Positions 1-58,998 of a stretch of DNA of 58,998 nucleotides are shown here, piece after piece. The stretch is from IMG/VR virus record IMGVR_UViG_3300025009_000015, positions 1 to 58,998 of that record; one strand, written 5' to 3'. The notes beneath the pieces are model-generated. The model saw nothing but the letters and a program-made list of their open reading frames with translations. It made no database searches and was not told the DNA's origin. A program made the position numbers and the translations under genes. The stretch's first letter is position 1. The number at the start of each line of letters is the position of its first letter. This DNA is from a virus.

Positions 1-127
1 CTCCATCGGGGCGAGGTAGCCGTCCGTGTCGTAGACCGGCTTGATCTCCCGCCCGGTTTTCCGGTCCTTGATCCAGCGGCGCGCGTATGCTGCTGTGCTC
101 CGGATCGGGACGTCGGGGAACCAGAAC
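1..127. repeat. Terminal direct repeat, left copy (closure of a circular genome)
   Basis: Bases 1-127 are identical to bases 58872-58998. The polA reading frame runs off base 1 and stops in frame at 58869-58871, so joining the ends restores a whole gene. This is what a circular assembly leaves when its ends are not trimmed; 127 is also a common assembler k-mer size. A biological direct terminal repeat is less likely because the repeat lies inside a gene end. Confidence 0.95.
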
Positions 128-2715
128 GCCCCCCTCGTCGATATAATGGTCTCGAGCCGTTTCGCCGCGAGCGTGGCGCGCCCCGGCCCCCAGGCGTCGT
201 ATGGGCACTCGTACAAAAACCCATCATGCTCGAACGCCCAGGGGCGCGCACCGTAGAGAGGGGACAGCCTCCCTGCCACGACCTCTACGGCCTCGTGAGC
301 TATGTCTCCGGGCCAGAGCTCGAGCACACTCTGAGCTATCCGACACTGCTCCTCTCGGACCCCAGGCATCATCCCCGTGTAACACTCCGTCGCGACGTGA
401 AAAAGCACGTCCCCCGCGAGGTCGGCGATACCACCCTGGAACGGTTGATTTCTCCCTGCCGTGTAGTTGCACCCCCCTCGTCTCCGGCCAGAGACCCGCT
501 GCGTGAAGGTGAACGTCGAGTCGCCGGAGCACCTGTCCCCGACCCAGCGCCCCGCTTTCCTCCCCTCCGGGAACGTGTCGTTGAGGACGTCAATCACCTC
601 CTGCGCCTGCTCGACAGTCGTCTCAACGCCGTACCCACGCGCGGCTTTCGCCAGTGTCGGCGCGCCCATCCCTCCCATCCAGCCGAACACGCCGGGGGAT
701 TTCGCGTACTGGCGCATGACCTTCACGACCAGGTACCCGACCACAAATCGGGCATCCTCGTCGGACAGGTGAGTCATGTGCTCAGACGATACACAACCTG
801 ACGTATCCCTACTACTCATGAAGGAATGAAGGTAAGGACACAGGTGGAGGTCCAGGATCGAGCACTGTCTGAGCGTAATCTCGTCCAGAGCCCAAGTCTG
901 TGCCTGATCTAACACGTGCCTGGGAATCCCACACCGATCGATTACTCCAGGTCCATCCTTTTTCCACGCAGAGGCCTGCTCATAGCTCACCCCCGCGAGC
1001 TGCGGGAAGTGTATCGCGGTCCAGAGGTGTGGGTCCCGCCCCTCCCGCAAAATTTCGGCCATACGGGAGAACCCGAACGTCTCGAGGCACCACTGCGCCC
1101 ACGCGACACACTCGGCCTGGTCGATGTCTGCTGCGAGGATCGCCCACCCGTCCCGGGCCACGAAGCACTCCCGGATTCCCCCGAACGCGGGGAGGTTCTG
1201 CACGTTCGGCCCGGAGCAACTGGTCCGGCCGGACTCTTTCGGGATCCAATACCTGGGCTGGATGGGATGTATCGTCCCGTGGATGAGCTGCGGGACGTAG
1301 GTGGTCCGGAGCTTCGTGACTCTCCCGAGCGCGGCCAGGATGAGCAGGACGGGGTCGCCGGACTCTTCCAGGACGGCGCGGCCCCACGAGACCTGCCCCT
1401 CCGGGAACGACTTCGAGGGGGGCGTCAGGGGGGTGACGATCGCACCCGTCCGCTTGTCACGGTACGACGTCCCCCCTCCGGCCGGGTCGATCTTCGAGAT
1501 GACCTGTCCCTCGCACTTCCCTGCGATGACGCCGGTCTCCTTCGAGAACGGGAGCGTGAACTCCTGCCCTGTTCTATCGAGGCAGATCATCCCCAGGTGC
1601 TGGCCCGCCAACTCCTTCTCTTCGTCCGTCTTTGCGTCCCGCCACGCGAACCGGACCAGGGGATACGGCTCGAGCTGGTTCGATATCGCGGCGACGAGGG
1701 GCAGGTCTACGTTCGAGGGGTCCTTGACGATGGCCTCGAGAATCCTCCCCTGCTCCGGTGTCAGGTCCCCGGAGTCCTCTTCATCCTCTCCCTCCGACTC
1801 TTCGTCCTCTCCGTCGCCCTCGGTCAGGAGCCGGAGCCTCGCTGAATCGATCCCGAGCCCCGCGTACACCCCGGCGACACGCTCCTGGACTTTTTTTCTC
1901 TTTTGGCCGACGTACGGTTTCCCCTGCTTCGTCTTTGCCTCCCCGAGCCCCGTGCTCAGCAGCAGAGACTCGACGGCCTGGCTGGCCAGCTCTATCCGCG
2001 CGGTCGTCGTCGCAACGCGCTCCGGGTCCGTCCGCATACCCCAGGCGGAACACAGATGTAGTGCCCACGCGGCGGCGATCTTCCGCCCCTCGTCCACGAT
2101 GAGCCAGGGTTGGTCCGGGTCCGTGTACCCGTCCCTCTCGGCCTCCGCCTGCTGATTCTCATAGATCAGCATACTGATTCTGGGGTCATCGACCGCGTAT
2201 CTGACTGCGTCCTCAGGCCACAGGTCGATCGGGATACCCAGCAGCTCGCTGTACCGGAGCCGCCAGGCGTCGGGGTTTTTCTTGTCCGCGCTGATGTCGA
2301 GGCCTAATCTCCTCTTCGCGCAAGCCCCTAGGTTCGTCAGGGGTTTCTTGTTCCCCTCCCGGGGGTCGGAGGACAGGACCCCCAGCGCCAACAGCAGGAG
2401 GCTCTCCCGCATCATCGTACAGGAGATCCGGCCCTCCGCGAGCGCTCGGAACACCAGGGCCATCAGCTCGAACTGGTAGCGCTCCGCCTCCGACGCGACC
2501 ATGACCGCCAGGTCGAACGTAACGTTGTGCCCTCCGATGGCGACGTCCCGATCTTCGAGCTGCGCTCGGAACCACTCGACACCGTCCCTCGGTGACAGGA
2601 TGTTCCGTGTCAGCTCGGATCCTTGCCGCTCGGTCCACGTCAGGCAGACGAGCGGGGGCGTCAGGTTCCCGGGGATGATTGTCGCGGTCTCAGTGTCGAA
2701 GTTCCGGAGAATCAA
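1..2715 (-). CDS. polA: DNA polymerase I, family A, with 3'-5' exonuclease (runs across the join)
   Basis: This is the replicative polymerase with proofreading. The start is TTG at 2713-2715, 5 nt after a GAGAGG ribosome site. The frame runs to base 1 and stops with TGA at 58869-58871 in the circle, giving 905 residues. Exo I is FDTET (residues 6-10), Exo II is GHNVTFDLAV (about 64-74) and Exo III is YAVDD, so the exonuclease looks intact. The polymerase core has SGRTSCSGPNVQN, motif A AADIDQAE (D530), motif B with RQYAK (R668, K672) leading to GWMGGMG, FQGGIAD near 759, and motif C as HDG (830-832) where most family members have HDE. It heads the leftward replication genes; its stop codon lies within the promoter box at 58863-58872. 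Confidence 0.95.
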   Translation of the reverse strand, partial: MILRNFDTETATIIPGNLTPPLVCLTWTERQGSELTRNILSPRDGVEWFRAQLEDRDVAIGGHNVTFDLAVMVASEAERYQFELMALVFRALAEGRISCTMMRESLLLLALGVLSSDPREGNKKPLTNLGACAKRRLGLDISADKKNPDAWRLRYSELLGIPIDLWPEDAVRYAVDDPRISMLIYENQQAEAERDGYTDPDQPWLIVDEGRKIAAAWALHLCSAWGMRTDPERVATTTARIELASQAVESLLLSTGLGEAKTKQGKPYVGQKRKKVQERVAGVYAGLGIDSARLRLLTEGDGEDEESEGEDEEDSGDLTPEQGRILEAIVKDPSNVDLPLVAAISNQLEPYPLVRFAWRDAKTDEEKELAGQHLGMICLDRTGQEFTLPFSKETGVIAGKCEGQVISKIDPAGGGTSYRDKRTGAIVTPLTPPSKSFPEGQVSWGRAVLEESGDPVLLILAALGRVTKLRTTYVPQLIHGTIHPIQPRYWIPKESGRTSCSGPNVQNLPAFGGIRECFVARDGWAILAADIDQAECVAWAQWCLETFGFSRMAEILREGRDPHLWTAIHFPQLAGVSYEQASAWKKDGPGVIDRCGIPRHVLDQAQTWALDEITLRQCSILDLHLCPYLHSFMSSRDTSGCVSSEHMTHLSDEDARFVVGYLVVKVMRQYAKSPGVFGWMGGMGAPTLAKAARGYGVETTVEQAQEVIDVLNDTFPEGRKAGRWVGDRCSGDSTFTFTQRVSGRRRGGCNYTAGRNQPFQGGIADLAGDVLFHVATECYTGMMPGVREEQCRIAQSVLELWPGDIAHEAVEVVAGRLSPLYGARPWAFEHDGFLYECPYDAWGPGRATLAAKRLETIISTRGAFWFPDVPIRSTAAYARRWIKDRKTGREIKPVYDTDGYLAPME

Positions 2716-2821
2716 GGTAACCTCTCGAAGTTAAAAGGAAATGTGCCTGCAAGCAGTCTATTCCGCCGCCTCGTCACGTGCCGAGTGCTCGACAATCGCA
2801 GGCAGGCACAAAAGAGAAATG

Positions 2822-2893
2822 TGTGTCCGTGAGGAGTCGAACCTCAGCCTGCCGATTAACAGTCGGTTGTGCGACCCAACACACCTCGGACAC
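2822..2893 (-). tRNA. tRNA-Asn (anticodon GTT)
   Basis: The minus strand folds as a cloverleaf of 72 nt: a 7-bp acceptor GTGTCCG/CGGACAC, a D stem GTGT/GCAC, an anticodon stem with loop CTGTTAA (anticodon GTT), and a T arm TGAGG-TTCGACT-CCTCA. CCA is not encoded. Bases 8-9 are AG rather than the usual TA, and the outermost anticodon-stem pair is A-C, so it is slightly irregular. It lies between polA and the putative ssDNA-binding gene. Confidence 0.85.
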
Positions 2894-3126
2894 GGAAAAA
2901 ATGCCACCGGATCGTCGCTCTACCAGTGCTCCCCGGTGACCTGTACACCTCGCAGCATGCATACGCAGATCGAGTCCACTCTGCCGGTCTGGTGTAGGAG
3001 GTGGTGGGGCCGATGGAGTCCTCCTCCACAATCTGACGACATCGTGCGCCGAACAACAGCCCCAAAAATGATTATTGTACCACCGGTCAGACTTTCCAGC
3101 CGGCGGCGCCCTGGGTTGCGGACGGT
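2894..3126. other. Intergenic region with a weak hairpin, no gene recognised
   Basis: No reading frame here has a ribosome site, and those that cross it run into the tRNA. On the minus strand CACCGG (2935-2940) can pair with CCGGTG (2905-2910), followed by a short T run just upstream of the tRNA; this could be a leader hairpin or a terminator. A stretch resembling a D arm (GGTAGAGC) lies inside that hairpin, but I could not fold a tRNA around it. Confidence 0.35.
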
Positions 3127-3702
3127 TCAGAACGGAGCGCTCTCAGTCGAGACGGTCGCGGGGGACGACTGCTCGGACTCCTCTTCGTCGTACGGATACC
3201 AGTTCATGGGCGTGAAATCACCTCCCGCTTTCGTTTTGATCTTCTCGAGCACCTCTGCCCTGACGAGGATCCCTTCGTACTTCAGCGGATCGTTCTCCAC
3301 AGCTTCCAGAAATTCCTTGTCGATCTCACTCTGCGGCGTCCCAGAAACGGCCTCGAAATGCGCCTTCATCGCGCCGATTTTGGTCGAGACGTTCTCGTCT
3401 GCAGGGGACATTTTGGACACCCTCGACCTGCGAGAACCCTCTGGGTGTTTTTCCGTTCCACCCTCAACCACTTCGAACTCGATCACGAACTTTGAAACCT
3501 TTACGGTTGAGTCCTTGGACTTCTTCGATGTCCCTAGTACGTGTCGCACGATGCGTAACGTGTACCGCCCAGGGGTATCGAAATACGGCGCGTTCCCAAA
3601 ACCCTCGGCATCTCTGATCATCTTGTCCGAATACGAGTCGAATGTTCCCACTTCCTGTCCCTTTCTGTTCTCATTCTCGTTTTGCCCTGTCCCGCGGGCC
3701 AC
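3127..3702 (-). CDS. Putative phage ssDNA-binding protein with acidic, Phe-ending tail
   Basis: The protein has 191 residues. It has a beta-rich core with a G-R-Y-T-L-R-I strand near residue 45, a conserved-looking FTPMNWYPYD segment near 165, and an acidic, Ser-rich tail that ends STESAPF. Acidic tails ending in Phe are typical of bacterial SSB and T7 gp2.5, where they recruit replication partners. The place between polA and a helicase fits a single-strand binding role. The fold assignment is inference; it could instead be another DUF669-like replication accessory protein. It has its own promoter at 3736-3776 and shares the Pro-Phe ending with six other proteins of this phage. Confidence 0.5.
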   Translation of the reverse strand: MARGTGQNENENRKGQEVGTFDSYSDKMIRDAEGFGNAPYFDTPGRYTLRIVRHVLGTSKKSKDSTVKVSKFVIEFEVVEGGTEKHPEGSRRSRVSKMSPADENVSTKIGAMKAHFEAVSGTPQSEIDKEFLEAVENDPLKYEGILVRAEVLEKIKTKAGGDFTPMNWYPYDEEESEQSSPATVSTESAPF

Positions 3703-3735
3703 GGACTCCAGGAATCTGGAGTAGACTGTTCACAC

Positions 3736-3776
3736 TGTATACATTTCATCGATGAAAAAGCAAGAGAAAAATTCAC
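3736..3776 (-). promoter_or_regulatory. Minus-strand promoter with AAAAATTCAC box
   Basis: Read on the minus strand the order is box GTGAATTTTT (3767-3776), -35 TTGCTT (3758-3763), a 16-bp spacer and -10 TATACA (3736-3741). It matches the layout of the other cassettes. The TGA stop of the coiled-coil gene (3773-3775) lies inside the box. Confidence 0.6.
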
Positions 3777-3970
3777 TCATCGTATTCTTGAAGTTCTTCT
3801 TTAAGTGCCTCGATCTTCCACTCGAAGTCTGAGATCTTCTCTTCGAGTTCTGCGATCTTCTCGTCCCTCTGCTGGGCTTCTTTCTCGAACCCTAGAATTC
3901 GCTCGTCTTTTTCCTCGAGCTCTTTTTCCAGCATGCGCAGATTCTCCCGTATGTCCTCAATCCATCTCAT
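3773..3970 (-). CDS. Small charged coiled-coil protein
   Basis: This protein of 65 residues consists almost wholly of Glu/Lys-rich heptads such as ELEEKDERILGFEKEAQQ, which predicts one long helix or coiled coil. A GAGGTGA ribosome site precedes the ATG. It follows the helicase gene by 28 nt and is likely the last gene of that transcript. No function can be read from it; a dimerisation or adaptor role is possible. Confidence 0.7.
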   Translation of the reverse strand: MRWIEDIRENLRMLEKELEEKDERILGFEKEAQQRDEKIAELEEKISDFEWKIEALKEELQEYDE

Positions 3971-3998
3971 GATTCACCTCACATAAAAAAAGAAAATT

Positions 3999-5801
3999 TC
4001 ACTCCCACGTCCCGACGATCAACCTCTGCAGGGTCCCACTGTAATGCAGGTACCTCGCGTCGACCAGGGCACGGTCAACCGACTCGTCCAGCCGGTCGAC
4101 GTGCGTCCAGAGGTCGACCTCCACCTCGTCCCGCTGCTGACCGGGACGGTGGATACGCCCGATGAGCTGCTCGACGTGCGACCCGGACGGGGTCGGGCAG
4201 GGTATCACCATCCGCCCGAACGACTCCAGGTCGTGCCCCTCCCCATGACTGTGCTCCGAGAGGCAGCAGCTCACCCCGTCATTCGGGGGCTCCTGCCCTC
4301 GGAGGAACACTCGGGCGCCGAGACCCTGGAGGGCTCGAGCAACGGCCCGGTGGTGGTACCAGACGATCGTCCCCGGAGTCTCCAGCTCGTCGACCATCCA
4401 CCCGACCACGTCAGCTGTGAGCCACACGGGCTCGACGGGAATCACCTCTTCCCCTCCCCCCGGGTGGTCGTCGAGGTACGCTATCCTGTACCTGTCCCGG
4501 ACCAGGCACCAGCCCTGGTACGCGGCGACCAGCCCGTGGGGCAGTCTCCCTGGGTCGGACTCCGCGATACGCGCGACGTGCCCGGGGGTGTCTACTCCGT
4601 CGCGCTCCCCCTGCCCCCCTATCACCAGGTAGTCACTCAGCTCGCTCGAGTAGAACGACCTGGCGCCCATCCAGTCCTTGTCCGGCTCCCCCTTCCGTGT
4701 GCGTTCCCACGCCCACCTGTAGAAAAACCCCATCGCCAGGGTCTCCGACGCGCGGGTGACCTCGACGTCCCCGAGGGCTGCGGCGCCGCTCGAGCCAGGT
4801 ATCAGCCCCGTGTCGGTCATCTCCCGGATCGCGCTCCGGATCTCCTGAGGACAGTCCCTGTGGACGCGCCGCAGGATGACCGACGCATCGCAGGACATGG
4901 TCTGGAGCGTCACCACCCCGGGGGTCGCTCGGACCCTCTTGTCCAGCGCCTCACGGCAGAGCTGGAGACGCGCGGAGGCGGATTCGTCCCACCGCTCCGG
5001 GCGCTCCCCCCAGGCGTCCACGATGGGGCGGAACATGCCCCAGTCAGTCGCCTCCGGGACGCCACGGCTCCCCAGGACGTTGTGCCAACTCTTGAGCTCA
5101 TTCTCGTCTATAGGGAGGTAGGAGCCGTCTCGGAGCGCGAGCTCGACCAGGTGCGCGGAGTCCTTCGGGGACCGCTTGTCGAACGTTCCGCTGAGCCATA
5201 CCCAGCGGATCTCCGGTCGTCTCTTTGCAACCCGGAGCACCCTCCTCGTGCGTCCTGCTTGGAGTCTAGCCAGTCTATGCGCCTCGTCTCCAATCACCAG
5301 ATCAGCCCCCAGCTCGTCGAGCAGCTCCGGGTTGACGCTTACCTCCTCGTAGCTGTGCAGGAGGATATCCGACCGCACCCGCCAGTGTCGCTTGATCTCC
5401 GGCATCGCCCGGAGCGTCTTCGACCTGAGCTTCGCAGGGACGAGCAGCACCGGTCGCTTGCACGGAAGGATGGAGGGCAGCAGGAGGGAGATCAAGGTCT
5501 TGCCCCCGCCGACTCCTATCCTACCCACGACCAGCCTGTCAGGATGGACGCGGGACTGGACGAGCGCCTCCGTCAGCGCTTCGGCCTGGACAGTCAGCAG
5601 GTGCTGACAGGACCCGTCCGAGCAGTCGCACCGCTCCCGCTTCCCCGCGTGCGCCGTCCCGGGCCAGCCTTTATCATGCGGCTGGACCACCTGCGGGCGG
5701 GCACTCAGGAGTGACTCGAGCCTGGCCCGAGCGTTCCCTGGGTGCGCCCCCCGCAGGGGGAGGGACAGGATGCGGCTGGTCTCGGAGGGGCGTGTCCTCA
5801 T
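3999..5801 (-). CDS. SF2 (SNF2-like) DNA helicase
   Basis: The 600-residue protein is an ATP-dependent translocase. Walker A is GVGGGKT (K101), motif II is GDEAH (DEAH at 172-175), motif III is LSGT (near 204-206), and a C-terminal motif VI reads QLIGRIHRPGQQRDEV, a form typical of SNF2/RapA-type enzymes. Residues 58-65 hold a C-D-C-SDGS-C cluster that may bind metal. The start ATG overlaps the stop of the upstream 66-residue gene (ATGA), so the two are probably coupled. It lies in the leftward replication block with PolA and a RecB-like nuclease, and a role at forks or in recombination is likely. Confidence 0.88.
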   Translation of the reverse strand: MRTRPSETSRILSLPLRGAHPGNARARLESLLSARPQVVQPHDKGWPGTAHAGKRERCDCSDGSCQHLLTVQAEALTEALVQSRVHPDRLVVGRIGVGGGKTLISLLLPSILPCKRPVLLVPAKLRSKTLRAMPEIKRHWRVRSDILLHSYEEVSVNPELLDELGADLVIGDEAHRLARLQAGRTRRVLRVAKRRPEIRWVWLSGTFDKRSPKDSAHLVELALRDGSYLPIDENELKSWHNVLGSRGVPEATDWGMFRPIVDAWGERPERWDESASARLQLCREALDKRVRATPGVVTLQTMSCDASVILRRVHRDCPQEIRSAIREMTDTGLIPGSSGAAALGDVEVTRASETLAMGFFYRWAWERTRKGEPDKDWMGARSFYSSELSDYLVIGGQGERDGVDTPGHVARIAESDPGRLPHGLVAAYQGWCLVRDRYRIAYLDDHPGGGEEVIPVEPVWLTADVVGWMVDELETPGTIVWYHHRAVARALQGLGARVFLRGQEPPNDGVSCCLSEHSHGEGHDLESFGRMVIPCPTPSGSHVEQLIGRIHRPGQQRDEVEVDLWTHVDRLDESVDRALVDARYLHYSGTLQRLIVGTWE

Positions 5802-5998
5802 GACTGGTCACCGTCCGGAGGTGTGGTCTTCCCTTCGACGGTCTGCTCCACAGTCTTCGCAGGGAAAAAATGGACGTTATCGACCAATGGATCTTGTATC
5901 CCCTTCCGACACTCGACGATGCCTCTGCGAAGAGACTCCCGCTCGATCGACTTGCGAACCATCTTTGCCTTATGCTCGAGTGTTTTCTTGGTCTTCAT
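5798..5998 (-). CDS. Small basic protein, unknown function
   Basis: I start this 66-residue protein at the internal ATG 5996-5998 because GGAG lies 7 nt upstream; the longer frame to 6070 has no such site. The sequence starts MKTKKTLEHKAKMVRKS and is basic in its first half, then more neutral. Its stop overlaps the helicase start (ATGA), which indicates translational coupling. I do not recognise a family. Confidence 0.6.
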   Translation of the reverse strand: MKTKKTLEHKAKMVRKSIERESLRRGIVECRKGIQDPLVDNVHFFPAKTVEQTVEGKTTPPDGDQS

Positions 5999-6135
5999 TT
6001 CGTGCTCCAAAAAGGTAAAAGTCGGTGCCAGGCCTCTCTCCTGGTGGGGACAAAATGCAGGACAGGACAATCGATTTACACGCTCCCTGCACGACTCCCC
6101 ATGTTTTCACCACACCGACACAAAAGAAAAAAGGA

Positions 6136-6208
6136 TCTCTCGTCCGGGAATCTAACCCAGGCCTCCTGTCACGTGTACAGGTATGCGATACAACTACACC
6201 GACGAGAG
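6136..6208 (-). tRNA. tRNA-like gene with an abnormal anticodon loop
   Basis: The minus strand has exact tRNA arm lengths: 7-bp acceptor CTCTCGT/ACGAGAG with discriminator A, D stem GTGT/GCAT, 5-bp anticodon stem CCTGT/ACAGG, 4-nt variable loop AGGC and T stem CTGGG/CCCGG. The anticodon loop is ACACGTG, with C where T33 should be, and the T loop TTAGATT has A in place of C56; the D loop lacks the GG pair. The formal anticodon would be ACG (Arg), but this is unsafe. It may be a decaying or specialised tRNA. Confidence 0.55.
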
Positions 6209-6238
6209 AAAGGGGGGGCCTGCCACGCCGCGGGGGCG

Positions 6239-6268
6239 GAAAACTTGGAGCGCCGTCGCGGACGCTCC
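6239..6268 (-). terminator. Possible rho-independent terminator
   Basis: On the minus strand GGAGCG (6263-6268) pairs with CGCTCC (6247-6252) over a 10-nt loop and is followed by AAGTTTT. It lies downstream of the nuclease gene ending at 6333 and upstream of the tRNA-like gene. The T run is short, so it may only be a weak stop. Confidence 0.35.
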
Positions 6269-6282
6269 CCGGGCGGAGGCCC

Positions 6283-6325
6283 CCCTCTGGTTCGCTGCGA
6301 GATGACCACCGCGACGGCCAGAGGG
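6283..6325. other. 8-bp inverted repeat after the nuclease gene
   Basis: CCCTCTGG (6283-6290) and CCAGAGGG (6318-6325) form a perfect 8-bp stem with a 27-nt loop, directly after the stop of the nuclease gene at 6333. It could protect the mRNA 3' end. There is no gene in 6209-6332. Confidence 0.4.
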
Positions 6326-6332
6326 TCGGAGT

Positions 6333-8297
6333 CTATTTCGTGCCGACGACCAGAGACGAGCGCCGATCGAGCCAGAAGTGCCGGGTATCCTTCCAGAGCT
6401 TGTCCGAGCTGTCGACGACGATCACACAGGACGCCGGGGGGGACGCGATCAATCGCTCGGTCAGGAGTCCTGGAAGCAGGTACCCAGGTTCAACGAGCAG
6501 GGCGTCGGGGACCTTTTTCGCTTCGGCGATGGACTTGAGGTACGGCCGGAGGACGTCAGAGAATTCCCGCACGTCTGCCCGCCCGACTGGTCGACAGTCG
6601 ACGAAGAGCTCGTACCTGCTGCCAGGTCTCGGCTCCGGCTTCTGCTCGGGCTTCTCTTCCGGCTTCTGCTCGGGCTTCTCTTCCGGCTTCTGCTCGGGCT
6701 TCTCTTCCGGCTTCTGCTCGGGCTTCTCTTCCGGCTTCTGCTCGGGCTTCACCTCAAGCTCGGACTTCTGCTCTTCCTTCCGGACGAGCTGCGCGAGGAT
6801 CTGCGCCGCGACCGTCTTCCCGATCCCTGGAACCCTGGTCAGGTCGATCAGCTTGACGGCCCCGCTCCGGAGTGACTCGAGCGTGTGCCCCGCTGTGACG
6901 ATGTTCCGCGCCCGGTTCTCGGTCAGCCCGACCGACGTCAGCTCCTTGACCTTCCCCTCGTCCACCGCGGGAGTCGTCCCCTCCGTCTGGGCTGCGACCT
7001 GCTGTGCTGCGTCTCCGAAGATCTCCTCTTCGGCCGACTTCGTCTCGGCCACCGGGAGGGAGGCAGCCTCTGCCACCGGAGCGACCTCCGCGTCCCAGGC
7101 CTCGAGCTGCGGGATATAGATTGTCCTGAGTCCGACGATGTCCATTTCCTCGCACCCGGGGGCCTTCCCCTCCGCCCTGTGCGTCCCGGACGGGGCACTG
7201 AGCTGGTGGAACCCGGGGGCGGACTCGGCCTCGTCGAGCTTGTCGCCGACGTAAAATTTCCACGCACCGGAGAAACACCGGAGCTCCCAGTGCTTCCCGT
7301 GGCGGTCACCCTGGATCGCCAGGTACTGTTTCCCGCCTGGCATGATCGTCTTTCTGCTGCGCAACACTGCGTCCATCGTCCTCTCCTCGTATTGTGCCGC
7401 GTCGGGCGGCGAGATAAGATTTTTCACACTTTCCTCCCGTGCGGCAGGGGCCGTCCCCTCCGCGATGCTGTCTATCGTCCTCCCGGCTCCCCCCGAACCT
7501 CTCCCGGCCCCCGCGTCGAGCAGCGCCCCGAGCGAGTCCGAGACGTGGACCGCCCTCGCCCCGTGACACCGAGCATAAAACGGGCACTCGGATCCATACC
7601 ACCTCTCACACGTCGCGCGCTCTGCCGCAGGCAGCTCGAGCGTGCTCTCCTCTGCCAGTGCTGCGCGCATGGTCGCGACCAAAGGGCGGTCGCGCTCCTC
7701 CAGCTCCGTCGCTTGATTGATCCCGACCCCCCGGACCAGGGCTTGCGCTCGGTACGGTGCCGTCCGCTCGACGCTGACCTGTGAGACCTCGAACAGGTTC
7801 GGGACGGGGCGGTTCGCCTCCCGGTGGATCCCGACCGCGTAGGCGATCGTCTGCCGGTCGCTGTCGAGCTGCTCGAGCGTCTTCGCCCACTTGAGATCCT
7901 TGACGACCTTCAGATCAGTTACCCGGATCTGCCCTTTTTTCTGCGCACGGTTCAGTGGACTCCAGACCGTGCTCGGCCCGGTCAGGAGGTCGATCTTCCC
8001 GATGAGCGGAGCCCCCGCCCAGTCGCACCGGACCCACCGCTGGACCTGGACGCAGGACTGTCCTGGGATCGGGTAGTGCTTCGCGACGACCGCAGCGGCC
8101 CCGGAGACCTGCGAGGGCTTCCCGAGCATGTACTCCTCTACCTGCCGGTCGATGTCCGTCCCGATGTCGATCACCCGCTGGCGGTCGGGGGGGATCTCCA
8201 CTTTAACGCCGATCACGTGCTGCCAGTGCCAGTGCCGGAGGCACGTGTCCGCGTCGTTCAGCTTCGAGACGGAAATCATGAAAGGCTTTTTGTCCAT
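6333..8297 (-). CDS. RecB/Cas4-type PD-(D/E)XK nuclease with Fe-S cluster, HhH and repeat linker
   Basis: The 654-residue protein starts at ATG 8295-8297. The nuclease domain has IGKID (D103), TDLK (D128, K130) and a QTIAY (Q149, Y153) motif. Cysteines 19, 230, 238 and 244 fit the Cas4/AddB-type 4Fe-4S cluster (CERWYGSECPFYARC). A middle region is followed by a helix-hairpin-helix (VPGIGKTVAAQIL), then a linker of KPEQKPEE repeats, then about 95 residues of unknown fold. Such enzymes process DNA ends. The HhH and repeat linker suggest a DNA-tethered enzyme with a mobile C-terminal domain. It has its own promoter at 8326-8368. Confidence 0.85.
   Translation of the reverse strand: MDKKPFMISVSKLNDADTCLRHWHWQHVIGVKVEIPPDRQRVIDIGTDIDRQVEEYMLGKPSQVSGAAAVVAKHYPIPGQSCVQVQRWVRCDWAGAPLIGKIDLLTGPSTVWSPLNRAQKKGQIRVTDLKVVKDLKWAKTLEQLDSDRQTIAYAVGIHREANRPVPNLFEVSQVSVERTAPYRAQALVRGVGINQATELEERDRPLVATMRAALAEESTLELPAAERATCERWYGSECPFYARCHGARAVHVSDSLGALLDAGAGRGSGGAGRTIDSIAEGTAPAAREESVKNLISPPDAAQYEERTMDAVLRSRKTIMPGGKQYLAIQGDRHGKHWELRCFSGAWKFYVGDKLDEAESAPGFHQLSAPSGTHRAEGKAPGCEEMDIVGLRTIYIPQLEAWDAEVAPVAEAASLPVAETKSAEEEIFGDAAQQVAAQTEGTTPAVDEGKVKELTSVGLTENRARNIVTAGHTLESLRSGAVKLIDLTRVPGIGKTVAAQILAQLVRKEEQKSELEVKPEQKPEEKPEQKPEEKPEQKPEEKPEQKPEEKPEQKPEPRPGSRYELFVDCRPVGRADVREFSDVLRPYLKSIAEAKKVPDALLVEPGYLLPGLLTERLIASPPASCVIVVDSSDKLWKDTRHFWLDRRSSLVVGTK
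6635..6750 (-). repeat. 24-bp tandem repeat encoding KPEQKPEE
   Basis: Four full 24-bp units (from 6635, 6659, 6683 and 6707) and a partial fifth are almost identical and in frame. They encode a proline-rich, charged, extended linker inside the nuclease gene. Copy number is likely to vary by slippage or recombination. Confidence 0.9.
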
Positions 8298-8325
8298 GCT
8301 CACCCCAAATCAAAATTCTGTCTCT

Positions 8326-8368
8326 ACCATAATCAACCGCTCGAAAAAGATCAACATAAAAAATTCAC
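8326..8368 (-). promoter_or_regulatory. Minus-strand promoter with AAAAATTCAC box
   Basis: Minus-strand order is box (8359-8368), -35 TTGATC (8349-8354), 17-bp spacer and -10 TATGGT (8326-8331). It drives the RecB-like nuclease gene. The stop codon of the upstream CHAP gene (8365-8367) is inside the box. Confidence 0.75.
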
Positions 8369-8853
8369 ACTGCCGGAAAATAATTCTCAGGTATCCGACA
8401 GAAGCACCGGACAGCCTCGATCGGACGGGCCTGGACCCACACCCACTCCGAGTAGTCCTCCCCCGGTCGTTTCGTGTTCCCCTCGACCGTGAGTATGTAC
8501 CGCCCCGCGGGGTCGACCCCGACCACGACGCCGACGTGAGACCACGTGAAAAAGACGATGTCTCCGGGGCAGAGGTAGAGCACACTCCACCCCTGACAGC
8601 CGAACCAGTCGCGCAGATATCGCACCGCAGCGGCGCCGGGGTACCGTCCGTACTCTATGCCCTGTATCGTCGGGAGCCTCGCGCCAACCTGTCCGAGGAT
8701 CCAGCAGACGAATATCGCGCACCAGGCCTGACCCCGGTAGCTGTACGTCCCGTGCGAGTCGTACCAGTCGTGGTACTCCGTCACGTTCGGAGCTGACTCT
8801 CTGTGCCCGACCTGGGACAACGCGGAGGATACGATTCGCTCGGAGAGTGTCAT
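8365..8853 (-). CDS. CHAP-domain peptidoglycan hydrolase (probable endolysin)
   Basis: The 162-residue protein is a single CHAP (NlpC/P60-like) amidase or endopeptidase domain. The catalytic Cys lies in AWCAIFVCWIL and the His in WSHVGVVVG, followed by VEGNTKRPG, the usual third segment. I start at ATG 8851-8853 because it overlaps the stop of the upstream gene (ATGA). No signal peptide is visible, so a holin would be needed for export. It is far from the small-membrane-protein cluster at 54.4-55.1 kb and lies with replication genes, so expression may begin early or it may have a second role. Confidence 0.8.
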   Translation of the reverse strand: MTLSERIVSSALSQVGHRESAPNVTEYHDWYDSHGTYSYRGQAWCAIFVCWILGQVGARLPTIQGIEYGRYPGAAAVRYLRDWFGCQGWSVLYLCPGDIVFFTWSHVGVVVGVDPAGRYILTVEGNTKRPGEDYSEWVWVQARPIEAVRCFCRIPENYFPAV

Positions 8854-9071
8854 AGCCAGTCTTTCTGTTTTGCGAACCACTCGGAAATCTCGACGGCACC
8901 CTTGTCCCCGAAAGTCGACTGTGCGTCGAGTTCGGAATCCTCCAGAATCTGACTCTTCGGGATCCAGACCTCCCCCACCTCGTCAGAGTCCAGAAGGAAC
9001 GCTTTGTCGGTCACCTGGAGGACCTTACACTGCCCAAGGAAAAACCCACCATTGTCATCTGACCAGCTCAT
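8850..9071 (-). CDS. Small acidic protein, unknown function
   Basis: The protein has 73 residues, with a beta-rich centre (KVLQVTDKAFLLDSDEVGEVW) and IPKSQILEDSEL after it. This pattern of a short strand-rich domain ending in PKSQ recurs in small phage proteins of unknown function. Both ends overlap the neighbouring genes by 4 bases, so it is translated as part of the 9304-to-8365 operon. Function cannot be inferred. Confidence 0.65.
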   Translation of the reverse strand: MSWSDDNGGFFLGQCKVLQVTDKAFLLDSDEVGEVWIPKSQILEDSELDAQSTFGDKGAVEISEWFAKQKDWL

Positions 9072-9304
9072 GATTTCACCTCGTCAAAATGGAAACTCTT
9101 CCCCCTGCTCGCGTAGACCCTGAGCTGTGAGCTATCCCCGTCGAGCGCGAGAAGCACAGCCTCGAACGCCGACTTCGTCGCTTCGTCCCGGAGGATGCTC
9201 TCCTGGATTTGCGGGTGGTCGGAGTGCTCCCCGGCCAGGTTACAGGCGTCGGCCGCTTGCTCGAGCAGCTTTCGGAGAGTAGGCACTGAAATTTTTTTGT
9301 TCAT
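9068..9304 (-). CDS. Small helical protein, first gene of a probably leaderless transcript
   Basis: The protein has 78 residues and starts MNKKISVPTLRKLLEQAAD. The ATG at 9302-9304 is the first codon after the -10 hexamer (9311-9316), 6 nt away, and there is no Shine-Dalgarno. This predicts a leaderless mRNA. It overlaps the next gene by 4 bases. I do not recognise a family. Confidence 0.6.
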   Translation of the reverse strand: MNKKISVPTLRKLLEQAADACNLAGEHSDHPQIQESILRDEATKSAFEAVLLALDGDSSQLRVYASRGKSFHFDEVKS

Positions 9305-9310
9305 AGTGCA

Positions 9311-9393
9311 AACATAAATCGAGCAAAGGGTAAAGTCAAGAAAATAATTCACGGAAGATGGGGATTGATTTTTCGGCGGATTGAAGTCAAAAT
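9311..9393. promoter_or_regulatory. Divergent promoter region, CHAP operon / primase-helicase
   Basis: Minus side: box AATAATTCAC (9343-9352), -35 TTGACT (9334-9339), 17 bp, -10 TATGTT (9311-9316). Plus side: the usual TCGRAA element is missing; a TTGATT (9365-9370), 17 bp, CAAAAT (9388-9393) arrangement is the best candidate for the primase-helicase gene. Confidence 0.65.
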
Positions 9394-9399
9394 AAAAGA

Positions 9400-9429
9400 G
9401 CCCGGTGCCGCTGGACACGGCGACCGGGC
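9400..9429 (+). other. 5'-UTR hairpin before the primase-helicase gene
   Basis: GCCCGGT-GCCG pairs with CGGC-G-ACCGGGC over loop CTGGACA, with one bulged G on the 3' side. It falls in the predicted leader, about 80 nt before the start codon. The hairpin at 39666-39699 has the same plan. Confidence 0.6.
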
Positions 9430-9508
9430 GAAGGTAGCGGGCGAGATCAGAGCAAATTATACCTGCCCCCGCCCCGAAAATCAAGCAACAAAAAATGAAG
9501 AGGTGAGC

Positions 9509-11950
9509 GTGGCAGATACCCCCATCCCTCTCCCCCGGCTGCTGGTACTCCCGCGCCGGGAGATAAAGGCACTGCGAACCAACCCCCCACCCGACGACCT
9601 GCAGGTATTCCTACTCCAGCCCGGACTCGAGGCCCTGACGCGCGCCTACGAGACGGACGCGCACCTGACCATGTACGACCTCGCGGGAGAGGACAGTATC
9701 CCACGGCTGACGAAGTGGCCGTCAGGGCTCAAATACCTCAAGGACCAGGGTCTCGCTCCCATGGTCCACTGGTGCGTGCTCGACGTCGACACGCCGGAGC
9801 ATAAGCTCTGGACGGAGACCCCCCCGCAGTGGTGGATAGGCCAGCTCAGCGCCATAAAAAATTCACCTGAGGCGGGCAAGGCGGGCTGGTACAAGACGCG
9901 GGGAGGCTACCACCTGGTCTGGCCGTTGTCTCCCCCGCTCCCCCCGGACGACTGGGAGCGGTACGTCGCCGCGCTCAGGGCTCGGCTCCGTCGCGACGGC
10001 ATCGCGATCAACGAGGAGTGCAAGGACTGGACGAGGCTCATGCGTCTCCCGCACGTGACCAGGGAGGGGGTAGCACAGGACCTCCCGCTCGACTTCAGCG
10101 TGATGGGCTGGCTGAACCTGCTCCAGGCCCCCGCGCCAACCTTGACACTCGTCCCCCCAGCACCGACAGCAGCACCAGAAAAACCAGCATCCCTCGCGAC
10201 GATGGACGATTGGTCCCTCGTGAAGGTCGGTGCCCCACTGAAAAAGCAGCTCGAGGGGGGTTTCCCCTTCTCGAACACTCCAGGGAAGCGGATCGAAAAG
10301 ATGGGCGAGCAGGGGAGGGACACCCTGATCCTGTCCGCCGCGGGGGCGCTCCTCTCGTCCATGGACCGGCCCGACCCGGAGGTGGTGGTCCGGCTCCTGC
10401 TCCCGTCCGTGCTCGCGAGTCGCCGAGACGACCCCCAACAGATCGGGGACGAGGAAACACTCAGGGATCGGGTCCGGACCCTCGCGGAGAAAGAGCGAGA
10501 GAAACGACCCCCTCCCCCGAAGCCTCCATCCGATCCATTCGACGGGCTCGAGCAGCAGGTCGTCGCGTCCACCCTCCCGCTCCTAATATCCTCCCGCGTC
10601 GGCCGTGGGTACTACGTCCTGGACGACAGGACGAACGGATACGTGGGACCACACTCACCAGACCACGTGTCCAAGGCAGTCCTGGATCTTTGCCCGTCCC
10701 GTGGGGCTCGGGCGGTCGGAGACAAGGGCGCACCTCGCGAAGGAAAGCGAATTTTCCACGAGGATGGCGCGTTCGCGGACCAGATCATCCTGCGGGCAGG
10801 GGAGGACATCAGCAGGTACGACCCGAAGTCCCGGACCCTGTTCGAAGCCTGCGCTTCGTGGGCCGAGTACGAACCACAGGAGAGTCCCGAGGTGGGTTGT
10901 TGGCTCGAGCTCCTGGGTGGGGATACTACGCCAGCACTGCTGGACTGGCTGGCGACGGTCAGGAAGATCTCCCGCCCCACCTGCGTGCTCTACCTCCAGG
11001 GTCCGAAGGGTATCGGGAAGAGCATGCTCCCGGAGGCGCTCGCGCTCCTCTGGAAGTCCCGGGCCATCGTGCCCTACGAGACGCTCAGCGCGAACTTCGA
11101 CGGCCAGCTCGCGGAGAGTCTGCTCGTCGTCGCGGACGAAGGGATGCAGGACAGGGCGAACGGTCGAGGTTCTCCGTCCGCGATCTTCCGCACGGTCGTC
11201 ACGGGGAGTCGACGGACCATAAAGCGGAAGCACCTCCCCGACGCGGTGCTCGAGGCGTGCTTCCGCCTGGTGGTCACCAGCAACGACGACGAAGCTCTGA
11301 ACCTCCGGGAACAACTCACGACAGAATCGATCGAGGCCATCGCCGAGAGGATACTCTACGTCCAGGCCGGACCGGAGGCCGGAGAGTACCTCCGGTCGCT
11401 CGGGGGACGTGAGCACACCGAAGACTGGGTCAGAGGGGGGGCACTGGTCCGGCACGTTCTCTGGCTCGAGCAGACCCGGAAGGTCGTCCCGGGGAACAGG
11501 CTGCTCGTTGAGGGGACGTCCGAGACGCTCATGGCGAGGGTCGCCGGCAAGGTCGGGATGAACCGGCACATCGTCGCGGCGCTCTGCAGATACCTGGACC
11601 AGTACGCCGACCGAAGAGTTCGAACAGCGACCGACCGCGTGATGGGGGACCTCGGGCCGGTCTACCACCCCAGAATCTACGTCCAGGACGGAGACCTCTG
11701 GGTCAACCTTGAGGCACTGCACGAACGGTGGCCACTCTTGCACGGGGGGCGTGACCAGGTGACGAGGGATGCCTTGGCGCAGGGGCTCCGGTCTCTGAGT
11801 CGAGGAAGAAAATTTCGACGCAAGGTCGAAGGGAAGCTCGAGTACGTCTACCAGGTAGACGGTGCCGAGATACTCGCCTCCGCGTCGTCTCTCGGTCTCG
11901 GAGACACCGACCAGATAGCCACTCTTCTTTCCTCTTCAGTCCCCTTCTGA
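9509..11950 (+). CDS. Primase-polymerase (AEP) fused to a D5/SF3-type helicase
   Basis: I start this 813-residue protein at GTG 9509 because AGAGG lies 5 nt upstream; an in-frame GTG at 9503 is possible. The N-terminal half resembles an archaeo-eukaryotic primase: CVLDVDTPEH near residue 90, GGYHLVW near 133 and DWTRLMRLPH near 174. The C-terminal half is an ATPase with Walker A GPKGIGKS (about 497), Walker B LLVVADEG (about 540) and a sensor RLVVTSND, as in virus D5-like helicases. Together they would unwind and prime DNA for PolA. The gene borders the AT-rich candidate origin. It ends in SSVPF, one of seven Pro-Phe endings. Confidence 0.88.
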   Translation: MADTPIPLPRLLVLPRREIKALRTNPPPDDLQVFLLQPGLEALTRAYETDAHLTMYDLAGEDSIPRLTKWPSGLKYLKDQGLAPMVHWCVLDVDTPEHKLWTETPPQWWIGQLSAIKNSPEAGKAGWYKTRGGYHLVWPLSPPLPPDDWERYVAALRARLRRDGIAINEECKDWTRLMRLPHVTREGVAQDLPLDFSVMGWLNLLQAPAPTLTLVPPAPTAAPEKPASLATMDDWSLVKVGAPLKKQLEGGFPFSNTPGKRIEKMGEQGRDTLILSAAGALLSSMDRPDPEVVVRLLLPSVLASRRDDPQQIGDEETLRDRVRTLAEKEREKRPPPPKPPSDPFDGLEQQVVASTLPLLISSRVGRGYYVLDDRTNGYVGPHSPDHVSKAVLDLCPSRGARAVGDKGAPREGKRIFHEDGAFADQIILRAGEDISRYDPKSRTLFEACASWAEYEPQESPEVGCWLELLGGDTTPALLDWLATVRKISRPTCVLYLQGPKGIGKSMLPEALALLWKSRAIVPYETLSANFDGQLAESLLVVADEGMQDRANGRGSPSAIFRTVVTGSRRTIKRKHLPDAVLEACFRLVVTSNDDEALNLREQLTTESIEAIAERILYVQAGPEAGEYLRSLGGREHTEDWVRGGALVRHVLWLEQTRKVVPGNRLLVEGTSETLMARVAGKVGMNRHIVAALCRYLDQYADRRVRTATDRVMGDLGPVYHPRIYVQDGDLWVNLEALHERWPLLHGGRDQVTRDALAQGLRSLSRGRKFRRKVEGKLEYVYQVDGAEILASASSLGLGDTDQIATLLSSSVPF

Positions 11951-12480
11951 ATCGATTTCATTACGTTTTCCTCTCTTTTTATCTAGTTGACTTTTGATTC
12001 TGAATCCGATACAGAATGGATTTTATTGGGTTTTTCGACTTGTTGACTATATCACACGTTGTTAATAGTCTATATTGCGCTGTTTTATAGGCCAGGAGCA
12101 TGTTTTTCTATCTCGTTGAATTCGTTAACTTTGCTCATACACTATACAGTGTTTTGTCGATCTATCGATCTATCAGTGATCTACCTGATGAATTATTCGA
12201 TAGATCGAAAAAATCCTTTATTTTTCGATAAGTTAGTGCCATTCGATCTATCATTCTATCTCTTTTTTTATATATTAAATATATAGTATAGAGGGGGTGG
12301 CACACATAGCACTGAGTAGTCAGGGGGAGAATAGAGGCCTGTAGGGTAAATAAACGCGAAATGCCTAGATCTGCTAGATCTGCTAGATCGACCTTTGATA
12401 TCATTGAAGAAATAGCTGTTTTTTCGATCTATGTGAGGATTTTAGGGATAGAATGAGGTAGATCTTGTTTTCACTCTGAA
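11951..12480. other. AT-rich, repeat-filled intergenic region: candidate replication origin
   Basis: About 530 bp without a credible gene; the short frames here are AT-rich by chance. It is far richer in A+T than the rest and holds several copies of GATCTATC and its complement (near 12158-12175, 12198-12208, 12243-12263), a direct repeat of TGCTAGATC (12369-12390), and a long AT run at 12263-12292. It lies next to the primase-helicase gene. Iteron-like repeats, an unwinding-prone segment and this neighbour are what an origin would show. Confidence 0.65.
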
Positions 12481-12495
12481 CAGATTTTTTCTCAC

Positions 12496-12525
12496 TTGAC
12501 ACTCGACCCCCCCGGCGGTCATACT
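12496..12525 (+). promoter_or_regulatory. Sigma70-like promoter for the VRR-NUC/TerS genes
   Basis: -35 TTGACA (12496-12501), an 18-bp spacer and -10 CATACT (12520-12525). The ATG at 12532 starts 6 nt after the -10, so the mRNA is probably leaderless. There is no AATAATTCAC box here. Confidence 0.65.
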
Positions 12526-12531
12526 GTGAGC

Positions 12532-13089
12532 ATGGCACTCTACTCCTACAGCACCGAAGCGCTCGACCTGGCCCTGGCCTGCCGCAAGGCACTGTCAGCG
12601 TGGGACTTGTCGTCGCTCGACGAGCCGATAGCGCGAGCCGAGACGGTGGTCCACTTCCATGCTGGTCTGCGGGAGATGGAGCGCGTGAAGCGCACCGGTG
12701 TCTCTGCCGTGCCGCTCGAAGAGGAGACGCAGGCGCTCCTGGTCTCGACCCTGAGGCAGGACCCTCTGGCGTGGATGCCTGACGGCAAGGTCGGCGTGGT
12801 CGTCGTCCACCATTCCCCGCTCGGCTACCACCGGACTGCGTTCCAGAGGGCGTCTGCGAAGCGCGCGGGGGCGGACTCGAGCTGGCCTGACCTGGACGTG
12901 CGCATGGTCACACCTCACGGCCCCGTGGCGCTCCTGCTCGAGCTCAAGGCAGGGAAGGGCAGGCTCTCGGACGGGCAGCGCGCCCTGGGGGATAGGGTGC
13001 TCCTGGCAGGGTTCGAGTACAGGTTCGCTCGAGGTCTCGGGGAGGCCCTCCGGGCAGTGCTGAATTATTTGATGGAGGTACCGTTCTGA
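12532..13089 (+). CDS. VRR-NUC domain nuclease
   Basis: The protein has 185 residues. Residues from about 120 (SSWPDLDVRMVTP, LLELKAGKGRLSDGQ) form the VRR-NUC version of the PD-(D/E)XK fold, with PD, E-L-K and the downstream Q. Such stand-alone nucleases in phages are thought to act on branched DNA. The ATG is 6 nt after the -10 box and has no ribosome site. The stop overlaps the terminase start (TGATG), which ties it to packaging, so junction clearance before packaging is a reasonable guess. It ends MEVPF. Confidence 0.85.
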   Translation: MALYSYSTEALDLALACRKALSAWDLSSLDEPIARAETVVHFHAGLREMERVKRTGVSAVPLEEETQALLVSTLRQDPLAWMPDGKVGVVVVHHSPLGYHRTAFQRASAKRAGADSSWPDLDVRMVTPHGPVALLLELKAGKGRLSDGQRALGDRVLLAGFEYRFARGLGEALRAVLNYLMEVPF

Positions 13090-13721
13090 TGCCGGCTCGT
13101 CGTTCACCAGGTCCGGACCAGCCGGACGCTCAGGCAGTGCTTGAACTCGTAGCAGCAGGGGACAGTGTCCCCGACGCGGCTCGAGCGTGTGGCCTCCTGC
13201 CCGGAACGGTCTGGAAGTGGATCGATGCCGGGACGGAACCCGAGCCCCCGGTGTGGGCGAATGACAAGAAAAAGTCCAAAATGAGCCAATCTCTCTGGCA
13301 GGCATGCATCAAATATTCACAGGATTACGAAAAAGCCAGGCTCGACGGGAAGCGCGCGATTGCCCAGGAAGCATTGAAAACCATACGGTTAGCAGCAAGC
13401 AAAGGTTTTCAGACGACGAAGATTCGGCGGACGAAGGACGAGCACGGTGCCTCCAAGGGGGAGGTCACAGAGTTAGTTCAGGCTTCCCCGATCTGGACTG
13501 CTGCCGCATGGTTCCTCGAGAGGGCTATCCCTGAGGAGTACGCCCAGCACTCCCAGGTTACGCTCCACTCGGATCTCACCCTGGCCCCCGGGGAGGCTGA
13601 CGAGGTGGTCGAGGCCTGCACTGACGACGAAGCCAAGGCCATCGACCGCGGGGACGCCAAGATTCTCGGTCAGGTCCTGGCCCGCGTCCGCTCGAAACCT
13701 ACCTCCCAACCAGCCGAGTAG
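13089..13721 (+). CDS. terS: Terminase small subunit
   Basis: The 210-residue protein has an N-terminal helix-turn-helix (SVPDAARACGLLPGTVWKWI, about residues 22-41) followed by helical segments and an acidic C-terminus, as in small terminases of the homeodomain-like type. It would bind the packaging site and load the large subunit. The start overlaps the VRR-NUC stop. Unusually, the large subunit gene starts about 7 kb away at 20710 with two minus-strand islands and a modification module in between. Confidence 0.75.
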   Translation: MPARRSPGPDQPDAQAVLELVAAGDSVPDAARACGLLPGTVWKWIDAGTEPEPPVWANDKKKSKMSQSLWQACIKYSQDYEKARLDGKRAIAQEALKTIRLAASKGFQTTKIRRTKDEHGASKGEVTELVQASPIWTAAAWFLERAIPEEYAQHSQVTLHSDLTLAPGEADEVVEACTDDEAKAIDRGDAKILGQVLARVRSKPTSQPAE

Positions 13722-13786
13722 TGAATTATTGTACACTCTTTACTGTTGTATTTCTGCTTCTAATCTGAACACCTATAATTTCACTG

Positions 13787-13962
13787 AATAATTCACTTGT
13801 CTTTCGAGTCAAAATTCCTGATTGGCCTAAGTCGATCAGGATCTAGACCCCCTCAAAATCGCTGTGGGCTCCAAGGCGACACGATCGAGGGTCGGTCAAT
13901 AGCAAAGCTTATCTTTTTTGAAAATCGATTCTAAGGCCCCTAATAGCTTACTGGTGACGTCG
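13787..13962. repeat. Three-copy intergenic element, copy A
   Basis: This copy starts with AATAATTCAC (13787-13796) and shares with copies B and C the blocks CTAAGTCGATCA, GACCCCC, GGTCAATAGCAAAGCT and TTCTAAGG-TAGCT-GACGTCG. GACC-CCCTC (13846-13854) can pair with GAGGG-GGTC (13887-13897). It lies between convergent genes, after terS and before a minus-strand island. On the minus strand part of it is an open frame, but its changes relative to B and C do not follow a codon pattern. Confidence 0.8.
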
Positions 13963-13998
13963 TCTAGTAGGGGCTTGACTGCACTTTTTAGGGGGATT

Positions 13999-14451
13999 TT
14001 AGGGTGGAAATCTGCGGAAGGGGTCGGGGGATACTGTGCCATTTTGTATTTTTTCGAGGCACTCTTTGTGCCCCCAGGCGTCGACGCACCCATGGGGTGT
14101 CCAGAAAGGATCCTCCACCGCAGGTGAGACTAATTTCTCTTCGTCCAGTCTCCAGTAGGGGTTCGCGCGCTCTCCACAGACTAGACAATGCCCCGCTCTG
14201 TGAATCTGTTTCAGTTCGTACCTGGAGGTTTTTGGTGCGCTGTCGAGGAACGCGCCGCGGTGGTCGAAGTCGCCGGACCACTTCCCCAGGAGGTCTACTT
14301 GGGGAGGTACCCGGTACACCTGGACAGGCTGCGGGTGCGACCTGCAGGGGATCAGGTCTGCTCCCCAGTATACTTTGCGCCAGACTTCCGTGGAGATGAC
14401 CTTGTGAAAAGAGCCGTCTCCGTACTCTCCAGGGTTGGGTATCTGTATCAT
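13999..14451 (-). CDS. Cys/His-rich protein, unknown function
   Basis: The protein has 150 residues. It contains CLVCGE near residue 90 and HGCVDAWGHKEC near 125, a spacing that could bind one zinc ion. It is the last gene of a seven-gene minus-strand island driven from 16394-16435, and its start overlaps the stop of the upstream gene. No family is recognised. Confidence 0.65.
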   Translation of the reverse strand: MIQIPNPGEYGDGSFHKVISTEVWRKVYWGADLIPCRSHPQPVQVYRVPPQVDLLGKWSGDFDHRGAFLDSAPKTSRYELKQIHRAGHCLVCGERANPYWRLDEEKLVSPAVEDPFWTPHGCVDAWGHKECLEKIQNGTVSPDPFRRFPP

Positions 14452-14612
14452 GTCGGCCTCCCTGGGTGGTGCTTCGGGATGACAGGGACTTGCCAGTCAC
14501 CAGTTCTAGGTGGTGGGAATGGGAACCCGCAGACGGGGCAACGGTCCTTGCCTCGCACGAAGCTTCCAGGCTTTCCGGAGCCCTTACACAGTGGTTGTTT
14601 TTGAGTTTTCAC
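14448..14612 (-). CDS. Small CPxCG zinc-ribbon-like protein
   Basis: The protein has 54 residues and starts at GTG 14612, with GGGAG 6 nt upstream. The core is DRCPVCGFPF, one half of a zinc knuckle, in a basic, proline-rich chain ending HHPGRPT. It overlaps both neighbours by 4 bases. Function unknown. Confidence 0.6.
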   Translation of the reverse strand: MKTQKQPLCKGSGKPGSFVRGKDRCPVCGFPFPPPRTGDWQVPVIPKHHPGRPT

Positions 14613-14854
14613 GTTTTCTCCCTGACGAGGTATTCCCCGTCGATCCTGTGATTTTTTCCGTGTGCGTACCAGTCCACCCTGCCGAGCCCATTCAAAAGGT
14701 CTGCGAGGACCCATTCCATGCTCGAGGCCTCACACCACTCTTCCCAGGTCACGCCTAGGAGGTCGAACACTGTCTTGATGGTGGGGCGCTCGCCAGGGTG
14801 CTTCTCGTGCTCCCACCGCAGGGTGATGGCTTCCGCAGTCGCTCGATCCATCAT
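14609..14854 (-). CDS. Hypothetical protein, 81 residues
   Basis: I start at ATG 14852-14854, which has GGAG 7 nt upstream and overlaps the stop of the preceding gene (ATGA). The chain is Trp-rich (WEEWCEASSMEWVLADLL) and begins MMDRATAEAITLRWEHEK. No known domain is visible. It belongs to the 13999-16349 island. Confidence 0.6.
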   Translation of the reverse strand: MMDRATAEAITLRWEHEKHPGERPTIKTVFDLLGVTWEEWCEASSMEWVLADLLNGLGRVDWYAHGKNHRIDGEYLVREKT

Positions 14855-15387
14855 GGTATTTCTCCATCTGAGTAGTCGAGACAAGCGTCTAGGGCGTCTC
14901 GCATCTCGTTCTCTCGTAAGTGTTCGCCCATCACAGCGACGACAAGATCGCAGTCCATCGCGTGCATTCCCTTTTCCTGCCCACCGCAGGAGCACCGTTT
15001 CTCTGACGGCGCAGCCTCGATCTTTGTGGCGAGCGGGTGCGGTTTCTTGTACTCTCGAATTACGGTGCTCGAGACGTTCCCCCAGGGGTCGTGCCGGAAC
15101 ACGACGATCCTGCACCCGGAGTCCAGGAACCCCTGCAGCAGCTCGGCCGTCTTGCTGTGGTACCCTATCCCCTCGTAGCTCGAGAGGGCGCCCCCGTCCA
15201 GCATGGTCGCGCCCCAGACGGACGAGCAGGAGATGGTGATTTCTCGGGCGCGGAGTCCGGTCAGGAGTCCCTTCTTGTGCTGCTCTTGAGCGTACCTGCT
15301 CGGGGGCAGGGAGTCGGTCGCAGTTCTGAATTTTTCAGGGTCCAGGTACGCCTCCGGGGGGAGGGCGGACAGCTCTTTGTAGTTCAT
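14851..15387 (-). CDS. Hypothetical protein with a Cys motif, 178 residues
   Basis: It starts MNYKELSALPPEAYLD. A C-S-C-G-G segment near residue 133 and a later Cys near 144 could bind a metal. A VVFRHDPWGN segment near 95 stands out, but I cannot tie it to a family. It overlaps both neighbouring genes by 4 bases. Confidence 0.6.
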   Translation of the reverse strand: MNYKELSALPPEAYLDPEKFRTATDSLPPSRYAQEQHKKGLLTGLRAREITISCSSVWGATMLDGGALSSYEGIGYHSKTAELLQGFLDSGCRIVVFRHDPWGNVSSTVIREYKKPHPLATKIEAAPSEKRCSCGGQEKGMHAMDCDLVVAVMGEHLRENEMRDALDACLDYSDGEIP

Positions 15388-15788
15388 GGTACTTCTCCAG
15401 GTAGCTCGAGCCGAGCTGAGTGGTACTGTTCAGGAGTCATCCCGATCCGGACGATTTTGGAGAGTTTTTCCCAGGAACGCTTGAACCGGAACATATCCTT
15501 GACGACGGACATATACCGATCATGTGTTTTTTCGCGCTCTTCTTTTCGATCCTGTCGCTCGACACTTCGGGACAGTTCGACGGAGCGGATGCACCGCTTC
15601 GCGCGTTCGATGTCGTGCTCAAGAGCCGCGATTTTGGAGCGCAGCTCTGCGATGGTTTCGTCACGCTCTCGGATGATTGCGTCCTGGTTTTGTATGAGTT
15701 TCCAAGGATCTCTGCGGCTGGCTTCGTTCTGCTCATCGAAGTGTCGGCGACTCAGCGCAATGAATCGGCCTTCTGCTTTGACTCCCAT
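15384..15788 (-). CDS. Coiled-coil protein, 134 residues
   Basis: Residues of about 30-100 are highly charged heptads (IIRERDETIAELRSKIAAL), which predict a long coiled coil. The N-terminus MGVKAEGRFIALSRR is basic. The stop overlaps the start of the next gene. Function unknown. Confidence 0.6.
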   Translation of the reverse strand: MGVKAEGRFIALSRRHFDEQNEASRRDPWKLIQNQDAIIRERDETIAELRSKIAALEHDIERAKRCIRSVELSRSVERQDRKEEREKTHDRYMSVVKDMFRFKRSWEKLSKIVRIGMTPEQYHSARLELPGEVP

Positions 15789-15789
15789 G

Positions 15790-16077
15790 TTACTTTACCT
15801 CTCCGAATGGCAGGAGGGGGAGGCTACGGCAGCGCTCCCAAATCCAGCGACGTAACTGGTGTTTCTCGAGGTGCTGAGGGATTTTCTCCAGAGAAATTTG
15901 TGCGGCACCCTGGCCCCCCGGGAGGTCGACGTATTCTATGAAGACGGAGACAGTGCCCCACTCAGTTTCCGTCGAGGGGGTGTACACCAGGTAGAGGTTC
16001 TGCCAGGCGTTCTCCGGGAGAAAGAGCTTTTTCCAGGCGTCTTCGGTCGCGTCGGTGACGATCTGTTCGAAGTTCAT
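15790..16077 (-). CDS. Hypothetical protein, 95 residues
   Basis: I start at ATG 16075-16077, which overlaps the stop of the SSB gene. The protein begins MNFEQIVTDATEDAWKKLF and has a strand-rich middle (GTVSVFIEYVDL). Its coupling to the SSB gene suggests a DNA-metabolism role but the sequence gives no family. Confidence 0.6.
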   Translation of the reverse strand: MNFEQIVTDATEDAWKKLFLPENAWQNLYLVYTPSTETEWGTVSVFIEYVDLPGGQGAAQISLEKIPQHLEKHQLRRWIWERCRSLPLLPFGEVK

Positions 16078-16349
16078 CCTACCCTCCCGATGACCTGGAG
16101 TGTGTCGACGGTCACGACCAGTCCGGCCTCTCGCTGAGTCAGTCGCCCCTCGACGTACACCTGGCGCCCATCTTCCAGGAGCAGGATCACATCCGCGATC
16201 TTCGTGGTCGCCTCGCACGTGACGGAGCAGGGCATGACCGTCCCCGCGCCGTGGTTCTCGACGACGACCGAGAACTTGACCGTCCCGGAGCCAACCTGCT
16301 CGGGTGCCGAGAGTTTCCCCATCAAGATCACCTTGTTGATTCCGCGCAT
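16074..16349 (-). CDS. ssb: Single-stranded DNA-binding protein (OB fold), tail-less
   Basis: This 91-residue protein follows the bacterial SSB pattern: MRGINKVILMGKL at the N-terminus, VKFSVVVENH, a DVILLLEDGRQVYVEGRLT core and a final LVVTVDTLQVIG strand. It stops right after the OB fold, so it lacks the acidic tail ending in Pro-Phe that bacterial SSBs use to recruit partners. It is the first gene of its island, just behind the minus-strand promoter at 16394-16422. Confidence 0.8.
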   Translation of the reverse strand: MRGINKVILMGKLSAPEQVGSGTVKFSVVVENHGAGTVMPCSVTCEATTKIADVILLLEDGRQVYVEGRLTQREAGLVVTVDTLQVIGRVG

Positions 16350-16393
16350 TTTCAGTCCTCCAGTAGAGAAAGGTCAAACAAAATCCTGTATCT

Positions 16394-16466
16394 ACTATAG
16401 TCAACCCTACCAGAAAGATCAAGATAATAATTCACAGGTAGCAGTTTTTTTCTCGGTGCGTACACT
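16394..16466. promoter_or_regulatory. Bidirectional promoter cassette, ssb island / HTH-ParB-MTase operon
   Basis: Minus side: -10 TATAGT (16394-16399), 17 bp, -35 TTGATC (16417-16422). Centre: AATAATTCAC (16426-16435). Plus side: -10 TACACT (16461-16466); the -35 position reads GTAGCA here, unlike the TCGRAA seen elsewhere. Confidence 0.75.
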
Positions 16467-16495
16467 GGAGGCATACGGCAACGATGGAGGCAGCG

Positions 16496-16738
16496 ATGGA
16501 CAGGCGACGGATTGACGGGTTGATGAGCCGCGAGCACGAGCGAATCGACGCGGACCTGGTGCTCGACGCCCTGGTGTGGGCGGAGGGGAACGAAAGCGAG
16601 GCGTCGAGGATTCTCTGCGTGAACAGGAACACCGTGAGGCGGGTGCGCGCGTCGAAGCTCGCGGGCGTGGAGGTTCCTGCCCGGGAGGGGTACGTGTTCC
16701 GGACCCGACCGGAGGGGGGTGCGCCGTGGGTGAGCTGA
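16496..16738 (+). CDS. Small Fis-type helix-turn-helix protein
   Basis: The protein has 80 residues. The start at ATG 16496 has GGAGG 5 nt upstream; an in-frame ATG at 16484 is less well placed. ESEASRILCVNRNTVRRVRASKL reads as a Fis-like HTH recognition unit over two blocks. It is the first gene of a plus-strand operon that includes a ParB-like protein and a C5 methyltransferase, so it may regulate this operon. Confidence 0.65.
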   Translation: MDRRRIDGLMSREHERIDADLVLDALVWAEGNESEASRILCVNRNTVRRVRASKLAGVEVPAREGYVFRTRPEGGAPWVS

Positions 16739-17025
16739 AATTTTCCTACACGTTTTCGGCCTGGACGAGGACAGGGACGGAGGTCGTCGTCACGGTGGGT
16801 GCCCTGCTCGAGCGTACCGGCAGCGGTGACGTGTGGGACAACGACGGGCTCTCTGCTCGGGCGGTGACACAGGTGCGCAACGTCGTCCGTGCCTTGCCTG
16901 ACGGCAGGACTCCGGAGGACACCATTCTCGCGGTGTGGGACGCCCTGAGTTCCGCAGAGTTCGAGCTCCCCTGTGTCCGTGTGTCCCTCCAAGATAGGCA
17001 GTTGAGGGTGGAGGTGTTCAGGTGA
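16726..17025 (+). CDS. Hypothetical protein, 99 residues
   Basis: The start is GTG 16726, inside the end of the HTH gene, with a G-rich ribosome site upstream. The protein has strands at the start (ELKFSYTFSAW) and end (CVRVSLQDRQLRVEVFR). It overlaps the ParB-like gene by 4 bases. No family is recognised. Confidence 0.6.
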   Translation: MGELKFSYTFSAWTRTGTEVVVTVGALLERTGSGDVWDNDGLSARAVTQVRNVVRALPDGRTPEDTILAVWDALSSAEFELPCVRVSLQDRQLRVEVFR

Positions 17026-17516
17026 CCAGGGACCGCATCGTGGACATCGTCACAGTCAGGGCTGGGGACCTCGTCCCGAACCCGCGCAACTGGCGGACGC
17101 ACCCGGAGGCGCAGCGCAGGGGGCTCGAGCAGATACTCGACCGGGTCGGGAGTGTCGATGTCCTGAAGGCAGTACGCCTCCCCAGCGGGGAGCTGCAGCT
17201 CGTGGACGGTCACCTCCGGGCGGACATCCGGAGGGACGAGCAGGTCAGGGTCGCTGTGCTCGACCTGACACCTGAGGAGTCCGACCTGGTGCTCGCGACG
17301 TTCGACCCTGTGAGCGCGATGGCGGAGGCGGACCTGGACGTGCTCCGGGGGCTGCTGGACGACGTCAAGATGGAAGTCCCTGCGGATATGATCGAGGCGC
17401 TCGAGGCGTTGATTCGAACGGGAGATCCTGTCGAGCCCAGGAAGTTCGACACAGATGTTGAGGACGAGGTTAAGTACGTCGTCTGCCCGAACTGTGAACA
17501 TAGGTTTCCGAAATGA
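17022..17516 (+). CDS. ParB/sulfiredoxin-fold protein (ParB-like N-terminal domain)
   Basis: The protein has 164 residues. It has the ParB N-terminal signature: NPRNWRTHPEAQRRGL, then LQLVDGHLRADI. A pair of cysteines near the end (CPNCEHRF) may bind zinc. Phage ParB-like proteins of this kind often sit beside methyltransferases and may act as nucleases or CTP switches bound to DNA. Here a C5 methyltransferase follows directly, which fits a modification module. The GTG start overlaps the previous stop. Confidence 0.8.
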   Translation: MTRDRIVDIVTVRAGDLVPNPRNWRTHPEAQRRGLEQILDRVGSVDVLKAVRLPSGELQLVDGHLRADIRRDEQVRVAVLDLTPEESDLVLATFDPVSAMAEADLDVLRGLLDDVKMEVPADMIEALEALIRTGDPVEPRKFDTDVEDEVKYVVCPNCEHRFPK

Positions 17517-17862
17517 AGCCGAGTGTCCCACCAGGAAATTCTCAGATCGTGTCGATCGCACAGGCCGTGAGTGTTCCAGATGGGACTCTCGGGTATATCA
17601 CGGCGTCGAATGAGAGACACACAAGGAGCCTCTTCGATTGATGTATCAACCTGCCCCTACCATGGTGAAAACCGGTAACAGTAGGATGATGACGGGGAAC
17701 AGGGTAGAGGCGATCTCCCCGATCGAGGCCACGAGGTTCTCCTCCTTTCCAGACCAGTACAAATTCCCAGGACGAGCGTCCGAAGTGATCGAGCGCGTCG
17801 GTAACTCCGTCCCTCCCCTCCTCATGTTTCGCGTCGCTCAGCATATCAAGGAGAACCTCTTC
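17514..17862 (+). pseudogene. Remnant of a second C5 methyltransferase (recognition end and motifs IX-X)
   Basis: 17514-17641 encodes a 42-residue frame with GYITASNERHTRSLFD, typical of the segment before motif IX. After a frame change, 17641-17862 continues with YQPAPTMVKTGN, FSSFPDQYKF and VERVGNSVPPLLM, which are motifs IX-X. The same end occurs again at the true C-terminus of the next gene (SWPDQYFF, VRRVGNSVPPLLM). Motifs I-VIII of the first copy are missing. This looks like a tandem methyltransferase pair whose first copy lost its 5' part. Confidence 0.65.
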
Positions 17863-18954
17863 ATGCACCAGATCCAGAAGATGACTTCCAGCAGGAGGCC
17901 TTACGTCGAAGTGCTCGACGACCTGTGGACACGACACCTGGCCCAGCGTGAGCCAGACGCGCCGACCGTGGTTTCCCTCTTCGCGGGGGCCGGGGGCTCC
18001 TCCCTGGGGTACTCCGCTGCGGGGTTCAGGGAGCTGCTCGCCGTCGAGTGGGACAAGCACGCGTGCCAGTGCCTGAGACAGAACTTCCCGGGGTTGACTG
18101 TCTACGAGGGGGACATCTCGAAACTCACCACGGAGCGGGCGCTCGAGCTGGCAGGTATCACTCCGGGTGAGCTGGACGTGCTCGACGGCAGTCCACCATG
18201 CCAAAGTTTCAGCACGGCCGGGAAGCGGGACATGAATGATCCGAGGGGGCAACTCTTCCGGGAGTACGTCAGGATGCTTGGCATATTCAGGCCAAAAGTT
18301 TTTGTTATGGAGAATGTCTCAGGGATGGTCAAGGGCAAGATGAAGCTCATCTTCGCCGAGATCCTGCGGACGCTGCGGGGGGCAGGGTACGAGGTCGGGG
18401 CTTGGCTCCTGAACGCGATGCACTACGGCATCCCTCAGAGCAGGGAGCGCATGATCTTCGTGGGGGTCCGGTCGGACCTGGTGGGGGCCGGCCCAGGAGT
18501 ACCCCCGGGATCTAGTAGGGGGATCACGTTTCGGGAAGCAGTAGAAGGGTGTCCTGACGTAGGGGGGAAAGTACTTGGGGAATTTCTCCAGAGGATGGCA
18601 CAGAGTCAGCCGAGGGGGCTCTGGAGTAGTCATCTAGGGATCTGGCGGAGATTAAAGGGGAACGACGCCAGCTGTATGAGCACGAAATGGTGCTCCTGGG
18701 ATGACACCCCGGGAACAGTCACCAAAGAATGGATTTCCCTGTCGGGGATGATTCATCCATGGCGTGAGAGATATCTGTCTGCGGGGGAAGTGAAGAGAAT
18801 AGGGTCCTGGCCGGATCAATATTTCTTTGTGGGGAAATTTGGTGATATAGTCCGGAGGGTAGGAAACTCCGTCCCTCCCCTCCTGATGGACAGGATCTCC
18901 CAGCACGTCCGCAGGGAGATCCTCTCGAAGCTTAAACATCAGGCCCCTTTTTAG
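17641..18954 (+). CDS. DNA (cytosine-5) methyltransferase with duplicated C-terminal motifs at its N-terminus
   Basis: The full frame from 17641 encodes 437 residues; AAGGAG 9 nt before an internal ATG at 17863 suggests a 363-residue enzyme as the main product. From there the order is classical: motif I FAGAGGSSLGY, motif IV GSPPCQSFS (catalytic Cys), motif VI VMENVSG, motif VIII PQSRERM and motif X GNSVPPLL. The first 75 residues repeat motifs IX-X. It methylates cytosine in a short DNA site, probably to protect phage DNA. It ends KHQAPF. The 3' end overlaps the convergent DUF932 gene by 4 bases. Confidence 0.88.
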   Translation: MYQPAPTMVKTGNSRMMTGNRVEAISPIEATRFSSFPDQYKFPGRASEVIERVGNSVPPLLMFRVAQHIKENLFMHQIQKMTSSRRPYVEVLDDLWTRHLAQREPDAPTVVSLFAGAGGSSLGYSAAGFRELLAVEWDKHACQCLRQNFPGLTVYEGDISKLTTERALELAGITPGELDVLDGSPPCQSFSTAGKRDMNDPRGQLFREYVRMLGIFRPKVFVMENVSGMVKGKMKLIFAEILRTLRGAGYEVGAWLLNAMHYGIPQSRERMIFVGVRSDLVGAGPGVPPGSSRGITFREAVEGCPDVGGKVLGEFLQRMAQSQPRGLWSSHLGIWRRLKGNDASCMSTKWCSWDDTPGTVTKEWISLSGMIHPWRERYLSAGEVKRIGSWPDQYFFVGKFGDIVRRVGNSVPPLLMDRISQHVRREILSKLKHQAPF

Positions 18955-20471
18955 GCCTTCTCCTTCAGCAGGGGGATTCTCGCATACCGTCCCGCCCCAT
19001 AGACGAGCTGGCCGGCCTGAGTCTGGAGCACGTCCTGCTCCCAGGGGTCGAGCTTCCCGGACTCGTGAGCGTACCGGGTAAGCGCGTTCGCGAGCGCCGC
19101 GCGGTTCACCCCGTCCAAGCTCTTCCCCGCTCCGGAGTCATCCATTTTCCACGCGGCGACCACCCCCGCGATCACGTTCTCCCGGCGACCCGGGACCGTG
19201 ACGAGGTCCTGCTCCATCATCCCCCGGATAGCGGAGGCGATGAGGATCTCCCGCACGGTCGGGACCGGGGAGTCATCCAGCACCACCGCCGAGTCCACGA
19301 TCGAGTCTTCGCAGGCGACGTCCCAGGCCCGGACGAAGTGACTGATCTTCGCGAGCGCTCCCTGGAACCCGACCCTGAACCCCTGTGCGAGCTTCTCGAC
19401 ACTGCCCTGGTGCCGGAGCCTGACGGTATCCTGTTCTGACTTGTCGATGACGATGAGGTTTAGACAGAGGTTGGCAGTCACTGAGGCACGACAGACGATC
19501 GACCCGCCCCCGGTGTCGTCCGTGCTCCAGGAAACGCCAGCCCGGAAGATCTCGCCGGCGACGTAGTGCTCCGGCCTGACTGTGCTGTGAAACAAGACCT
19601 CCCCGTGTGCCCTGTAGCCGTCGTACGCGACCGTGCCCCGGGCGTCCTGCGGTGCCGCCATGGCGACCGCCTCCGCGATCTGGTCCGCGTCGTACGAAGC
19701 GTACTTCGGCCCGGTGATGGCGAAGATCTCCCGCTGACCGCGGGGGCCGCGGAGCCGGAGCTGAAGCTCCTTCGCGGTCGCTCCGGGGAGCTGCTCCTCC
19801 TGCAGGCGGGTGTCGACCCAGTGGTTCACGTTCACTGCCCGGAGTGTCGGGGGGCAGTGGCTCAGGTAGGCCCCCCCGGCCGGGATGTCGAGCCGCCCGA
19901 TGAGCTGCTGGAACGACCGGTGGGAGAGGTCGATCCCGATGGACTCTTTCCCGCGGGTCGTGAGTTTCCCGTCCGTCCGCAGGAAGAGGTTCGACGCCTG
20001 GACGGGGATGTCCTTCCGCCCTTCGGCCTGGACGGTCTGCGCCAGCTCCATGTGGACCACCTTCGCCGAGGGGAGGGCCTCGTACTCGAGCCGTGAGGTC
20101 CTGGCGTTCTCGACGCCGGTCTCGTTGACCCGGGTGCCTCGAGTGTAGAGGGGCTGCTTGAGGGCGAACCCGGAGTCTGCAGCCTGCGCTGCGTCGAGGG
20201 TCGACCGGATCTGCCCGGTGGTGTCCACGTGTCCTTCACCGCGGGGGACGGGTGCGATGGGTCCGTCCTTGATCGGTGCAGGAGTACGTTCCGGGTGGTA
20301 AAGGTCGAATTTTGGATCGCGAGGGATCGGGGGGAGGTCAGGAACAGGTACGGGATCCATTGTGGTGATGGACGGGCGGATGCCTGTGAGCTTGTGCAGG
20401 CGCTCAGCCTCCGCCATTGGATTCCCCTCAACCTCGACTACCTGCGTTCCTGCTGTGATTCGAAATTTCAT
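18951..20471 (-). CDS. DUF932 (phage/plasmid-like TIGR03299) protein
   Basis: The protein has 506 residues, starting at ATG 20469-20471 with AAGGAG 6 nt upstream. The middle and C-terminal part, with DIPAGGAYLSHCP, YDGYRAHGEVLF and the DTGGGSIVCRASVTANLC block, follows the DUF932 pattern found on phages and plasmids. The N-terminal 100 residues are proline-rich and poorly conserved. The molecular function of DUF932 is not known; it often lies near replication or recombination genes. It forms a minus-strand island with one small peptide gene, between the methyltransferase and TerL. Confidence 0.75.
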   Translation of the reverse strand: MKFRITAGTQVVEVEGNPMAEAERLHKLTGIRPSITTMDPVPVPDLPPIPRDPKFDLYHPERTPAPIKDGPIAPVPRGEGHVDTTGQIRSTLDAAQAADSGFALKQPLYTRGTRVNETGVENARTSRLEYEALPSAKVVHMELAQTVQAEGRKDIPVQASNLFLRTDGKLTTRGKESIGIDLSHRSFQQLIGRLDIPAGGAYLSHCPPTLRAVNVNHWVDTRLQEEQLPGATAKELQLRLRGPRGQREIFAITGPKYASYDADQIAEAVAMAAPQDARGTVAYDGYRAHGEVLFHSTVRPEHYVAGEIFRAGVSWSTDDTGGGSIVCRASVTANLCLNLIVIDKSEQDTVRLRHQGSVEKLAQGFRVGFQGALAKISHFVRAWDVACEDSIVDSAVVLDDSPVPTVREILIASAIRGMMEQDLVTVPGRRENVIAGVVAAWKMDDSGAGKSLDGVNRAALANALTRYAHESGKLDPWEQDVLQTQAGQLVYGAGRYARIPLLKEKA

Positions 20472-20482
20472 TTTCCGCTCCT

Positions 20483-20578
20483 TCAATTGATGCCCGTGAG
20501 GGCTCCGACCGCGTCCAGAAGAGAGATGAACCCGTAGGTTCCCAGGGAGATCAAGCTGAGCCAGAAGAGTCGTTTCAT
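20483..20578 (-). CDS. Small membrane peptide, 31 residues
   Basis: ATG 20576-20578 is preceded by GAGG 8 nt upstream and the frame ends TGA at 20483-20485. The peptide is nearly all one hydrophobic helix (LFWLSLISLGTYGFISLL) with a basic N-terminus MKR. It is the first gene behind the minus-strand promoter at 20629-20657 and lies 11 nt before the DUF932 gene. It could be a membrane effector or a leader peptide. Confidence 0.55.
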   Translation of the reverse strand: MKRLFWLSLISLGTYGFISLLDAVGALTGIN

Positions 20579-20628
20579 TTCTGTATCCTCAGTAAGAAAA
20601 GTTCAAATCAATCTCAAATCTTGTATCC

Positions 20629-20703
20629 AGTATAATCAGTATAAAAAGGTCAGTCAAGAAAATAATTCACAAAATCGATCTTTTTTTCACGGGTGGCTAT
20701 ACT
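20629..20703. promoter_or_regulatory. Bidirectional promoter cassette, DUF932 island / TerL
   Basis: Minus side: -10 TATACT (20629-20634), 17 bp, -35 TTGACT (20652-20657). Centre: AATAATTCAC (20661-20670). Plus side: -35 TCGATC (20675-20680), 17 bp, -10 TATACT (20698-20703). The terL ATG begins 6 nt after the -10, so the mRNA is probably leaderless. Confidence 0.85.
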
Positions 20704-20709
20704 GCGCAC

Positions 20710-22401
20710 ATGCGAGACTCTCAGCAGGCACTCTCCCAGGTACAGATGGCTCGGGCCAGGCGCTCTCCCCTCGTCGACCGGCAGTACCTCTACCACCCCG
20801 ACCGCTACCTCCCCGAGGTGCTCGGGATCACCTCCCGCGTCGGGGGCGGGCAGTTCGTCCGGGACGTCGCCGCGTCGTGGCTCCACATGCACCAGCGGGA
20901 GGCGCACCGGGGGGGTCGACCGTGGCCCCGCAGGGACGACATCCCGGACTGGGACGGCTCGAGCATCATCCCGAACGTGTTCTGCTTACAGGGGTCACAC
21001 AAGTGGGGAAAATCTGTCGAGGTGTCTGGCTTGCTCCTGTGGTCCTACCACGTCTCCAGCAGGATAATGGGGTGCGTCTACGCCCCAAAGATCGACCAGG
21101 CGAGCGCGATAACCTGGAGGTACATCGACGGGTGCCTCGACGGTCGCTGGGGAGGGGATATGTGCAGGCTCAAGTCTGTTCGCCTGGCGCGAGGCGGTGG
21201 CAGCAAGTCTCCCAACTTGACCCTAGGGCTGGACCGGATAGTCAAGACTCAGGCCACGGAGCACGGTGTGAGCGTCCAGGGTGCTCACGAGTCCGTGGGT
21301 GTCCACGTCTTCGAAGAGGCGGAGGGCATCGACGGGAAGGACATCTACGACGCGGTGCTCGGCCTCGTCGCGGACGGCATCAGCCTCTGGTTCCTGTGTG
21401 CGAACCCTGCCTCGAGCAGTTCAGACTTCGCCAAGCTCTCAGGGGACAGGGTCCGCAGGTACGAGCTGAGCGCGTTCGACCACCCGAACGTGTCGACGGG
21501 GGAGGTGGTCGTGCCCGGGGCCGTGACGCGGGAGTGGATCGAGGCGCAGCTCTCCGGGAAGTCAGCCTGGGCCGTGCGGGTGGATGGGCCGGACCCCGAC
21601 CGTGCCGCGTTCGAGCTGCCGTGGCGTGCTGGCGAGTGGTGGGCGCCGCGCCCTCCTTGGTGGTGGCGCGTGTGGGGGACACCCCCACCGACGACCGCTG
21701 CGGACGCTGTTGTCTCCTCTGCCGTGCTCCGGCAGGCGTCGAAGCGAGACGCCGGGGCGATCTTCCAGGCGTCGTCCCCCTCCCGCGCGACGATCGGGGT
21801 GGACTGCGCCAGGGGAGGGGAGGACTCCGGCTGGGTCGCGCGTCGCTGGTGCGGGTGCCTCGAGATGCGCTATCCCATCCACGATAGAAACACGGGGGCT
21901 TACGTCGGCGCGGTCGTCTCCGAGCTGGAGGAGCTGCTCCGGGGCGGGTGCCGAGAGGTGGAGGTCAGGGTCGACGCGGGGGGAGGGTTCGGGGCCTGGG
22001 TGGACGAGCTGCGTTCTTTGGGCTCGGTTTTAGACCTGTTCCCGGACGGTGCTCGGGTGATAGAGTGCCACTTCGGGGGGAGGGCGTACGACCAGGAGAT
22101 CGGGGCGGACTGGGCATCGTGCGCGTACCTGGACGCGGGGGAGGATATCCGTGAGCTGGCCGTTGTGGGCTTCGACCCGGAGCTGGAAGAGGACCTCTGT
22201 TCGCGCAAGGTCCGGTGGGTCGTGCGCTCGGACGGGGATGAGAAGAGGGACGTCCGGCAGCTCGAGCGCAAAGAGGAGTTCAGGCGACGTATCGGCCGGA
22301 GTCCGGACCGGGGGGACGCCGCCGCGCTCGCGTGCGCTCGCTGGCCGCAGGGCAGTTCTAAGGGAGGGGTCGCGGACGCTTATGGTCGGGGGAGGCGTTG
22401 A
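20710..22401 (+). CDS. terL: Terminase large subunit
   Basis: The 563-residue packaging motor has Walker A GSHKWGKS (K101), Walker B VHVFEEAEGI near residue 200, and a C-terminal RNase H-fold nuclease with GVDCARGGEDS, VRVDAGGG and SPDRGDAAALA carrying the acidic residues. The ATPase pumps DNA into the prohead and the nuclease cuts concatemers. The start codon follows a -10 box by 6 nt. It precedes the portal gene but is split from the small subunit by 7 kb. The 3' end overlaps the convergent gene at 22380 by 22 bases. Confidence 0.92.
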   Translation: MRDSQQALSQVQMARARRSPLVDRQYLYHPDRYLPEVLGITSRVGGGQFVRDVAASWLHMHQREAHRGGRPWPRRDDIPDWDGSSIIPNVFCLQGSHKWGKSVEVSGLLLWSYHVSSRIMGCVYAPKIDQASAITWRYIDGCLDGRWGGDMCRLKSVRLARGGGSKSPNLTLGLDRIVKTQATEHGVSVQGAHESVGVHVFEEAEGIDGKDIYDAVLGLVADGISLWFLCANPASSSSDFAKLSGDRVRRYELSAFDHPNVSTGEVVVPGAVTREWIEAQLSGKSAWAVRVDGPDPDRAAFELPWRAGEWWAPRPPWWWRVWGTPPPTTAADAVVSSAVLRQASKRDAGAIFQASSPSRATIGVDCARGGEDSGWVARRWCGCLEMRYPIHDRNTGAYVGAVVSELEELLRGGCREVEVRVDAGGGFGAWVDELRSLGSVLDLFPDGARVIECHFGGRAYDQEIGADWASCAYLDAGEDIRELAVVGFDPELEEDLCSRKVRWVVRSDGDEKRDVRQLERKEEFRRRIGRSPDRGDAAALACARWPQGSSKGGVADAYGRGRR

Positions 22402-22595
22402 TTTTCTGCAGTAGCCTCCAGCTCTTGTCTGTTGATCTTTTGCCACTCGCGAAATTCATCAAAATGGGGATTCAGGTAGCGACCTTGTTCGATTTCTGGG
22501 CACGTAGAACAGAGCAATACCTTGAAGCGCAGATCGTTGTCTTTGCTCGAAATCAGAGTGAATCTACAACCGCAAGACTGCCAAAAGGTTCTCAT
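22380..22595 (-). CDS. Small Cys-rich protein, possible zinc ribbon
   Basis: The protein has 71 residues. Two cysteine pairs, SCGC near residue 8 and CSTC near 30, are spaced as in a zinc ribbon; the rest is charged. It follows the 22600 gene with a ribosome site in that gene's end. The 3' end overlaps terL on the other strand. Function unknown. Confidence 0.6.
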   Translation of the reverse strand: MRTFWQSCGCRFTLISSKDNDLRFKVLLCSTCPEIEQGRYLNPHFDEFREWQKINRQELEATAENQRLPRP

Positions 22596-22599
22596 CGTT

Positions 22600-22965
22600 T
22601 CATTTCCTTTCGTTGAGTCGAGACTCTACCTCCGCGATGGCCTTGACGCAGGATATCCCGAAGAGCCCTTTTGCGAACTCGAACCCTTCCCACCGCTTCC
22701 CCCCGGGGTCGCAGTCCTTGACGTGCTGCGCGAGGATCCCCTGGAGCTGGTAGAGCGCTGTCTCGTCCGCCGTCTTGCGCGCTTCCTGCCTCGAGGGGAG
22801 GTCTCCGAGCCCGTCGACGGGTCGCAGGCTGTAGCTCGAGTACCAGCACTCGTGACCGTCGTCGTGCCTGACGAGGGCGTCGCACATCTGCTCGGTCAGG
22901 GGTTCCCACTGGATGACTACCCCTTCGCGAGGCTCCATCCAGGGCTTGACTCTGCGTCCTACCAT
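22600..22965 (-). CDS. Hypothetical protein, 121 residues
   Basis: I start at ATG 22963-22965 because GGAGG lies 5 nt upstream. The chain begins MVGRRVKPWMEPREGVVI and has the segment CDALVRHDDGHECWYSSYSL near the middle. It is the first gene of the two-gene minus-strand island between TerL and portal, driven by the promoter at 22993-23021. No family is recognised. Confidence 0.6.
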   Translation of the reverse strand: MVGRRVKPWMEPREGVVIQWEPLTEQMCDALVRHDDGHECWYSSYSLRPVDGLGDLPSRQEARKTADETALYQLQGILAQHVKDCDPGGKRWEGFEFAKGLFGISCVKAIAEVESRLNERK

Positions 22966-22992
22966 AGACACCTCCAAAAATAGACTGCTCAT

Positions 22993-23065
22993 ACTATAAT
23001 CAACCCCACTAGAAAAATCAACAAATAATTCACAGCTCGGAAAAATAATCGAGATAGTCTACACT
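22993..23065. promoter_or_regulatory. Bidirectional promoter cassette, 22965 island / portal operon
   Basis: Minus side: -10 TATAGT (22993-22998), 17 bp, -35 TTGATT (23016-23021). Centre: AATAATTCAC (23024-23033). Plus side: -35 TCGGAA (23037-23042), 17 bp, -10 TACACT (23060-23065). The portal gene has a leader with a GAGGAG ribosome site. Confidence 0.9.
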
Positions 23066-23088
23066 GCGACCAGAGGAGATCAACGATC

Positions 23089-24681
23089 ATGGGTTGGTAC
23101 AACAGCTATTTTGGGATCGGGACGACGTCCCACGCGATCGGGTACACGACGTTCACCCTGCGGACACGGTTCGACCGGGCACTGCTCGAGGCGTTGTTCA
23201 GGCAGAACGGCGTCGCCCGGAAGATCATCACGAGGATGCCGTTCGACGCGACGCGGGAGGGGTGGACGAGGTACGACGGGATAGACGAAGATCTGTCCAA
23301 GGTGCTCGCGAAAGAGGAGCGCAGACTCCGAGTCGGGCGCGTCATGACCGACGCCCTGGTCTACGAGAGAGAGTTCGGGGGGGCCGCGGTCGTGCTCGAC
23401 GTGGACGACGGGCTCAACCCCTGGGAACCCCTCGACGCGTCGCGCGTTCGGCAGGTGCGAAAACTCACAGCGCGTCATCGCTGGGAACTCTGGCCGAACA
23501 CGTTCAGGGGTGGGAACTACGCGGACCCGGAGACGTACCAGGTCACGCCTGACGACGGGAGTCCGACGCAGGTCGTGCACGTCTCCAGGATGCTCCTCTT
23601 CCCGGGGGAGTCCAGCTCGGACCAGGCCCGGATCGAGTGCTGGGGTTGGGGTGACCCCGTGCTCGAGACGGTCTGGGAGGAGATCCGGAACGTCGGGATC
23701 TCCGACTCCGGCGTGATAGAGTACCTCCTCCAGCTCAGCGTCCCGTTCCTGAAGGTGAAAAAATGGTGGGAGCTCATCGCGGGGAAGGACGGGAAGACTG
23801 CGGCCTCGACTATGCTCGAGGAATTCCGCCAGCGACTCAGCCTGTTCCGTCTCGCTGTGCTCGATTCTGAGGACGATGTCCAGCGCCTCAACGCTGCGGT
23901 GTCCGGGATCTCTGAGATCCTGGAGCACCAGAAGTCCCAGGTCTCGGCCGTGACAGACTACCCACAGACGCTCCTCTACGGGCGCAGCCCCGAGGGGATG
24001 AACGCGACCGGGCTCTCGGACCTGGAGCTTTACTACGGGATCGTCCGGGCGAAGTGCCAGGAAGACAGGCTCCGGGACCCGATCGAGCAGCTCTACTCCA
24101 TCATGGTCCACTGTCCTGTCTGGGGGGGCGGCGCAGTTACGAATCCTCTCCCACAGGAAGTCAGGGACCAGGATCCCGAAATCGAGTTCAGGCCTCTCTG
24201 GGTTCCTAGGGAGCTAGAACGGGCTCAAGTCGAGGGGACACGTGCCACGGCCCGGAGCACGTACGCGGCGCTCGGTTGGATCGACCCAGACGAGGGTCGG
24301 AAATTACTCGAGCAGGACGGCATCCTCGAGCCGCCGTCCGTGGACGAGTTCGACACGGGAGAGGAACCGGAGCCTGAAGAGGCGAACCCTCTCACGCCTC
24401 CTCAGGAGGTCTCCGACGCGGTGAGTCTGGGAATCCTCCGGGCGCGTCGCGCGGGGCAGTCCGTCCCCGGGTGGGAGGAGTCCGTCGCTCGGGCGATAGC
24501 GGGGGGTCGTGCGATCACCCGGTCGCAGGCGACGCAGCTCCGGATCATGCTGCAGGACGAGACGGAAGGGCTTAGGGAATACTTCGGCGGTGACGTCACG
24601 CTCGAGTGGCTCCGGTCGCTCTCTGTGGTCCAGGCTGTTGCTCCTGCACATGCCTTCGCGCCCACCCTGCCGGAGGTGTAA
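23089..24681 (+). CDS. Portal protein (DUF1073 family)
   Basis: This 530-residue protein forms the dodecameric ring at the capsid vertex. It starts MGWYNSYFGIGT; the segment with FDRALLEALFRQNGVARKII and MPFDATREGW is the usual N-terminus of DUF1073 portals. LLYGRSPEGMNATG near residue 300 is the conserved portal segment. It follows TerL and precedes the Mu F-like minor head gene, the normal order. Confidence 0.88.
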   Translation: MGWYNSYFGIGTTSHAIGYTTFTLRTRFDRALLEALFRQNGVARKIITRMPFDATREGWTRYDGIDEDLSKVLAKEERRLRVGRVMTDALVYEREFGGAAVVLDVDDGLNPWEPLDASRVRQVRKLTARHRWELWPNTFRGGNYADPETYQVTPDDGSPTQVVHVSRMLLFPGESSSDQARIECWGWGDPVLETVWEEIRNVGISDSGVIEYLLQLSVPFLKVKKWWELIAGKDGKTAASTMLEEFRQRLSLFRLAVLDSEDDVQRLNAAVSGISEILEHQKSQVSAVTDYPQTLLYGRSPEGMNATGLSDLELYYGIVRAKCQEDRLRDPIEQLYSIMVHCPVWGGGAVTNPLPQEVRDQDPEIEFRPLWVPRELERAQVEGTRATARSTYAALGWIDPDEGRKLLEQDGILEPPSVDEFDTGEEPEPEEANPLTPPQEVSDAVSLGILRARRAGQSVPGWEESVARAIAGGRAITRSQATQLRIMLQDETEGLREYFGGDVTLEWLRSLSVVQAVAPAHAFAPTLPEV

Positions 24682-24683
24682 CC

Positions 24684-25622
24684 GTGCCAGTGTCCCCTCT
24701 CCAGCAAGTTCTCCGGGCCTTCAAAATCCAGCGGAAGCGCGTCCCGAAATTCGGGCCGTACAAAGTCGCCGGGTCCGCGAAGCGCCTGGCCGAGCGCAGG
24801 CTCGTCGCCGTCGTGCGTGAGCTAGTCAGAGTGCTCGAGACTGACGCGATGGCGCTCCTGCCGCAGACCAGGGTGGACGCGGACCCCCTGCCCGACGTCC
24901 GAGGTGTCTTGAATTCCAGGACGACGCTCTACACGCGGCGCGCTCAGGCACAGATCGACCCCATCTTGCAGGAGGGGGAGCGCGAGCAGCGGGGGGCCGA
25001 GAAGCGCGTCGTGTCCCCCCTCGGGCTCGACGTGCTCGGGTCCGAGCCCTGGCTCAAGAAAGAGCTTGCGTCAAGGGGAAAGGATTTCAGCGAGCTGTGC
25101 GTCGACCTGACCCGGGAGACGGAGCGGCGTATCGCCTCCGCCGCGCTCGAGACGCTAGAGAAGGGCCGCCCCCGTGAGTGGCTGCGTCGTCAGATACGAG
25201 AGGCCGGGGGCATAGAGGAGCGCCGCGCGAAGTTCATCGCCCGCGACCAGGTGGGGAAACTCCAGGGGGCGCTGCACGAGAACAGGCAGCGCGACCTAGG
25301 GATAGACAGCTACATCTGGAGGAACAGTCGGGACGAGCGCGTCGCCGGGAATCCTAACGGAGCGTACCCGGACCCGGACTCTGAGTCTACGACGCACGGG
25401 AATCACTGGGAGCGGGAGGGGAGACGTTTTCTGTGGACGAAGTCGGGGGGGAGGTTGGTCGAGGTGCTTTCAGACGGGAAGACTCGAGCGACTGAGTTCG
25501 CGGACGGCCACCCAGGCGATCCGATTCAGTGCAGGTGCTTTGCCGAGCCGGTCATCGCTGGGTTGGAAGATCTGCAGCAGCTCGACAGGGAGGCACCTAT
25601 CGCGAGGGAGTACAAGGGGTGA
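24684..25622 (+). CDS. Minor head protein, Mu F / SPP1 gp7-like
   Basis: The protein has 312 residues, starting at GTG 24684 behind GGAGG. The C-terminal domain has IARDQVGKLQGALHENRQ, YIWRNSRDERVAG and a final HPGDPIQCRCFAEPV, the signature of phage head morphogenesis (minor head) proteins. They enter the prohead with the portal and may be ejected. The plus-strand operon ends here and a minus-strand island follows after 2 bases. Confidence 0.85.
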   Translation: MPVSPLQQVLRAFKIQRKRVPKFGPYKVAGSAKRLAERRLVAVVRELVRVLETDAMALLPQTRVDADPLPDVRGVLNSRTTLYTRRAQAQIDPILQEGEREQRGAEKRVVSPLGLDVLGSEPWLKKELASRGKDFSELCVDLTRETERRIASAALETLEKGRPREWLRRQIREAGGIEERRAKFIARDQVGKLQGALHENRQRDLGIDSYIWRNSRDERVAGNPNGAYPDPDSESTTHGNHWEREGRRFLWTKSGGRLVEVLSDGKTRATEFADGHPGDPIQCRCFAEPVIAGLEDLQQLDREAPIAREYKG

Positions 25623-25624
25623 TG

Positions 25625-25861
25625 CTAGAATGTCGTACGAATCTGGATGTCAAGCTCTTTCAGGGCTTTCTCTGGTGATCTTTCCCACGGACCTTTGATA
25701 GGGTAGTCCAGGGAGTAGTCTCCCCACTCTTCTGCATGGTATAGGAAGGTGATTCCCTCTGGAGATGGGATGCTGTGACCTATTCGAATGATCCTCCGTG
25801 TCTTTGAGACTCTTGCGATATAATCACCAGTACTACAGTTTTTCTCCCATACATAATGCAT
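25625..25861 (-). CDS. Hypothetical protein, 78 residues
   Basis: I start at ATG 25859-25861, downstream of GAGGTGG; a GTG at 25870 is in frame. The chain starts MHYVWEKNCSTGDYIARV and reads as a small beta-rich domain. It is the last gene of the six-gene clamp island and abuts the minor head gene tail to tail. No family is recognised. Confidence 0.55.
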   Translation of the reverse strand: MHYVWEKNCSTGDYIARVSKTRRIIRIGHSIPSPEGITFLYHAEEWGDYSLDYPIKGPWERSPEKALKELDIQIRTTF

Positions 25862-25871
25862 AGATTCCACC

Positions 25872-26423
25872 TCAGAACGGAGCGTAGGACTCCTGATTTT
25901 TCACTCTCTCCAGGTTCTTGACGTTCACCCGCCCGTGCCGTTTCCCTGTCCCCTTGCACATCCCGCACGTCGGGCGCTCCTCATCCGTGCAGTAGCAGTC
26001 GCTCAGGTACTGGTCCCCTCCCCGGAGTGTGTACCGGTCCCACAGGATCGTCGCCGTGCAGAATGTCTCGTCGCCGGACAACACCTCGACAGTCCCGACG
26101 TCGTCCTGCTCGAGCCCGTGGAAATACTGCCCCGTGTTCCGGAGGAACGTCCCGGAGAGTCGCACGCGGTCGCCTACAGCGATCGATGTCTTCCCCCGGT
26201 GTTTCCTTGTGCCCCCTTGCGCGAACGCGAGACGGGCCTTGGCCTCGACGACGGTAGCGATGTCCTCCGCGCGACGCTCCCCCCGCTCACCCCGTACCAG
26301 GGAGTCGACCATGGTCAGGCGGTCGATCAGGTCTTCGCGGGGGAGGTCTGCCGGGTGGGTGTCCCCCTCTTCCAGCTCTAAGACCCGGAGCGCGGTCAGG
26401 GCTTCAAATATAGAATCGATCAT
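25872..26423 (-). CDS. Protein with DnaJ-like CxxCxGxG zinc motif
   Basis: The protein has 183 residues. A DCYCTDEERPTCGMCKGTG segment near 150-168 resembles a DnaJ-type zinc module (CxxCxGxG). Before it is a strand-rich region (VGDRVRLSGTFLRN, VGTVEVLSG) that could be an SH3-like barrel. It ends QESYAPF. Its start overlaps the upstream stop. Function unknown. Confidence 0.6.
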   Translation of the reverse strand: MIDSIFEALTALRVLELEEGDTHPADLPREDLIDRLTMVDSLVRGERGERRAEDIATVVEAKARLAFAQGGTRKHRGKTSIAVGDRVRLSGTFLRNTGQYFHGLEQDDVGTVEVLSGDETFCTATILWDRYTLRGGDQYLSDCYCTDEERPTCGMCKGTGKRHGRVNVKNLERVKNQESYAPF

Positions 26424-26971
26424 GTCTCACCCCAGTATGCTGAGGGGTTTCTCCAGTCCGGGAAATGCTCATCGAGCCAAGCCATACACTCGTTCTCACA
26501 CTCCCCTCTGAGAATATAGGGGCTGTCTGATACCTCTCCTTTGTCAACTGTGTAGAACACGGTTCCGTCGTAGTCTGTCACGTGAGCTATTATCCTGCTC
26601 CTTTCCGTGTAGTCGCTCTCTGCCTTGTACATGCTTACAGCGCGTACCCAGGCACGACGGTCGTAAAATGCAGCTTTGTAGAAGATTTCTGCTCGCTTTC
26701 TGCCTTTGCCGTCTACCAGATCAGAGTGCATCGGGTGGTTAGTAGGACATATCTTCCACCCCTTCGGGAGTGTCACGTGCGTAAACAGGGGGTCGTTTGC
26801 TAACTGCTCCCCGAACACGACGCCGTGAGCTTCGAGCGCAGTTTTGGATACAGTGTCGCACAGCGTCGGGAGCTGCTGCTGGCAGGCTATCAGGTTTGCT
26901 TGCCCGTGAGCTTCCTCGAGTTCGATGGATCCTTGACCTAAAAAGTGAACGCTTTTGTCCAGTCTGTTCAA
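26420..26971 (-). CDS. Hypothetical protein, 183 residues
   Basis: The best start is TTG 26971, with AGGAGG 8 nt upstream and overlap with the stop of the Lar-like gene. The chain starts LNRLDKSVHFLGQGSIEL, and includes LPKGWKICPTNHPMHSD. No known domain stands out. It is coupled to both neighbours by 4-base overlaps. Confidence 0.55.
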   Translation of the reverse strand: MNRLDKSVHFLGQGSIELEEAHGQANLIACQQQLPTLCDTVSKTALEAHGVVFGEQLANDPLFTHVTLPKGWKICPTNHPMHSDLVDGKGRKRAEIFYKAAFYDRRAWVRAVSMYKAESDYTERSRIIAHVTDYDGTVFYTVDKGEVSDSPYILRGECENECMAWLDEHFPDWRNPSAYWGET

Positions 26972-27162
26972 GATTCTTCCCTCCTGTAGAGGATTTTCCA
27001 CCCCTCCACGATAATTTCCCAGGCCTCCAGCGCGAGGGCTTCTTTTCTCACTGGTGCGCTCAGGGCACACCACGGGCACTCGTAGTAGTACCAGTCCTCA
27101 TAGTGGTGATACTTCGGTCTGTGTCCGCAGTTCGGGCACGTCGATGGCGCAGATTTTTTCAC
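26968..27162 (-). CDS. Small zinc-ribbon protein resembling restriction-alleviation (Lar) proteins
   Basis: The protein has 64 residues, with a GTG start at 27162 behind GGGGGAGAAC. It has CPNCG then YYYECPWC, followed by an EALALEAW segment. Phage and prophage Lar-type proteins share CPxCG, a second CxxC and a terminal E-A-x-x-x-W block. Lar proteins modulate type I restriction, but this short match does not prove that role. Confidence 0.55.
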   Translation of the reverse strand: MKKSAPSTCPNCGHRPKYHHYEDWYYYECPWCALSAPVRKEALALEAWEIIVEGWKILYRREES

Positions 27163-27464
27163 GTTCTCCCCCTGTACACCAGGAGCAGGACGTCGACCAC
27201 CCTGTCGAGGTCTGCCCCCGTGATACCTGCCCGCGTGAGTTTGACCCTGCTCACAGCCTCGAGCAGGACGATGCGCTCCTCGTCCCGAGCTGAGAGTACC
27301 TGGGCGATCCTGTCCGCAGTCGCTAGGTCTGGGCAGATCGTCCCGTCGAGCACACGTTGTCCCCACGCGGCGCTCATCCCGACCAGGGGGCCTAGCTGTG
27401 TCACGCCGACCCTCGCGCGGGTGCGCAGGGTGTCGACGATCTGGTGGACGGTCGGGGGGCTCAT
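27159..27464 (-). CDS. Xre-type helix-turn-helix regulator
   Basis: The protein has 101 residues. It starts at ATG 27462-27464 behind TGAGG and overlaps the clamp stop codon. VTQLGPLVGMSAAWGQRVL and ICPDLATADRIAQVL read as a Cro/C1-type HTH domain, with a helical C-terminal tail. It is one of only two or three DNA-binding regulators visible in the genome, so it is a candidate for the factor that binds the AATAATTCAC boxes; that is inference. Confidence 0.65.
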   Translation of the reverse strand: MSPPTVHQIVDTLRTRARVGVTQLGPLVGMSAAWGQRVLDGTICPDLATADRIAQVLSARDEERIVLLEAVSRVKLTRAGITGADLDRVVDVLLLVYRGRT

Positions 27465-29071
27465 TCGATCCTCATGGGCATGACAAGACACAGGAGCGAG
27501 TCGTCCCCGGGGCGCGTCAGGGTGATGGGGTTCAGCTCGTTTCCGAACCGGATCAAGACTCGGGCGCTTCCGAGTGTCTTGATCTCGTCCCGGAGGTACT
27601 GCCCGTTGCACCCGATGCGGAATTGGATGTGCTCACAGTTCGGCTCTTTTCCCTTCTCTTTGAGCGCTCGATTGAAGTCCTCCAGCTCTTGGTCGGACAT
27701 TACTGTCGTCTGTCCAGTCACGTCAGCCTGGACGTCGTCCTGCATCTCCCCTGAGTCAGGATTCGCGACGTAGACCTCGATTCTGTTCGGGTGTGTCGTG
27801 AGCCGGACGCAGTGGGTCTTCTCACTTGCGATCGTCATGCAATACCGGATGGACTCATCGATCGCCTTGGCGTCGACCAATGCCTCCCGCAGGAACCGGG
27901 CCGGGACGACCTGTCGCCAGTCGGGGAAGTCCCCCTCGAGGCAACGGACGGTCAGGCTCGAGCCATCCTGGGCGTCGATCCGGACCATGTCCGATCGACC
28001 CAGGTCTGCGTAGAGATCCGCCAGGTGTCCGCCGTTTCCGGTCACCTGTGCGTAGGAGCAGAAAGTCTCCAGCCCGATCTTGTTCCCGAGCCAGGCGTCG
28101 AGGTTCTCCTTGCTCGTCCGGATGACGCAGGTCGCGTCTTTCTCGTTCCAGCCGTAGGACTTTGACGTGATGCCTCCAGTCGATCCTCGAGTGAGCATCC
28201 GACTATCCTTCCCCTCGTTCTCCCCCACGAGGAACAGGATAGAGTACCTGGACTTTCCCACAGGACAGCAGTTGTTAGGGATCCCGTCCAGGATCCCGTT
28301 GACCGCGATCGGCCTCCACCATGTCAGGTGGACCACCCCTGGCGCAAGGTCCTTGAGCTTTTTCGAGACGCCGAGCGGGAGCAGCGGCCCGTCCAGCGTC
28401 GGTGCGCTGGTTCTAGCCCTGTGCGCGACAGCACGGTGACCGTCCGTGCTCACGGCCCCGATGTGCCCGTCAGGGTAGATCTCCAGGTACGCCCCGTTGA
28501 GTCCGTACCTGCTGTCGTCGGTGGCGACGGAGTGGAGGACGGGGGCCAGGAGCGCGGCCAGGTCTACGTCGAACTCCTGGGAGTCGCACCCCTTCGGGCA
28601 GGCGATCGGGTCCGGGATCTCGTTCCCCTCCTGGTGGTCCCACCGGACGGTCGAGAACGTTTTTTTCCCGAGCTTCCCCCGGACCTTGACACCGTCCCGG
28701 GGGAGGGGGTATTTTTCCTTGTGTGTCCCACCTTTCCCGTCGAAATTTGACTTGTCCATTTCCCCGTACTCAACCGGGGGGAGGGCCTCTGCCTCAATCT
28801 CCAAGACCCCGTCCGGGAGCGCGTCCACGGTCTTCAGGAGCTGCCGAAAATCAAGCAGCAACTTTTCACCCGTACATTCTCCGTCGAGTGGTACGGAGTG
28901 GGACACCTCCAGGTCAGAGACCCGAAGCACGGCCCCCCCGTCGAACAGGTTCGGGACGACCTCCACGTTGTTCAGGGGGAGGATACTGCTCCCTGAACCG
29001 AACGTTTTCTTGAGCTTGTCGAGCGCCAATTTGAGCGCGCGACGCTGGCACTTGAGCCGGAAATCAATCAC
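27461..29071 (-). CDS. dnaN: DNA polymerase III beta-like sliding clamp
   Basis: The 536-residue protein starts at GTG 29071 behind GGAGG. RYGLNGAYLEI with AVSTDGHRAVAHR is the typical beta-clamp segment (TDGHR), and the chain ends LCLVMPMRIE, like bacterial DnaN (ending near MPMRL). It is about 170 residues longer than bacterial beta, with extra sequence in the first half (EKYPLPRDGVKV region). It would tether the phage PolA to DNA. It is the first gene of the six-gene island driven from 29122-29163. Confidence 0.85.
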   Translation of the reverse strand: MIDFRLKCQRRALKLALDKLKKTFGSGSSILPLNNVEVVPNLFDGGAVLRVSDLEVSHSVPLDGECTGEKLLLDFRQLLKTVDALPDGVLEIEAEALPPVEYGEMDKSNFDGKGGTHKEKYPLPRDGVKVRGKLGKKTFSTVRWDHQEGNEIPDPIACPKGCDSQEFDVDLAALLAPVLHSVATDDSRYGLNGAYLEIYPDGHIGAVSTDGHRAVAHRARTSAPTLDGPLLPLGVSKKLKDLAPGVVHLTWWRPIAVNGILDGIPNNCCPVGKSRYSILFLVGENEGKDSRMLTRGSTGGITSKSYGWNEKDATCVIRTSKENLDAWLGNKIGLETFCSYAQVTGNGGHLADLYADLGRSDMVRIDAQDGSSLTVRCLEGDFPDWRQVVPARFLREALVDAKAIDESIRYCMTIASEKTHCVRLTTHPNRIEVYVANPDSGEMQDDVQADVTGQTTVMSDQELEDFNRALKEKGKEPNCEHIQFRIGCNGQYLRDEIKTLGSARVLIRFGNELNPITLTRPGDDSLLCLVMPMRIE

Positions 29072-29121
29072 GGTTGCCTCCAGTCTGGTTAAAAATTCAG
29101 CGAAATCAAAATCCTGTCTCC

Positions 29122-29163
29122 AATATACACAGTGTATATCGTTCTCGTCAATAAAAAATTCAC
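29122..29163 (-). promoter_or_regulatory. Promoter with box for the sliding clamp island
   Basis: Minus-strand order: box (29154-29163, AAAAATTCAC on plus), -35 TTGACG (29146-29151), 18 bp, -10 TATATT (29122-29127). No TCGRAA element is visible on the plus side. The scaffold/protease gene may be read from here through a weaker promoter, or from further upstream. Confidence 0.65.
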
Positions 29164-29195
29164 GGAGCACTGTGAAAAATATCAGGGAGGCGCGC

Positions 29196-30488
29196 GTGCA
29201 GGTAGTTCGTTTCGATTCACCGGGAGAGGTTCTGAGTCGCGAAGTCGCAGCGGACGGGTCCGTTTCTGCGACGGCGGACGTCTCCAGATGCGGCATCTAC
29301 GAGTACGCGCGGGCGGACGGGACGAAGCGCCGCGAGCTGGTCCTCCCGGAGCACCTTTTCGACCCTGCGTCCCTGAGGACGCTCGGGAACGTCGCCGTGA
29401 CGGCGTGGCCCCCGGCGGGCCACCCTCCCGAACTCCTGACGCCAGAGAACACAGGAAAATACGCGGTCGGGCACGTCCACGAGACGGTCGACGCGGTCGA
29501 CGCGACGGAAGAGCAGGATTTTGGATACGTGAGAGTCCGACTGACCGGGCGGACGGCGGAAGCAGTGCGGAAGCTGTCGCAGGCGCGACTCTTCACCTCC
29601 CCCGGTTACGTCCTCCCGCAGTATGACCCGACCCCCGGAACGCATCCGCTCTGGGGTGCTTACGACGCGATTCAGGGTCCGAGAGTCTATAATCACCTGG
29701 CGCTCACAGATACCCCCCGGGGCGGTGACCAGATGGTGGTCCATCTCGATTCAGAAAATTCAGGCGACGCAGACGTCGCGACGCAGAGTTCTACCCAGGC
29801 TCGAGTAGACACTCGGCCACACCAGGAGGCTACCGTGACGGTAAAAATGAGGCTCGACGGCGTCGGGCGGGAAGTCAGCGTGGACGAGGTGACGGCGGAA
29901 ATCCTCAAGCAGGAGTTCGCCCGTAGGGACGCGGACGCTCAGTCTGCGACGGCCAGGTACGAGGTGCTGAAGGAGGAGCTCGACGCACACAAGACCTCCA
30001 TGGATCAGGCGATGACTGAGATGGAGAAGATCAAGGCTGAGAAGGAGAAGCTCGCCGGTGAGCAGGCAGCGACCCAGGCAGTCGTGACCGACGCCAGAGC
30101 CCGCGCCGATGCTGCCGAGAAGCGTTTGGCGGACCCGAAGGTGCTCCGCGAGCTGATGGCCCCCCGGGTGGACCTGGAGACGACGGCGCGGGCCGTGCTC
30201 GCGACCGACCAGCACAAGCGGATCGACGCCATGACCGACGACGAGCTTCGGACCAATGTCGTAAAGACACTGCTCCCGGCCGTCAAGACGGACGGTGTGA
30301 CGGGCGAGCGTCTCGACGGGATGTATCAGACCGCGGTCGCGACCCGGCAGGTGCGGACGGACTCGACACCCCCTGCACGGGATCCGAACGCCAAGGATCC
30401 TCAGTCGCAGGGTGGGAAGACGACGGCCGAGCTTCACAAGGCCCGGACGGATGCCGAGTACGTCCCCCCGGGGAAGGGTCGGAAGTAA
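29196..30488 (+). CDS. DUF2213 head protein: probable prohead protease with C-terminal scaffold
   Basis: The protein has 430 residues, starting at GTG 29196 with GGGAGG 5 nt upstream. The N-terminal 180 residues follow DUF2213: CGIYEYARADGTKRRELVLPE split over a conserved block, LLTPENTGKYAVGHV, and SPGYVLPQYD. After a short linker, residues of about 220-330 are a coiled coil (EVLKEELDAHKTSMDQAM), as in scaffolding domains. It would shape and mature the prohead. Confidence 0.8.
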   Translation: MQVVRFDSPGEVLSREVAADGSVSATADVSRCGIYEYARADGTKRRELVLPEHLFDPASLRTLGNVAVTAWPPAGHPPELLTPENTGKYAVGHVHETVDAVDATEEQDFGYVRVRLTGRTAEAVRKLSQARLFTSPGYVLPQYDPTPGTHPLWGAYDAIQGPRVYNHLALTDTPRGGDQMVVHLDSENSGDADVATQSSTQARVDTRPHQEATVTVKMRLDGVGREVSVDEVTAEILKQEFARRDADAQSATARYEVLKEELDAHKTSMDQAMTEMEKIKAEKEKLAGEQAATQAVVTDARARADAAEKRLADPKVLRELMAPRVDLETTARAVLATDQHKRIDAMTDDELRTNVVKTLLPAVKTDGVTGERLDGMYQTAVATRQVRTDSTPPARDPNAKDPQSQGGKTTAELHKARTDAEYVPPGKGRK

Positions 30489-30547
30489 AATTTTTTCGGT
30501 GAATTTTTCTCCCGCCTGAGTGGCGGAAACGATGGAGGGATAGGATT
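30489..30547 (+). other. Intergenic leader with box-like sequence and hairpin
   Basis: GTGAATTTTTC (30499-30509) resembles the promoter box in the opposite orientation, but no -35/-10 follows. CCGCC (30512-30516) pairs with GGCGG (30522-30526) over TGAGT. A ribosome site (GGAGG) follows before 30548. The hairpin may tune expression of the cement gene. Confidence 0.35.
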
Positions 30548-31699
30548 ATGACCGCTGCACAGGTGAATTACGGGTCCGGCCCCAGCTCGACACTGCTCGC
30601 GGGGATGATTCCCCGGTGGGACGGGCGCGGGCCGCAGATCATCAGCCTGCTCAACAACAGCAAGGCTGCGCAGATCGAGACACTCCAGTGTACGTCGACC
30701 AGCTACGCGGTGACGCTCAAGAAGGGGACATCGTCCCGGAGTTTCAGCGCGACGGGGCTGGCTGGTGCGAACGCTTGCGCGACGCACCTCCACGACGCGA
30801 TCGAGGCGGACGGCATCGCTTCCGGCTGGGTGAGCGCGAGTGTGCTCACGGATACTGTGACCTGCACGGCGCGGTTCGCTGGGACGGATGAGGACGTGAC
30901 TTATTCCGGGACCACGAACGTGACCGCGGTCGAAGCGACGGCAGCCAGCGACGGGGCCGCGATCGGGTTCGGCCTGGCAGTCATGCACGACAGCACGGAT
31001 GGTCAGTGTCTCCGGCCGACGAAGACGACCGCGGTCGCTCAGGTAGACTGGGCGACTCCGACCGCCGTCAACTCTCTCACGTACACGCTCGGTGTCCAGC
31101 TCAACGACGTGGACACCTATCTCGCGGATTACGTCGCGGACGGTACCGCGATTGTCCAGGAGATCGTCGAGGGCATCGTCGCGCATCTCAACGCGGTGCT
31201 CCCCGCGTCGACCGTGCTCGCGGCAGAAGACAACACGAAGGTGACGCTGACCGCAGAAGTCGCGGGAACCCCGTTCACGACAGTGGTGGGGACTTCGACC
31301 ACCGCGGTGTGGGCTATCGTTCATACGACCCCGAACACGACCCCCGGGTTCACCCGCCCCCTGGCGGGGTTCGCCGTCCGCTCCGACCACATCGGAGCGG
31401 CCGTGAATTACTCCGGCGGCGACGGGACGGGGGCGTCCGAGTACGACGCAGGGACAGACGTGGCCGTGATGGAAGCCGGCGCCCTGGCGGTCGAGACGGA
31501 CGACACAGTGTCGAGGTTCGACCCCGTCTACGTCCGTATCACGGCGACCGGGACCGAAAAGGTCGGCTCCGTCCGGAACGACTCCGACAGCGGAGACTGC
31601 ATCCTGCTCTCTGGGGCGCGGTTCCTCGACGCTGCGGTGGGCACCAGCGCGGCGCACGCGACCGTCCGTATCCAGTTCGACCTGTCCACCCTGACCTGA
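30548..31699 (+). CDS. Structural cement / head decoration protein
   Basis: The protein has 383 residues. The C-terminal 120 residues with VMEAGALAVETDDTV, FDPVYVRIT and SGARFLDAA follow the structural cement (DUF2190-related) pattern. The middle holds Thr/Ala-rich Ig-like strands (CTARFAGTDEDVTYSG). It precedes the major capsid gene, the normal position. It would stabilise the capsid. Confidence 0.7.
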   Translation: MTAAQVNYGSGPSSTLLAGMIPRWDGRGPQIISLLNNSKAAQIETLQCTSTSYAVTLKKGTSSRSFSATGLAGANACATHLHDAIEADGIASGWVSASVLTDTVTCTARFAGTDEDVTYSGTTNVTAVEATAASDGAAIGFGLAVMHDSTDGQCLRPTKTTAVAQVDWATPTAVNSLTYTLGVQLNDVDTYLADYVADGTAIVQEIVEGIVAHLNAVLPASTVLAAEDNTKVTLTAEVAGTPFTTVVGTSTTAVWAIVHTTPNTTPGFTRPLAGFAVRSDHIGAAVNYSGGDGTGASEYDAGTDVAVMEAGALAVETDDTVSRFDPVYVRITATGTEKVGSVRNDSDSGDCILLSGARFLDAAVGTSAAHATVRIQFDLSTLT

Positions 31700-31767
31700 T
31701 TCCAGGCCTCCGGGTGACACTGATTTTTCATTGATTCCCCCTGCGGGGGGCCGAGTAGGAGGATAGG
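31700..31767 (+). other. Intergenic hairpin before the capsid gene
   Basis: CCCCC-TGC-GGGGG lies at about 31738-31750, followed by a strong GTAGGAGGATAGG ribosome site. It could be a partial terminator or an mRNA stabiliser before the highly expressed capsid gene. Confidence 0.35.
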
Positions 31768-32676
31768 ATGAGCACAGAGCAGAGTCGGATGGATGCTGCA
31801 TTTGTGGAGCAAGAGGTCGACGTGCTGATGCCGGACGTCATCCTGGAGGCGTACCCCGACAGGACGTACGGGCAAGCGTTCAGCGTGGCCCCCGGGCTCT
31901 CTCCAGGTGCGAAGACTGTGACGTACCGGCACGCCAAGGGCGTCGGCGTCGCGAAGTTCGTGGACCCGGGGAGTCGTGAGGTTCCCCTCGTCGAGTACGA
32001 CGTCGTCCCGAACACGGTCCCGATTCGGTTGATCCGGCTCGGCGCAGAGTACGACACCGAAGACGTCCGTGAGGGGCAGCTCACGGGCCGACCGCTCGAC
32101 CGTGACAAGCTCGTGATCGTCGCGGAAGGGCACGAGGCGCTCATCGACGAGACGGCGTGGGTGGGTTCTCCCAACAGGGGCATCTACGGCGTGGCGAACC
32201 ATCCTAATATCCTGCGACTCGTCACGCCGACGACCTTCGACTCGAACAGCACCGCGTCCGCGATCCTGGCCGCGATGCTCTTGCCGGTCTCAAAGATGGT
32301 CAGTCTGACGAAGGGGATCGAGCGCCCGAACACGCTCGCGCTGCCTCACGAGCAGCACGAATACGTCTCGAGCACGATGTACAGCCAGGCCGGGTCCGGG
32401 GACACCAGGACGATCCTGGAGGTGTTCCTCGCGTCTCAGAAACAGATCGACCTCGTCCTCCCTGTCCACCACCTCGAGGGGGCTGGCGTGGGCGGCGAGA
32501 ACGTCGCCGTTTACTACAACAGGGCGCGGACGAAGATCGAGCACCTGCTCGCCATGCGCCCGACCAGGAACCCTGTCGCCTGGGACGGTACGAATTGGAG
32601 GGTGGTCTACGAGTCGAAGACTGGTGGTTGCAGCGTTAAGAAACCCTTCTCTGTGATTGATCTTGAGGGGATCTGA
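31768..32676 (+). CDS. Major capsid protein (DUF2184 family)
   Basis: The protein has 302 residues. The order VLMPDVILEAYPDRTYGQ, VTYRHAKGVGVAKFVD, GAEYDTEDVREGQ, then ALIDETAWVGSPNRGIYGV (a GxxxxGIYGV block), and a QIDLVLPVHHLEG segment match DUF2184 capsid proteins with an HK97-like fold. No delta domain or cleavage site is obvious. A strong ribosome site precedes the ATG. Confidence 0.85.
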   Translation: MSTEQSRMDAAFVEQEVDVLMPDVILEAYPDRTYGQAFSVAPGLSPGAKTVTYRHAKGVGVAKFVDPGSREVPLVEYDVVPNTVPIRLIRLGAEYDTEDVREGQLTGRPLDRDKLVIVAEGHEALIDETAWVGSPNRGIYGVANHPNILRLVTPTTFDSNSTASAILAAMLLPVSKMVSLTKGIERPNTLALPHEQHEYVSSTMYSQAGSGDTRTILEVFLASQKQIDLVLPVHHLEGAGVGGENVAVYYNRARTKIEHLLAMRPTRNPVAWDGTNWRVVYESKTGGCSVKKPFSVIDLEGI

Positions 32677-32710
32677 CACGGTGCTGTGATCGCACTTTTG
32701 AGGACTTGAT

Positions 32711-33106
32711 ATGCATGTAAAAAATTGCACCCCTGGCCCGATATTCGTGGACATCCCGAGACGGCAGGCAGAGGAGGAAATTGACCCTGTGGCGCGTGCC
32801 CTGGCGTCGATAGACGTCTCCAAGGACGTCTCCCCGGCCGACGCGCTCCGGACGCTCGTGGCGCTCGAGCTGGCGAAAAAGCAGAGCGCGGACCTGGAGC
32901 GGGAGCTCCTGCGCTCATCCCTGCGTCGAGCGAAGGACACCGTGGACCTGTGGCCGGCTCACCAAGGGGAGGGTCAGCCCCAGCTCGTCAATGAAGTCCC
33001 CGACGAGAAGTGGCGGGCGATCGAGCGTATGCCTGCCATCGCTGCTCGTCTGGCGTCGGGCGCTCTCCAGGTAGTAGGGTACCCGGCGACGTACGCACCG
33101 TTCTGA
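32711..33106 (+). CDS. Hypothetical head-region protein ending in APF
   Basis: The protein has 131 residues. It starts MHVKNCTPGPIFVDIPRRQ and the middle is helical and charged (ALRTLVALELAKKQSADLER). The position after the capsid gene is often taken by small head or tail-joining proteins. It ends ATYAPF. Confidence 0.65.
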   Translation: MHVKNCTPGPIFVDIPRRQAEEEIDPVARALASIDVSKDVSPADALRTLVALELAKKQSADLERELLRSSLRRAKDTVDLWPAHQGEGQPQLVNEVPDEKWRAIERMPAIAARLASGALQVVGYPATYAPF

Positions 33107-33109
33107 GAT

Positions 33110-33138
33110 TTGATAGTTTTCTGTTTTAACAATATGTG
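33110..33138 (+). promoter_or_regulatory. Possible internal promoter
   Basis: TTGATA (33110-33115), 17 bp, TATGTG (33133-33138), in a short AT-rich gap. A CGGCC-CCC-GGCCG hairpin follows before the GGAG ribosome site of the 33172 gene. There is no AATAATTCAC box. Confidence 0.4.
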
Positions 33139-33171
33139 TTTTCGGCCCCCGGCCGATCCGGAGAAACAAGA

Positions 33172-33588
33172 ATGAAACTCAACGTCAAGCAGGGCAATTC
33201 CGTTATGGTCTCGACCCACATCGGCAGGGGCGAAGAGCGTCGAATGCTCTTCATCGCGCCTTGGGGGTGTTCCCTGAGTACCCCGAAACCTGCCCCCCGC
33301 AACGCCGACTTGTCCCCTCGGGCGTACAGTATCGAGGTGTCCGGAGAGGTGGAACGACTCATCCGTGCTGCCGTCAAGGACGGACACAAGGGACTGCTCG
33401 AGCGGATCGATTTCTCCGGGATGATTTCGTCTCCTACGTTCGGGCAACTCCCCGACACAGAGGAGAATCGCCTGGCCGTGCGTGCTCGTGATGTCCAGGG
33501 GTGGCCGTACGAGAAGATGACCGGGGCGTCACCTGACGAGCTGCGGAAGATGTCCGAGACGAAGTACGTCGCGCCGAAGGGGAAGTAA
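33172..33588 (+). CDS. Hypothetical protein, 138 residues
   Basis: I start at ATG 33172 because GGAG precedes it. The chain begins MKLNVKQGNSVMVSTHIG and is beta-rich at first, then helical, ending KYVAPKGK. It lies between capsid and neck genes and overlaps none. It may be a virion accessory protein; no family is recognised. Confidence 0.55.
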   Translation: MKLNVKQGNSVMVSTHIGRGEERRMLFIAPWGCSLSTPKPAPRNADLSPRAYSIEVSGEVERLIRAAVKDGHKGLLERIDFSGMISSPTFGQLPDTEENRLAVRARDVQGWPYEKMTGASPDELRKMSETKYVAPKGK

Positions 33589-33951
33589 GTGTCGATCGTC
33601 TGGTCAGACGTAACTTCTGCCTTTCCGAACGACGCGACACTGGCAGCAGTGGGCGCTACGGAGGGGCAGACGTACGTCGACTGGACGGACGAGCAGGTGG
33701 ACGACGCGATCTTGGGAACGCGCGCGGACCAGGTCCGGATCCTGCTCGCGGCGCACCTGGCGACGGTCGTATCCTCTGGTGGGTCCGGAGCCTCTGGCCC
33801 TGTCTCCTCAGAGAGTGTCGACGGGGTGAGCCGTTCCTACGCGGTGACAGCAGCAGCGGACGGGGACGACCTGTCCGCGACGAGCTATGGGCGTCGGGCT
33901 GCGATGCTGATGAGGACCAGTCCGAACGCGCGACTCCCGAGGGCGTTCTGA
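33589..33951 (+). CDS. Head-tail adaptor (DUF4054 family)
   Basis: The protein has 120 residues, with a GTG start directly after the previous stop. It has the helical adaptor pattern: FPNDATLAAVGATEG, RADQVRILLAAHLATVV, then GPVSSESVDGVSRSYA and TSYGRR. These form the ring between portal and tail. It is the first gene of the neck cluster. Confidence 0.8.
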   Translation: MSIVWSDVTSAFPNDATLAAVGATEGQTYVDWTDEQVDDAILGTRADQVRILLAAHLATVVSSGGSGASGPVSSESVDGVSRSYAVTAAADGDDLSATSYGRRAAMLMRTSPNARLPRAF

Positions 33952-33952
33952 G

Positions 33953-34438
33953 GTGACTGTGGAGGACCGGGACCACGGATACAAAGACCTCCTGGAGCTG
34001 GTAGACGACCTGAAGCGGCGCAAAATGCACGTCGCGGTCGGGGTGCTTGACGGTTCCGGAGAGATCCCCGACGAGGGGATATCCGTCGCAGGTCTGGCGA
34101 CCGTCCACGAGTTCGGGGCCTGGGCAGGAAAAAATCGAAAAGTCTGGGTCCCGGAGCGCGCGCCCATCCGGAAGACTCTCGACGAAGCCGAGAATCGGAT
34201 CAACGTCGCGGCGACCAGGGTGCTCACGAAAGCAGCGCGGGGTGACATCTCGGTGGAGGCTGCGCTGGGGACGCTCGGAGAATTCGTCACGTCGCAGATC
34301 AGGCGGACGATACAGCGGGGGGTCGAACCCCCGAACGCAGAGTCCACGATCGCACGAAAGAAGAGCTCGAAACCTTTGATCGACACGGGGCTCCTGCTCC
34401 GGTCGTATACGTATCAGGTACGAGAGGGAGAGGATTGA
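33953..34438 (+). CDS. Neck / tail-completion protein (HK97 gp10-like)
   Basis: The protein has 161 residues. VAVGVLDGSG, ATVHEFGAW and WVPERAPIRKTLDE at the start and PLIDTGLLLRSYTYQVR at the end follow gp10-like proteins, in which the IDTGxLxxS block is typical. It joins tail to head. The start (GTG 33953) is 1 base after the adaptor stop. Confidence 0.75.
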   Translation: MTVEDRDHGYKDLLELVDDLKRRKMHVAVGVLDGSGEIPDEGISVAGLATVHEFGAWAGKNRKVWVPERAPIRKTLDEAENRINVAATRVLTKAARGDISVEAALGTLGEFVTSQIRRTIQRGVEPPNAESTIARKKSSKPLIDTGLLLRSYTYQVREGED

Positions 34439-34827
34439 TGACAATTTTATCGCAAGCGACCGACCCCCAGCATCCCGCAGTGACGGCGGAGGCGATCCCC
34501 TCCAGGGTTTTCGTCTGTGTCCGGGCGTCCGACCTGTCCGGGAAGGTCCGTGTCGCGACGAACGCAGAAGAGGACGTCGCCGGACTGCTCGGGTTCGCGC
34601 CGAAATCGGCCAGCGCAGAAAAGTCGATCCTCCTTTACCGCGATGGCGACGTTGTTCCCGGGTTCACCGGGTTGACGCCAGGGCAGGAGTACCATTTGAA
34701 CGTGTCGAGTCTCGCGCTCGCGTCAGCACTCACGGCGGGGACGTGGACAAAAAAGGTGGGACTCGCTCGGAGTTCGACGCATCTCGAGTTGAGTTTTGGT
34801 CGGATGGTGTCTCAAACGAAACCGTAA
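34438..34827 (+). CDS. Virion decoration-like protein, paralog 1
   Basis: The protein has 129 residues. The ATG overlaps the previous stop (TGATG). The second half, GLTPGQEYHLN followed by KVGLARSSTHLELSFG, recurs in the next gene as GLTPDAEYYAD and MGKARSATTFKISMG. This GLTP-EYY-GxA-S-T pattern is known from small beta domains at phage virion surfaces. It likely decorates the head or neck. Confidence 0.65.
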   Translation: MTILSQATDPQHPAVTAEAIPSRVFVCVRASDLSGKVRVATNAEEDVAGLLGFAPKSASAEKSILLYRDGDVVPGFTGLTPGQEYHLNVSSLALASALTAGTWTKKVGLARSSTHLELSFGRMVSQTKP

Positions 34828-34842
34828 ATTGGAGGTAGACCG

Positions 34843-35265
34843 ATGACTGACCAGGTACGAATGAATGCGAATGCCCATCTTGTTTCTGTCGACGACGAAC
34901 AGCAGAAATTCTCCGGCACAGTAGCGGAAGCGGCTGGCGTCGTTCTCGGATCGATTGTATGGGGGGATGGCGCTGGCGCCTATTCGATCTACAACGCCAA
35001 CGTCGAGGCGGACTGCGATTCGATCCAGGGCATCGCAGATGGTACTTACGCGGATACTGTCATGGGCACATATCACGGCGATGGATCCCTCGTGACCGGG
35101 CTGGCTGGGCTGACCCCTGACGCAGAGTATTATGCGGATCCGACCACCGGTCTGCTCGGGCTCATCGGCGCGATCGGCTCCGGCGAGTATACTGTCCTGA
35201 TGGGGAAGGCGCGGTCTGCAACCACCTTCAAGATCAGCATGGGTTCCGTGTTCCAGAAACCGTAA
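34843..35265 (+). CDS. Virion decoration-like protein, paralog 2
   Basis: The protein has 140 residues and shares its C-terminal half with the previous gene (GLTPDAEYYADPTTGLLG, KARSATTFKISMG). The N-terminal part starts MTDQVRMNANAHLVSV and is different. A GGAGG ribosome site precedes it. The pair looks like a duplicated surface domain. Confidence 0.65.
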   Translation: MTDQVRMNANAHLVSVDDEQQKFSGTVAEAAGVVLGSIVWGDGAGAYSIYNANVEADCDSIQGIADGTYADTVMGTYHGDGSLVTGLAGLTPDAEYYADPTTGLLGLIGAIGSGEYTVLMGKARSATTFKISMGSVFQKP

Positions 35266-35283
35266 TCTCTCTGAGGTTCTGCC

Positions 35284-35628
35284 GTGTCGATCCCGTTTTC
35301 GTCCTCCTACACTGTCCGCACTTATACTGTTGGTTACGGGTCGGACGGTCGCGCAACGGAGACGGGACCGACCACGCAGACCATTCAGGCGACCGTGACT
35401 CCTCTCGATGAACGAGCCCTCCAGGTGCTGTCTGAAGGGCTCCGAGTCGGGGCACGGTACAAAGTCCGGACCCAGACGGACCTCGGGGACCTGGGAGGCG
35501 ACGGGGAGACGACGTCGAAGCGCGTCGTGGTAGACAGCCGGGAGTACCGGCTCGAGCAGTGGGGACGGTGGGACCAGACGAGCTTCGGGTCCCTGAATCA
35601 CCAGAAGTACCTCGCGAGGGAGCTATGA
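35284..35628 (+). CDS. Head-closure / stopper-like protein
   Basis: The protein has 114 residues: strands IPFSSSYTVRTYTVGYG, then TIQATVTPLDERALQVLSEG, YKVRTQT and VVVDSREYRLEQWGRW, matching small phage head-tail joining (stopper) proteins with an SH3-like barrel. It lies between decoration proteins and the tail terminator. The stop overlaps the lipoprotein start (ATGA). Confidence 0.65.
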   Translation: MSIPFSSSYTVRTYTVGYGSDGRATETGPTTQTIQATVTPLDERALQVLSEGLRVGARYKVRTQTDLGDLGGDGETTSKRVVVDSREYRLEQWGRWDQTSFGSLNHQKYLAREL

Positions 35629-36347
35629 AATATTTAGGAATTTTGCTTTCATTTTGCCTGACCATTGTCTCCCTTTCGGGGTGCGTGACCCAGCGAGCGC
35701 TCCTCCAGCTCAATGCTTCGGGGCATATGTCGGAATCCTCCGGCGTCGTCGGCATCGTCGAGGGTGACTACACAGGTCAACCCGCCGATACTCAGGTCTG
35801 GATCATCGGCGGACAGGCATACGAGGCCGACAGTGGCGGCGGCATCACCGGTGGAAATATCGCTGTCACGATTGGAGGTGACGCCGATACCACCTATGCC
35901 TCGCTTGTTACTGCGATCGACGGTGGACCCGGAAATGTAGATGCGGACGTCCCGGTACTCGGCAGGCTTCGGATTCGCACTGCGGTATCTGCCGGAGGGG
36001 CTGTTCAGAACTCCGGAGGTTCTGTCGCCGTCTCAGAAACCGCGGCGAATTTCGACTGGCGCGGGGCAAATACGAACCAGAACGGGAGAGGGACGGCGTC
36101 CAGACGTCGAGAGACTTGTCGACGGACGATCGATACACTCTTCGTCGCGGCGGCCAGTGCTCGACTCTGTGAATTCTCGTGGACCCCCTCGAGGGTGGTG
36201 AACGTACAGGTTCGAGCCGCAGACGGGATGCTGATCAACATCGGGTCAGACCTGTGGACGATATCCGGGAACGCTGTGCTCTGGACGGCGTCAGGAGTCG
36301 CACACATCGCGGACACGCAGATCGTGGACGTGACGGTAGAGGAGTAG
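35625..36347 (+). CDS. Lipoprotein in the neck gene cluster
   Basis: The protein has 240 residues, starting at ATG 35625 coupled to the previous stop. The N-terminus has Lys at position 2, a hydrophobic stretch LGILLSFCLTIVSL and a lipobox L-S-G-C, a clear class II signal peptide. The rest is Gly- and strand-rich (VWIIGGQAYEADSGGG), similar in feel to virion Ig-like domains, and ends DTQIVDVTVEE. A secreted lipoprotein among neck genes is unusual; it could block superinfection, or be a virion protein. Confidence 0.7.
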   Translation: MKYLGILLSFCLTIVSLSGCVTQRALLQLNASGHMSESSGVVGIVEGDYTGQPADTQVWIIGGQAYEADSGGGITGGNIAVTIGGDADTTYASLVTAIDGGPGNVDADVPVLGRLRIRTAVSAGGAVQNSGGSVAVSETAANFDWRGANTNQNGRGTASRRRETCRRTIDTLFVAAASARLCEFSWTPSRVVNVQVRAADGMLINIGSDLWTISGNAVLWTASGVAHIADTQIVDVTVEE

Positions 36348-36349
36348 CG

Positions 36350-36913
36350 GTGACCCGATCTGGTCTTGAGAACGCGATCCGGGGGCTGGTTCAGCCCCGC
36401 TTGAACTTGACGACGATCTGGGCTCACCAGACGACGGCGACGGGTTCGGCGGTGGCCAGACCGAGCACCCCTCACGCGCTCCTGAACCTGATCTCGGACG
36501 TGGCGGACGGACTCCCGGACTCTCTTGGAGACGCCCCCCAGCACGTCGTCGGGCTGGTCACGAGCCAGCTCGAGCACCTGACGGAGGACCGGTACGCGAG
36601 GTGCTCTGTGAAGTGTTTCGGGGCCGGCGCCTGGGACAAGCTCGACGACTTGCGACTCTACCTCCAGACGGCGACGGCGCGGGGGCTGGCGGACACGGCA
36701 GGGATAGGGATTTCGTCTCTCTCTGACATCACCGACCTGACCGCGCTCGATGGGGGAGGGTGGGAGCAGGTTTGCACGATGGATCTGGTAGTCCACAGGC
36801 GTGAGCGTCTCGAGAGTGACGAGGGGTACATCGACGACGTGACGATCGGACTCACGTACAAAGACGGGGCGACGACTGTCGCGACAGATAGTATCGCAGT
36901 ATCAGCTCCATAG
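36350..36913 (+). CDS. Tail terminator (neck terminator gp12-like)
   Basis: The protein has 187 residues, starting at GTG 36350, 2 bases after the lipoprotein stop. It has ENAIRGLVQPRLNL, HVVGLVTSQLEHLTEDRY, then VKCFGAGAWDKLDDLRLYL, as in neck terminator proteins of sheathed phages. It caps the tail tube. It sits before the sheath gene, as expected. Confidence 0.7.
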   Translation: MTRSGLENAIRGLVQPRLNLTTIWAHQTTATGSAVARPSTPHALLNLISDVADGLPDSLGDAPQHVVGLVTSQLEHLTEDRYARCSVKCFGAGAWDKLDDLRLYLQTATARGLADTAGIGISSLSDITDLTALDGGGWEQVCTMDLVVHRRERLESDEGYIDDVTIGLTYKDGATTVATDSIAVSAP

Positions 36914-36922
36914 GAGGACGAT

Positions 36923-38362
36923 ATGTCCGACGTTCCTATCAGCGACATCGTAAACGTCTCCATCTCCATCGCCACCGGTGCGACGCAGCAAGCCGGATTC
37001 GGCACGATCATGGTCGTGGGCCAAACGAACCTGCTCGGTTCGACCGTGCTCACGTGCGAGTCTGCGGCAGACTGGGTGACGGCGGGAGGCCTCACGACTG
37101 ACCCTGAATACCTGGCCCTGGCAGCTATTTTTTCACAGCAGCCGACTGTCCAGGAGGTGAAGGTCAGCGAGCGTGACCCTGACGTGAGCGGTCAGCAACG
37201 GGTGACCTTCGCGGCGGACATCACGGCGGGTCAGACCTGCACGATCACCTACACCTACGTGGACCTGGCAGGCGCGACCCAGACGGAGACGGTCGCGATA
37301 CTGTACGCCGTCTCCCACGCGAACACCGTCTCTCTGATCGAGGCCGCGCTCCTGGCGCTCAATGCCGTGACTGCCTGCACGGGCGTCGACGACACTCCCG
37401 GGGCGCTGTTCACGGTCACGATCGATCCGGCACTGGTCCGGTCGGGGTCCGTGACGTTCACAGTCATGGCGACGGCAGGGGCCGGTGTCCCGCAGACGGG
37501 GACCGCGTCAGTAGTTCTAGCTCCGACGGTACTCACTGCCGACCTGAACGCGTTGGTTCTCGTGGATGACGCGTGGTACTGCCTGATCCTGACCCACGAG
37601 GGGACGGATAACCAGCGGAACATGGACACCTACCGTGCCGCGGTGTGGGTCGAGGCCAATACCATCGACTGTATCCACATCGCGCAGAACGACCAGGCTG
37701 TGCTCGCGGCTGGGACCGCGGGCAATATCGCCAAGGTGCTCGAGGCCGCGTCGTACAACCGGACGCACGTTTTTTACCACCCGGAGTCGGAGTACGCAGC
37801 CGCAGCCCTGGCTGGACGGAACCTCAGCCAGAACCTGGATGTCTCCAGCATCGACTGGTACCTCCAGACATTGTCTGGGATCACCTCTCAGGATTACACG
37901 TCGACCCAGCGGTCGACCATGGCCGCGGACCAGATCGGGTACTACACGACCGCCGCGGGGGGCGCACATTATTTCGGCGGCAAGATGGCGTCCCAGCGGT
38001 ACATCGACCAGCAGCTCACGGTCGACTGGTTCTCGTCCCGCGTGGCAGAGGACGTGCTCAGCTACCTGGTGCGTGGCGCCGCGTCCAACATCAAGCGGAC
38101 GTACACGGACCTGACGATCGCAGCGATCGCCGGGCTCGTCAAGAAACGCTGGATCAACGGGGTGCGCGCGAACCACTTCGCTGAAACCCGGGAGGACGCC
38201 TCAGGCGACACGGTCGAGGGCATCATCCTGACCGCAGGGTCCGCCGCGTCGCAGAGCTCTGCGGACAAGACGGCTAGACTCTACGCGGGGCTCTCTGCGT
38301 CCATCCCCCTGGCGGGTGGTATCCGGACGGTCAATCCTTTGACGATTATTCTGGAGGTGTGA
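36923..38362 (+). CDS. Tail sheath protein (DUF3383)
   Basis: The protein has 479 residues. It begins MSDVPISDIVNVSISIATG, with an inserted Ig-like domain (TCTITYTYVDLAGATQ), then THVFYHPESEYAAAALAGR, LSGITSQDYTSTQ, GKMASQRYIDQQLTVDWF, and a C-terminal GIRTVNPLTIILEV. These are the marks of DUF3383 sheath proteins, so the tail is contractile. Confidence 0.88.
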   Translation: MSDVPISDIVNVSISIATGATQQAGFGTIMVVGQTNLLGSTVLTCESAADWVTAGGLTTDPEYLALAAIFSQQPTVQEVKVSERDPDVSGQQRVTFAADITAGQTCTITYTYVDLAGATQTETVAILYAVSHANTVSLIEAALLALNAVTACTGVDDTPGALFTVTIDPALVRSGSVTFTVMATAGAGVPQTGTASVVLAPTVLTADLNALVLVDDAWYCLILTHEGTDNQRNMDTYRAAVWVEANTIDCIHIAQNDQAVLAAGTAGNIAKVLEAASYNRTHVFYHPESEYAAAALAGRNLSQNLDVSSIDWYLQTLSGITSQDYTSTQRSTMAADQIGYYTTAAGGAHYFGGKMASQRYIDQQLTVDWFSSRVAEDVLSYLVRGAASNIKRTYTDLTIAAIAGLVKKRWINGVRANHFAETREDASGDTVEGIILTAGSAASQSSADKTARLYAGLSASIPLAGGIRTVNPLTIILEV

Positions 38363-38366
38363 CGCC

Positions 38367-38798
38367 ATGATCGCATTCGACCCCCGTAAATTCGTGCTCT
38401 CGTTCAACGGCGTCCCCATCTCTGGGTTTGGCGCAGGTACGTTTTTCAAGGCGACCAGGCGCAAACCGTTCGCTGCGCTCGAGGAACTCGGAGCGGACGG
38501 GGAGGGCGCTTTCGTCCTCTCCGGTGACCACTCGTATGATGTGGAGCTGACCTTGAAAAGGGCGTCTCCGTCGAACACACTGCTCAGCCAGTTCGCGAAC
38601 GCGACCAGGATGGGCGCGCCAGTGGTCGGGAGCATGAGTGCGAAGGACATGAGCACGGGTGGGACGTTCGACAGCGAGGAAGTGATTCAGACGGATATGC
38701 CCCCGTTTGAGCGGGAGGGGGGCGGGAAGCTCGGAGAGAACGTGTGGAAGTTTTCGGCGAAGAAGGGCGTGGAGAACCAACCAGGAGCTTCGACCTAA
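38367..38798 (+). CDS. Tail tube protein (DUF3277-like)
   Basis: The protein has 143 residues. It starts MIAFDPRKFVLSFNGVPISG and has SGDHSYDVELTLKRASPSN, MSAKDMSTGG and a C-terminal KKGVENQPG, matching small tube proteins of sheathed phages. It follows the sheath gene by 4 bases. The last 4 bases overlap the convergent minus-strand gene. Confidence 0.8.
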   Translation: MIAFDPRKFVLSFNGVPISGFGAGTFFKATRRKPFAALEELGADGEGAFVLSGDHSYDVELTLKRASPSNTLLSQFANATRMGAPVVGSMSAKDMSTGGTFDSEEVIQTDMPPFEREGGGKLGENVWKFSAKKGVENQPGAST

Positions 38799-38962
38799 CA
38801 GAGCCGTGCGAACCACATCAGCTCTTTTTTCGGTCCCAGCGTGACCCTGACCAGCTCGTCCTTCGTGTACTCCTTCTGGAGCCCCCTCCCCAGCAGGACC
38901 ACTTCGTTGTCCCCCCACCAGCGCCACATTTTCTCGAATGTTTCGAAGTGTATTTTTTCCAT
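38795..38962 (-). CDS. Small protein, 55 residues
   Basis: The ATG is at 38960-38962, one base after the stop of the upstream gene, with a GAGGACGAG ribosome site inside that gene. The chain is Trp-rich at the start (FEKMWRWWGDNEV) and charged, ending MWFARLC. It ends tail to tail over the tube gene's stop. Function unknown. Confidence 0.6.
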   Translation of the reverse strand: MEKIHFETFEKMWRWWGDNEVVLLGRGLQKEYTKDELVRVTLGPKKELMWFARLC

Positions 38963-38965
38963 CAG

Positions 38966-39541
38966 TCACTCGTCCTCTGACTCCGCAGTGGGAACCACCA
39001 GGTCTGGGTGTTTCCCCTCGATCGCCTGAGCCACGCGCTCGAGCTTCTCTCCGAACACCCGAGCCAGCTCCTTGTTGCGCTCCCAATACCCGACGCAGTC
39101 CAGGACGTGCTTCAAATTGTAGTCCGTGACGAGCCATTCTTTGACGGCGGTAGGAGCTGTATCCAGGAGCCTCAAAGCTGCCGTTTTAGTACCATCTTGA
39201 GGGAGGGCGTCGCTGTTTCTGCCATTACCAATACCGCAGCCTCCCTCGAGATCGACGAGGGAGCTCTCCAACGAATTCATCCCTGCTGGGCACCTTTTAC
39301 TGACGGCTCTGAGTGCTCGAAGCACGAACTTCCACAACGTCTTCGCGTCATTCGATGACCAAGTCTCCAGGTCATCTCCACAGAGTCTCGCGAACACAGG
39401 CTCGAACGAGTCGTCGCTCGACAGGATGCTCTTCGCGAGGATCTCCCTGTCTTCAAGAATCATCACTTCCAGGATCTTGTCTACCGGGATCCTGACGTCC
39501 ACATATTCAATTCCCGCAGACTCTACTCTCAAGTCATTCAT
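38966..39541 (-). CDS. Hypothetical protein, 191 residues
   Basis: The chain starts MNDLRVESAGIEYVDV and is mainly helical, with an acidic end AESEDE. It includes SVDK-like segments (RIPVDKILEVMILED) but no motif I recognise. It is the first gene behind the minus-strand promoter at 39577-39604 and is followed by the 55-residue gene. Confidence 0.6.
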   Translation of the reverse strand: MNDLRVESAGIEYVDVRIPVDKILEVMILEDREILAKSILSSDDSFEPVFARLCGDDLETWSSNDAKTLWKFVLRALRAVSKRCPAGMNSLESSLVDLEGGCGIGNGRNSDALPQDGTKTAALRLLDTAPTAVKEWLVTDYNLKHVLDCVGYWERNKELARVFGEKLERVAQAIEGKHPDLVVPTAESEDE

Positions 39542-39576
39542 AAAATACTACCTCCAAGTTTTCCCTCCCTGTCTCT

Positions 39577-39649
39577 ACTATAATCAGGCAAGAGAAAAAA
39601 TCAACAAAATAATTCACAGCTCGACGTTGTTTCCACTGTGAGCTATTCT
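39577..39649. promoter_or_regulatory. Bidirectional promoter cassette, 39541 island / tail chaperone
   Basis: Minus side: -10 TATAGT (39577-39582), 16 bp, -35 TTGATT (39599-39604). Centre: AATAATTCAC (39608-39617). Plus side: -35 TCGACG (39621-39626), 17 bp, -10 TATTCT (39644-39649). Confidence 0.85.
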
Positions 39650-39665
39650 GTTTTCGAACGTTCCG

Positions 39666-39699
39666 GCCGGGTGGCTGCGATGTTTGCAGCCGACCCGGC
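39666..39699 (+). other. 5'-UTR hairpin before the tail chaperone gene
   Basis: GCCGGGT-GGCTGC pairs with GCAGCC-G-ACCCGGC over a 7-nt loop (GATGTTT), with one bulged G on the 3' side. It starts about 17 nt after the -10 box. The plan is the same as at 9400-9429. Confidence 0.65.
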
Positions 39700-39722
39700 A
39701 TCCCTTTTCCCCGGAGTCCCCT

Positions 39723-40214
39723 ATGCCCCCGAAAGCGCAGAAGTCCGCAGAATCGTTCACGATCGGCGACCAGGTATTCATCGTCCACAGTTTCAGCTCG
39801 AGCCAGTCGCTCGATGTGCTCCTCATGCTCGGGGAAGTCATCGCCCCCGCGCTCGGGAAGCTGCTCAACAGGAAAGTCTCGAGCGACCTGTCGGACATCG
39901 CGGAGGCGGTCGACGAGCTGAAGGGCATGGACGTGGACATGGCACTCCCCTCCCTGCTGGCGGTTTTCGGCACGGTGCGGAAGATCGGGGGCATCGACCT
40001 GGTGGTCTCAATTCTCCAGACCACGTACCACGAGGATCGGCCGATCAATACCCGTGCGCGGTTCGACGAGGTTTTCCAGGGACCTGGCGCACTCGTGGAC
40101 GCGGCTCGAGTCCTCTGGCACGTGCTCAGGTTCCAGCTCAGCCCTTTATGGGACGCGCTCCGGCCCCTGCTCTCAGGTCGGGGCGGCGACAAGGTCCCGA
40201 CCCCCAAGAGCTAG
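39723..40214 (+). CDS. Tail assembly chaperone, short form (gpG-like)
   Basis: The 163-residue protein starts at ATG 39723 with GGAG 7 nt upstream. It begins MPPKAQKSAESFTIGDQVF and is helical after residue 40 (LSDIAEAVDELKGMDVDMA). Position before the tape measure and a second overlapping frame at the end are typical for the G/GT chaperone pair that coats the tape measure. The identity rests mainly on this layout. Confidence 0.55.
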   Translation: MPPKAQKSAESFTIGDQVFIVHSFSSSQSLDVLLMLGEVIAPALGKLLNRKVSSDLSDIAEAVDELKGMDVDMALPSLLAVFGTVRKIGGIDLVVSILQTTYHEDRPINTRARFDEVFQGPGALVDAARVLWHVLRFQLSPLWDALRPLLSGRGGDKVPTPKS

Positions 40215-40375
40215 GCCCGAACGTCGACTGGAGGATCTGGGGACCCGTCCTTGCGGGGCTCGGCACGCTCCGTGAGGTCAGGCACGAGTGGACCCTGACC
40301 GACCTGCTCGACGCTCACGAGGTCCTGGCCGTGCGCTCCGAGCTGGAGAGGTTGGCTTCGGAGCGCGTGAAATAA
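39723..40375 (+). CDS. Tail assembly chaperone, -1 frameshifted long form (gpGT-like)
   Basis: Near the end of the short form the run ACC-CCC-AAG (40200-40208) allows a -1 slip on CCC. The -1 frame is then open to 40375 and adds 56 residues, PQELGPNVDWRIWGP through WTLTDLLDAHEVLAVRSEL. No start with a ribosome site serves this extension alone. Programmed frameshifting of this kind is common at this place in phages. The slip site is not a standard XXXYYYZ heptamer, so efficiency is uncertain. Confidence 0.5.
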
Positions 40376-40582
40376 TCACATTTCCTCTATCTGACACACC
40401 TTATCCCACTCCCCGTCATCCTCTACCCACTTCAGCTCTCCACCACCTACAGGCTCGTAGGTTAGTTGGTCCCAGTACCCAGTACCATAAGTTATCAAGT
40501 AACTCTGGTCGCTACCTTTTCGCATCCATAGATCACCGAAACTTTCACGTGTTGGACACGCACGATGTTTTTTATCACACAT
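40376..40582 (-). CDS. Hypothetical protein, 68 residues
   Basis: I start at ATG 40580-40582, which overlaps the end of the upstream gene. The chain is MCDKKHRACPTRESFGDLW then strands YLITYGTGYWDQLTYEPVG and an acidic tail. It abuts the chaperone long form tail to tail with no gap. No family is recognised. Confidence 0.55.
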   Translation of the reverse strand: MCDKKHRACPTRESFGDLWMRKGSDQSYLITYGTGYWDQLTYEPVGGGELKWVEDDGEWDKVCQIEEM

Positions 40583-41108
40583 TGTTAATCCACCCTGGTC
40601 GCTCCCGCCTCGTCCACACTGCACGCTCGACTTTCGCCCGCCGGAAATACTCCCGGTAGTCCTCCACGACCCCCTCCCCCGTGTCGATGGTCAGCCCACC
40701 GAAGCACCGGGGCATCTCCGTCAGCCCCGCGTCCGGCAGGGTCGGCGCGTGCTCGAGTGCCCACTCCCACGCGGACCAGACCGCGGTTTCCCGCCCGAAC
40801 CTGTGTCGATCCTCGTCGAGCAGCACCTCCGCGTGCTCGAGCAGGAACCAGAGGTTTCTACTCGACTCCCCAGCCCAGACAGACCAGGGGTGTTTCTGGT
40901 GTGTCGGAAGGTACGCAGGGATGCCCTGGCGGACGCGCTCAACGGGTGTCAGCCCCCGCAGGGGCTCACGGGAGACGTCCAGCCCGTCCTTGCGCCACCA
41001 GACGTTACCGACGAGCTGTAGCGCCTCCTTGGCGCCCCAGTAGAGAAAATTGTCGGGGTGGTACGAGGCGCGCTCCTGGTGATTAACGGCGAGCATGAAG
41101 ACGTTCAT
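40575..41108 (-). CDS. Conserved phage protein (YHxDxx...MPxC family), function unknown
   Basis: The protein has 177 residues. The N-terminus MNVFMLAVNHQERASYHPDN, the middle HPWSVWAGESSRNLWFLLEH, and the end EMPRCFGG plus DYREYFRRAKVERAVW-RRERP match in order a family seen in many phages (N-terminal Y-H-x-D, then HP-S-W, then MP-C, then YR-YY). Its activity is not established. It is the first gene of a two-gene island with the promoter at 41140-41167. Confidence 0.6.
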   Translation of the reverse strand: MNVFMLAVNHQERASYHPDNFLYWGAKEALQLVGNVWWRKDGLDVSREPLRGLTPVERVRQGIPAYLPTHQKHPWSVWAGESSRNLWFLLEHAEVLLDEDRHRFGRETAVWSAWEWALEHAPTLPDAGLTEMPRCFGGLTIDTGEGVVEDYREYFRRAKVERAVWTRRERPGWINNV

Positions 41109-41137
41109 ATATTTCCTCCAGTGTTATGTCATTGTGT

Positions 41138-41212
41138 ATACTATGAGCAATTTTCAGTGAAAATCAACATAATAATTCACCTATCGAAAAATCCTCAGCG
41201 ATCGCGTACACT
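41138..41212. promoter_or_regulatory. Bidirectional promoter cassette, 41108 island / tape measure
   Basis: Minus side: -35 TTGATT (41162-41167) and a -10 CATAGT at 41140-41145 (16-bp spacer). Centre: AATAATTCAC (41171-41180). Plus side: -35 TCGAAA (41184-41189), 17 bp, -10 TACACT (41207-41212). The tape measure gene has an AGGAGG ribosome site. Confidence 0.85.
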
Positions 41213-41232
41213 GCGGTCAGGAGGTCCACCCC

Positions 41233-42792
41233 ATGGCCGAGCGCGTCGTCATCCGTGAGCTCATCGTCAAGCTCCTGTTCGAGGGGAACGAGAGCGGCGT
41301 CACGAAGTTTAACCAGGCGTTGCAAGGGTTTTCGACTCTTGCACGGTACGCCGAGCAGGCATTGCGCAAGCTCTCTGACGCTGTGATAGGGACGACCCTC
41401 CAGATCGCGGACCAGGCCGACGCTCTCGGGGAGTCTGCGGCGCAGGTGGGTGTCACGGCTCAGGTGTACGACGCCCTGACCGCTGCCGTCTTAAAAAATG
41501 GGGGGTCGGTCGGTGAGCTGGACGGGGGGCTCCGGATCCTGTCCGGGCACCTCCGGGAGTTCCGGGCGTCCGGGACGGGGGCGCTCAAAGACCTGCTCGG
41601 GCCGGACGCGAAAAAGAGCTTGGAAGGCATCACGTCCGTGGACGGGGCGCTCGGGGTGGTCGCCGACGCGCTCGCCAGGATCAAGAACCCGGCCGAACAG
41701 GTGGCCGCCGCGAACGACCTGCTCGGCAGGAGCGGGAACAAGCTCTTGCCGACACTTCAGGGGGGCGCCAAGGGCATCCGAGATATGCTCGAGTCCATGG
41801 TGGCGATGGGCACGTTCTCCCCTGAGCTGCTCCAGGCAGGGTCCGACCTGAACGACCAGCTCGCGGAGGGGGCACTCCTCTGGCGCGGCGTCAAGATCGC
41901 GGTCGGAGAGGAGACCGTACCCGCGCTGCATGACCTAGTGACCGAGCTGAACCTCGCGTTCCGTTCGGCGAAGGAGACGTTCGGGCCGGAGATACGCGAC
42001 GCGGCACGGATGCTCGCGTCAGGTTTTCGCGCGGCGAAGGATGCCTTGAAGTCACTCCGGACGGAGCTACTCGAGTCGGCTCGAGGCATGGCCGCGCTGA
42101 AGACGGTAGCAATTTTTCTTGGCTTCGCGCTCTCGGGGTTGGCGCTGGCGCAGCTCCCCGGTGCCATCCGAGCGCTGTGGGCGATGCGTTTCGCGCTCGA
42201 GCGAGTCATCCAGTCGACGATCGTCTGGATCGTGGGGACTGCTCTAGCCGTCGCTCCGTACGTGATCGCGGCGGCGATGCTCACAGTGATCGCTCTGATA
42301 GTAGAGGACCTGGTGGGGTTCGTCACAGGGGCGAACTCAGCGTTCGGGCTCATGGTCGACAAGATGCACGAGATGGGTCCGATCTGGGACGCCATCGCAA
42401 ACTCCCTCGAGTACGTGTTTGGGGGAGGGATCGGCAACGACCTCTACGACATGATCGAGGCCGTCTCCGGGGCGGTCGACCGACTCCGGGAGAAGCTCGG
42501 CCCGGTCGTGGACATGGTCGGGAAAGCAGCGAACCTGGCACTGATGATGGTCCCCGGAGGGGCGGGCATCGCTGCGGGTGCGAGAGCTCTGGGGTCCATG
42601 GTCCCGTCCGCGTCGTCCGTCGGCGCGCGGACCAGCAACGTGTCTGTGGGGGGCAGCTCGGTGAACGTCGCGGTGAACGGGGCAGGGAACCCCCGGGCAG
42701 TCGGCGCGGAGGTCGCCAGGCAGGCGGACGAGGTGATGGCCAGACACGCGACACAGGTCGCGCGAAACCTGGGTTCTGCGATGTCGTATTAG
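41233..42792 (+). CDS. Tail tape measure protein (short)
   Basis: The protein has 519 residues. It is helical and Ala-rich (ALRKLSDAVIGTTLQIADQ), with hydrophobic segments near residues 290-360 (VAIFLGFALSGLALAQL, VIAAAMLTVIALIVEDLVG), as in tape measures. By the usual rule of about 0.15 nm per residue the tail would be near 75-80 nm. It ends before intergenic element B. Confidence 0.75.
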   Translation: MAERVVIRELIVKLLFEGNESGVTKFNQALQGFSTLARYAEQALRKLSDAVIGTTLQIADQADALGESAAQVGVTAQVYDALTAAVLKNGGSVGELDGGLRILSGHLREFRASGTGALKDLLGPDAKKSLEGITSVDGALGVVADALARIKNPAEQVAAANDLLGRSGNKLLPTLQGGAKGIRDMLESMVAMGTFSPELLQAGSDLNDQLAEGALLWRGVKIAVGEETVPALHDLVTELNLAFRSAKETFGPEIRDAARMLASGFRAAKDALKSLRTELLESARGMAALKTVAIFLGFALSGLALAQLPGAIRALWAMRFALERVIQSTIVWIVGTALAVAPYVIAAAMLTVIALIVEDLVGFVTGANSAFGLMVDKMHEMGPIWDAIANSLEYVFGGGIGNDLYDMIEAVSGAVDRLREKLGPVVDMVGKAANLALMMVPGGAGIAAGARALGSMVPSASSVGARTSNVSVGGSSVNVAVNGAGNPRAVGAEVARQADEVMARHATQVARNLGSAMSY

Positions 42793-42823
42793 TTGCTCGT
42801 ACTGTAAGCAATTGACCGGATTG

Positions 42824-43010
42824 AATAATTCACTGGAAAAGATCGACAAACTTCCTGATTGACCTAAGTCGATCAAGATCTGGACCCCCTCAAAATCGCT
42901 GTGGGCTCCAAGGCGAGCAAAACGAAGGATGGTCAATAGCAAAGCTCATCTTTTCAAAAAATCGGTTCTAAGGCCTCTGGTAGCTCGCTGGCGACATCGA
43001 ATTTTGGAGG
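42824..43010 (+). repeat. Three-copy intergenic element, copy B
   Basis: It starts with AATAATTCAC (42824-42833) and is very close to copy C in the first 50 and last 80 bases. TGATTGAC-CTAA-GTCGATCA forms an 8-bp hairpin. GACC pairs with GGTC and CCT with AGG in the next helix; TCGC pairs with GCGA inside it. A TTGCT/AGCAA inverted repeat lies just before (42793-42811). It fills the gap between the tape measure and the Dit-like gene. Confidence 0.85.
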
Positions 43011-43070
43011 ATCGGTCATGATTTCTCGAATCACTCGTAGCCTGTATTTCCTCCTCTGGAGGGTAAGAAT

Positions 43071-43598
43071 ATGCCTCAGAAATCTCTCCTGACCTGGGCC
43101 GGGTACACGTTCGACGTCGTGCAGTCGGAGACTGTCTCCGACGCGGCGCAGCTCGCGCAGCACCCGCTCGAAGACGGCTCTCTGGTGTCCGACCACCTGA
43201 TCCAGACACCGACGCCAGTCTCTGCGGAAGTGCTGGTCACGGACATCCCGGGGGACGGGACCGCATACCAGCTCGGGAGGTCGAACGACGTTTACCTCTC
43301 CCTCCTGCAGGAGCTGGGGAGAGGGACGGAGTCGGACCTGTCTGACGGGGTCCGGGTCTACCCGGACATGATCCTGACCGCGGTGTCCCGGACCAGGGGA
43401 GCGCCGGAGGGAGTCGCCAGGCTCAGCCTCCGGTGGGACCCCGTCCGCCGCGCGTCCGGGCTCGAGGTCGCCGTCCCCCTGCCGCACACCTCGACGGTCG
43501 GAGCGGCGAAGCAGAGCGTCGGGAAAAAAGCCCCAGAGGCTGTCCCTGCGGCGACGCAGGCGAAGGCGAGCACGATCCTTTTCGACCTGATCAATTGA
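43071..43598 (+). CDS. Dit-like baseplate protein
   Basis: The protein has 175 residues. TFDVVQSETVSDAAQLAQHP, EDGSLVSDHLIQTPTPVSAE and DGVRVYPDMILTAVSRTR follow Dit-like baseplate proteins (the V-x-E, HP-E-G, SDH blocks). It has a GGAGG ribosome site. It begins the hub cluster after the tape measure. Confidence 0.7.
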   Translation: MPQKSLLTWAGYTFDVVQSETVSDAAQLAQHPLEDGSLVSDHLIQTPTPVSAEVLVTDIPGDGTAYQLGRSNDVYLSLLQELGRGTESDLSDGVRVYPDMILTAVSRTRGAPEGVARLSLRWDPVRRASGLEVAVPLPHTSTVGAAKQSVGKKAPEAVPAATQAKASTILFDLIN

Positions 43599-43608
43599 GG
43601 AGTATTCT

Positions 43609-43986
43609 ATGCCCGTTTCCATCCCCCTGAGATCTGACCTGGCCCGGTGGGAGCAGCAGGTAGAGCTCGGCGACACGTACGACGCGGACGGGGTGACATT
43701 CACCGATGCGAGGCTCTATACCCTGATTTTCGACTGGAACGGGCGCGCGTCGTGCTGGACGCTGGGGATACAGGACGCGGACGGGGCGGACCTGCTTCGG
43801 GGGAAGGGGCTCCGGCTCGGGTCGCTCAGGCTCCGGCGACACGGTCGGGAGTCAGGACTCCCACCGGGAGACTTCCTGCTCGTCGACCTGTCCGGGATGC
43901 ACACCGAGGTGACACTGACCAGTCTGGGGGTCGGTCATAGCTTATTGTATTACTCGAGCGGGGAGCTGTCGGAGGCTGGGCTGTGA
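43609..43986 (+). CDS. Baseplate plug protein
   Basis: The protein has 125 residues. It begins MPVSIPLRSDLARWEQQVEL and has LYTLIFDWNGRASCWTLGIQ followed by a GxRLGSLRLRR turn, a pattern of baseplate plug proteins of small sheathed phages. It lies between Dit-like and hub genes. Confidence 0.65.
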   Translation: MPVSIPLRSDLARWEQQVELGDTYDADGVTFTDARLYTLIFDWNGRASCWTLGIQDADGADLLRGKGLRLGSLRLRRHGRESGLPPGDFLLVDLSGMHTEVTLTSLGVGHSLLYYSSGELSEAGL

Positions 43987-43987
43987 C

Positions 43988-44818
43988 ATGACTGAGCTAT
44001 TCGACCGACGATGCACCCTTCAGATATCGACGAAGACCAGCTCGAGGCAGTGGACCTCCGGGCAGAAAAACGAGCTCGACCTGACGTTCTCGGCCGAGAA
44101 GACGGCGGGAAGCGAGCCGAACCGGTGCGATATCTCCGTCTGGAACCTCTCGGAGGACTCCAGGCGCCTGGTGTCTGACGAGGGCGCGACGGTCAGGCTC
44201 TCGGCCGGGTACGTCGGGACGGAGGCGCTGGTATTCGTCGGCGACGTGGACGACGTCCAAACATCCCGCGACGGTGCGGACGTGCTCTCCCGGATCTCCT
44301 GCTCGGACGGGGGGCTGGCGATCCGGAGCACCGTCGTGAACATCTCGACGAAAAAGGACACTCCCGTCTCGGACCTGGTGGACCAGCTCGTGGGACAGCT
44401 CGGCCTGCCGAAGGGTCCGATCGCGGTCGTCTCCGGGGCGCTGAAACGAGGTTTGGCCGTGCTCGGCCCGGTCCAGAAGGCCCTCGACGAGCTGTGCAGC
44501 TCGAACGGTCTCCGGTGGTCGGTGCAGGACGGGGCCGTACAGGTACACCCTGTCACGGGCACGCCAGACGCGGTGGTCGTGCTTTCCCAGGACACCGGGC
44601 TCGTGGGGATACCAGAGCGCCTGGTCCAGCGTGACCAGAAGGGGGGGGTCGAACGCCGGGGCGTCAAGTGCAGGTCGCTCCTCCAGCCCGGGCTGAACCC
44701 CGGCCGGAGAATCCGGGTAAAATCAGAGTGGGTGTCTGGGGATTTCGTCGTCGAGCGGGTGGGGCACTCGGGGAGCACGGTCGGGGGGGAGTGGTACACG
44801 GACGTCGAGGCCTACTGA
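43988..44818 (+). CDS. Baseplate hub protein (gpD/gp27-like)
   Basis: The protein has 276 residues. ELDLTFSAEKTAGSEPNRCD with ISVWNLSEDSRRLV and GATVRLSAGYVG, then VFVGDVDDVQTSRDG, is the start of phage hub proteins. The end KVRIRVKSEWVSGDF-like segment (RIRVKSEWVSGDFVVERV) is the conserved C-terminal part. It forms the hub that holds the spike. Confidence 0.8.
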   Translation: MTELFDRRCTLQISTKTSSRQWTSGQKNELDLTFSAEKTAGSEPNRCDISVWNLSEDSRRLVSDEGATVRLSAGYVGTEALVFVGDVDDVQTSRDGADVLSRISCSDGGLAIRSTVVNISTKKDTPVSDLVDQLVGQLGLPKGPIAVVSGALKRGLAVLGPVQKALDELCSSNGLRWSVQDGAVQVHPVTGTPDAVVVLSQDTGLVGIPERLVQRDQKGGVERRGVKCRSLLQPGLNPGRRIRVKSEWVSGDFVVERVGHSGSTVGGEWYTDVEAY

Positions 44819-45247
44819 TCAGTTGTCGAACCAGAACACCATGCGGACATCCTCTACCGTAGATGGATAATCCTCAGGATACCGCTTGACGTCGTACCCA
44901 TTCCCGAAAAGATATCCAAAAACACTGAACACATAACAGAGATCTGCTTCAGGATCCTTTATACGCGCTTCTCGTTCGTACCAATCCTGCACGTCCGAGA
45001 GTTCTTTTCCTGTGATCCAGGACAGATGATGCCAGTCTTCAACCCCCCTGTTATAGTCCATGTTGGTCAGTAATGACATATTGTCAGGTATCCCTCGTAA
45101 AGGGTATTGCTGATCACCTGGTTTGTCTGTTCTCACGCCAGCGAGTCGTGCGAACAGTGAGTAGTTGCGGGGAATGTTTAACGCCATCCAGTGATGCCAT
45201 TCCCCAGAAACTTTTACTTCGATATGCGCATGAATGTCACAACCCAT
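44819..45247 (-). CDS. MGCDIH-type conserved phage protein, function unknown
   Basis: I start at ATG 45245-45247 behind GAGGAG, giving 142 residues that begin MGCDIHAHIEVKVSGEW. Proteins starting MGCDIH-x-E are widespread in phages. They share a later R-NYSLFARLAGVR block, present here (PRNYSLFARLAGVRTD), and a P-RG-P segment (YPLRGIPDN). Their activity is not known. It directly abuts the hub gene tail to tail. Confidence 0.75.
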   Translation of the reverse strand: MGCDIHAHIEVKVSGEWHHWMALNIPRNYSLFARLAGVRTDKPGDQQYPLRGIPDNMSLLTNMDYNRGVEDWHHLSWITGKELSDVQDWYEREARIKDPEADLCYVFSVFGYLFGNGYDVKRYPEDYPSTVEDVRMVFWFDN

Positions 45248-45277
45248 TTTCGTTCTCCTCAATTTCTGTGAGCGCTA

Positions 45278-45805
45278 CTAATTTCCGGGGATACACGCAT
45301 CACAATCGCAGTCCGGATGGGAAGCATTTTGTTGTCGACGCTCGAGCTCAGCCTCGAGCTGCTCCGTCGTGAACCCTGCCAGTGCAGCGATCATCGGATC
45401 GATTGCCGGAGTCAGAGACGCCAGCGCCAGAGTCTGAACCCACGGAACGCAATCGAGTCGGGCCTGGACCTGATCCAGGAAGCTCGGGGAGCAGTGGTCG
45501 AAGCTCATAGAGGTTCCAAGATTCCCGTCACCCTGGAGTGAACTCTCGACCTGAAAACAATCGTACGTCCTCATCTGACTCTTCGCGCTTCCTGCAGGGG
45601 CGCAACAGACCACCACAGAACCGGCCGGGACCTCCTGCTCACCCTCGTTCAGGAACTCGCCCTGAAGGGCGTACCCGTTTTTCTGCGACCGGTCGATCCC
45701 GGTCACGATCTTCAGCCAGCCGACCCGACGCCCCGACCCTGTCGGCTTCGTGAAAGTCCTTCGAATCATCGCCACACCGTTTCGCTCTACAATTTTCAGG
45801 TCCAT
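45278..45805 (-). CDS. Hypothetical protein with Cys-rich end, 175 residues
   Basis: The chain starts MDLKIVERNGVAMIRRTF and has a beta-rich first half (GRRVGWLKIVTGIDRSQ, GSVVVCCAPAGS). The C-terminus reads HPDCDCDACIPGN, three clustered cysteines that may bind metal. It is the middle gene of a three-gene island. Confidence 0.6.
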   Translation of the reverse strand: MDLKIVERNGVAMIRRTFTKPTGSGRRVGWLKIVTGIDRSQKNGYALQGEFLNEGEQEVPAGSVVVCCAPAGSAKSQMRTYDCFQVESSLQGDGNLGTSMSFDHCSPSFLDQVQARLDCVPWVQTLALASLTPAIDPMIAALAGFTTEQLEAELERRQQNASHPDCDCDACIPGN

Positions 45806-45834
45806 GATTTTCTCCGAATTCGTTGTGTTAGATT

Positions 45835-46203
45835 TCAGTCCTTATCCAAATCGATTGCGATTTCAAGTTCGTGTAACCACTCAGCTTTTGCGGAGGCCTT
45901 GAAAGACTCAATTACGTTGATCAACGCAGAGCTGGAGCGCGATTCCCATGGGCGATCGTCGATAAGGTCTCTTCTGAGACGGATCACGTTTTTGCGCGTT
46001 GCAGAGGCCAACCCTTCGTCGGCGATATCGCGACGAAGACACATGGCCAAAGAACCCCTCTGCTCGTCCTTGACGGCTTTCTCGGATTCCCACCCAAGAA
46101 TTATGGCAACGCCACCGTTTTGCACGGCTGTCACGAAGGCTTCGCGGGTTACCTTGGCTTGCGAAATCGTGTGAAGGATCAAAATCTCAACGTTGCTGGC
46201 CAT
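45835..46203 (-). CDS. Hypothetical protein, 122 residues
   Basis: The chain starts MASNVEILILHTISQAKVT and is helical with many charged residues (RKNVIRLRRDLIDDR), ending LEIAIDLDKD. It is the first gene behind the minus-strand promoter at 46253-46281. No family is recognised. Confidence 0.6.
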   Translation of the reverse strand: MASNVEILILHTISQAKVTREAFVTAVQNGGVAIILGWESEKAVKDEQRGSLAMCLRRDIADEGLASATRKNVIRLRRDLIDDRPWESRSSSALINVIESFKASAKAEWLHELEIAIDLDKD

Positions 46204-46252
46204 TTCGTTTCTCCAAGTTCGTGTTTCAATGTCTCAATCTCAGTATGTATCT

Positions 46253-46346
46253 ACTATAAGCTACCCCTAGATCAGAATCAAGAAAATAATTCACACATCA
46301 CAAAAATAATTCACAGCTCGGAAAATCTCGGCAGGTAGTCTACAGT
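46253..46346. promoter_or_regulatory. Bidirectional promoter cassette with two boxes, 46203 island / spike gene
   Basis: Minus side: -10 TATAGT (46253-46258), 17 bp, -35 TTGATT (46276-46281), box 1 (46285-46294). Plus side: box 2 AATAATTCAC (46305-46314), -35 TCGGAA (46318-46323), 17 bp, -10 TACAGT (46341-46346). Each promoter has its own box. The spike ATG is 6 nt after the -10 (probably leaderless). Confidence 0.9.
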
Positions 46347-46352
46347 ACAGCC

Positions 46353-47054
46353 ATGGACGAGCAGGGGACACGGACTCTCACGAGCGCAGTAGCCACCGCG
46401 ATCGACGCGGCGCTGCTCGAGGTGCGCACGGCGACGCCGGCGAGGATCGAGTCCTACTCGGCATCCGACCAGCGGGCCGTCGTCCTCCCCCTCCTGAAGC
46501 GGCGGACGAAAGTCGGGGCCGTGCTCGTCCCGAACCCGATCGGGAACGTCCCGGTTCTGTTCCCCCGGGCCGGGGGATACGCGATCACCTTCCCGGTCGC
46601 CTCCGGGGACACGGGGCTCCTGATCTGCTCGGACCGGTCCCTCGACCTCTGGCTCGAGTCCGGGGGGCAGGTGGATCCGCAGAGCGGTCGCCATCACGAG
46701 ATGGGCGACGCCGTGTTCCTCCCCGGACTCCACGCCTGGGGGGACGCGATACCAGGGGCCAGTACGTCAGACATGGTCCTGATGCGGGAGGACGGCTCAG
46801 CCCTGGTCCAGATCGGGTCGGGGCTCGTGGAGATAGGCGCCCACCCTGCTGCGTCGTGGATCGCCCGTGCAGACTTCACGGACGCGCGGATTACCTCGCT
46901 ACAGGCAAAGCTCGACTCATTGATCGCGAAGTACGACCTACACACGCACCTAGGGGTGCTACCTGGTCCGGCAGTCACAGCTCCCCCGCTCCCCACAGAG
47001 ATTGTGCTCGGGCCTCTGGCGACCGTCGCAGCCACGATTGGGAAGGTGACATGA
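46353..47054 (+). CDS. Baseplate spike protein (Gp138 / gpV-like)
   Basis: The protein has 233 residues. The N-terminal OB fold carries RIESYSASDQRAVVLPLLKRR, VPVLFPRAGGYAITFPVASG, then a DTGLLICSDRSLDLWLESGG block, the signature of Gp138-type spikes. The C-terminal part contains HTH-LG repeats typical of the beta-helix tip (YDLHTHLG). It pierces the outer envelope. Confidence 0.8.
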   Translation: MDEQGTRTLTSAVATAIDAALLEVRTATPARIESYSASDQRAVVLPLLKRRTKVGAVLVPNPIGNVPVLFPRAGGYAITFPVASGDTGLLICSDRSLDLWLESGGQVDPQSGRHHEMGDAVFLPGLHAWGDAIPGASTSDMVLMREDGSALVQIGSGLVEIGAHPAASWIARADFTDARITSLQAKLDSLIAKYDLHTHLGVLPGPAVTAPPLPTEIVLGPLATVAATIGKVT

Positions 47055-48271
47055 GCGTAACCAGCGACGCGGCGGCGACCGCGATCACGAACGCGATCAA
47101 TGCGATGGCCCCGGCCGACGTCCAGAGCCTGCTGAAAGTTATGAAGGCGTGGATGGCTCAAGAGGAGCCGTACTGGGCGGCAGGCGGGGGGTCTCAGCCG
47201 ATCATCATCCGGCCGGACACGATTACACCGGGAACCCGTCACGAAATTGTGGACGGGTGGCTGGGGCTTCGCTATCGCACAGGTTTTTACGAGTCGCGAA
47301 ACATCCTGCTGGCGGACGGTGCCGAGTATGGTTGGAACGTCATCAACAGTGCCAACGTCGCAAGCGCCAACGAGAACACCAGTAATCCCGGGCAGGTGAC
47401 GATCAATCCTACGGGAGGCGCCGCGAAGGACTGGTATCCTGCGACATACACGGCACCGAAGCGCACAAAGCTGTTTCCCTGCAACCAGAAGACTCAGTTT
47501 ATCACAGCTCGACTCGCGACGAACTGCGCGGCGGTGGGTGATGTTTCCGGGATCATGATCCATGGTATTGCAGACACTGGTAAATTCATTCGTTCATTTT
47601 TTCAGCGTTCGGGTGCCAACGTCCTTTGTGGGACGCAAAACAACGCAGGCGTGACGGGGCCGATGCTGACTGTGACTCCTGCGACGGCGGCTAATGGCGT
47701 CTGGTTTCGAATCATGATCGACTCCCGGGGGTACGTGTGGGGGTGGCAGAACGCGACGTTCAGTGCAACCCCACCTATCGGTGGATGGACGCTCGGAGTT
47801 TCGAATCAGGGCACAGGCGGGCTACCAGATATCACAGGCATGTCCGCAGGCTACTACTGCGGCAACAGCGCCGGGGGCACAAACCAACTCCGGGTGCTAT
47901 ACTACGATGACCGAGGCATGGGCACGCCAATTGACGGAGAGACTTACCCGACGTGGGGCGCGGGCTATGATATCGCGTCCACGGCTATTCAGATTCTCGA
48001 CGTTGACGATGCAGGCGCATCGTCGAACACGGAAATCAAAGCACTGTTTACCGGGCTGGCGGCCAAGGCGGGAAGCACAGCAACTCTCCAAGTAAGCGGA
48101 AAGCGTTCCGGTGGCGCCGGTTCGGCGTTCGTCACTTGGTCGACTCCGGCAGCATGGGCGGGCGTAGACGGCGCAGGTGATTGGCTCCGTTTGGGGCTCC
48201 GGTGGGTGTCAGACGGGACGCAGCCGGGCAACGTGTTTCTCGGGTCGGGCGTGACTCTGCGGACATCATAG
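47051..48271 (+). CDS. Putative tail-tip / receptor-binding or lectin-like virion protein
   Basis: The protein has 406 residues and starts at ATG 47051, overlapping the spike stop. After a short helical start (MSVTSDAAATAITNAINAM) it is a beta-rich, Gly/Thr/Asn-rich chain with regions like GVWFRIMIDSRGYVWGWQN and LRVLYYDDRGMGTPIDG. It looks like a carbohydrate-binding jelly roll. Its place between spike and gp25 is unusual for a fibre. Its codon use is less GC-rich and it holds no CTCGAG, so it may be a recent arrival. Confidence 0.55.
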   Translation: MSVTSDAAATAITNAINAMAPADVQSLLKVMKAWMAQEEPYWAAGGGSQPIIIRPDTITPGTRHEIVDGWLGLRYRTGFYESRNILLADGAEYGWNVINSANVASANENTSNPGQVTINPTGGAAKDWYPATYTAPKRTKLFPCNQKTQFITARLATNCAAVGDVSGIMIHGIADTGKFIRSFFQRSGANVLCGTQNNAGVTGPMLTVTPATAANGVWFRIMIDSRGYVWGWQNATFSATPPIGGWTLGVSNQGTGGLPDITGMSAGYYCGNSAGGTNQLRVLYYDDRGMGTPIDGETYPTWGAGYDIASTAIQILDVDDAGASSNTEIKALFTGLAAKAGSTATLQVSGKRSGGAGSAFVTWSTPAAWAGVDGAGDWLRLGLRWVSDGTQPGNVFLGSGVTLRTS

Positions 48272-48280
48272 GAGATCACA

Positions 48281-48646
48281 GTGGCGCTACAGCTCACATC
48301 GACAGGGGACCTCCAGCGGACGCTCGGGACGTTCGTCAGACTGGACGAGGTCTCGGACAGGGACGAGTGCATCGGGCAGCGGATATCTATTCGTCTCAGG
48401 AGGTGGCTCGGGGAGTGGGACTACGACACCAGGCTGGGTATGCCTTGGAGCACACTGCTCACGAAGGGCACAACGGAGGGGCAGCTCAGGGCCGCGATCG
48501 TGCGGGAGGTGACCAGGGTGCCTGGGGTGCGCGCGGTCGCGTCCCTGACGACGTCGGTCGTCAACCGGGCTGTGACTGTGACGGGGAGGGTGTCTGTGGT
48601 CGGGAGCTCGGAGCTGGTTACGTTCGGGGCGCAGGTGGAGATCTGA
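48281..48646 (+). CDS. Baseplate wedge protein, gp25-like
   Basis: The protein has 121 residues with a GTG start. DECIGQRISIRLRRWLGEWDYD and LGMPWSTLLTKGT follow gp25/W proteins (the R-LGEW-D-GMPW block). The end is GSSELVTFGAQVEI. It belongs to the sheath-initiation baseplate ring. Confidence 0.85.
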   Translation: MALQLTSTGDLQRTLGTFVRLDEVSDRDECIGQRISIRLRRWLGEWDYDTRLGMPWSTLLTKGTTEGQLRAAIVREVTRVPGVRAVASLTTSVVNRAVTVTGRVSVVGSSELVTFGAQVEI

Positions 48647-48649
48647 CAC

Positions 48650-50056
48650 CTATTTATGGAGCACCACGTAAACGGTGTTGATCCGCGTCCCGGACGACGC
48701 GAACGACTCCATGGGGAGATCCCGGAACGGAGACCCGTAGCAGTCGCTGTGCTTCTTCGCCCACGCACGGAAAGTGTCGTGCGCCTTGCTCTCCCCGAAC
48801 TCGACGGTGGCGGGGAGGATGGCGACCAGCTTCCCCCCGGGGCGCAGGAACTCGAACCCCAGCAGAACGTGTTGCATGTAGAGAGTCCCGTGGAACGGGG
48901 GGTTCATGACGACGTGGGAGTACGCGGGGACGGGAATCATTCGCAGGAAGTTAGCGTGTAGGACGGTCAGTCGCTTGTGCGCGCGAGACAGCTCTTGCAG
49001 CACCAGGACCCTCCCCGCGTCTACCTCCACGGCGTCGACTCCCGCCCCCGTCTTGAGCAGGTGGCGGACGATGTTCCCCGTACCTGCTGACGGTTCGAGT
49101 ACCCGACTCCCCTCGTTGATGTACAGGTCAGACAACAACTTTTCGACCACTGCTTCGGGCGTCGGGTAGAACCCCAGGTCTTTGCAGAGTACCGTAGAGC
49201 GCTCTCGGATGTCCTTGTCTGTCACGTCCGCCGGGACGCCGTCCGGAAGCACCTCCCCGTAATAGTCTGCGAGCACACCGTTCGCTTTCCCGACCAGGTC
49301 GTCTCGGGTGAACCAGAGATGCGCGTTCCCGTTCATGTACGTGCGGATCCGGAAATACTCCGACTCTGTGCAGGACTGCCGGGGGTTGAGGTTCCGTCCG
49401 CGCCCCTCGTCGATGGCGTTGATCAGCCCGCGGGGGTCGGGCTTGTTCCCGTCCAGGACGGCGAACACCCGCTCGACGTCGCAGATCGTGTCCCTCATGC
49501 TGTAGTGGCCCCAGTTCCCCCGCTCGTTGAAGACGTTGGTCAAGATGATTCTCGCCCCGATCTTGAAGGCGTCGTGGCTCCGGAACCTCCTGTCCAAGTC
49601 GATGAAAGCACGGGCCAGCCCTCGCTGAAAGATCAGGTAGGCGTCCTTCCGCAGGCCATCGAACGTCGCGTAGATCGTGTCCTCCGACACCTCCGGTACG
49701 TCGTTGCAGAGCTGATCGTACAGCTCATCTTTGGCGGTCCTGTCCATCATGTGCTCCATGCCGGTCAGGCACAGGAGGTTCATCCACACCCTGGCGTCGA
49801 CCTGCTGGCGGTACGCCTCGAAGCTCTTCTCTGGGTCGATCCCTTCGAAGAGCCTCTTGTACGCCTCCGACCTGCTGCGGTCGGACAGCGTGAACGTCGC
49901 CGCCCCGTGAGCCTGCTGCGCGTGCCGGTAGGACTGCTCGGCCAAGGCTTGGCCCTGTACCATGGCTGCCACGGCATCGCGCATCATGGTCATGGCTGCG
50001 TCCCGGTGAGCGCACACCTCGGTCACGGTCGTTCGGGGGATAAGGGCTGTCTCCAT
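48650..50056 (-). CDS. DUF4942 protein with N6-adenine methyltransferase domain
   Basis: The protein has 468 residues. The N-terminal 280 residues are of the DUF4942 type (FDGLRKDAYLIFQRGLARAF, then RIILTNVFNERGNWGHYSM). The C-terminal domain has GFYPTPEAVVEKLL, motif I VLEPSAGTGNI and motif IV VVMNPPFHG (NPPF, adenine-specific). It would modify adenine in phage DNA. It is a single-gene island with its promoter at 50092-50120 and has no CTCGAG site in its sequence as far as I could see. Confidence 0.85.
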   Translation of the reverse strand: METALIPRTTVTEVCAHRDAAMTMMRDAVAAMVQGQALAEQSYRHAQQAHGAATFTLSDRSRSEAYKRLFEGIDPEKSFEAYRQQVDARVWMNLLCLTGMEHMMDRTAKDELYDQLCNDVPEVSEDTIYATFDGLRKDAYLIFQRGLARAFIDLDRRFRSHDAFKIGARIILTNVFNERGNWGHYSMRDTICDVERVFAVLDGNKPDPRGLINAIDEGRGRNLNPRQSCTESEYFRIRTYMNGNAHLWFTRDDLVGKANGVLADYYGEVLPDGVPADVTDKDIRERSTVLCKDLGFYPTPEAVVEKLLSDLYINEGSRVLEPSAGTGNIVRHLLKTGAGVDAVEVDAGRVLVLQELSRAHKRLTVLHANFLRMIPVPAYSHVVMNPPFHGTLYMQHVLLGFEFLRPGGKLVAILPATVEFGESKAHDTFRAWAKKHSDCYGSPFRDLPMESFASSGTRINTVYVVLHK

Positions 50057-50091
50057 ATATTGCCTCCAAGGGTTAAGAAAAACCTGTATCT

Positions 50092-50165
50092 ACTATAATC
50101 AACCCGCACGGAAAGATCAACATAATAATTCACAGCTCGGAAAATCTCAGCAGGTAGACTACACT
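50092..50165. promoter_or_regulatory. Bidirectional promoter cassette, DUF4942 MTase / 50219 operon
   Basis: Minus side: -10 TATAGT (50092-50097), 17 bp, -35 TTGATC (50115-50120). Centre: AATAATTCAC (50124-50133). Plus side: -35 TCGGAA (50137-50142), 17 bp, -10 TACACT (50160-50165). Confidence 0.9.
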
Positions 50166-50218
50166 GCGACCAGGAGCGAAATCACTCTAGATTCCGAACA
50201 GATTTAGGGGGACTACTC

Positions 50219-50695
50219 ATGTCAGTGCTCCGTATCGTCGGTATCGGCCAATTAGGACACCTAATCCCGGGTACGATCGCGAATACATCCGAGGGGGGTC
50301 TCGTGATCCTGGTCCACAAACTACCAGGCAGCATCACACGACGGGGGCTGGTCTGCCGGGCGTCCACCAACATACCTCTGTCGTGGGAGATATCTCAGGC
50401 CTCAGAGAGATCGATGCTTGGTGTGATTTATGAGGACGACGAGAATCCAGACCTGACGTGGATAGTGATTTCCGGTATCGCTCAGGTACTCCTGCAGGAT
50501 GGGACGGCTGCAGCGCCAGGAAATTGGGTGAAAACATCCGACTCACAGCCTGGTCACGCAAACGCTACGACAGTCACCCCTCCAGACGGGACGATGCCAA
50601 AAATCTCTGAGCGTTTGCGGGAGCTCGGGTACTGCCTCGAGAGTAAAACCGCAGGGATAGATGTGTTGTGCTCCTGTCTCGTGAGCGCACATTAG
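50219..50695 (+). CDS. Hypothetical virion-region protein, 158 residues
   Basis: The chain starts MSVLRIVGIGQLGHLIPGTI and is beta-rich, with GVIYEDDENPDLTWIVISGI and WVKTSDSQPGHANATTV, like small surface domains that carry a G-A-x-V pattern. AGGGGG precedes the ATG. It lies ahead of baseplate J. It may decorate the baseplate. Confidence 0.55.
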   Translation: MSVLRIVGIGQLGHLIPGTIANTSEGGLVILVHKLPGSITRRGLVCRASTNIPLSWEISQASERSMLGVIYEDDENPDLTWIVISGIAQVLLQDGTAAAPGNWVKTSDSQPGHANATTVTPPDGTMPKISERLRELGYCLESKTAGIDVLCSCLVSAH

Positions 50696-50707
50696 AGAGG
50701 ATTTTCT

Positions 50708-51910
50708 GTGGGTACACTGACGACGACAGGGTATGCGAAAGCGTCCGCAGCGGACTGGTTGACGGCGCTCCGGGCAGACTGGATCTCCGAGTTCGGGGTG
50801 GGGACGGATGTCTCAGACGACTCCCCGGACGGGGTGCTCCTCCGGATTTTCGCTCAGTACCTGGCCGAGCAGGACGAGGCGATCGAGGCCGTCTACCAAG
50901 CCATCGACCCCGACTCCGCCGCGGGGGTCGCGCTCGAGAATGTCTGCTCGCTACTAGGGCTCTCCCGGAACGCGGCGACGTATTCCACTATCTCCTCCCC
51001 GGGCGTCACGCTCTCAGGCGTCGCCGGGACGAACGTCGCAGGGGGGACGCGGTTCTCGGTCAGCGCGACAGGGGTCCAGTTCAGCCTCGACGCCCTAGCA
51101 GTCATCGGTGGAGGCGGGACCGTGACCTGCGGGGTTACTGCTGTCTTGACCGGCCCAGGCGCCGCGGGGGTCGGAGCGCTCGACACGATCGACACTCCTG
51201 TCGCCGGCCTGACCGGGGTGACGAACACGGTCGCCGCGGTGCTCGGGACGGACCAGGAGTCTGACGAGGGGTTCCGCTCGAGGCGGGAGGCCTCCCTGTC
51301 CGCGACGGGGCGCGGGACGGTCGATTCCCTCTACGCTCGCCTGGCGGACCTTGACGGGGTGACGTCGGTAAAAGTGATCGAGAACTCGACAGACGGGGTG
51401 GTCGCGGGGCAGGACGCCCACTCCGTCCAATGCGTCGTCTACGGCGGGACGGCTCAAGATATCGTGGACGAGATCTGGTTGTCAAAGCCCGCGGGGATCG
51501 CGACGTACGGGACCAGCTCGGGCACAGCGGTCGACGCGGCGGGGGACAACCACACGGTTGAGTACACCGTCCCCGCGCTCGTCACCGTCCACATCCGGAC
51601 CACCATCACGACCGACTCGACGTACCCGATCGACGGAGACGCCCAGGTGAAGCAGCAGATCCTGCTGGCTCTGGCCCAAGGGCTGACCGAGCTCGAGGTG
51701 CTTCAGGGGACTGTGACGACGGGGCAGGGGTTGGTCGGGGAGGATGTGATCAGCGGGAAGATCGTCAAGGCGATCTACACTGTGCAGGGGGTCCTGACGC
51801 ACACCGGGCCGCTCGTCGACACGGTAGACCCCCCGGTCGCGACCGGGAACCTCTCGATGAGTGACGCCCAAGTCGCGAGTTACGCGATCGCGAACATGGA
51901 CGTACTCTAA
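50708..51910 (+). CDS. Baseplate J / gp47-like protein
   Basis: The protein has 400 residues. DDSPDGVLLRIFAQYLAEQDE, ALENVCSLLGLSRNAATYS, then GTDQESDEGFRSRREASLSA and GTVDSLYARLADLDGVTSV mark the J family. It ends MSDAQVASYAIANMDVL. It is a major wedge component. Confidence 0.88.
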   Translation: MGTLTTTGYAKASAADWLTALRADWISEFGVGTDVSDDSPDGVLLRIFAQYLAEQDEAIEAVYQAIDPDSAAGVALENVCSLLGLSRNAATYSTISSPGVTLSGVAGTNVAGGTRFSVSATGVQFSLDALAVIGGGGTVTCGVTAVLTGPGAAGVGALDTIDTPVAGLTGVTNTVAAVLGTDQESDEGFRSRREASLSATGRGTVDSLYARLADLDGVTSVKVIENSTDGVVAGQDAHSVQCVVYGGTAQDIVDEIWLSKPAGIATYGTSSGTAVDAAGDNHTVEYTVPALVTVHIRTTITTDSTYPIDGDAQVKQQILLALAQGLTELEVLQGTVTTGQGLVGEDVISGKIVKAIYTVQGVLTHTGPLVDTVDPPVATGNLSMSDAQVASYAIANMDVL

Positions 51911-52110
51911 ATCCATTCGACCCTGAAGCCGCCAGTGGCCAAAGGAAATGCGTACCCGAGCACCTGAGCGCCAACAGGCAGCTCCGACTCGTGCTCGACG
52001 CTACCACTACCTGGTCGAGAAAAGTCCACATGCTGCGACCAGAGAATCGAACGACGAGTCGTGAAAGGTTCGTAACGCTCTTCGTCTTTAAGGTTCATTT
52101 TTTCAATCAT
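51907..52110 (-). CDS. Hypothetical protein, 67 residues
   Basis: I start at ATG 52108-52110 because GGAG lies 10 nt upstream in TTGGAGAGAACGACC. The chain is MIEKMNLKDEERYEPFTTRR then strands SILWSQHVDFSRPG and ends GFRVEWI. It is a one-gene minus-strand island whose end overlaps baseplate J by 4 bases. Function unknown. Confidence 0.55.
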   Translation of the reverse strand: MIEKMNLKDEERYEPFTTRRSILWSQHVDFSRPGSGSVEHESELPVGAQVLGYAFPLATGGFRVEWI

Positions 52111-52161
52111 GGTCGTTCTCTCCAAGTTCGTGTTTCTCAATCTCAATCTCAATCTGTATCT

Positions 52162-52255
52162 ACTATAAGCTATCCACGATTCAGAGTCAAGAAAATAATT
52201 CACAAAACCTAAAAATAATTCACAGCTCGAAAAAATCTCCCGGGTAGTCTACAGT
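52162..52255. promoter_or_regulatory. Bidirectional promoter cassette with two boxes, 52110 island / gpI-like gene
   Basis: Minus side: -10 TATAGT (52162-52167), 17 bp, -35 TTGACT (52185-52190), box 1 (52194-52203). Plus side: box 2 (52214-52223), -35 TCGAAA (52227-52232), 17 bp, -10 TACAGT (52250-52255). The ATG at 52262 is 6 nt after the -10. Confidence 0.9.
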
Positions 52256-52261
52256 ACAGCC

Positions 52262-52885
52262 ATGAGCGAAATATCCCAAATCACGGACTACGAGTCCAGG
52301 TTAGTCGCGCTCCTGCTCGGGCAGTTCCGGGACGGGGCTAACTGGCTGAAGATGTTCAACGCCCTGGCGGAGAGTGGCCGCGCGCTCCAGGACCAGGAAG
52401 ACGTCCTGTACCTCCTCTGGCAGCAGCGGTCCCAGCTCGCGCTCGCGGTCGGCTGGCAGCTCGACCAGTGGGGCGCGGTCGTCGGCCTCCCCCGGAACGG
52501 TCTCGGGGACAACGACTACCGGACCAGGATCGGCGTATGGCTCCAGGTACTCAGGAGCAAAGGCACTCCGGACGAGCTCCTAAGCATCGTGAACGGTCTG
52601 GTGAACGGAGTTATCGGGAACCAGTCGCTCTGGGAGTCCCCCCCGGCGTGCTTCTCGATCCAGGTCGTCTCGAACGTCCACTGGCTCGCGAGTCCGGAGG
52701 CCGCGCTAAACGTCGCGACGTGCGTCGCACGCGCGAAGCCTGCCGGGGTCCAGATCGGGCAGATCATCGACCTGGTGTTGACCGCGTTCACGTTCGGGGC
52801 CGGGGGGGCGAACGGGTTTTCTGAGGAGGGCGGCGCGACGCGGGGGCTCCTCTGCGTCGACCTCGCGGCTGAGATCGGAGAATAA
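52262..52885 (+). CDS. Baseplate protein, gpI / DUF2612-like
   Basis: The protein has 207 residues. ALQDQEDVLYLLWQQRSQLALA, GWQLDQWGAVVGLPRNGLGD, YRTRIGVWLQVLRSKGTPDE, then the ELLSIVNGL segment match DUF2612 baseplate proteins. It follows J, as usual. It ends with a Gly-rich tail (FGAGGANGFSEEGGATRG) typical of proteins that anchor fibres. Confidence 0.8.
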   Translation: MSEISQITDYESRLVALLLGQFRDGANWLKMFNALAESGRALQDQEDVLYLLWQQRSQLALAVGWQLDQWGAVVGLPRNGLGDNDYRTRIGVWLQVLRSKGTPDELLSIVNGLVNGVIGNQSLWESPPACFSIQVVSNVHWLASPEAALNVATCVARAKPAGVQIGQIIDLVLTAFTFGAGGANGFSEEGGATRGLLCVDLAAEIGE

Positions 52886-52920
52886 TTCATTGCTCGCACT
52901 GTAAGCAATTAATTCACTTG

Positions 52921-53106
52921 AATAATTCACTTGAAAAGATCGACAAACTTCCTGAATGAGTTAAGTCGATCAAGAATCGGGACCCCCGAAAACGCGCCAC
53001 AGCTCGCCGGTGACACGATCGACGGGTGGTCAATAGCAAAGCTCATCTTTTCAGAAAATCGATTCTAAGGGCTCTAATAGCTCGCAGGCGACGTCGAATT
53101 TTGAGG
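52921..53106 (+). repeat. Three-copy intergenic element, copy C
   Basis: It starts with AATAATTCAC (52921-52930). Relative to copy B the middle 45 bases differ most, yet GACC/GGTC and CCCG/CGGG still form the central helix. The last 70 bases, from GGTCAATAGCAAAGCTCATC, are nearly the same as in B. An ATTGCT/AGCAAT inverted repeat precedes it (52889-52910). It fills the gap before the fibre gene. Confidence 0.85.
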
Positions 53107-53112
53107 TAAAAC

Positions 53113-53973
53113 GTGAGCGTAACAGCACTGACAAGAGCACTCTGGCACAGCGTCACGGACGCGATTTGGGCGGACTCCGCCGCGGCGGGGGACGTCGAGT
53201 CCGTCCCCGCGGACGGTGAGATCATCGCCGGTCACCTGAACAACACCGGGCTGACCAGCGGGAGGGCGAACTACCTCCACGCGTTCCTGGCTGAGCTGGG
53301 CCAGAAGTTTCGGGACGTCGTCTACCCGCAGCACACGGACGCGGGAGCTCATTTCGAGGTCCAGTGCACGGGGGACCAGAACGACGTCAAGCTGGACGTC
53401 CAGTACCACAACCTCGACACCGACCCCGTGGTTGGTTTCCAGATCACCCACAATCTGAGCCTGTGGCTGACGCATCAGTTCGACGGTCACCTCCGCAACT
53501 ACGAGGGGTGCTACCTCCGGGAGGGGACAATCCATCTCGGTGCGAACGACTTCCGGCCGGTTCGAGAGTCTACCGACTATCCGAACCTCACGAGCGACGC
53601 CCTGGGTTCGTACATCATCGACTCCCCGAACGACTCGGTGGACTACTACGCGATTAGTCGGAGCCTGAACGAGCTACAGTACGGGACCAGGATCACCCTC
53701 CTGACGATGACAGGAAACCGCCCGACCGCAGGGGGGCAGGTGATGACGCTCGAGCTCCTCAGTCGAACGCCAGACCAGGTCGGAGCGACGACCGAAGCGT
53801 CATTTGTACTCGGGGCAGGCACGGGGGAGATCAGCACCGGGAGTGGCGCCTTGACGGAAACACTCGTTTCCTCGAGGCTTTACTATCTCCGCGTAACGAT
53901 GAATAACAATACCCCAGGTGGAGGGAACACACTGCAATTCCGAGGAGTCATGGTCACGTTCGATTGCCCGTAG
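53113..53973 (+). CDS. Putative tail fibre protein
   Basis: The protein has 286 residues with a GTG start. It begins MSVTALTRALWHSVTDAIW with a helical segment that could dock to the baseplate, followed by strand-rich regions (HFEVQCTGDQNDVKLDVQY, YYLRVTMNNNTPGGGNTLQ). The position after the gpI-like gene fits a fibre or adhesin. No catalytic motif is visible. Confidence 0.55.
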   Translation: MSVTALTRALWHSVTDAIWADSAAAGDVESVPADGEIIAGHLNNTGLTSGRANYLHAFLAELGQKFRDVVYPQHTDAGAHFEVQCTGDQNDVKLDVQYHNLDTDPVVGFQITHNLSLWLTHQFDGHLRNYEGCYLREGTIHLGANDFRPVRESTDYPNLTSDALGSYIIDSPNDSVDYYAISRSLNELQYGTRITLLTMTGNRPTAGGQVMTLELLSRTPDQVGATTEASFVLGAGTGEISTGSGALTETLVSSRLYYLRVTMNNNTPGGGNTLQFRGVMVTFDCP

Positions 53974-53985
53974 GAGATTTTATCG

Positions 53986-54393
53986 ATGAGGTACATCTAC
54001 CTGTTGTGTCTGGTGTTGCTTTCGTGTGGTCCCGTTCTCCCTGAATGTCCAGAGGATACACCAGAGGCCACTCCTGATGTCACCCCGACACCTACACCAG
54101 AGCCTTACATTCAGCGCTCTGTGTCCGTGTCCGTGTCCCCCTCCGGAAACTTGACCGTCGAAGGGGATGCCTCCCTGGTCCGAGACGTAGACGCGGATCT
54201 GTGCCTCTGGGTCGGTGACTTTGAGATCCTGTACTGTGGGTACTCCTGCGACCTGGGGATGCCTGCCGATCCTGTCGTCGGGGAGTGGTATTCGTTTTCG
54301 GTGATGTACGGATGGGCGACACTGTGCGACTGGTCCAGCGTCGTCCTGACTTTTTGCGCAATCGGTCCGGAGTGGGACACCTGCACACTATAG
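53986..54393 (+). CDS. Small lipoprotein (candidate outer spanin)
   Basis: The protein has 135 residues. The N-terminus MRYIYLLCLVLLSCGPV is a lipoprotein signal with lipobox L-L-S-C. A Pro/Thr linker follows (TPEATPDVTPTPTPEP) and then a beta-rich domain. A secreted lipoprotein directly before membrane proteins suggests the lysis cassette and an outer spanin role, but it has a larger folded domain than usual outer spanins. Confidence 0.6.
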   Translation: MRYIYLLCLVLLSCGPVLPECPEDTPEATPDVTPTPTPEPYIQRSVSVSVSPSGNLTVEGDASLVRDVDADLCLWVGDFEILYCGYSCDLGMPADPVVGEWYSFSVMYGWATLCDWSSVVLTFCAIGPEWDTCTL

Positions 54394-54401
54394 GAGAGGT
54401 C

Positions 54402-54860
54402 GTGGATGAACTGGAAAAAATCGCTGCAATCGTCGGGAAGTACGGATTCGCTCCCCTGCTCGGGTGCGCCCTGCTCGTGCTCGTGGTCAGAATCACGAAA
54501 CCCGAGATATTTTGCCCCGCCGTTGCACGCGTGTACGCAGACCTCTGCCGAGCGGTCGGGGTCTGGTGGGAGTCCCACCGTGAGTACGTCGCAGCGAAAA
54601 GGGACCGGGACAGGGCGCTCGAGGCTTCAGCTCGTTCGCTCGAGGTTGCCTGGTCGATTGCCGACCCACGGGGCTCTCGGTCGATCGATCGTCTCGTCTA
54701 TGGGGCTCCCCCCGACGGAGGCGATCCTCGCACTACGGGCCAGCGTCAAGCTCTGGAGGCGTCGCCGGGAATCGTGGGGCAGGGCGGGGGCGGTGTTCCT
54801 GGCGCTCCTCCTGGCGGCGACCCTGGTGCTGGTAGTCACACTGAGACCACAACAAAATAG
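54402..54860 (+). CDS. Single-span membrane protein (holin or inner spanin candidate)
   Basis: The protein has 152 residues, starting at GTG 54402 with GGAGAGG just upstream. A short N-terminal part (VDELEKIAAIVGKYG) is followed by one hydrophobic segment (FAPLLGCALLVLVVRIT), then a charged helix (SHREYVAAKRDRDRALEAS) and a Gly/Pro-rich tail. One N-terminal span plus a helical outer part fits an inner spanin, or a class III-like holin. The low-complexity tail overlaps the next frame. Confidence 0.6.
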   Translation: MDELEKIAAIVGKYGFAPLLGCALLVLVVRITKPEIFCPAVARVYADLCRAVGVWWESHREYVAAKRDRDRALEASARSLEVAWSIADPRGSRSIDRLVYGAPPDGGDPRTTGQRQALEASPGIVGQGGGGVPGAPPGGDPGAGSHTETTTK

Positions 54861-54915
54861 AGTCGGAGAGAACACCACAATAGCTCGAACGGAGATGCAA
54901 TGCGGAAGCAGGTGA
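54700..54915 (+). CDS. Nested small membrane protein in the +1 frame
   Basis: The protein has 71 residues. ATG 54700 opens a frame inside the end of the 54402 gene. It has a basic helix (SVKLWRRRRESWGRAG) followed by a clear membrane span (AVFLALLLAATLVLVVTL). There is no ribosome site, so translation might depend on the upstream gene or a frameshift. The span and basic flank argue against a chance frame. Nested lysis genes are known, for example Rz/Rz1. Confidence 0.5.
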   Translation: MGLPPTEAILALRASVKLWRRRRESWGRAGAVFLALLLAATLVLVVTLRPQQNRVGENTTIARTEMQCGSR

Positions 54916-55091
54916 TTTCGTGGATTTTGCTGGTTATTCTGGGAGTGTCGATCGGTTGGGGGGCTGCTCGCTGGACATCCTGGCCGAACTGCCCCCCGAA
55001 TTGTCCCGGCATGTGGCCATGGTGCTGCCAGTTCCCGGGGGAGGGCGTCCCCGTCCGTGAGATCCCTACCCCGACGCCGGGGCTGATATAG
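54900..55091 (+). CDS. Small membrane protein with Cys/Pro-rich outer part
   Basis: The protein has 63 residues. ATG 54900 has GGAG 7 nt upstream. The N-terminus MRKQVISWILLVILGVSIGWG is a span or signal anchor, followed by a WPNCPPNCPGMWPWCCQ stretch with four cysteines, then a Pro/Thr-rich end. It is the last gene of the late plus-strand block. Lysis or envelope targeting is possible. Confidence 0.6.
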   Translation: MRKQVISWILLVILGVSIGWGAARWTSWPNCPPNCPGMWPWCCQFPGEGVPVREIPTPTPGLI

Positions 55092-55094
55092 CGT

Positions 55095-55673
55095 TTATTT
55101 CGGGACCGTGTCGAGCCCCAGCCCCTTGATCGCGGCCTCCCTGCGTGCCGCGTGCTCTTCTCTCCACCCGTCCGCCACCTGCGCTTCCCACGGCTCGAGC
55201 ATGCCCTTCCCCAGGTCCCGGACCAGCTCTTGCGACCGCTCGATCGACGCTCGGATCTCACCCACCATCGACTCCAGGCCACTGCACGCTGCGTCAAGGT
55301 CCGCGATCGCGGACGCGTTCCTCTCACGTATAGTCTCCGCCGGGACGTTCCCAGCCAACTCTCGGAGTGTCTCCATCGCGTCGATCAAATCACGCGCTTC
55401 GGAGATCTCAACCCCCCACCGCTCAGCAAACGAGTAGTCGTTCTCTCCGATAGACACGATCTTCTCGACGACCCTGAGCACGGTCGCGATCGACTCGTCC
55501 CGCTGACGAATCCGCTGGTCGAACACTGCGAACGTTGGATTTTTCGCGCCACAGATCGCGGTCTCGAAGTCCACACGAGGATACTCCTGACTCGCCTGAG
55601 GGTACTCCGAATCGACATCCAGCTGCTCGTTCACACGGATCCCACTGCCTACCTGTTCCAGTTTTTCAGTCAT
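55095..55673 (-). CDS. Hypothetical helical protein, 192 residues
   Basis: The chain starts MTEKLEQVGSGIRVNEQLDV and is strongly helical after residue 50 (RIRQRDESIATVLRVVEKI). It is the last gene of the leftward block from 58791 and abuts the late block tail to tail with only 3 bases between. No family is recognised. Confidence 0.6.
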   Translation of the reverse strand: MTEKLEQVGSGIRVNEQLDVDSEYPQASQEYPRVDFETAICGAKNPTFAVFDQRIRQRDESIATVLRVVEKIVSIGENDYSFAERWGVEISEARDLIDAMETLRELAGNVPAETIRERNASAIADLDAACSGLESMVGEIRASIERSQELVRDLGKGMLEPWEAQVADGWREEHAARREAAIKGLGLDTVPK

Positions 55674-55711
55674 GATCTCAACCCTCCCCTCCCCCTAGGT
55701 TTTACCAACTG

Positions 55712-55945
55712 CTACCTGCTCCCCGCGACCATCGCCATGCCTCCGAGCAGGGACAGCACCAGGAACCCCCCGGCGACTACGAGCACGCAGGACAGGGCAC
55801 ACAGGAGCCACTGCGACCACCCCCACGGCGGGAGGCTGCGCTCGAGCACGTGGTCAGGGACATCCTCCATCCTGCTGGTCAGATCGATTAACTCCCCTGC
55901 AACTTCGTACCCACCCTCTCCAGTCTCGTCTCTCAGGTTCTGCAC
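55712..55945 (-). CDS. Membrane protein, 77 residues
   Basis: I start at GTG 55945, behind GGAGGTGTGTC. The chain has an acidic N-terminal half (VQNLRDETGEGGYEVAGELI) and one or two spans near the end (WLLCALSCVLVVAGGFLVLS, then LLGGMAMVAG). Holin or anti-holin is possible but nothing proves it. Its first 90 bases overlap the zinc-ribbon gene upstream, in another frame. Confidence 0.55.
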   Translation of the reverse strand: MQNLRDETGEGGYEVAGELIDLTSRMEDVPDHVLERSLPPWGWSQWLLCALSCVLVVAGGFLVLSLLGGMAMVAGSR

Positions 55946-56075
55946 GACACACCTCCGTTTCGGTTTTCTGATCTGTGGGGATACTCTCCCCGCAGGACTC
56001 ACACGTCAGGTACACCTCCCCCTCGATCACCTCTCGGACCATGTCGTCGTCGCCACATTTCTGGCATTCGATCAT
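55854..56075 (-). CDS. Small zinc-ribbon protein
   Basis: The protein has 73 residues. It begins MIECQKCGDDDMVREVIEG and has a second pair CESCGES near residue 25, a complete CxxC-x(n)-CxxC zinc ribbon. The start overlaps the upstream stop. The last 30 residues overlap the next gene and may not matter. It resembles many phage zinc-ribbon proteins without known function. Confidence 0.6.
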   Translation of the reverse strand: MIECQKCGDDDMVREVIEGEVYLTCESCGESIPTDQKTETEVCRAEPERRDWRGWVRSCRGVNRSDQQDGGCP

Positions 56076-56407
56076 AGTCTCAACCCTTCGCGGACGACTG
56101 TCACCCCGTCCGAGTCCATCGCGTCGTACGTCCCATCAACACCTGGCCGGAAGATCGCTTTCTTCGGTTCGATCGCCAGCCCGGTCTTCTTACTCACCCT
56201 CAGACTCGAGCACGTCCCGTACGCGTACCAGCACGCTCGTGGGTCGACTATCTCCGCCAGCCTCCGAGCTGTCGCGACAAGATCCAAAGCCTCCTGGTGC
56301 GTCTCGAACGGCCCGAGCAGGACGACGAACTCCCGTTGTGTTTCATCGTACGTCGCGGAAACGTAAAATTGCCTGGATGGATCGACGATCGGGATCTGGT
56401 CTGTCAT
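56072..56407 (-). CDS. Hypothetical protein, 111 residues
   Basis: The chain starts MTDQIPIVDPSRQFYVSATYD and has VVLLGPFETHQEALDLVATA, a small alpha/beta domain. It belongs to the leftward block. No known motif is seen. Confidence 0.6.
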   Translation of the reverse strand: MTDQIPIVDPSRQFYVSATYDETQREFVVLLGPFETHQEALDLVATARRLAEIVDPRACWYAYGTCSSLRVSKKTGLAIEPKKAIFRPGVDGTYDAMDSDGVTVVREGLRL

Positions 56408-56411
56408 GGTT

Positions 56412-57071
56412 TCAACCCTCCGGCCTCATGTATTTTTCGCAGTCCACGTATATGGTATCACAAGAGCCGGACCACTCCGGCTCGAAGGTAAAGATCCCGT
56501 GGTCGTCTCCGGGGCTCCCTAGATGCCACCCGGTCGGGACGGATGCGTCCCGGAACGCTGACGGGGACTTCCCCTGCCGAGCCCTCCGCGCGTTCACCTC
56601 GAGCGCGTAGGCCTCCTCAACCTCGAACGCCACCCGATGCTTCGGCAAAACCGCGCGCTTCGGGGAGACTGGCCAGCTCACCTGTTGCATCACTCCACAC
56701 CTGAGCAGGAGTGAGACGTCTCCCCCCGGGCCGCACAGCTCGAGGCACCGCAGGAGCCACCGCTGGACGTCGCCGAACGGGGGGTTCGAGACGATGGAGA
56801 GGGGGTCGCCGATAGGGGAGGGGACTATCAGCGGTCGGAACAGGTCCTCCCTGGCTACACTCTGAGATTTCGGATCGACGTCGAACATCCAGATCGCGCC
56901 GAACTCTTCTCCGAGTCGACCGTCCCCGGCCCCCACGTCGACTATCCTGCTCGGACACCGGGGGGTATGGTATTCCACCCAGAGGCGGACCAGCCAGCCT
57001 GGTGTGTAGTAGACGCCATTCGGCGACTGTTCCGCTTTTGGGAGGGGGTTTTTTCTGCTGGGTCCTACCAC
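56412..57071 (-). CDS. Putative adenine-specific DNA methyltransferase
   Basis: The protein has 219 residues. It has YYTPGWLVRLWVEY, motif I RIVDVGAGDGRLGE, a D-x-D acidic strand (WMFDVDPKS) and motif IV IVSNPPFGDV. The NPPF marks adenine methylation. It is shorter than the DUF4942 enzyme and has no N-terminal domain. The GTG start overlaps the upstream stop. It is the third methyltransferase of this phage. Confidence 0.8.
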   Translation of the reverse strand: MVGPSRKNPLPKAEQSPNGVYYTPGWLVRLWVEYHTPRCPSRIVDVGAGDGRLGEEFGAIWMFDVDPKSQSVAREDLFRPLIVPSPIGDPLSIVSNPPFGDVQRWLLRCLELCGPGGDVSLLLRCGVMQQVSWPVSPKRAVLPKHRVAFEVEEAYALEVNARRARQGKSPSAFRDASVPTGWHLGSPGDDHGIFTFEPEWSGSCDTIYVDCEKYMRPEG

Positions 57072-57430
57072 GCCATCTCCTTTTTTCGCGCGTTCACAGT
57101 GCGCATTCGTTCGACCTTCCGGGGGTCCTTCCCCATCGTCTCCCGGAGCTGCCGACGCTCACGGTAGCTCCACTCGTCCGACGCGTCGGCGTGGACGGGG
57201 CCTGAACCATCGCGCGACCCCTCCGGATGCCTGACGGTCTCGTATCGTGGGTCCACCTGGAACTCGAGCCAGAGCTCGATCAGGGCGTCGAGAGACACAA
57301 CCTTGCCGTACGCCCCGGGGACCCAGCTCACGACCTGACGACCGCGGGGGCCTGTAGCCTCCCCCGCGAGGTAGCGCTCCTCTCCCAGGTAGATTGCCTC
57401 CCGGTCGTCTATCTCGATGGTGACGTGCAC
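57065..57430 (-). CDS. Hypothetical protein, 121 residues
   Basis: The chain starts at GTG 57430 with VHVTIEIDDREAIYLGEERY and ends with a basic helix (KDPRKVERMRTVNARKKEMA). It overlaps both neighbours. A basic C-terminal helix could bind nucleic acid. No family is recognised. Confidence 0.55.
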   Translation of the reverse strand: MHVTIEIDDREAIYLGEERYLAGEATGPRGRQVVSWVPGAYGKVVSLDALIELWLEFQVDPRYETVRHPEGSRDGSGPVHADASDEWSYRERRQLRETMGKDPRKVERMRTVNARKKEMAW

Positions 57431-57630
57431 AGGTACGTCCTCTTGTCTGCGACATCTAGTTCGATCCTCTCCCCGTGGAGGATTATACGTGTGGCGTCGA
57501 CATTTTGTCTTCTGGTGATGGCGACGGACCCTCCCCTGTGTCGGGCCATTACCGCAGTGATCTCCGGTATGAGTACCTCATTTGTGTCCGCCGTGATCAC
57601 CACAGAGTTTCCTGTGATTTTGATTTTCAC
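57409..57630 (-). CDS. Hypothetical protein, 73 residues
   Basis: The chain begins (G)KIKITGNSVVITADTNEV-like strands (KIKITGNSVVITADTNEV) and has VAITRRQNVDATRIILHGER. It looks like a small beta domain. The GTG start overlaps the stop of the 52-residue gene upstream, and its end overlaps the next gene by 22 bases. Confidence 0.5.
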   Translation of the reverse strand: MKIKITGNSVVITADTNEVLIPEITAVMARHRGGSVAITRRQNVDATRIILHGERIELDVADKRTYLCTSPSR

Positions 57631-57785
57631 GGCTCCCTCCGGACCCAGGGTGGCAACAGATTGTACAGCCCGTCGAGCCAGGCCTCAACCTCCGCCAGCT
57701 TTTCAGGCGTCGGGCAGACCTCCCTGGCGATCTGCCGGATCTGCTCTATCTGGTCAGGCCAGAGGAACGCGAATAGGTGGCACAC
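57627..57785 (-). CDS. Small protein, 52 residues
   Basis: GTG 57785 is preceded by GAGGAGG 5 nt upstream and the frame stops at TGA 57627-57629, overlapping the next start (GTGA). The chain VCHLFAFLWPDQIEQIRQIA continues as an acidic helix (EKLAEVEAWLDGLYNLL). Coupling on both sides supports it. Function unknown. Confidence 0.6.
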   Translation of the reverse strand: MCHLFAFLWPDQIEQIRQIAREVCPTPEKLAEVEAWLDGLYNLLPPWVRREP

Positions 57786-57795
57786 GAGAACCTCC

Positions 57796-58017
57796 TCAGA
57801 ACGGGGCCGACTCCGGGAGCCCGAATATCCACCGGGGGCGCCGCGCCGTCTCTTCCTGACGGACTCTGACCACCCGCCCGTCCGCGAGCAGTTCGTTCAG
57901 GGCGCGGTAAGCGACGCGCCCCCGACCTGTTTTTTTCATGACTTCCGCAGCCCCAAGCTGCTCCCCCCCCTCGAACACCTGCAGGACTTCGGCCGTAACT
58001 TCCGGTGACATAGGCAT
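57796..58017 (-). CDS. Small winged-helix-like protein ending in APF
   Basis: The protein has 73 residues. VTAEVLQVFEGGEQLGAAEV, KKTGRGRVAYRALNELLADG and RVVRVRQEETARR read as a winged helix with a recognition helix and wing. It ends GLPESAPF. It could be a regulator or DNA-binding accessory factor. Confidence 0.6.
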   Translation of the reverse strand: MPMSPEVTAEVLQVFEGGEQLGAAEVMKKTGRGRVAYRALNELLADGRVVRVRQEETARRPRWIFGLPESAPF

Positions 58018-58032
58018 CGGTTTTCCCTCTCC

Positions 58033-58791
58033 TCAGAATTCGGGGGCGTCCCCGAAAAATTTCTCGAGACGCTCGAGCATCTCGAGAGCTCCCATCTCCC
58101 CCCGGTACTCCCCAGCCACTCGAAAAAGCAATTTCTGGATTTTCCCTTGAATCACCTCTTCTCGCTCCACCATCACCTGGAGGTCGTGGAGCACGTCCTG
58201 ATAGGAGCGCTTTTTCAGCGCCTCTGTGACGACCCCCATGGTCTCCTGTTCGGGATTCGCGTCTGCGCCGAGAACGGACTCCGCGAGCCCGCGCACCTTC
58301 GGCCAGCATACCTCGACGAACCCCTCCAGGTCCTTGACCCCGTCCGCGACGTTCTCGCACCCGTCGTCGATCAGGGCCTGGAGCACGCCCCCGATCTTGA
58401 TCCGTATCGCTTCGTCGAGGTTCTCCGAAAGGAGCTCGAGGTCGGTCCGCGCACCCTGATATTTTTCCAGCTTCCCCCTCCACACGTCGACCTGATCTTC
58501 GAGCCCGAGTGTCCGGAGGATATCCTTGCACACCTCCTTGTTGGACTCTCGGTCCCCCTCAACAATTTCGACACCGCCCCGGGTGGCGACCTGGTCCCCC
58601 GGCTGCGCTGTGCAGGAGGGGAGGGACAGATCGAGTCCAAGCACATCCACCAACCCCTCGTTCAGAGAGTCCTGGACGCGCTGGCCCTCCCTGATCCCCC
58701 TCAGGATCCTGTCCGTCAATCGACTGAGGAACGCGCCCGAGCTGTCGAACGCAGAAATTTTGTACACCAGATCCCCTACTCCTATCGACAT
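58033..58791 (-). CDS. Hypothetical helical protein, 252 residues
   Basis: The chain starts MSIGVGDLVYKISAFDSSG and is mainly helical (LEKYQGARTDLELLSENLDE, VLHDLQVMVEREEVIQGKIQ), possibly coiled-coil. It is the first gene behind the promoter at 58832-58872 and heads a nine-gene leftward block. No family is recognised. Confidence 0.6.
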   Translation of the reverse strand: MSIGVGDLVYKISAFDSSGAFLSRLTDRILRGIREGQRVQDSLNEGLVDVLGLDLSLPSCTAQPGDQVATRGGVEIVEGDRESNKEVCKDILRTLGLEDQVDVWRGKLEKYQGARTDLELLSENLDEAIRIKIGGVLQALIDDGCENVADGVKDLEGFVEVCWPKVRGLAESVLGADANPEQETMGVVTEALKKRSYQDVLHDLQVMVEREEVIQGKIQKLLFRVAGEYRGEMGALEMLERLEKFFGDAPEF

Positions 58792-58831
58792 GACATACCC
58801 TCCTGCTGTGAAAATTTAAACCTGTATCTAA

Positions 58832-58872
58832 TCTATACAAGTATCGAAAAAATAGTCAATAGAAAAATTCAC
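58832..58872 (-). promoter_or_regulatory. Minus-strand promoter with AAAAATTCAC box at the join
   Basis: Minus-strand order: box (58863-58872), -35 TTGACT (58854-58859), 16 bp, -10 TATAGA (58832-58837). It drives the 58791-to-55095 block. The box spans the circular join and includes the polA stop (58869-58871). Confidence 0.7.
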
Positions 58873-58998
58873 TCCATCGGGGCGAGGTAGCCGTCCGTGT
58901 CGTAGACCGGCTTGATCTCCCGCCCGGTTTTCCGGTCCTTGATCCAGCGGCGCGCGTATGCTGCTGTGCTCCGGATCGGGACGTCGGGGAACCAGAAC
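58872..58998. repeat. Terminal direct repeat, right copy
   Basis: These 127 bases are identical to bases 1-127 and hold the 3' end of polA. See the left copy; the genome is a circle of 58,871 bp. Confidence 0.95.

Follow-up and report, generated by a model that had tools for sequence, protein, structure and literature searches.

A candidate replication origin with facing iteron arrays beside the primase-helicase gene of a 59-kb myovirus record

A 581-bp AT-rich, non-coding gap (positions 11951–12531) between the stop codon of a primase-helicase gene and a VRR-NUC-like gene is probably the main replication origin of the virus described here. The window, by which we mean the whole stretch of DNA that was analyzed, is the 58,998-bp record IMGVR_UViG_3300025009_000015, with a GC content of 61.5%. 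The assignment draws on sequence layout, repeat statistics, strand skew, and recurrence of the layout in other phages. A sequence-only reading had proposed a candidate origin adjoining the primase-helicase; this proposal is supported by the strand-corrected skew and by facing repeat arrays that recur past the primase-helicase genes of further phages, one of them within the origin annotated in Streptococcus phage Sfi21. By its sequence features, the window belongs to the iteron-origin kind, as a predicted origin.

The record looks like a complete 59-kb myovirus. Family searches identified terminase, portal, sheath, baseplate, family-A DNA polymerase, sliding clamp, helicase, and methyltransferase genes; the presence of the polymerase and the clamp was counted in favor of an origin. 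Our own crude gene caller gave a set of 67 genes. An exact 127-bp terminal repeat (1–127 and 58872–58998) resembles an assembler's circularity mark, and because its length suggests an assembler word size, the record ends are probably not physical ends. A lone tRNA-Asn (GTT) lies at 2821–2893 on the minus strand, outside the gap, and the tRNA was the sole match of an RNA-family search. With the primase, nuclease, polymerase, large terminase, or promoter pattern as queries, viral contigs yielded no diverged relatives, every match being identical in sequence to the window, and nothing close to it was found in phage, plasmid, or genome collections. All records found with window DNA matched at 100% over the shared parts; the gap is present in just one, contig IMGVR_UViG_3300001242_000073.

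The GC content of the gap is 36.9% over 11951–12532, which bears out the sharp drop that had been noticed at 11951–12480. The eight lowest-GC segments listed at 300 bp, and likewise the eight at 500 bp, all lie in the gap, with minima of 0.31 and 0.35, respectively, compared with 0.42 and 0.47 for the best segments elsewhere. The gap had also been called the largest in an otherwise packed genome. The first part holds: positions 11951–12495 form the longest stretch free of ORFs of at least 100 aa in any frame (545 bp; the next is 345 bp). The second part is only partly right, as there are several longer or similar uncalled stretches, of up to 887 and 1121 bp; these contain ORFs that score between those of the gap and clear genes, the calls being those of the crude gene caller. 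The codon use of the three ORFs that lie within the gap or overlap it scores as strongly non-coding, from −0.42 to −1.01 per codon. No intrinsic terminator was found on the plus strand in 11800–12700, and no match with at most one mismatch to TTATCCACA, which we take to be the DnaA box, in 11900–12600.

The repeats that had been reported as occurring only here were confirmed. GATCTATC is present in four copies in the record, all of them in the gap (three on the plus and one on the minus strand), and both copies of the direct repeat TGCTAGATC in the record are found there as well; together the repeats span 12157–12464, within the proposed 11951–12480. Their common core is GATCTA, which occurs 10 times in the gap versus 0.89 times expected (maximum of 5 in 2000 dinucleotide shuffles) and 10 times in the remaining 58.4 kb. 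The copies are arranged in two facing arrays, the first of which begins 209 bp past the primase-helicase stop. The left array (12159–12183, plus strand) has GATCTA at 12159, 12167, and 12178, a spacing of 8 and 11 bp, with extra copies at 12201 (minus) and 12245 (plus). The right array (12366–12389) is inverted, with minus-strand copies at 12366, 12375, and 12384 in an exact 9-bp period and extra copies at 12426 (plus) and 12459 (minus); the array-to-array distance is 182–193 bp. A candidate melting core with a GC content of 12.5% is located between the arrays at 12253–12292. Over 40 bp, duplex stability has its record-wide minimum in the segment that begins at 12250, and the 80-, 150-, and 300-bp minima likewise fall in the gap. 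The first iterons form a long stem-loop (12157–12208) with 12-bp perfect arms (12157–12168 and 12197–12208); no local inverted repeat found in the record is longer, at arms of at least 10 bp and a loop of 3 to 80. The fold of 12131–12230 has a z-score of −6.2 against 60 shuffles; in a coarse scan of 393 segments, however, the one at 39601 scored lower and the one at 33601 about equal, so that the fold alone is not special.

A skew inflection elsewhere had been named as one observation that would speak against an origin in the gap. We analyzed the skew and found no such contradiction: the minimum of the raw cumulative curve is at position 10,700 and its maximum near 55 kb. Because gene direction also switches near 9.4 kb, third-position skew was fitted with gene-strand and replichore terms, which gave 0.058 (s.e. 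0.014) for the replichore term and 0.021 (s.e. 0.012) for the strand term, with boundaries set in hindsight for that fit. A full boundary scan of the strand-corrected GC3 skew placed the best origin bin at 11.5–12.5 kb (support 7.5–14.5 kb) and the terminus bin at 49.5–50.5 kb, the two arms of the model being unequal. With all genes, none of 60 and none of 1000 permutations equaled the fit; with two gene subsets, 1 and 2 of 1000 did so. When the primase gene is left out, the best-fitting bin is instead the one at 7.5 kb (support 7.5–12.5 kb), a fit equaled by 1 of 1000 permutations.

The gene upstream of the gap (9509–11950, plus strand; the ORF could begin at 9365) has a DUF5906 helicase domain according to a profile match above the gathering score (E=5.5e-9), and it matches the DNA primase family phrog_1156 (E=1.7e-4). 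Its nearest counterparts in phage collections are Vibrio phage DNA primases, with 30.6% identity over 14% of the query (E=6e-7). A weak match (E=0.04) was obtained to chains 6k9c and 6k9e, named Primase, which are presumably those of NrS-1. The helicase domain of NrS-1 belongs to superfamily 3, according to PMC7102993. By eye, AEP-like motifs can be discerned in the 861-aa ORF (VLDVD at 138, GGYH at 180, RLPHVT at 227), as well as a Walker A motif at 545; motif definitions and the origin of another satellite are described in PMC5862659 and PMC7145576. The D5_N and primase_Cterm (TIGR01613) profiles, both of which match the BPP-1 protein, gave no match here, nor did the Prim-Pol profile even at E 10. 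For this reason, the primase half is assigned from the motifs and the superfamily-3 placing from similarity. No significant similarity emerged when the protein was compared directly with proteins and profiles of the BPP-1 type; the DUF5906 model also matches the proteins of phi105, Urkel, and YS162 (above the gathering score) and of BPP-1 and Acinetobacter phage 4316 (below it). Structure prediction for both ends of the protein gave mean pLDDT values of 36 and 40, too poor for any search. A winged-helix C-terminus, suspected from ETS-domain matches that were weak and non-significant (E 0.44 and up), is not claimed. Downstream of the gap lie the VRR-NUC-like nuclease gene (12532–13089, plus strand; queried from 12496; phrog_824, E=4.8e-17; VRR_NUC, E=7.7e-4, below the gathering score) and a terminase small subunit-like gene (13089–13721, plus strand; phrog_4102, E=1e-5; HTH_23, E=4.2e-6).

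We searched for the facing-array layout in other phages with a scanner that requires 6-mers in tandem with a period of 7–12 on both sides, facing each other 30–200 bp apart, a rule that was set after viewing the gaps of the window, BPP-1, 4316, BcepC6B, phi105, MR14, AchV4, and Wrath. In the 58,998 bp of the window, it finds a single place, the gap, and none in 2000 shuffles of the gap. The first set comprised 23 phage loci in addition to the window, 24 records with BcepC6B counted joined, and totaled 266,661 bp. It yielded eight places, 16 records having none, and its shuffles yielded five in 2.67 Mb. Seven of the eight lie 44–467 bp past a primase-helicase stop: the window gap, BPP-1, 4316, BcepC6B, Urkel, phi105, and AmM-1. 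The eighth, in Proteus phage PM-CJR (L036, 8420–8623), is 3.1 kb past the primase stop and near the record end; it is either a chance occurrence or a displaced origin. In the 40,739 bp of Sfi21, the only place (34576–34678) falls inside the annotated "origin of replication, 302 bp non-coding region". P4 has no place under the strict rule, and one of three held-out loci has one (P185, beginning 3 bp before the last base of the primase-helicase gene). The total is thus 10 places in 29 records, nine of them at the 3' end of a primase-helicase gene, with 19 records lacking a place.

The 21 records that were not used for the rule (Urkel, DS11, ZoeJ, K300, 12 from a spread list, Sfi21, P4, and the three held out) contain five places, of which four (Urkel, AmM-1, Sfi21, and P185) are at the gene 3' end and the fifth is that of PM-CJR 3.1 kb away. 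The 12 spread records were hand-picked, one per genus name, among 60 listed of 1,336 phage records with a match to the BPP-1-type primase; in these, most or all of the matched stretch lies in the helicase half, and an Enterococcus record of 2,313 bp was excluded. The places in Urkel and P185 overlap small annotated ORFs. No place was found in DS11, a record without an annotated primase stop, and no facing array within about 4 kb in Vibrio phage K300, one of the 19 nearest primase records. The gap after the MR14 primase-helicase lacks the order of iterons, core, and inverted iterons, as do AchV4 and Wrath by the strict rule. Six of eight cores have a GC content of 10–36%; those of Urkel and AmM-1 have 51% and 58% and are AT-rich only relative to their surroundings. 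The word TATATAG occurs on the primase strand in five of eight cores (window, 4316, BcepC6B, phi105, and Sfi21) versus 0.25 expected and in 0 of 1000 shuffles, having been chosen from the same cores in which it was counted; among later loci it was found in one of three, in a phage that shares its genus with phi105. This hints that TATATAG may be a shared element for melting or priming.

Four other explanations of the gap were considered. It is improbable, though the least so of these, that the gap serves early genes as a block of operators and promoters, GATCTA being the site of a regulator. A sigma-70-like promoter, TTGACA-18-CATACT, indeed lies just ahead of the next gene (12496–12525, plus strand), and 11800–12700 contains four promoter-like sites versus 1.4 expected. 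However, the promoter-linked box that recurs in this virus is AATAATTCAC, of which the gap holds just a one-mismatch copy, and a single rightward gene needs no facing arrays around a melting core. All 15 exact copies of this box in the window are located between called genes (at 9343, 13721 on the minus strand, 13787, 16426, 20661, 23024, 39608, 41171, 42824, 46285, 46305, 50124, 52194, 52214, and 52921). Many of these copies have a leftward TTGAC..TATAGT-like promoter on one side and a rightward −10-like TACACT on the other, and the boxes apparently constitute a phage-wide divergent promoter set with one common regulator site. A repeat of about 180 bp is also present in three copies between called genes (13785–13962, 42822–43006, and 52913–53103; 77–82% identical), each with a AATAATTCAC box near its start.

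Slightly less probable again is a pac-like terminase recognition region, in which the repeats would be sites for the small terminase, whose gene begins 700 bp past the end of the right array. The order of primase gene, gap, small gene, and small-terminase gene is also found in BPP-1, Acinetobacter phage 4316, and BcepC6B (in the last across the record boundary). In BPP-1, the primase gene is followed by a gap with the small opposite ORF bbp28, a small gene annotated as an endonuclease with a weak match to an HTH model, and the small and large terminase genes. In Sfi21, however, the layout at 34.6 kb lies inside the annotated origin, far from the terminase genes at 69–2420, and the stretches of phi105 and Urkel that were examined contain no terminase-annotated gene, though many genes there are unnamed. 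A packaging site would also leave the skew unexplained.

A partition or centromere site, which clustered short repeats and one ParB-like match at 17022–17516 might suggest, is very unlikely: the same match also fits a DNA methyltransferase family, and no ParA match was found with PHROGs or Pfam among 54 distinct ORFs (about seven of them probably in a wrong frame), which cover part of the 67 called genes. The ParB-like or methyltransferase-like gene adjoins a C5 cytosine methyltransferase gene, the two together at 17022–18954; another methyltransferase, encoded at 48650–50056, has a DUF4942 domain. That the gap is the remnant of an acquired AT-rich gene is hardly credible, as its low GC content and ORFs of 75, 80, and 63 aa are outweighed by their non-coding codon use and by facing arrays and a stem-loop that a decayed gene does not explain.

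The gap thus reads best as the origin, and the primase-helicase encoded just upstream is fairly likely to be the initiator that binds its iterons. In the mechanism we envisage, this protein would recognize the GATCTA iterons, and the left array together with the inverted right array would load two hexamers face to face, which would melt the 12.5%-GC core at 12253–12292. The primase domain would then prime the exposed strands, and the family-A polymerase and clamp of the phage would extend two forks in opposite directions.

The proposed origin follows a layout that is already known. As described in PMC6092414, on whose wording our comparison is based, the origins of PICI/SaPI satellites have the same layout, and the window has in common with the PICI and Sfi21 type the facing iteron sets, the AT-rich center, the position directly downstream of the candidate initiator gene, and the DUF5906 helicase domain common to such primase-helicases. 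Unlike the satellites, the window is an autonomous myovirus that encodes a polymerase and a clamp of its own; its iteron is a different one, and it has extra copies outside the arrays. According to PMC7581432, the Rep helicases of SaPIs recognize iterons located downstream of the gene that encodes them and seem to bind in the form of two hexamers. SCCmec Cch2 is described as binding direct repeats downstream of its own gene.

In the origin of Sfi21 (NC_000872), which is non-coding and 3' of a putative primase gene, two iterons with an 8-bp period are followed by a 67-bp core at 10% GC and the same two iterons inverted; it is tighter and simpler than the window, and its iteron is TTAGTTAC-like rather than GATCTA. 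No paper on this origin was found in the open-licence literature. BPP-1, BcepC6B, 4316, and phi105 have, after the primase-helicase gene, two iterons with a 9-bp period, an AT-rich core of 64–78 bp, and two inverted copies, with the annotated ORF bbp28 between the primase gene and the array in BPP-1. Compared with these four and Sfi21, the left-array spacing and array distance of the window are looser, and the BPP-1-type cores are shorter. In P4 alpha/crr, annotated type 1 repeats in both orientations lie just past the alpha gene 3' end, the first two 9 bp apart; P4, in contrast to the window, has a second, separate origin region and is negative under the strict scanner rule.

The pRN1 replicon requires a stem-loop that lies immediately downstream of its PrimPol-SF3 gene; in PMC4234260, the authors report neither an iteron structure in pRN1 nor specific binding in their assays. 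The same text proposes such a downstream stem-loop for BIP-1/BPP-1 and dismisses as origins repeats found only elsewhere in BIP-1; on our reading of the sequence, the BPP-1 stem-loop would be made by the inverted 9-bp iterons. We therefore raise, tentatively and at somewhat less than even odds, a general class: facing iteron arrays with a melting core directly 3' of a D5/DUF5906-type primase-helicase gene, in autonomous tailed phages of Gram-negative, Firmicute, and actinobacterial hosts. In this class, the "stem-loop origins" of pRN1-like phage replicons such as BPP-1 would be these inverted iterons, the window a distant, iteron-rich member, and TATATAG possibly a shared melting or priming element. 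Such a plan for phage origins in general is not stated in the titles or abstract openings of the open-licence papers that the literature searches listed, and one paper describes the facing-iteron plan as confined to PICI satellites. The phage loci compared here, one annotated phage origin among them, hint otherwise and speak against such confinement, which is the wider and more interesting suggestion of this work. If it is true, a single simple rule could suffice to locate, in the sequence, the origins of many phages with such a primase-helicase, and the origin plan would be common to satellites and full phages instead of being the satellites' own.

Follow-up and report, generated by a model that had tools for sequence, protein, structure and literature searches.

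A short asymmetric box accompanies early-type and late-type promoters throughout a tailed-phage genome

A single 10-letter sequence, AATAATTCAC, accompanies two classes of promoter in the complete, previously undescribed genome of a tailed phage (IMG/VR record IMGVR_UViG_3300025009_000015; the window is the whole stretch analysed, 58,998 nucleotides). All 13 minus-strand promoters (TTGAYN-N16-18-TATAGT-like) had the box, read as GTGAATTWTT, 2-4 bp upstream of the -35, and all eight plus-strand promoters (TANNNT -10, poor -35) had AATAATTCAC 3-4 bp upstream. The box is obligatory for both classes and is more than a divider: five of the 13 minus promoters lacked an opposing late promoter and kept it, which rules out a purely separating role. 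Because these partnerless promoters retain the box, and because two loci provide a copy for each promoter, we assign it to both promoter types.

Gene content backed the original prediction of early-minus/late-plus polarity. All 16 annotated structural genes were on the plus strand, compared with four of 12 nucleic-acid genes, the other eight being on the minus strand (P = 1.6e-4, Fisher test). The minus promoters are thus probably early-gene promoters and the plus promoters late-gene promoters. Probable early genes were also scattered within the late structural cluster.

The genome contained 15 exact copies of AATAATTCAC (14 on the plus strand, one on the minus strand) and 28 matches with at most one mismatch, against 0.59 expected. 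Fourteen exact copies were intergenic, where dinucleotide shuffles gave a mean of 0.013 (maximum 1); it was the most repeated intergenic 10-mer, and the top 10-mer in any shuffle reached at most three copies. The whole bidirectional pattern occurred eight times and never in 300 shuffles, so the layout survived comparison with shuffled intergenic DNA, the refutation test proposed for it. The box is asymmetric and only partially palindromic, ruling out a palindromic operator. It lay at about -48 to -39 relative to both promoters, about 26 bp from the -10 in either direction (25-27), placing it, as predicted, where an activator or alpha-CTD could touch both. Most copies shared one genome orientation, and the box therefore faces opposite ways relative to transcription at minus and plus promoters.

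All eight divergent loci listed in the original prediction held, with small corrections (Table 1); its count of divergent switches did not, as there are ten divergent gene junctions, every one box-bearing (those at 9343 and 29154 are additional), eight of which have true back-to-back promoter pairs. The shared order is minus -10, a 16-17-bp spacer, TTGAYN, 2-3 bp, box, 3-4 bp, plus -35 region, about 17 bp, and plus -10. The minus -10s were TATAGT, TATACT or CATAGT, and the plus -10s TACACT (four), TACAGT (two), TATACT and TATTCT. A plus -35 near TCGRAA had been claimed at seven loci; it was exact at five (23024, 41171, 46305, 50124 and 52214), partial at two (TCGATC at 20661, TCGACG at 39608) and absent at 16426. 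The -35 regions of paired promoters were about 16 bp apart, widening to 36 bp where, as predicted, each promoter has a box of its own (46285/46305 and 52194/52214, both pairs exactly 20 bp apart). At these two loci each promoter's box was 3 bp away, and AGCTCGRAA stood beside the late promoter only.

Table 1 Promoters, boxes, repeats and candidate proteins in the window
Feature	Coordinates	Strand	Details
Cassette 1	16394..16462		TTGATC-N17-TATAGT; box 16426-16435; plus -10 TACACT, no TCGRAA; leave-one-out P < 0.001 (minus), 0.008 (plus)
Cassette 2	20629..20703		TTGACT-N17-TATACT; box 20661-20670; plus -10 TATACT, 6 nt, ATG of terminase large subunit (predicted leaderless)
Cassette 3	22993..23065		TTGATT-N17-TATAGT; box 23024-23033; TCGGAA-N17-TACACT; portal operon
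Cassette 4	39577..39649		TTGATT-N16-TATAGT; box 39608-39617; TCGACG-N17-TATTCT; tail chaperone
Cassette 5	41140..41212		TTGATT-N16-CATAGT; box 41171-41180; TCGAAA-N17-TACACT; tape measure
Cassette 6	46253..46346		Boxes 46285 and 46305; minus TTGATT-N17-TATAGT; plus TCGGAA-N17-TACAGT-N6-ATG (predicted leaderless)
Cassette 7	50092..50165		Minus promoter of methyltransferase gene; box 50124-50133; plus TCGGAA-N17-TACACT; baseplate
Cassette 8	52162..52255		Boxes 52194 and 52214; plus TCGAAA-N17-TACAGT-N6-ATG (predicted leaderless)
Ninth divergent junction	9305..9352	-	TTGACT-N17-TATGTT-N6-ATG (predicted leaderless); box 9343; primase gene; no late-type plus promoter
Tenth divergent junction	29120..29163	-	Sliding-clamp operon promoter; box variant AAAAATTCAC (29154); no late-type plus promoter
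Minus-only promoter	3730..3776	-	Box variant GTGAATTTTT at 3763; DNA polymerase side
Minus-only promoter	8320..8368	-	TTGATC-N17-TATGGT; box variant GTGAATTTTT at 8354; gene 6333-8297
Minus-only promoter	58825..58872	-	Box variant GTGAATTTTT at 58859; heads operon 58791 to 55095
About 200-bp repeat, copy 1	13751..13962	+	Box 13787; 3' of plus gene; inverted box also at 13721
About 200-bp repeat, copy 2	42788..42999	+	Box 42824
About 200-bp repeat, copy 3	52885..53096	+	Box 52921
Box-free plus promoter (class control)	12496..12534	+	TTGACA-N18-CATACT-N6-ATG; gene 12532-13089 (predicted leaderless)
Xre-type HTH protein (HTH_31)	27159..27464	-	E = 6.8e-7; candidate box-binding factor
73-aa predicted winged-helix protein	57796..58017	-	Candidate box-binding factor; best of five models pLDDT 86.5

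The cassettes with their leaders at 46210-46360 and 52119-52269 were 82% identical over 151 nt, a likeness that suggests duplication. It is nonetheless very unlikely that the recurrence mainly reflects recent copying of one cassette, hitch-hiking with inserted reverse-strand genes, with the box kept by descent and not by use: box, -35 and -10 persist between widely diverged spacers, and minus-only sites with strongly diverged promoters keep the box.

We scanned each strand with promoter matrices blind to the box; box-bearing sites ranked top on both. In leave-one-out tests against shuffles, applied to each promoter site, every one of the 13 minus sites had P ≤ 0.004 and every one of the eight plus sites P ≤ 0.012, with a non-significant plus side at boxes lacking a late promoter. 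Position 3 of the box was T at 10 of 10 boxes in the eight pairs and A at four of five partnerless minus sites (P = 0.004), indicating a separate constraint on the box from the late side.

Early promoters combined a good -35 with a good -10 (TTGAYN/TATAGT), compared with the poor -35 of late promoters (TCGRAA/TACAST). The minus side, mostly near consensus, agreed with the predicted resemblance to host sigma70 promoters. That the plus side differs from sigma70 was borne out for its -35, which is poor, as at activator-dependent promoters, but not for its TANNNT -10, which is sigma70-like. Our scan of the phage proteins found no sigma factor or RNA polymerase among the families searched; with -10s that read TANNNT and fit leaderless starts, we rejected the idea that the plus side depends on an alternative sigma factor or a phage RNA polymerase. 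Reading the late element (GGAA...GTC) as ECF-type was likewise rejected, because its spacing of 12 does not fit the consensus.

Five promoters had an ATG exactly 6 nt past the -10 and no Shine-Dalgarno site (P = 4e-8), predicting leaderless mRNAs for the genes at 9304 (minus), 12532, 20710, 46353 and 52262, the last three from late plus promoters. A TANNNT -10 adjoining the start codon is a described signal of leaderless mRNA promoters (PMC3160421), and the exact spacing gives independent support for the assigned -10s.

Boxes also occurred beyond the eight pairs. The plus side of the junction at 29154 is the head-protease operon, and a 17-bp palindrome, ATATACACAGTGTATAT, overlaps the -10 of the opposing minus promoter (29120..29163). 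The boxes at 13787, 42824 and 52921 lie in a three-copy repeat of about 200 bp downstream of plus genes, with no recognisable promoter. Within this repeat the box forms a 13-nt fully conserved block whose upstream flanks have diverged, a pattern better explained by a protein site than by AT-richness alone. At convergent junctions within 38000-56000, intrinsic terminators were no more frequent than in shuffles.

Well-studied phage early/late switches, phi29 above all, operate from one control locus or a few, and their early genes form blocks apart from the late ones. In phi29, host RNA polymerase uses the early promoters A2b and A2c, while the late promoter A3, which has a poor -35, needs the activator p4 bound between them, which also represses the early promoters (PMC3100819). 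As in phi29, early and structural genes of the genome studied here occupy opposite strands, early and late promoters diverge, and the late -35 is poor. Unlike phi29, with one locus, four p4 sites, inverted-repeat recognition and the additional protein p6, it has eight loci with a single short box at about -43 of both promoters. No p4-like or p6-like protein was identified in this phage. Since the box is asymmetric and not an inverted repeat, the arrangement may work like the p4 switch, and we do not file it as a p4 system.

Our tentative reading, a little short of probable, is an early-off/late-on switch of the phi29 p4 kind replicated at eight loci. Host RNA polymerase would fire the minus promoters at entry, expressing genes for replication and modification along with small early genes. 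The box at about -43 would then be bound by a sequence-specific protein, probably an early phage product, which would recruit polymerase to the plus promoters and also displace it from the minus promoters, as polymerases on both sides would otherwise be expected to collide. Duplication of the cassette could have let reverse-strand early genes sit in the late structural cluster, with late transcription restarting after each. We consider a stronger form somewhat unlikely, in which one phage protein reads the box both ways, turning 13 early promoters off and late ones on at the eight pairs, as distributed, near-identical toggles that evolved by cassette copying whenever a reverse-strand early gene settled in a late operon. 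With a box beside every leftward and eight rightward promoters, one factor could control most phage genes. A box that marks every early-type and eight late-type promoters offers a compact, testable model for the timing of a mosaic genome by one factor, and for the insertion of reverse-strand genes without silencing a late operon; the switch model also yields exact, falsifiable start-site predictions.

Several observations weigh against the switch. No late-type promoter was recognised for the head/major-capsid operon in the promoter-matrix scan, and the minus strand carries a CHAP endolysin gene. The predicted switching of 'every site at once' by one factor is accordingly too strong, as there is no late-type box promoter for the head operon (29172-38798), primase (9509) or g11-12, and the endolysin gene is on the minus side. 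The opposite box orientation at the two promoter types does not sit easily with a class II activator that depends on orientation, and the cassette was present in no independent relative among the contigs searched. Finally, minus-only promoters share the tight 2-4-bp spacing between box and minus -35, which would be expected of a box that assists the early promoter and does not only silence it.

That spacing, found at all 13 minus promoters including the equally AT-rich GTGAATTTTT ones, would suit a UP-like or host-activator element strengthening both promoters, with no phage switch protein on the box and timing that is weak or set by the late-only AGCTCGRAA or polymerase exclusion. As at UP elements and alpha-CTD sites (about -59 to -38), AT-rich sequence sits just upstream of the -35; at both promoters the box reaches to about -39, the binding place of alpha-CTD, and early promoters have to act before any phage protein exists. 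UP elements tolerate much sequence variation, whereas here the identical 10-mer, with its GTG/CAC, is conserved at 14 intergenic places, and also in the repeat away from promoters. We regard this explanation as unlikely.

A further alternative is that the box is the operator of a phage repressor, for temperate or superinfection control, as in cluster A mycobacteriophages. L5-type repressors bind more than 20 asymmetric 13-mers (operators and stoperators) in promoters and short intergenic spaces, in an orientation tied to transcription (PMC9283540). The box resembles stoperators in being a short asymmetric site with many genome-wide copies, mostly in one genome orientation, found both at promoters and in repeats elsewhere between genes, and an Xre-type HTH gene is encoded. 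It differs from them in its fixed distance upstream of the -35 in two promoter classes, and not over starts or scattered in operons, and in an orientation that follows the genome and not transcription, one orientation serving both directions. The phage protein scan gave only a generic Xre HTH_31 protein for comparison with L5-type repressors, and none of the proteins scanned with PHROGs or Pfam was identified as an integrase. A repressor operator is decidedly improbable.

Corndog, of the cluster O mycobacteriophages, has divergent SigA-like promoters in AT-rich gaps, leaderless mRNAs and genome-wide repeats (PMC4351075). Like Corndog, the phage described here has divergent sigma70-like promoters, predicted +1 positions on start codons and a reverse gene with its own promoter in the structural operon. 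Corndog's repeats differ in being palindromic and mostly off promoters, and no early/late shared box is described there (PMC4351075).

We searched viral contigs with protein queries (portal, sheath, terminase and capsid), a sheath alignment of two rows and three DNA patterns, and found no independent cassette-bearing relative: hits were further contigs of this virus, 100% identical, or isolated chance matches in contigs unrelated to it. One 2.1-kb viral contig was 69-74% identical at two tail genes, in a region without a cassette. In one unrelated contig the box lay between two sigma70-like promoters, a single instance that we treated as chance. Among genome contigs, the capsid search gave no match and a loose promoter pattern gave scattered, chance-like ones; a sheath search in 397 genomes of the phylum of Rothia amarae gave weak partial matches only, and phage records held only distant structural relatives (<30% identity).

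Three DNA-binding-like products may be considered candidates for the box factor, encoded at 27159, 57796 and 16484; an HTH_23 product is also encoded at 13089. For the 57796 protein, one of five models contained a winged helix, the other four having pLDDT 44-56, and its PDB matches had E ≥ 0.002. The 16484 protein had a weak NinH/Fis match and a predicted structure of unusable quality (pLDDT 43.5).

The 10-mer AATAATTCAC occurs in 15 exact copies in the window, with 28 matches observed against 0.59 expected when one mismatch is allowed. It was found 14 times in intergenic DNA, compared with 0.013 in shuffles of that DNA alone, and the commonest 10-mer of any shuffle reached at most 3 copies. 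The original prediction placed this box between back-to-back minus and plus promoters at eight loci (16394-52255); loci and element spacing matched the description, and none of 300 intergenic shuffles gave the full two-sided layout seen at all eight. TCGRAA, claimed near the plus -35 at seven of the eight, matched exactly at five and partially at two, and was missing from the remaining locus. At two loci each promoter does have its own box, as predicted; the distance between the two boxes is 20 bp (two helical turns), and only the late promoter has AGCTCGRAA beside it.

Both strands were scanned with promoter matrices containing no box. Because the matrices derive from the sites themselves, the fair test is leave-one-out scoring against shuffles of each flank, which was significant at 13/13 minus and 8/8 plus sites; at boxes without a late promoter, the plus-promoter score was not significant. 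The sigma70-like minus promoters (nine training sites plus 8354, 58859, 29151 and 3763) all lie on the minus strand with GTGAATTWTT 2-4 bp upstream of the -35, and head nearly every minus-strand gene group; five (3763, 8354, 9339, 29151 and 58859) have no late-type promoter opposite. The eight plus promoters all lie on the plus strand, AATAATTCAC preceding each -35 region by 3-4 bp, and beyond these top eight only weaker, scattered matches appeared. Since the scans place the box at both promoter classes and promoters at two-box loci have their own, it is a component of both, positioned at about -48 to -39 in opposite orientations relative to transcription. The eight pairs have ten boxes between them, all with T at position 3; of the five minus sites that face no late promoter, four have A there instead (P = 0.004). 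AGATACAG is conserved directly after most minus -10s (discriminator or initial transcript; for example, leftward at 50092), and GCGACC or ACAGCC follows several late -10s (for example, rightward at 50165). A perfect 17-bp palindrome, ATATACACAGTGTATAT (29120-29145), overlies the clamp operon's minus -10 and is a possible separate operator.

At five promoters (9339-, 12496+, 20661+, 46305+ and 52214+), exactly six bases separate the -10 hexamer from a following ATG (P = 4e-8 against local background), and all five predicted leaderless genes lack a Shine-Dalgarno site. These predicted starts independently support the -10 assignments. The arrangement matches the TANNNT leaderless signature, which among bacteria is commonest in Actinobacteria and Deinococcus-Thermus (PMC3160421). 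Together with the CHAP endolysin that the phage encodes, it gives a hint, though no proof, that the host is an actinobacterium.

Judged from gene content, minus is probably early and plus late: annotated structural genes are on plus in 16/16 cases, compared with four plus and eight minus nucleic-acid genes (P = 1.6e-4 for the strand difference). The primase (9343, at a divergent junction) and VRR nuclease (12532) are plus, non-structural and without late-type promoters, which fits this polarity. Exceptions are the endolysin on minus, a methyltransferase and ParB-like gene downstream of the 16426 plus promoter, and the head operon (29172 onwards), where the matrix scan recognised no late-type promoter.

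Structural gene order is otherwise standard, interrupted by minus genes; a bidirectional cassette upstream of each would express that gene and restart late transcription. The 82% identity between two of the cassettes, over 151 nt that include their leaders, suggests copying; no relative without an insertion was found. Four junctions at which early and late genes converge (18951-18954, 38795-38798, 51907-51910 and 48646-48650) consist of a 4-bp overlap or a 3-bp gap, too little to hold a terminator, and antisense interference there is likely.

The minus promoters look suited to immediate use by host RNA polymerase and the plus promoters look activator-dependent. In each back-to-back pair only about 16 bp separate the -35 regions, which should prevent simultaneous occupation, and a box-bound protein could help polymerase rightward and block it leftward. 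We tentatively read the box as an early/late switch like that of phi29 p4 (PMC3100819), which this phage would repeat at eight places. Its main rival, in which the box is an upstream element of general kind that aids minus and plus promoters alike, is favoured by the tight spacing at minus-only promoters, but we consider it less likely than the switch. The box is exactly conserved, and it forms a fully conserved 13-nt block away from promoters, both favouring a dedicated protein. That block lies in each copy of a non-coding repeat of about 200 bp downstream of plus genes (13751-13962, 42788-42999 and 52885-53096), which also carries a TGATTGAC..GTCGATCA-like inverted repeat and has no Rfam match. 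That the box instead serves a repressor system seems improbable. Among the candidate regulators tabulated, the HTH_23 protein may be a terminase small subunit.

The 58,998-bp contig begins and ends with the same 127 bp (exact repeat, 1-127 = 58872-58998) and so probably represents an entire genome of about 58,871 bp, either circular or terminally redundant. Genes called with a simple codon-usage model built for this analysis and annotated with PHROGs and Pfam show a contractile-tailed phage.

Annotated genes, predicted leaderless genes and candidate regulators
Feature	Position	Strand	Basis or remark
Terminase large subunit	20710		PHROGs/Pfam
Portal	23089		PHROGs/Pfam
Head morphogenesis	24684		PHROGs/Pfam
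Head protease	29172		PHROGs/Pfam
Major capsid	31768		PHROGs/Pfam
Sheath	36923		PHROGs/Pfam
Tape measure	41233		PHROGs/Pfam
Baseplate genes	43988-52885		PHROGs/Pfam
Family-A DNA polymerase	1-2715	-	PHROGs/Pfam
Helicase-like	3999	-	PHROGs/Pfam
SSB-like	16074	-	PHROGs/Pfam
Sliding clamp	27461	-	PHROGs/Pfam
Methyltransferase	17662	+	PHROGs/Pfam
Methyltransferase	48650	-	PHROGs/Pfam
tRNA-Asn	2821-2893	-	
Predicted leaderless genes	9304(-), 12532, 20710, 46353, 52262		-10 + 6 nt + ATG
Xre	27159		Candidate regulator
Winged helix	57796		Candidate regulator; one good structure model of five
NinH/Fis-like	16484		Candidate regulator; weak match, structure model unusable
HTH_23	13089		Candidate regulator

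Sheath and capsid gave distant matches only, with identity to isolated phages below 30%. Other contigs with several cassettes were all the same virus (100% identity), and the sole related virus found was the 2.1-kb contig IMGVR_UViG_3300009285_010713, whose tail genes are 69-74% identical. The minus nuclease gene at 6333-8297 contains a 12/24-bp tandem repeat (6610-6784), and a 580-bp AT-rich gap (11950-12530) that is packed with GATCTATCGAT-like repeats resembles a replication origin.
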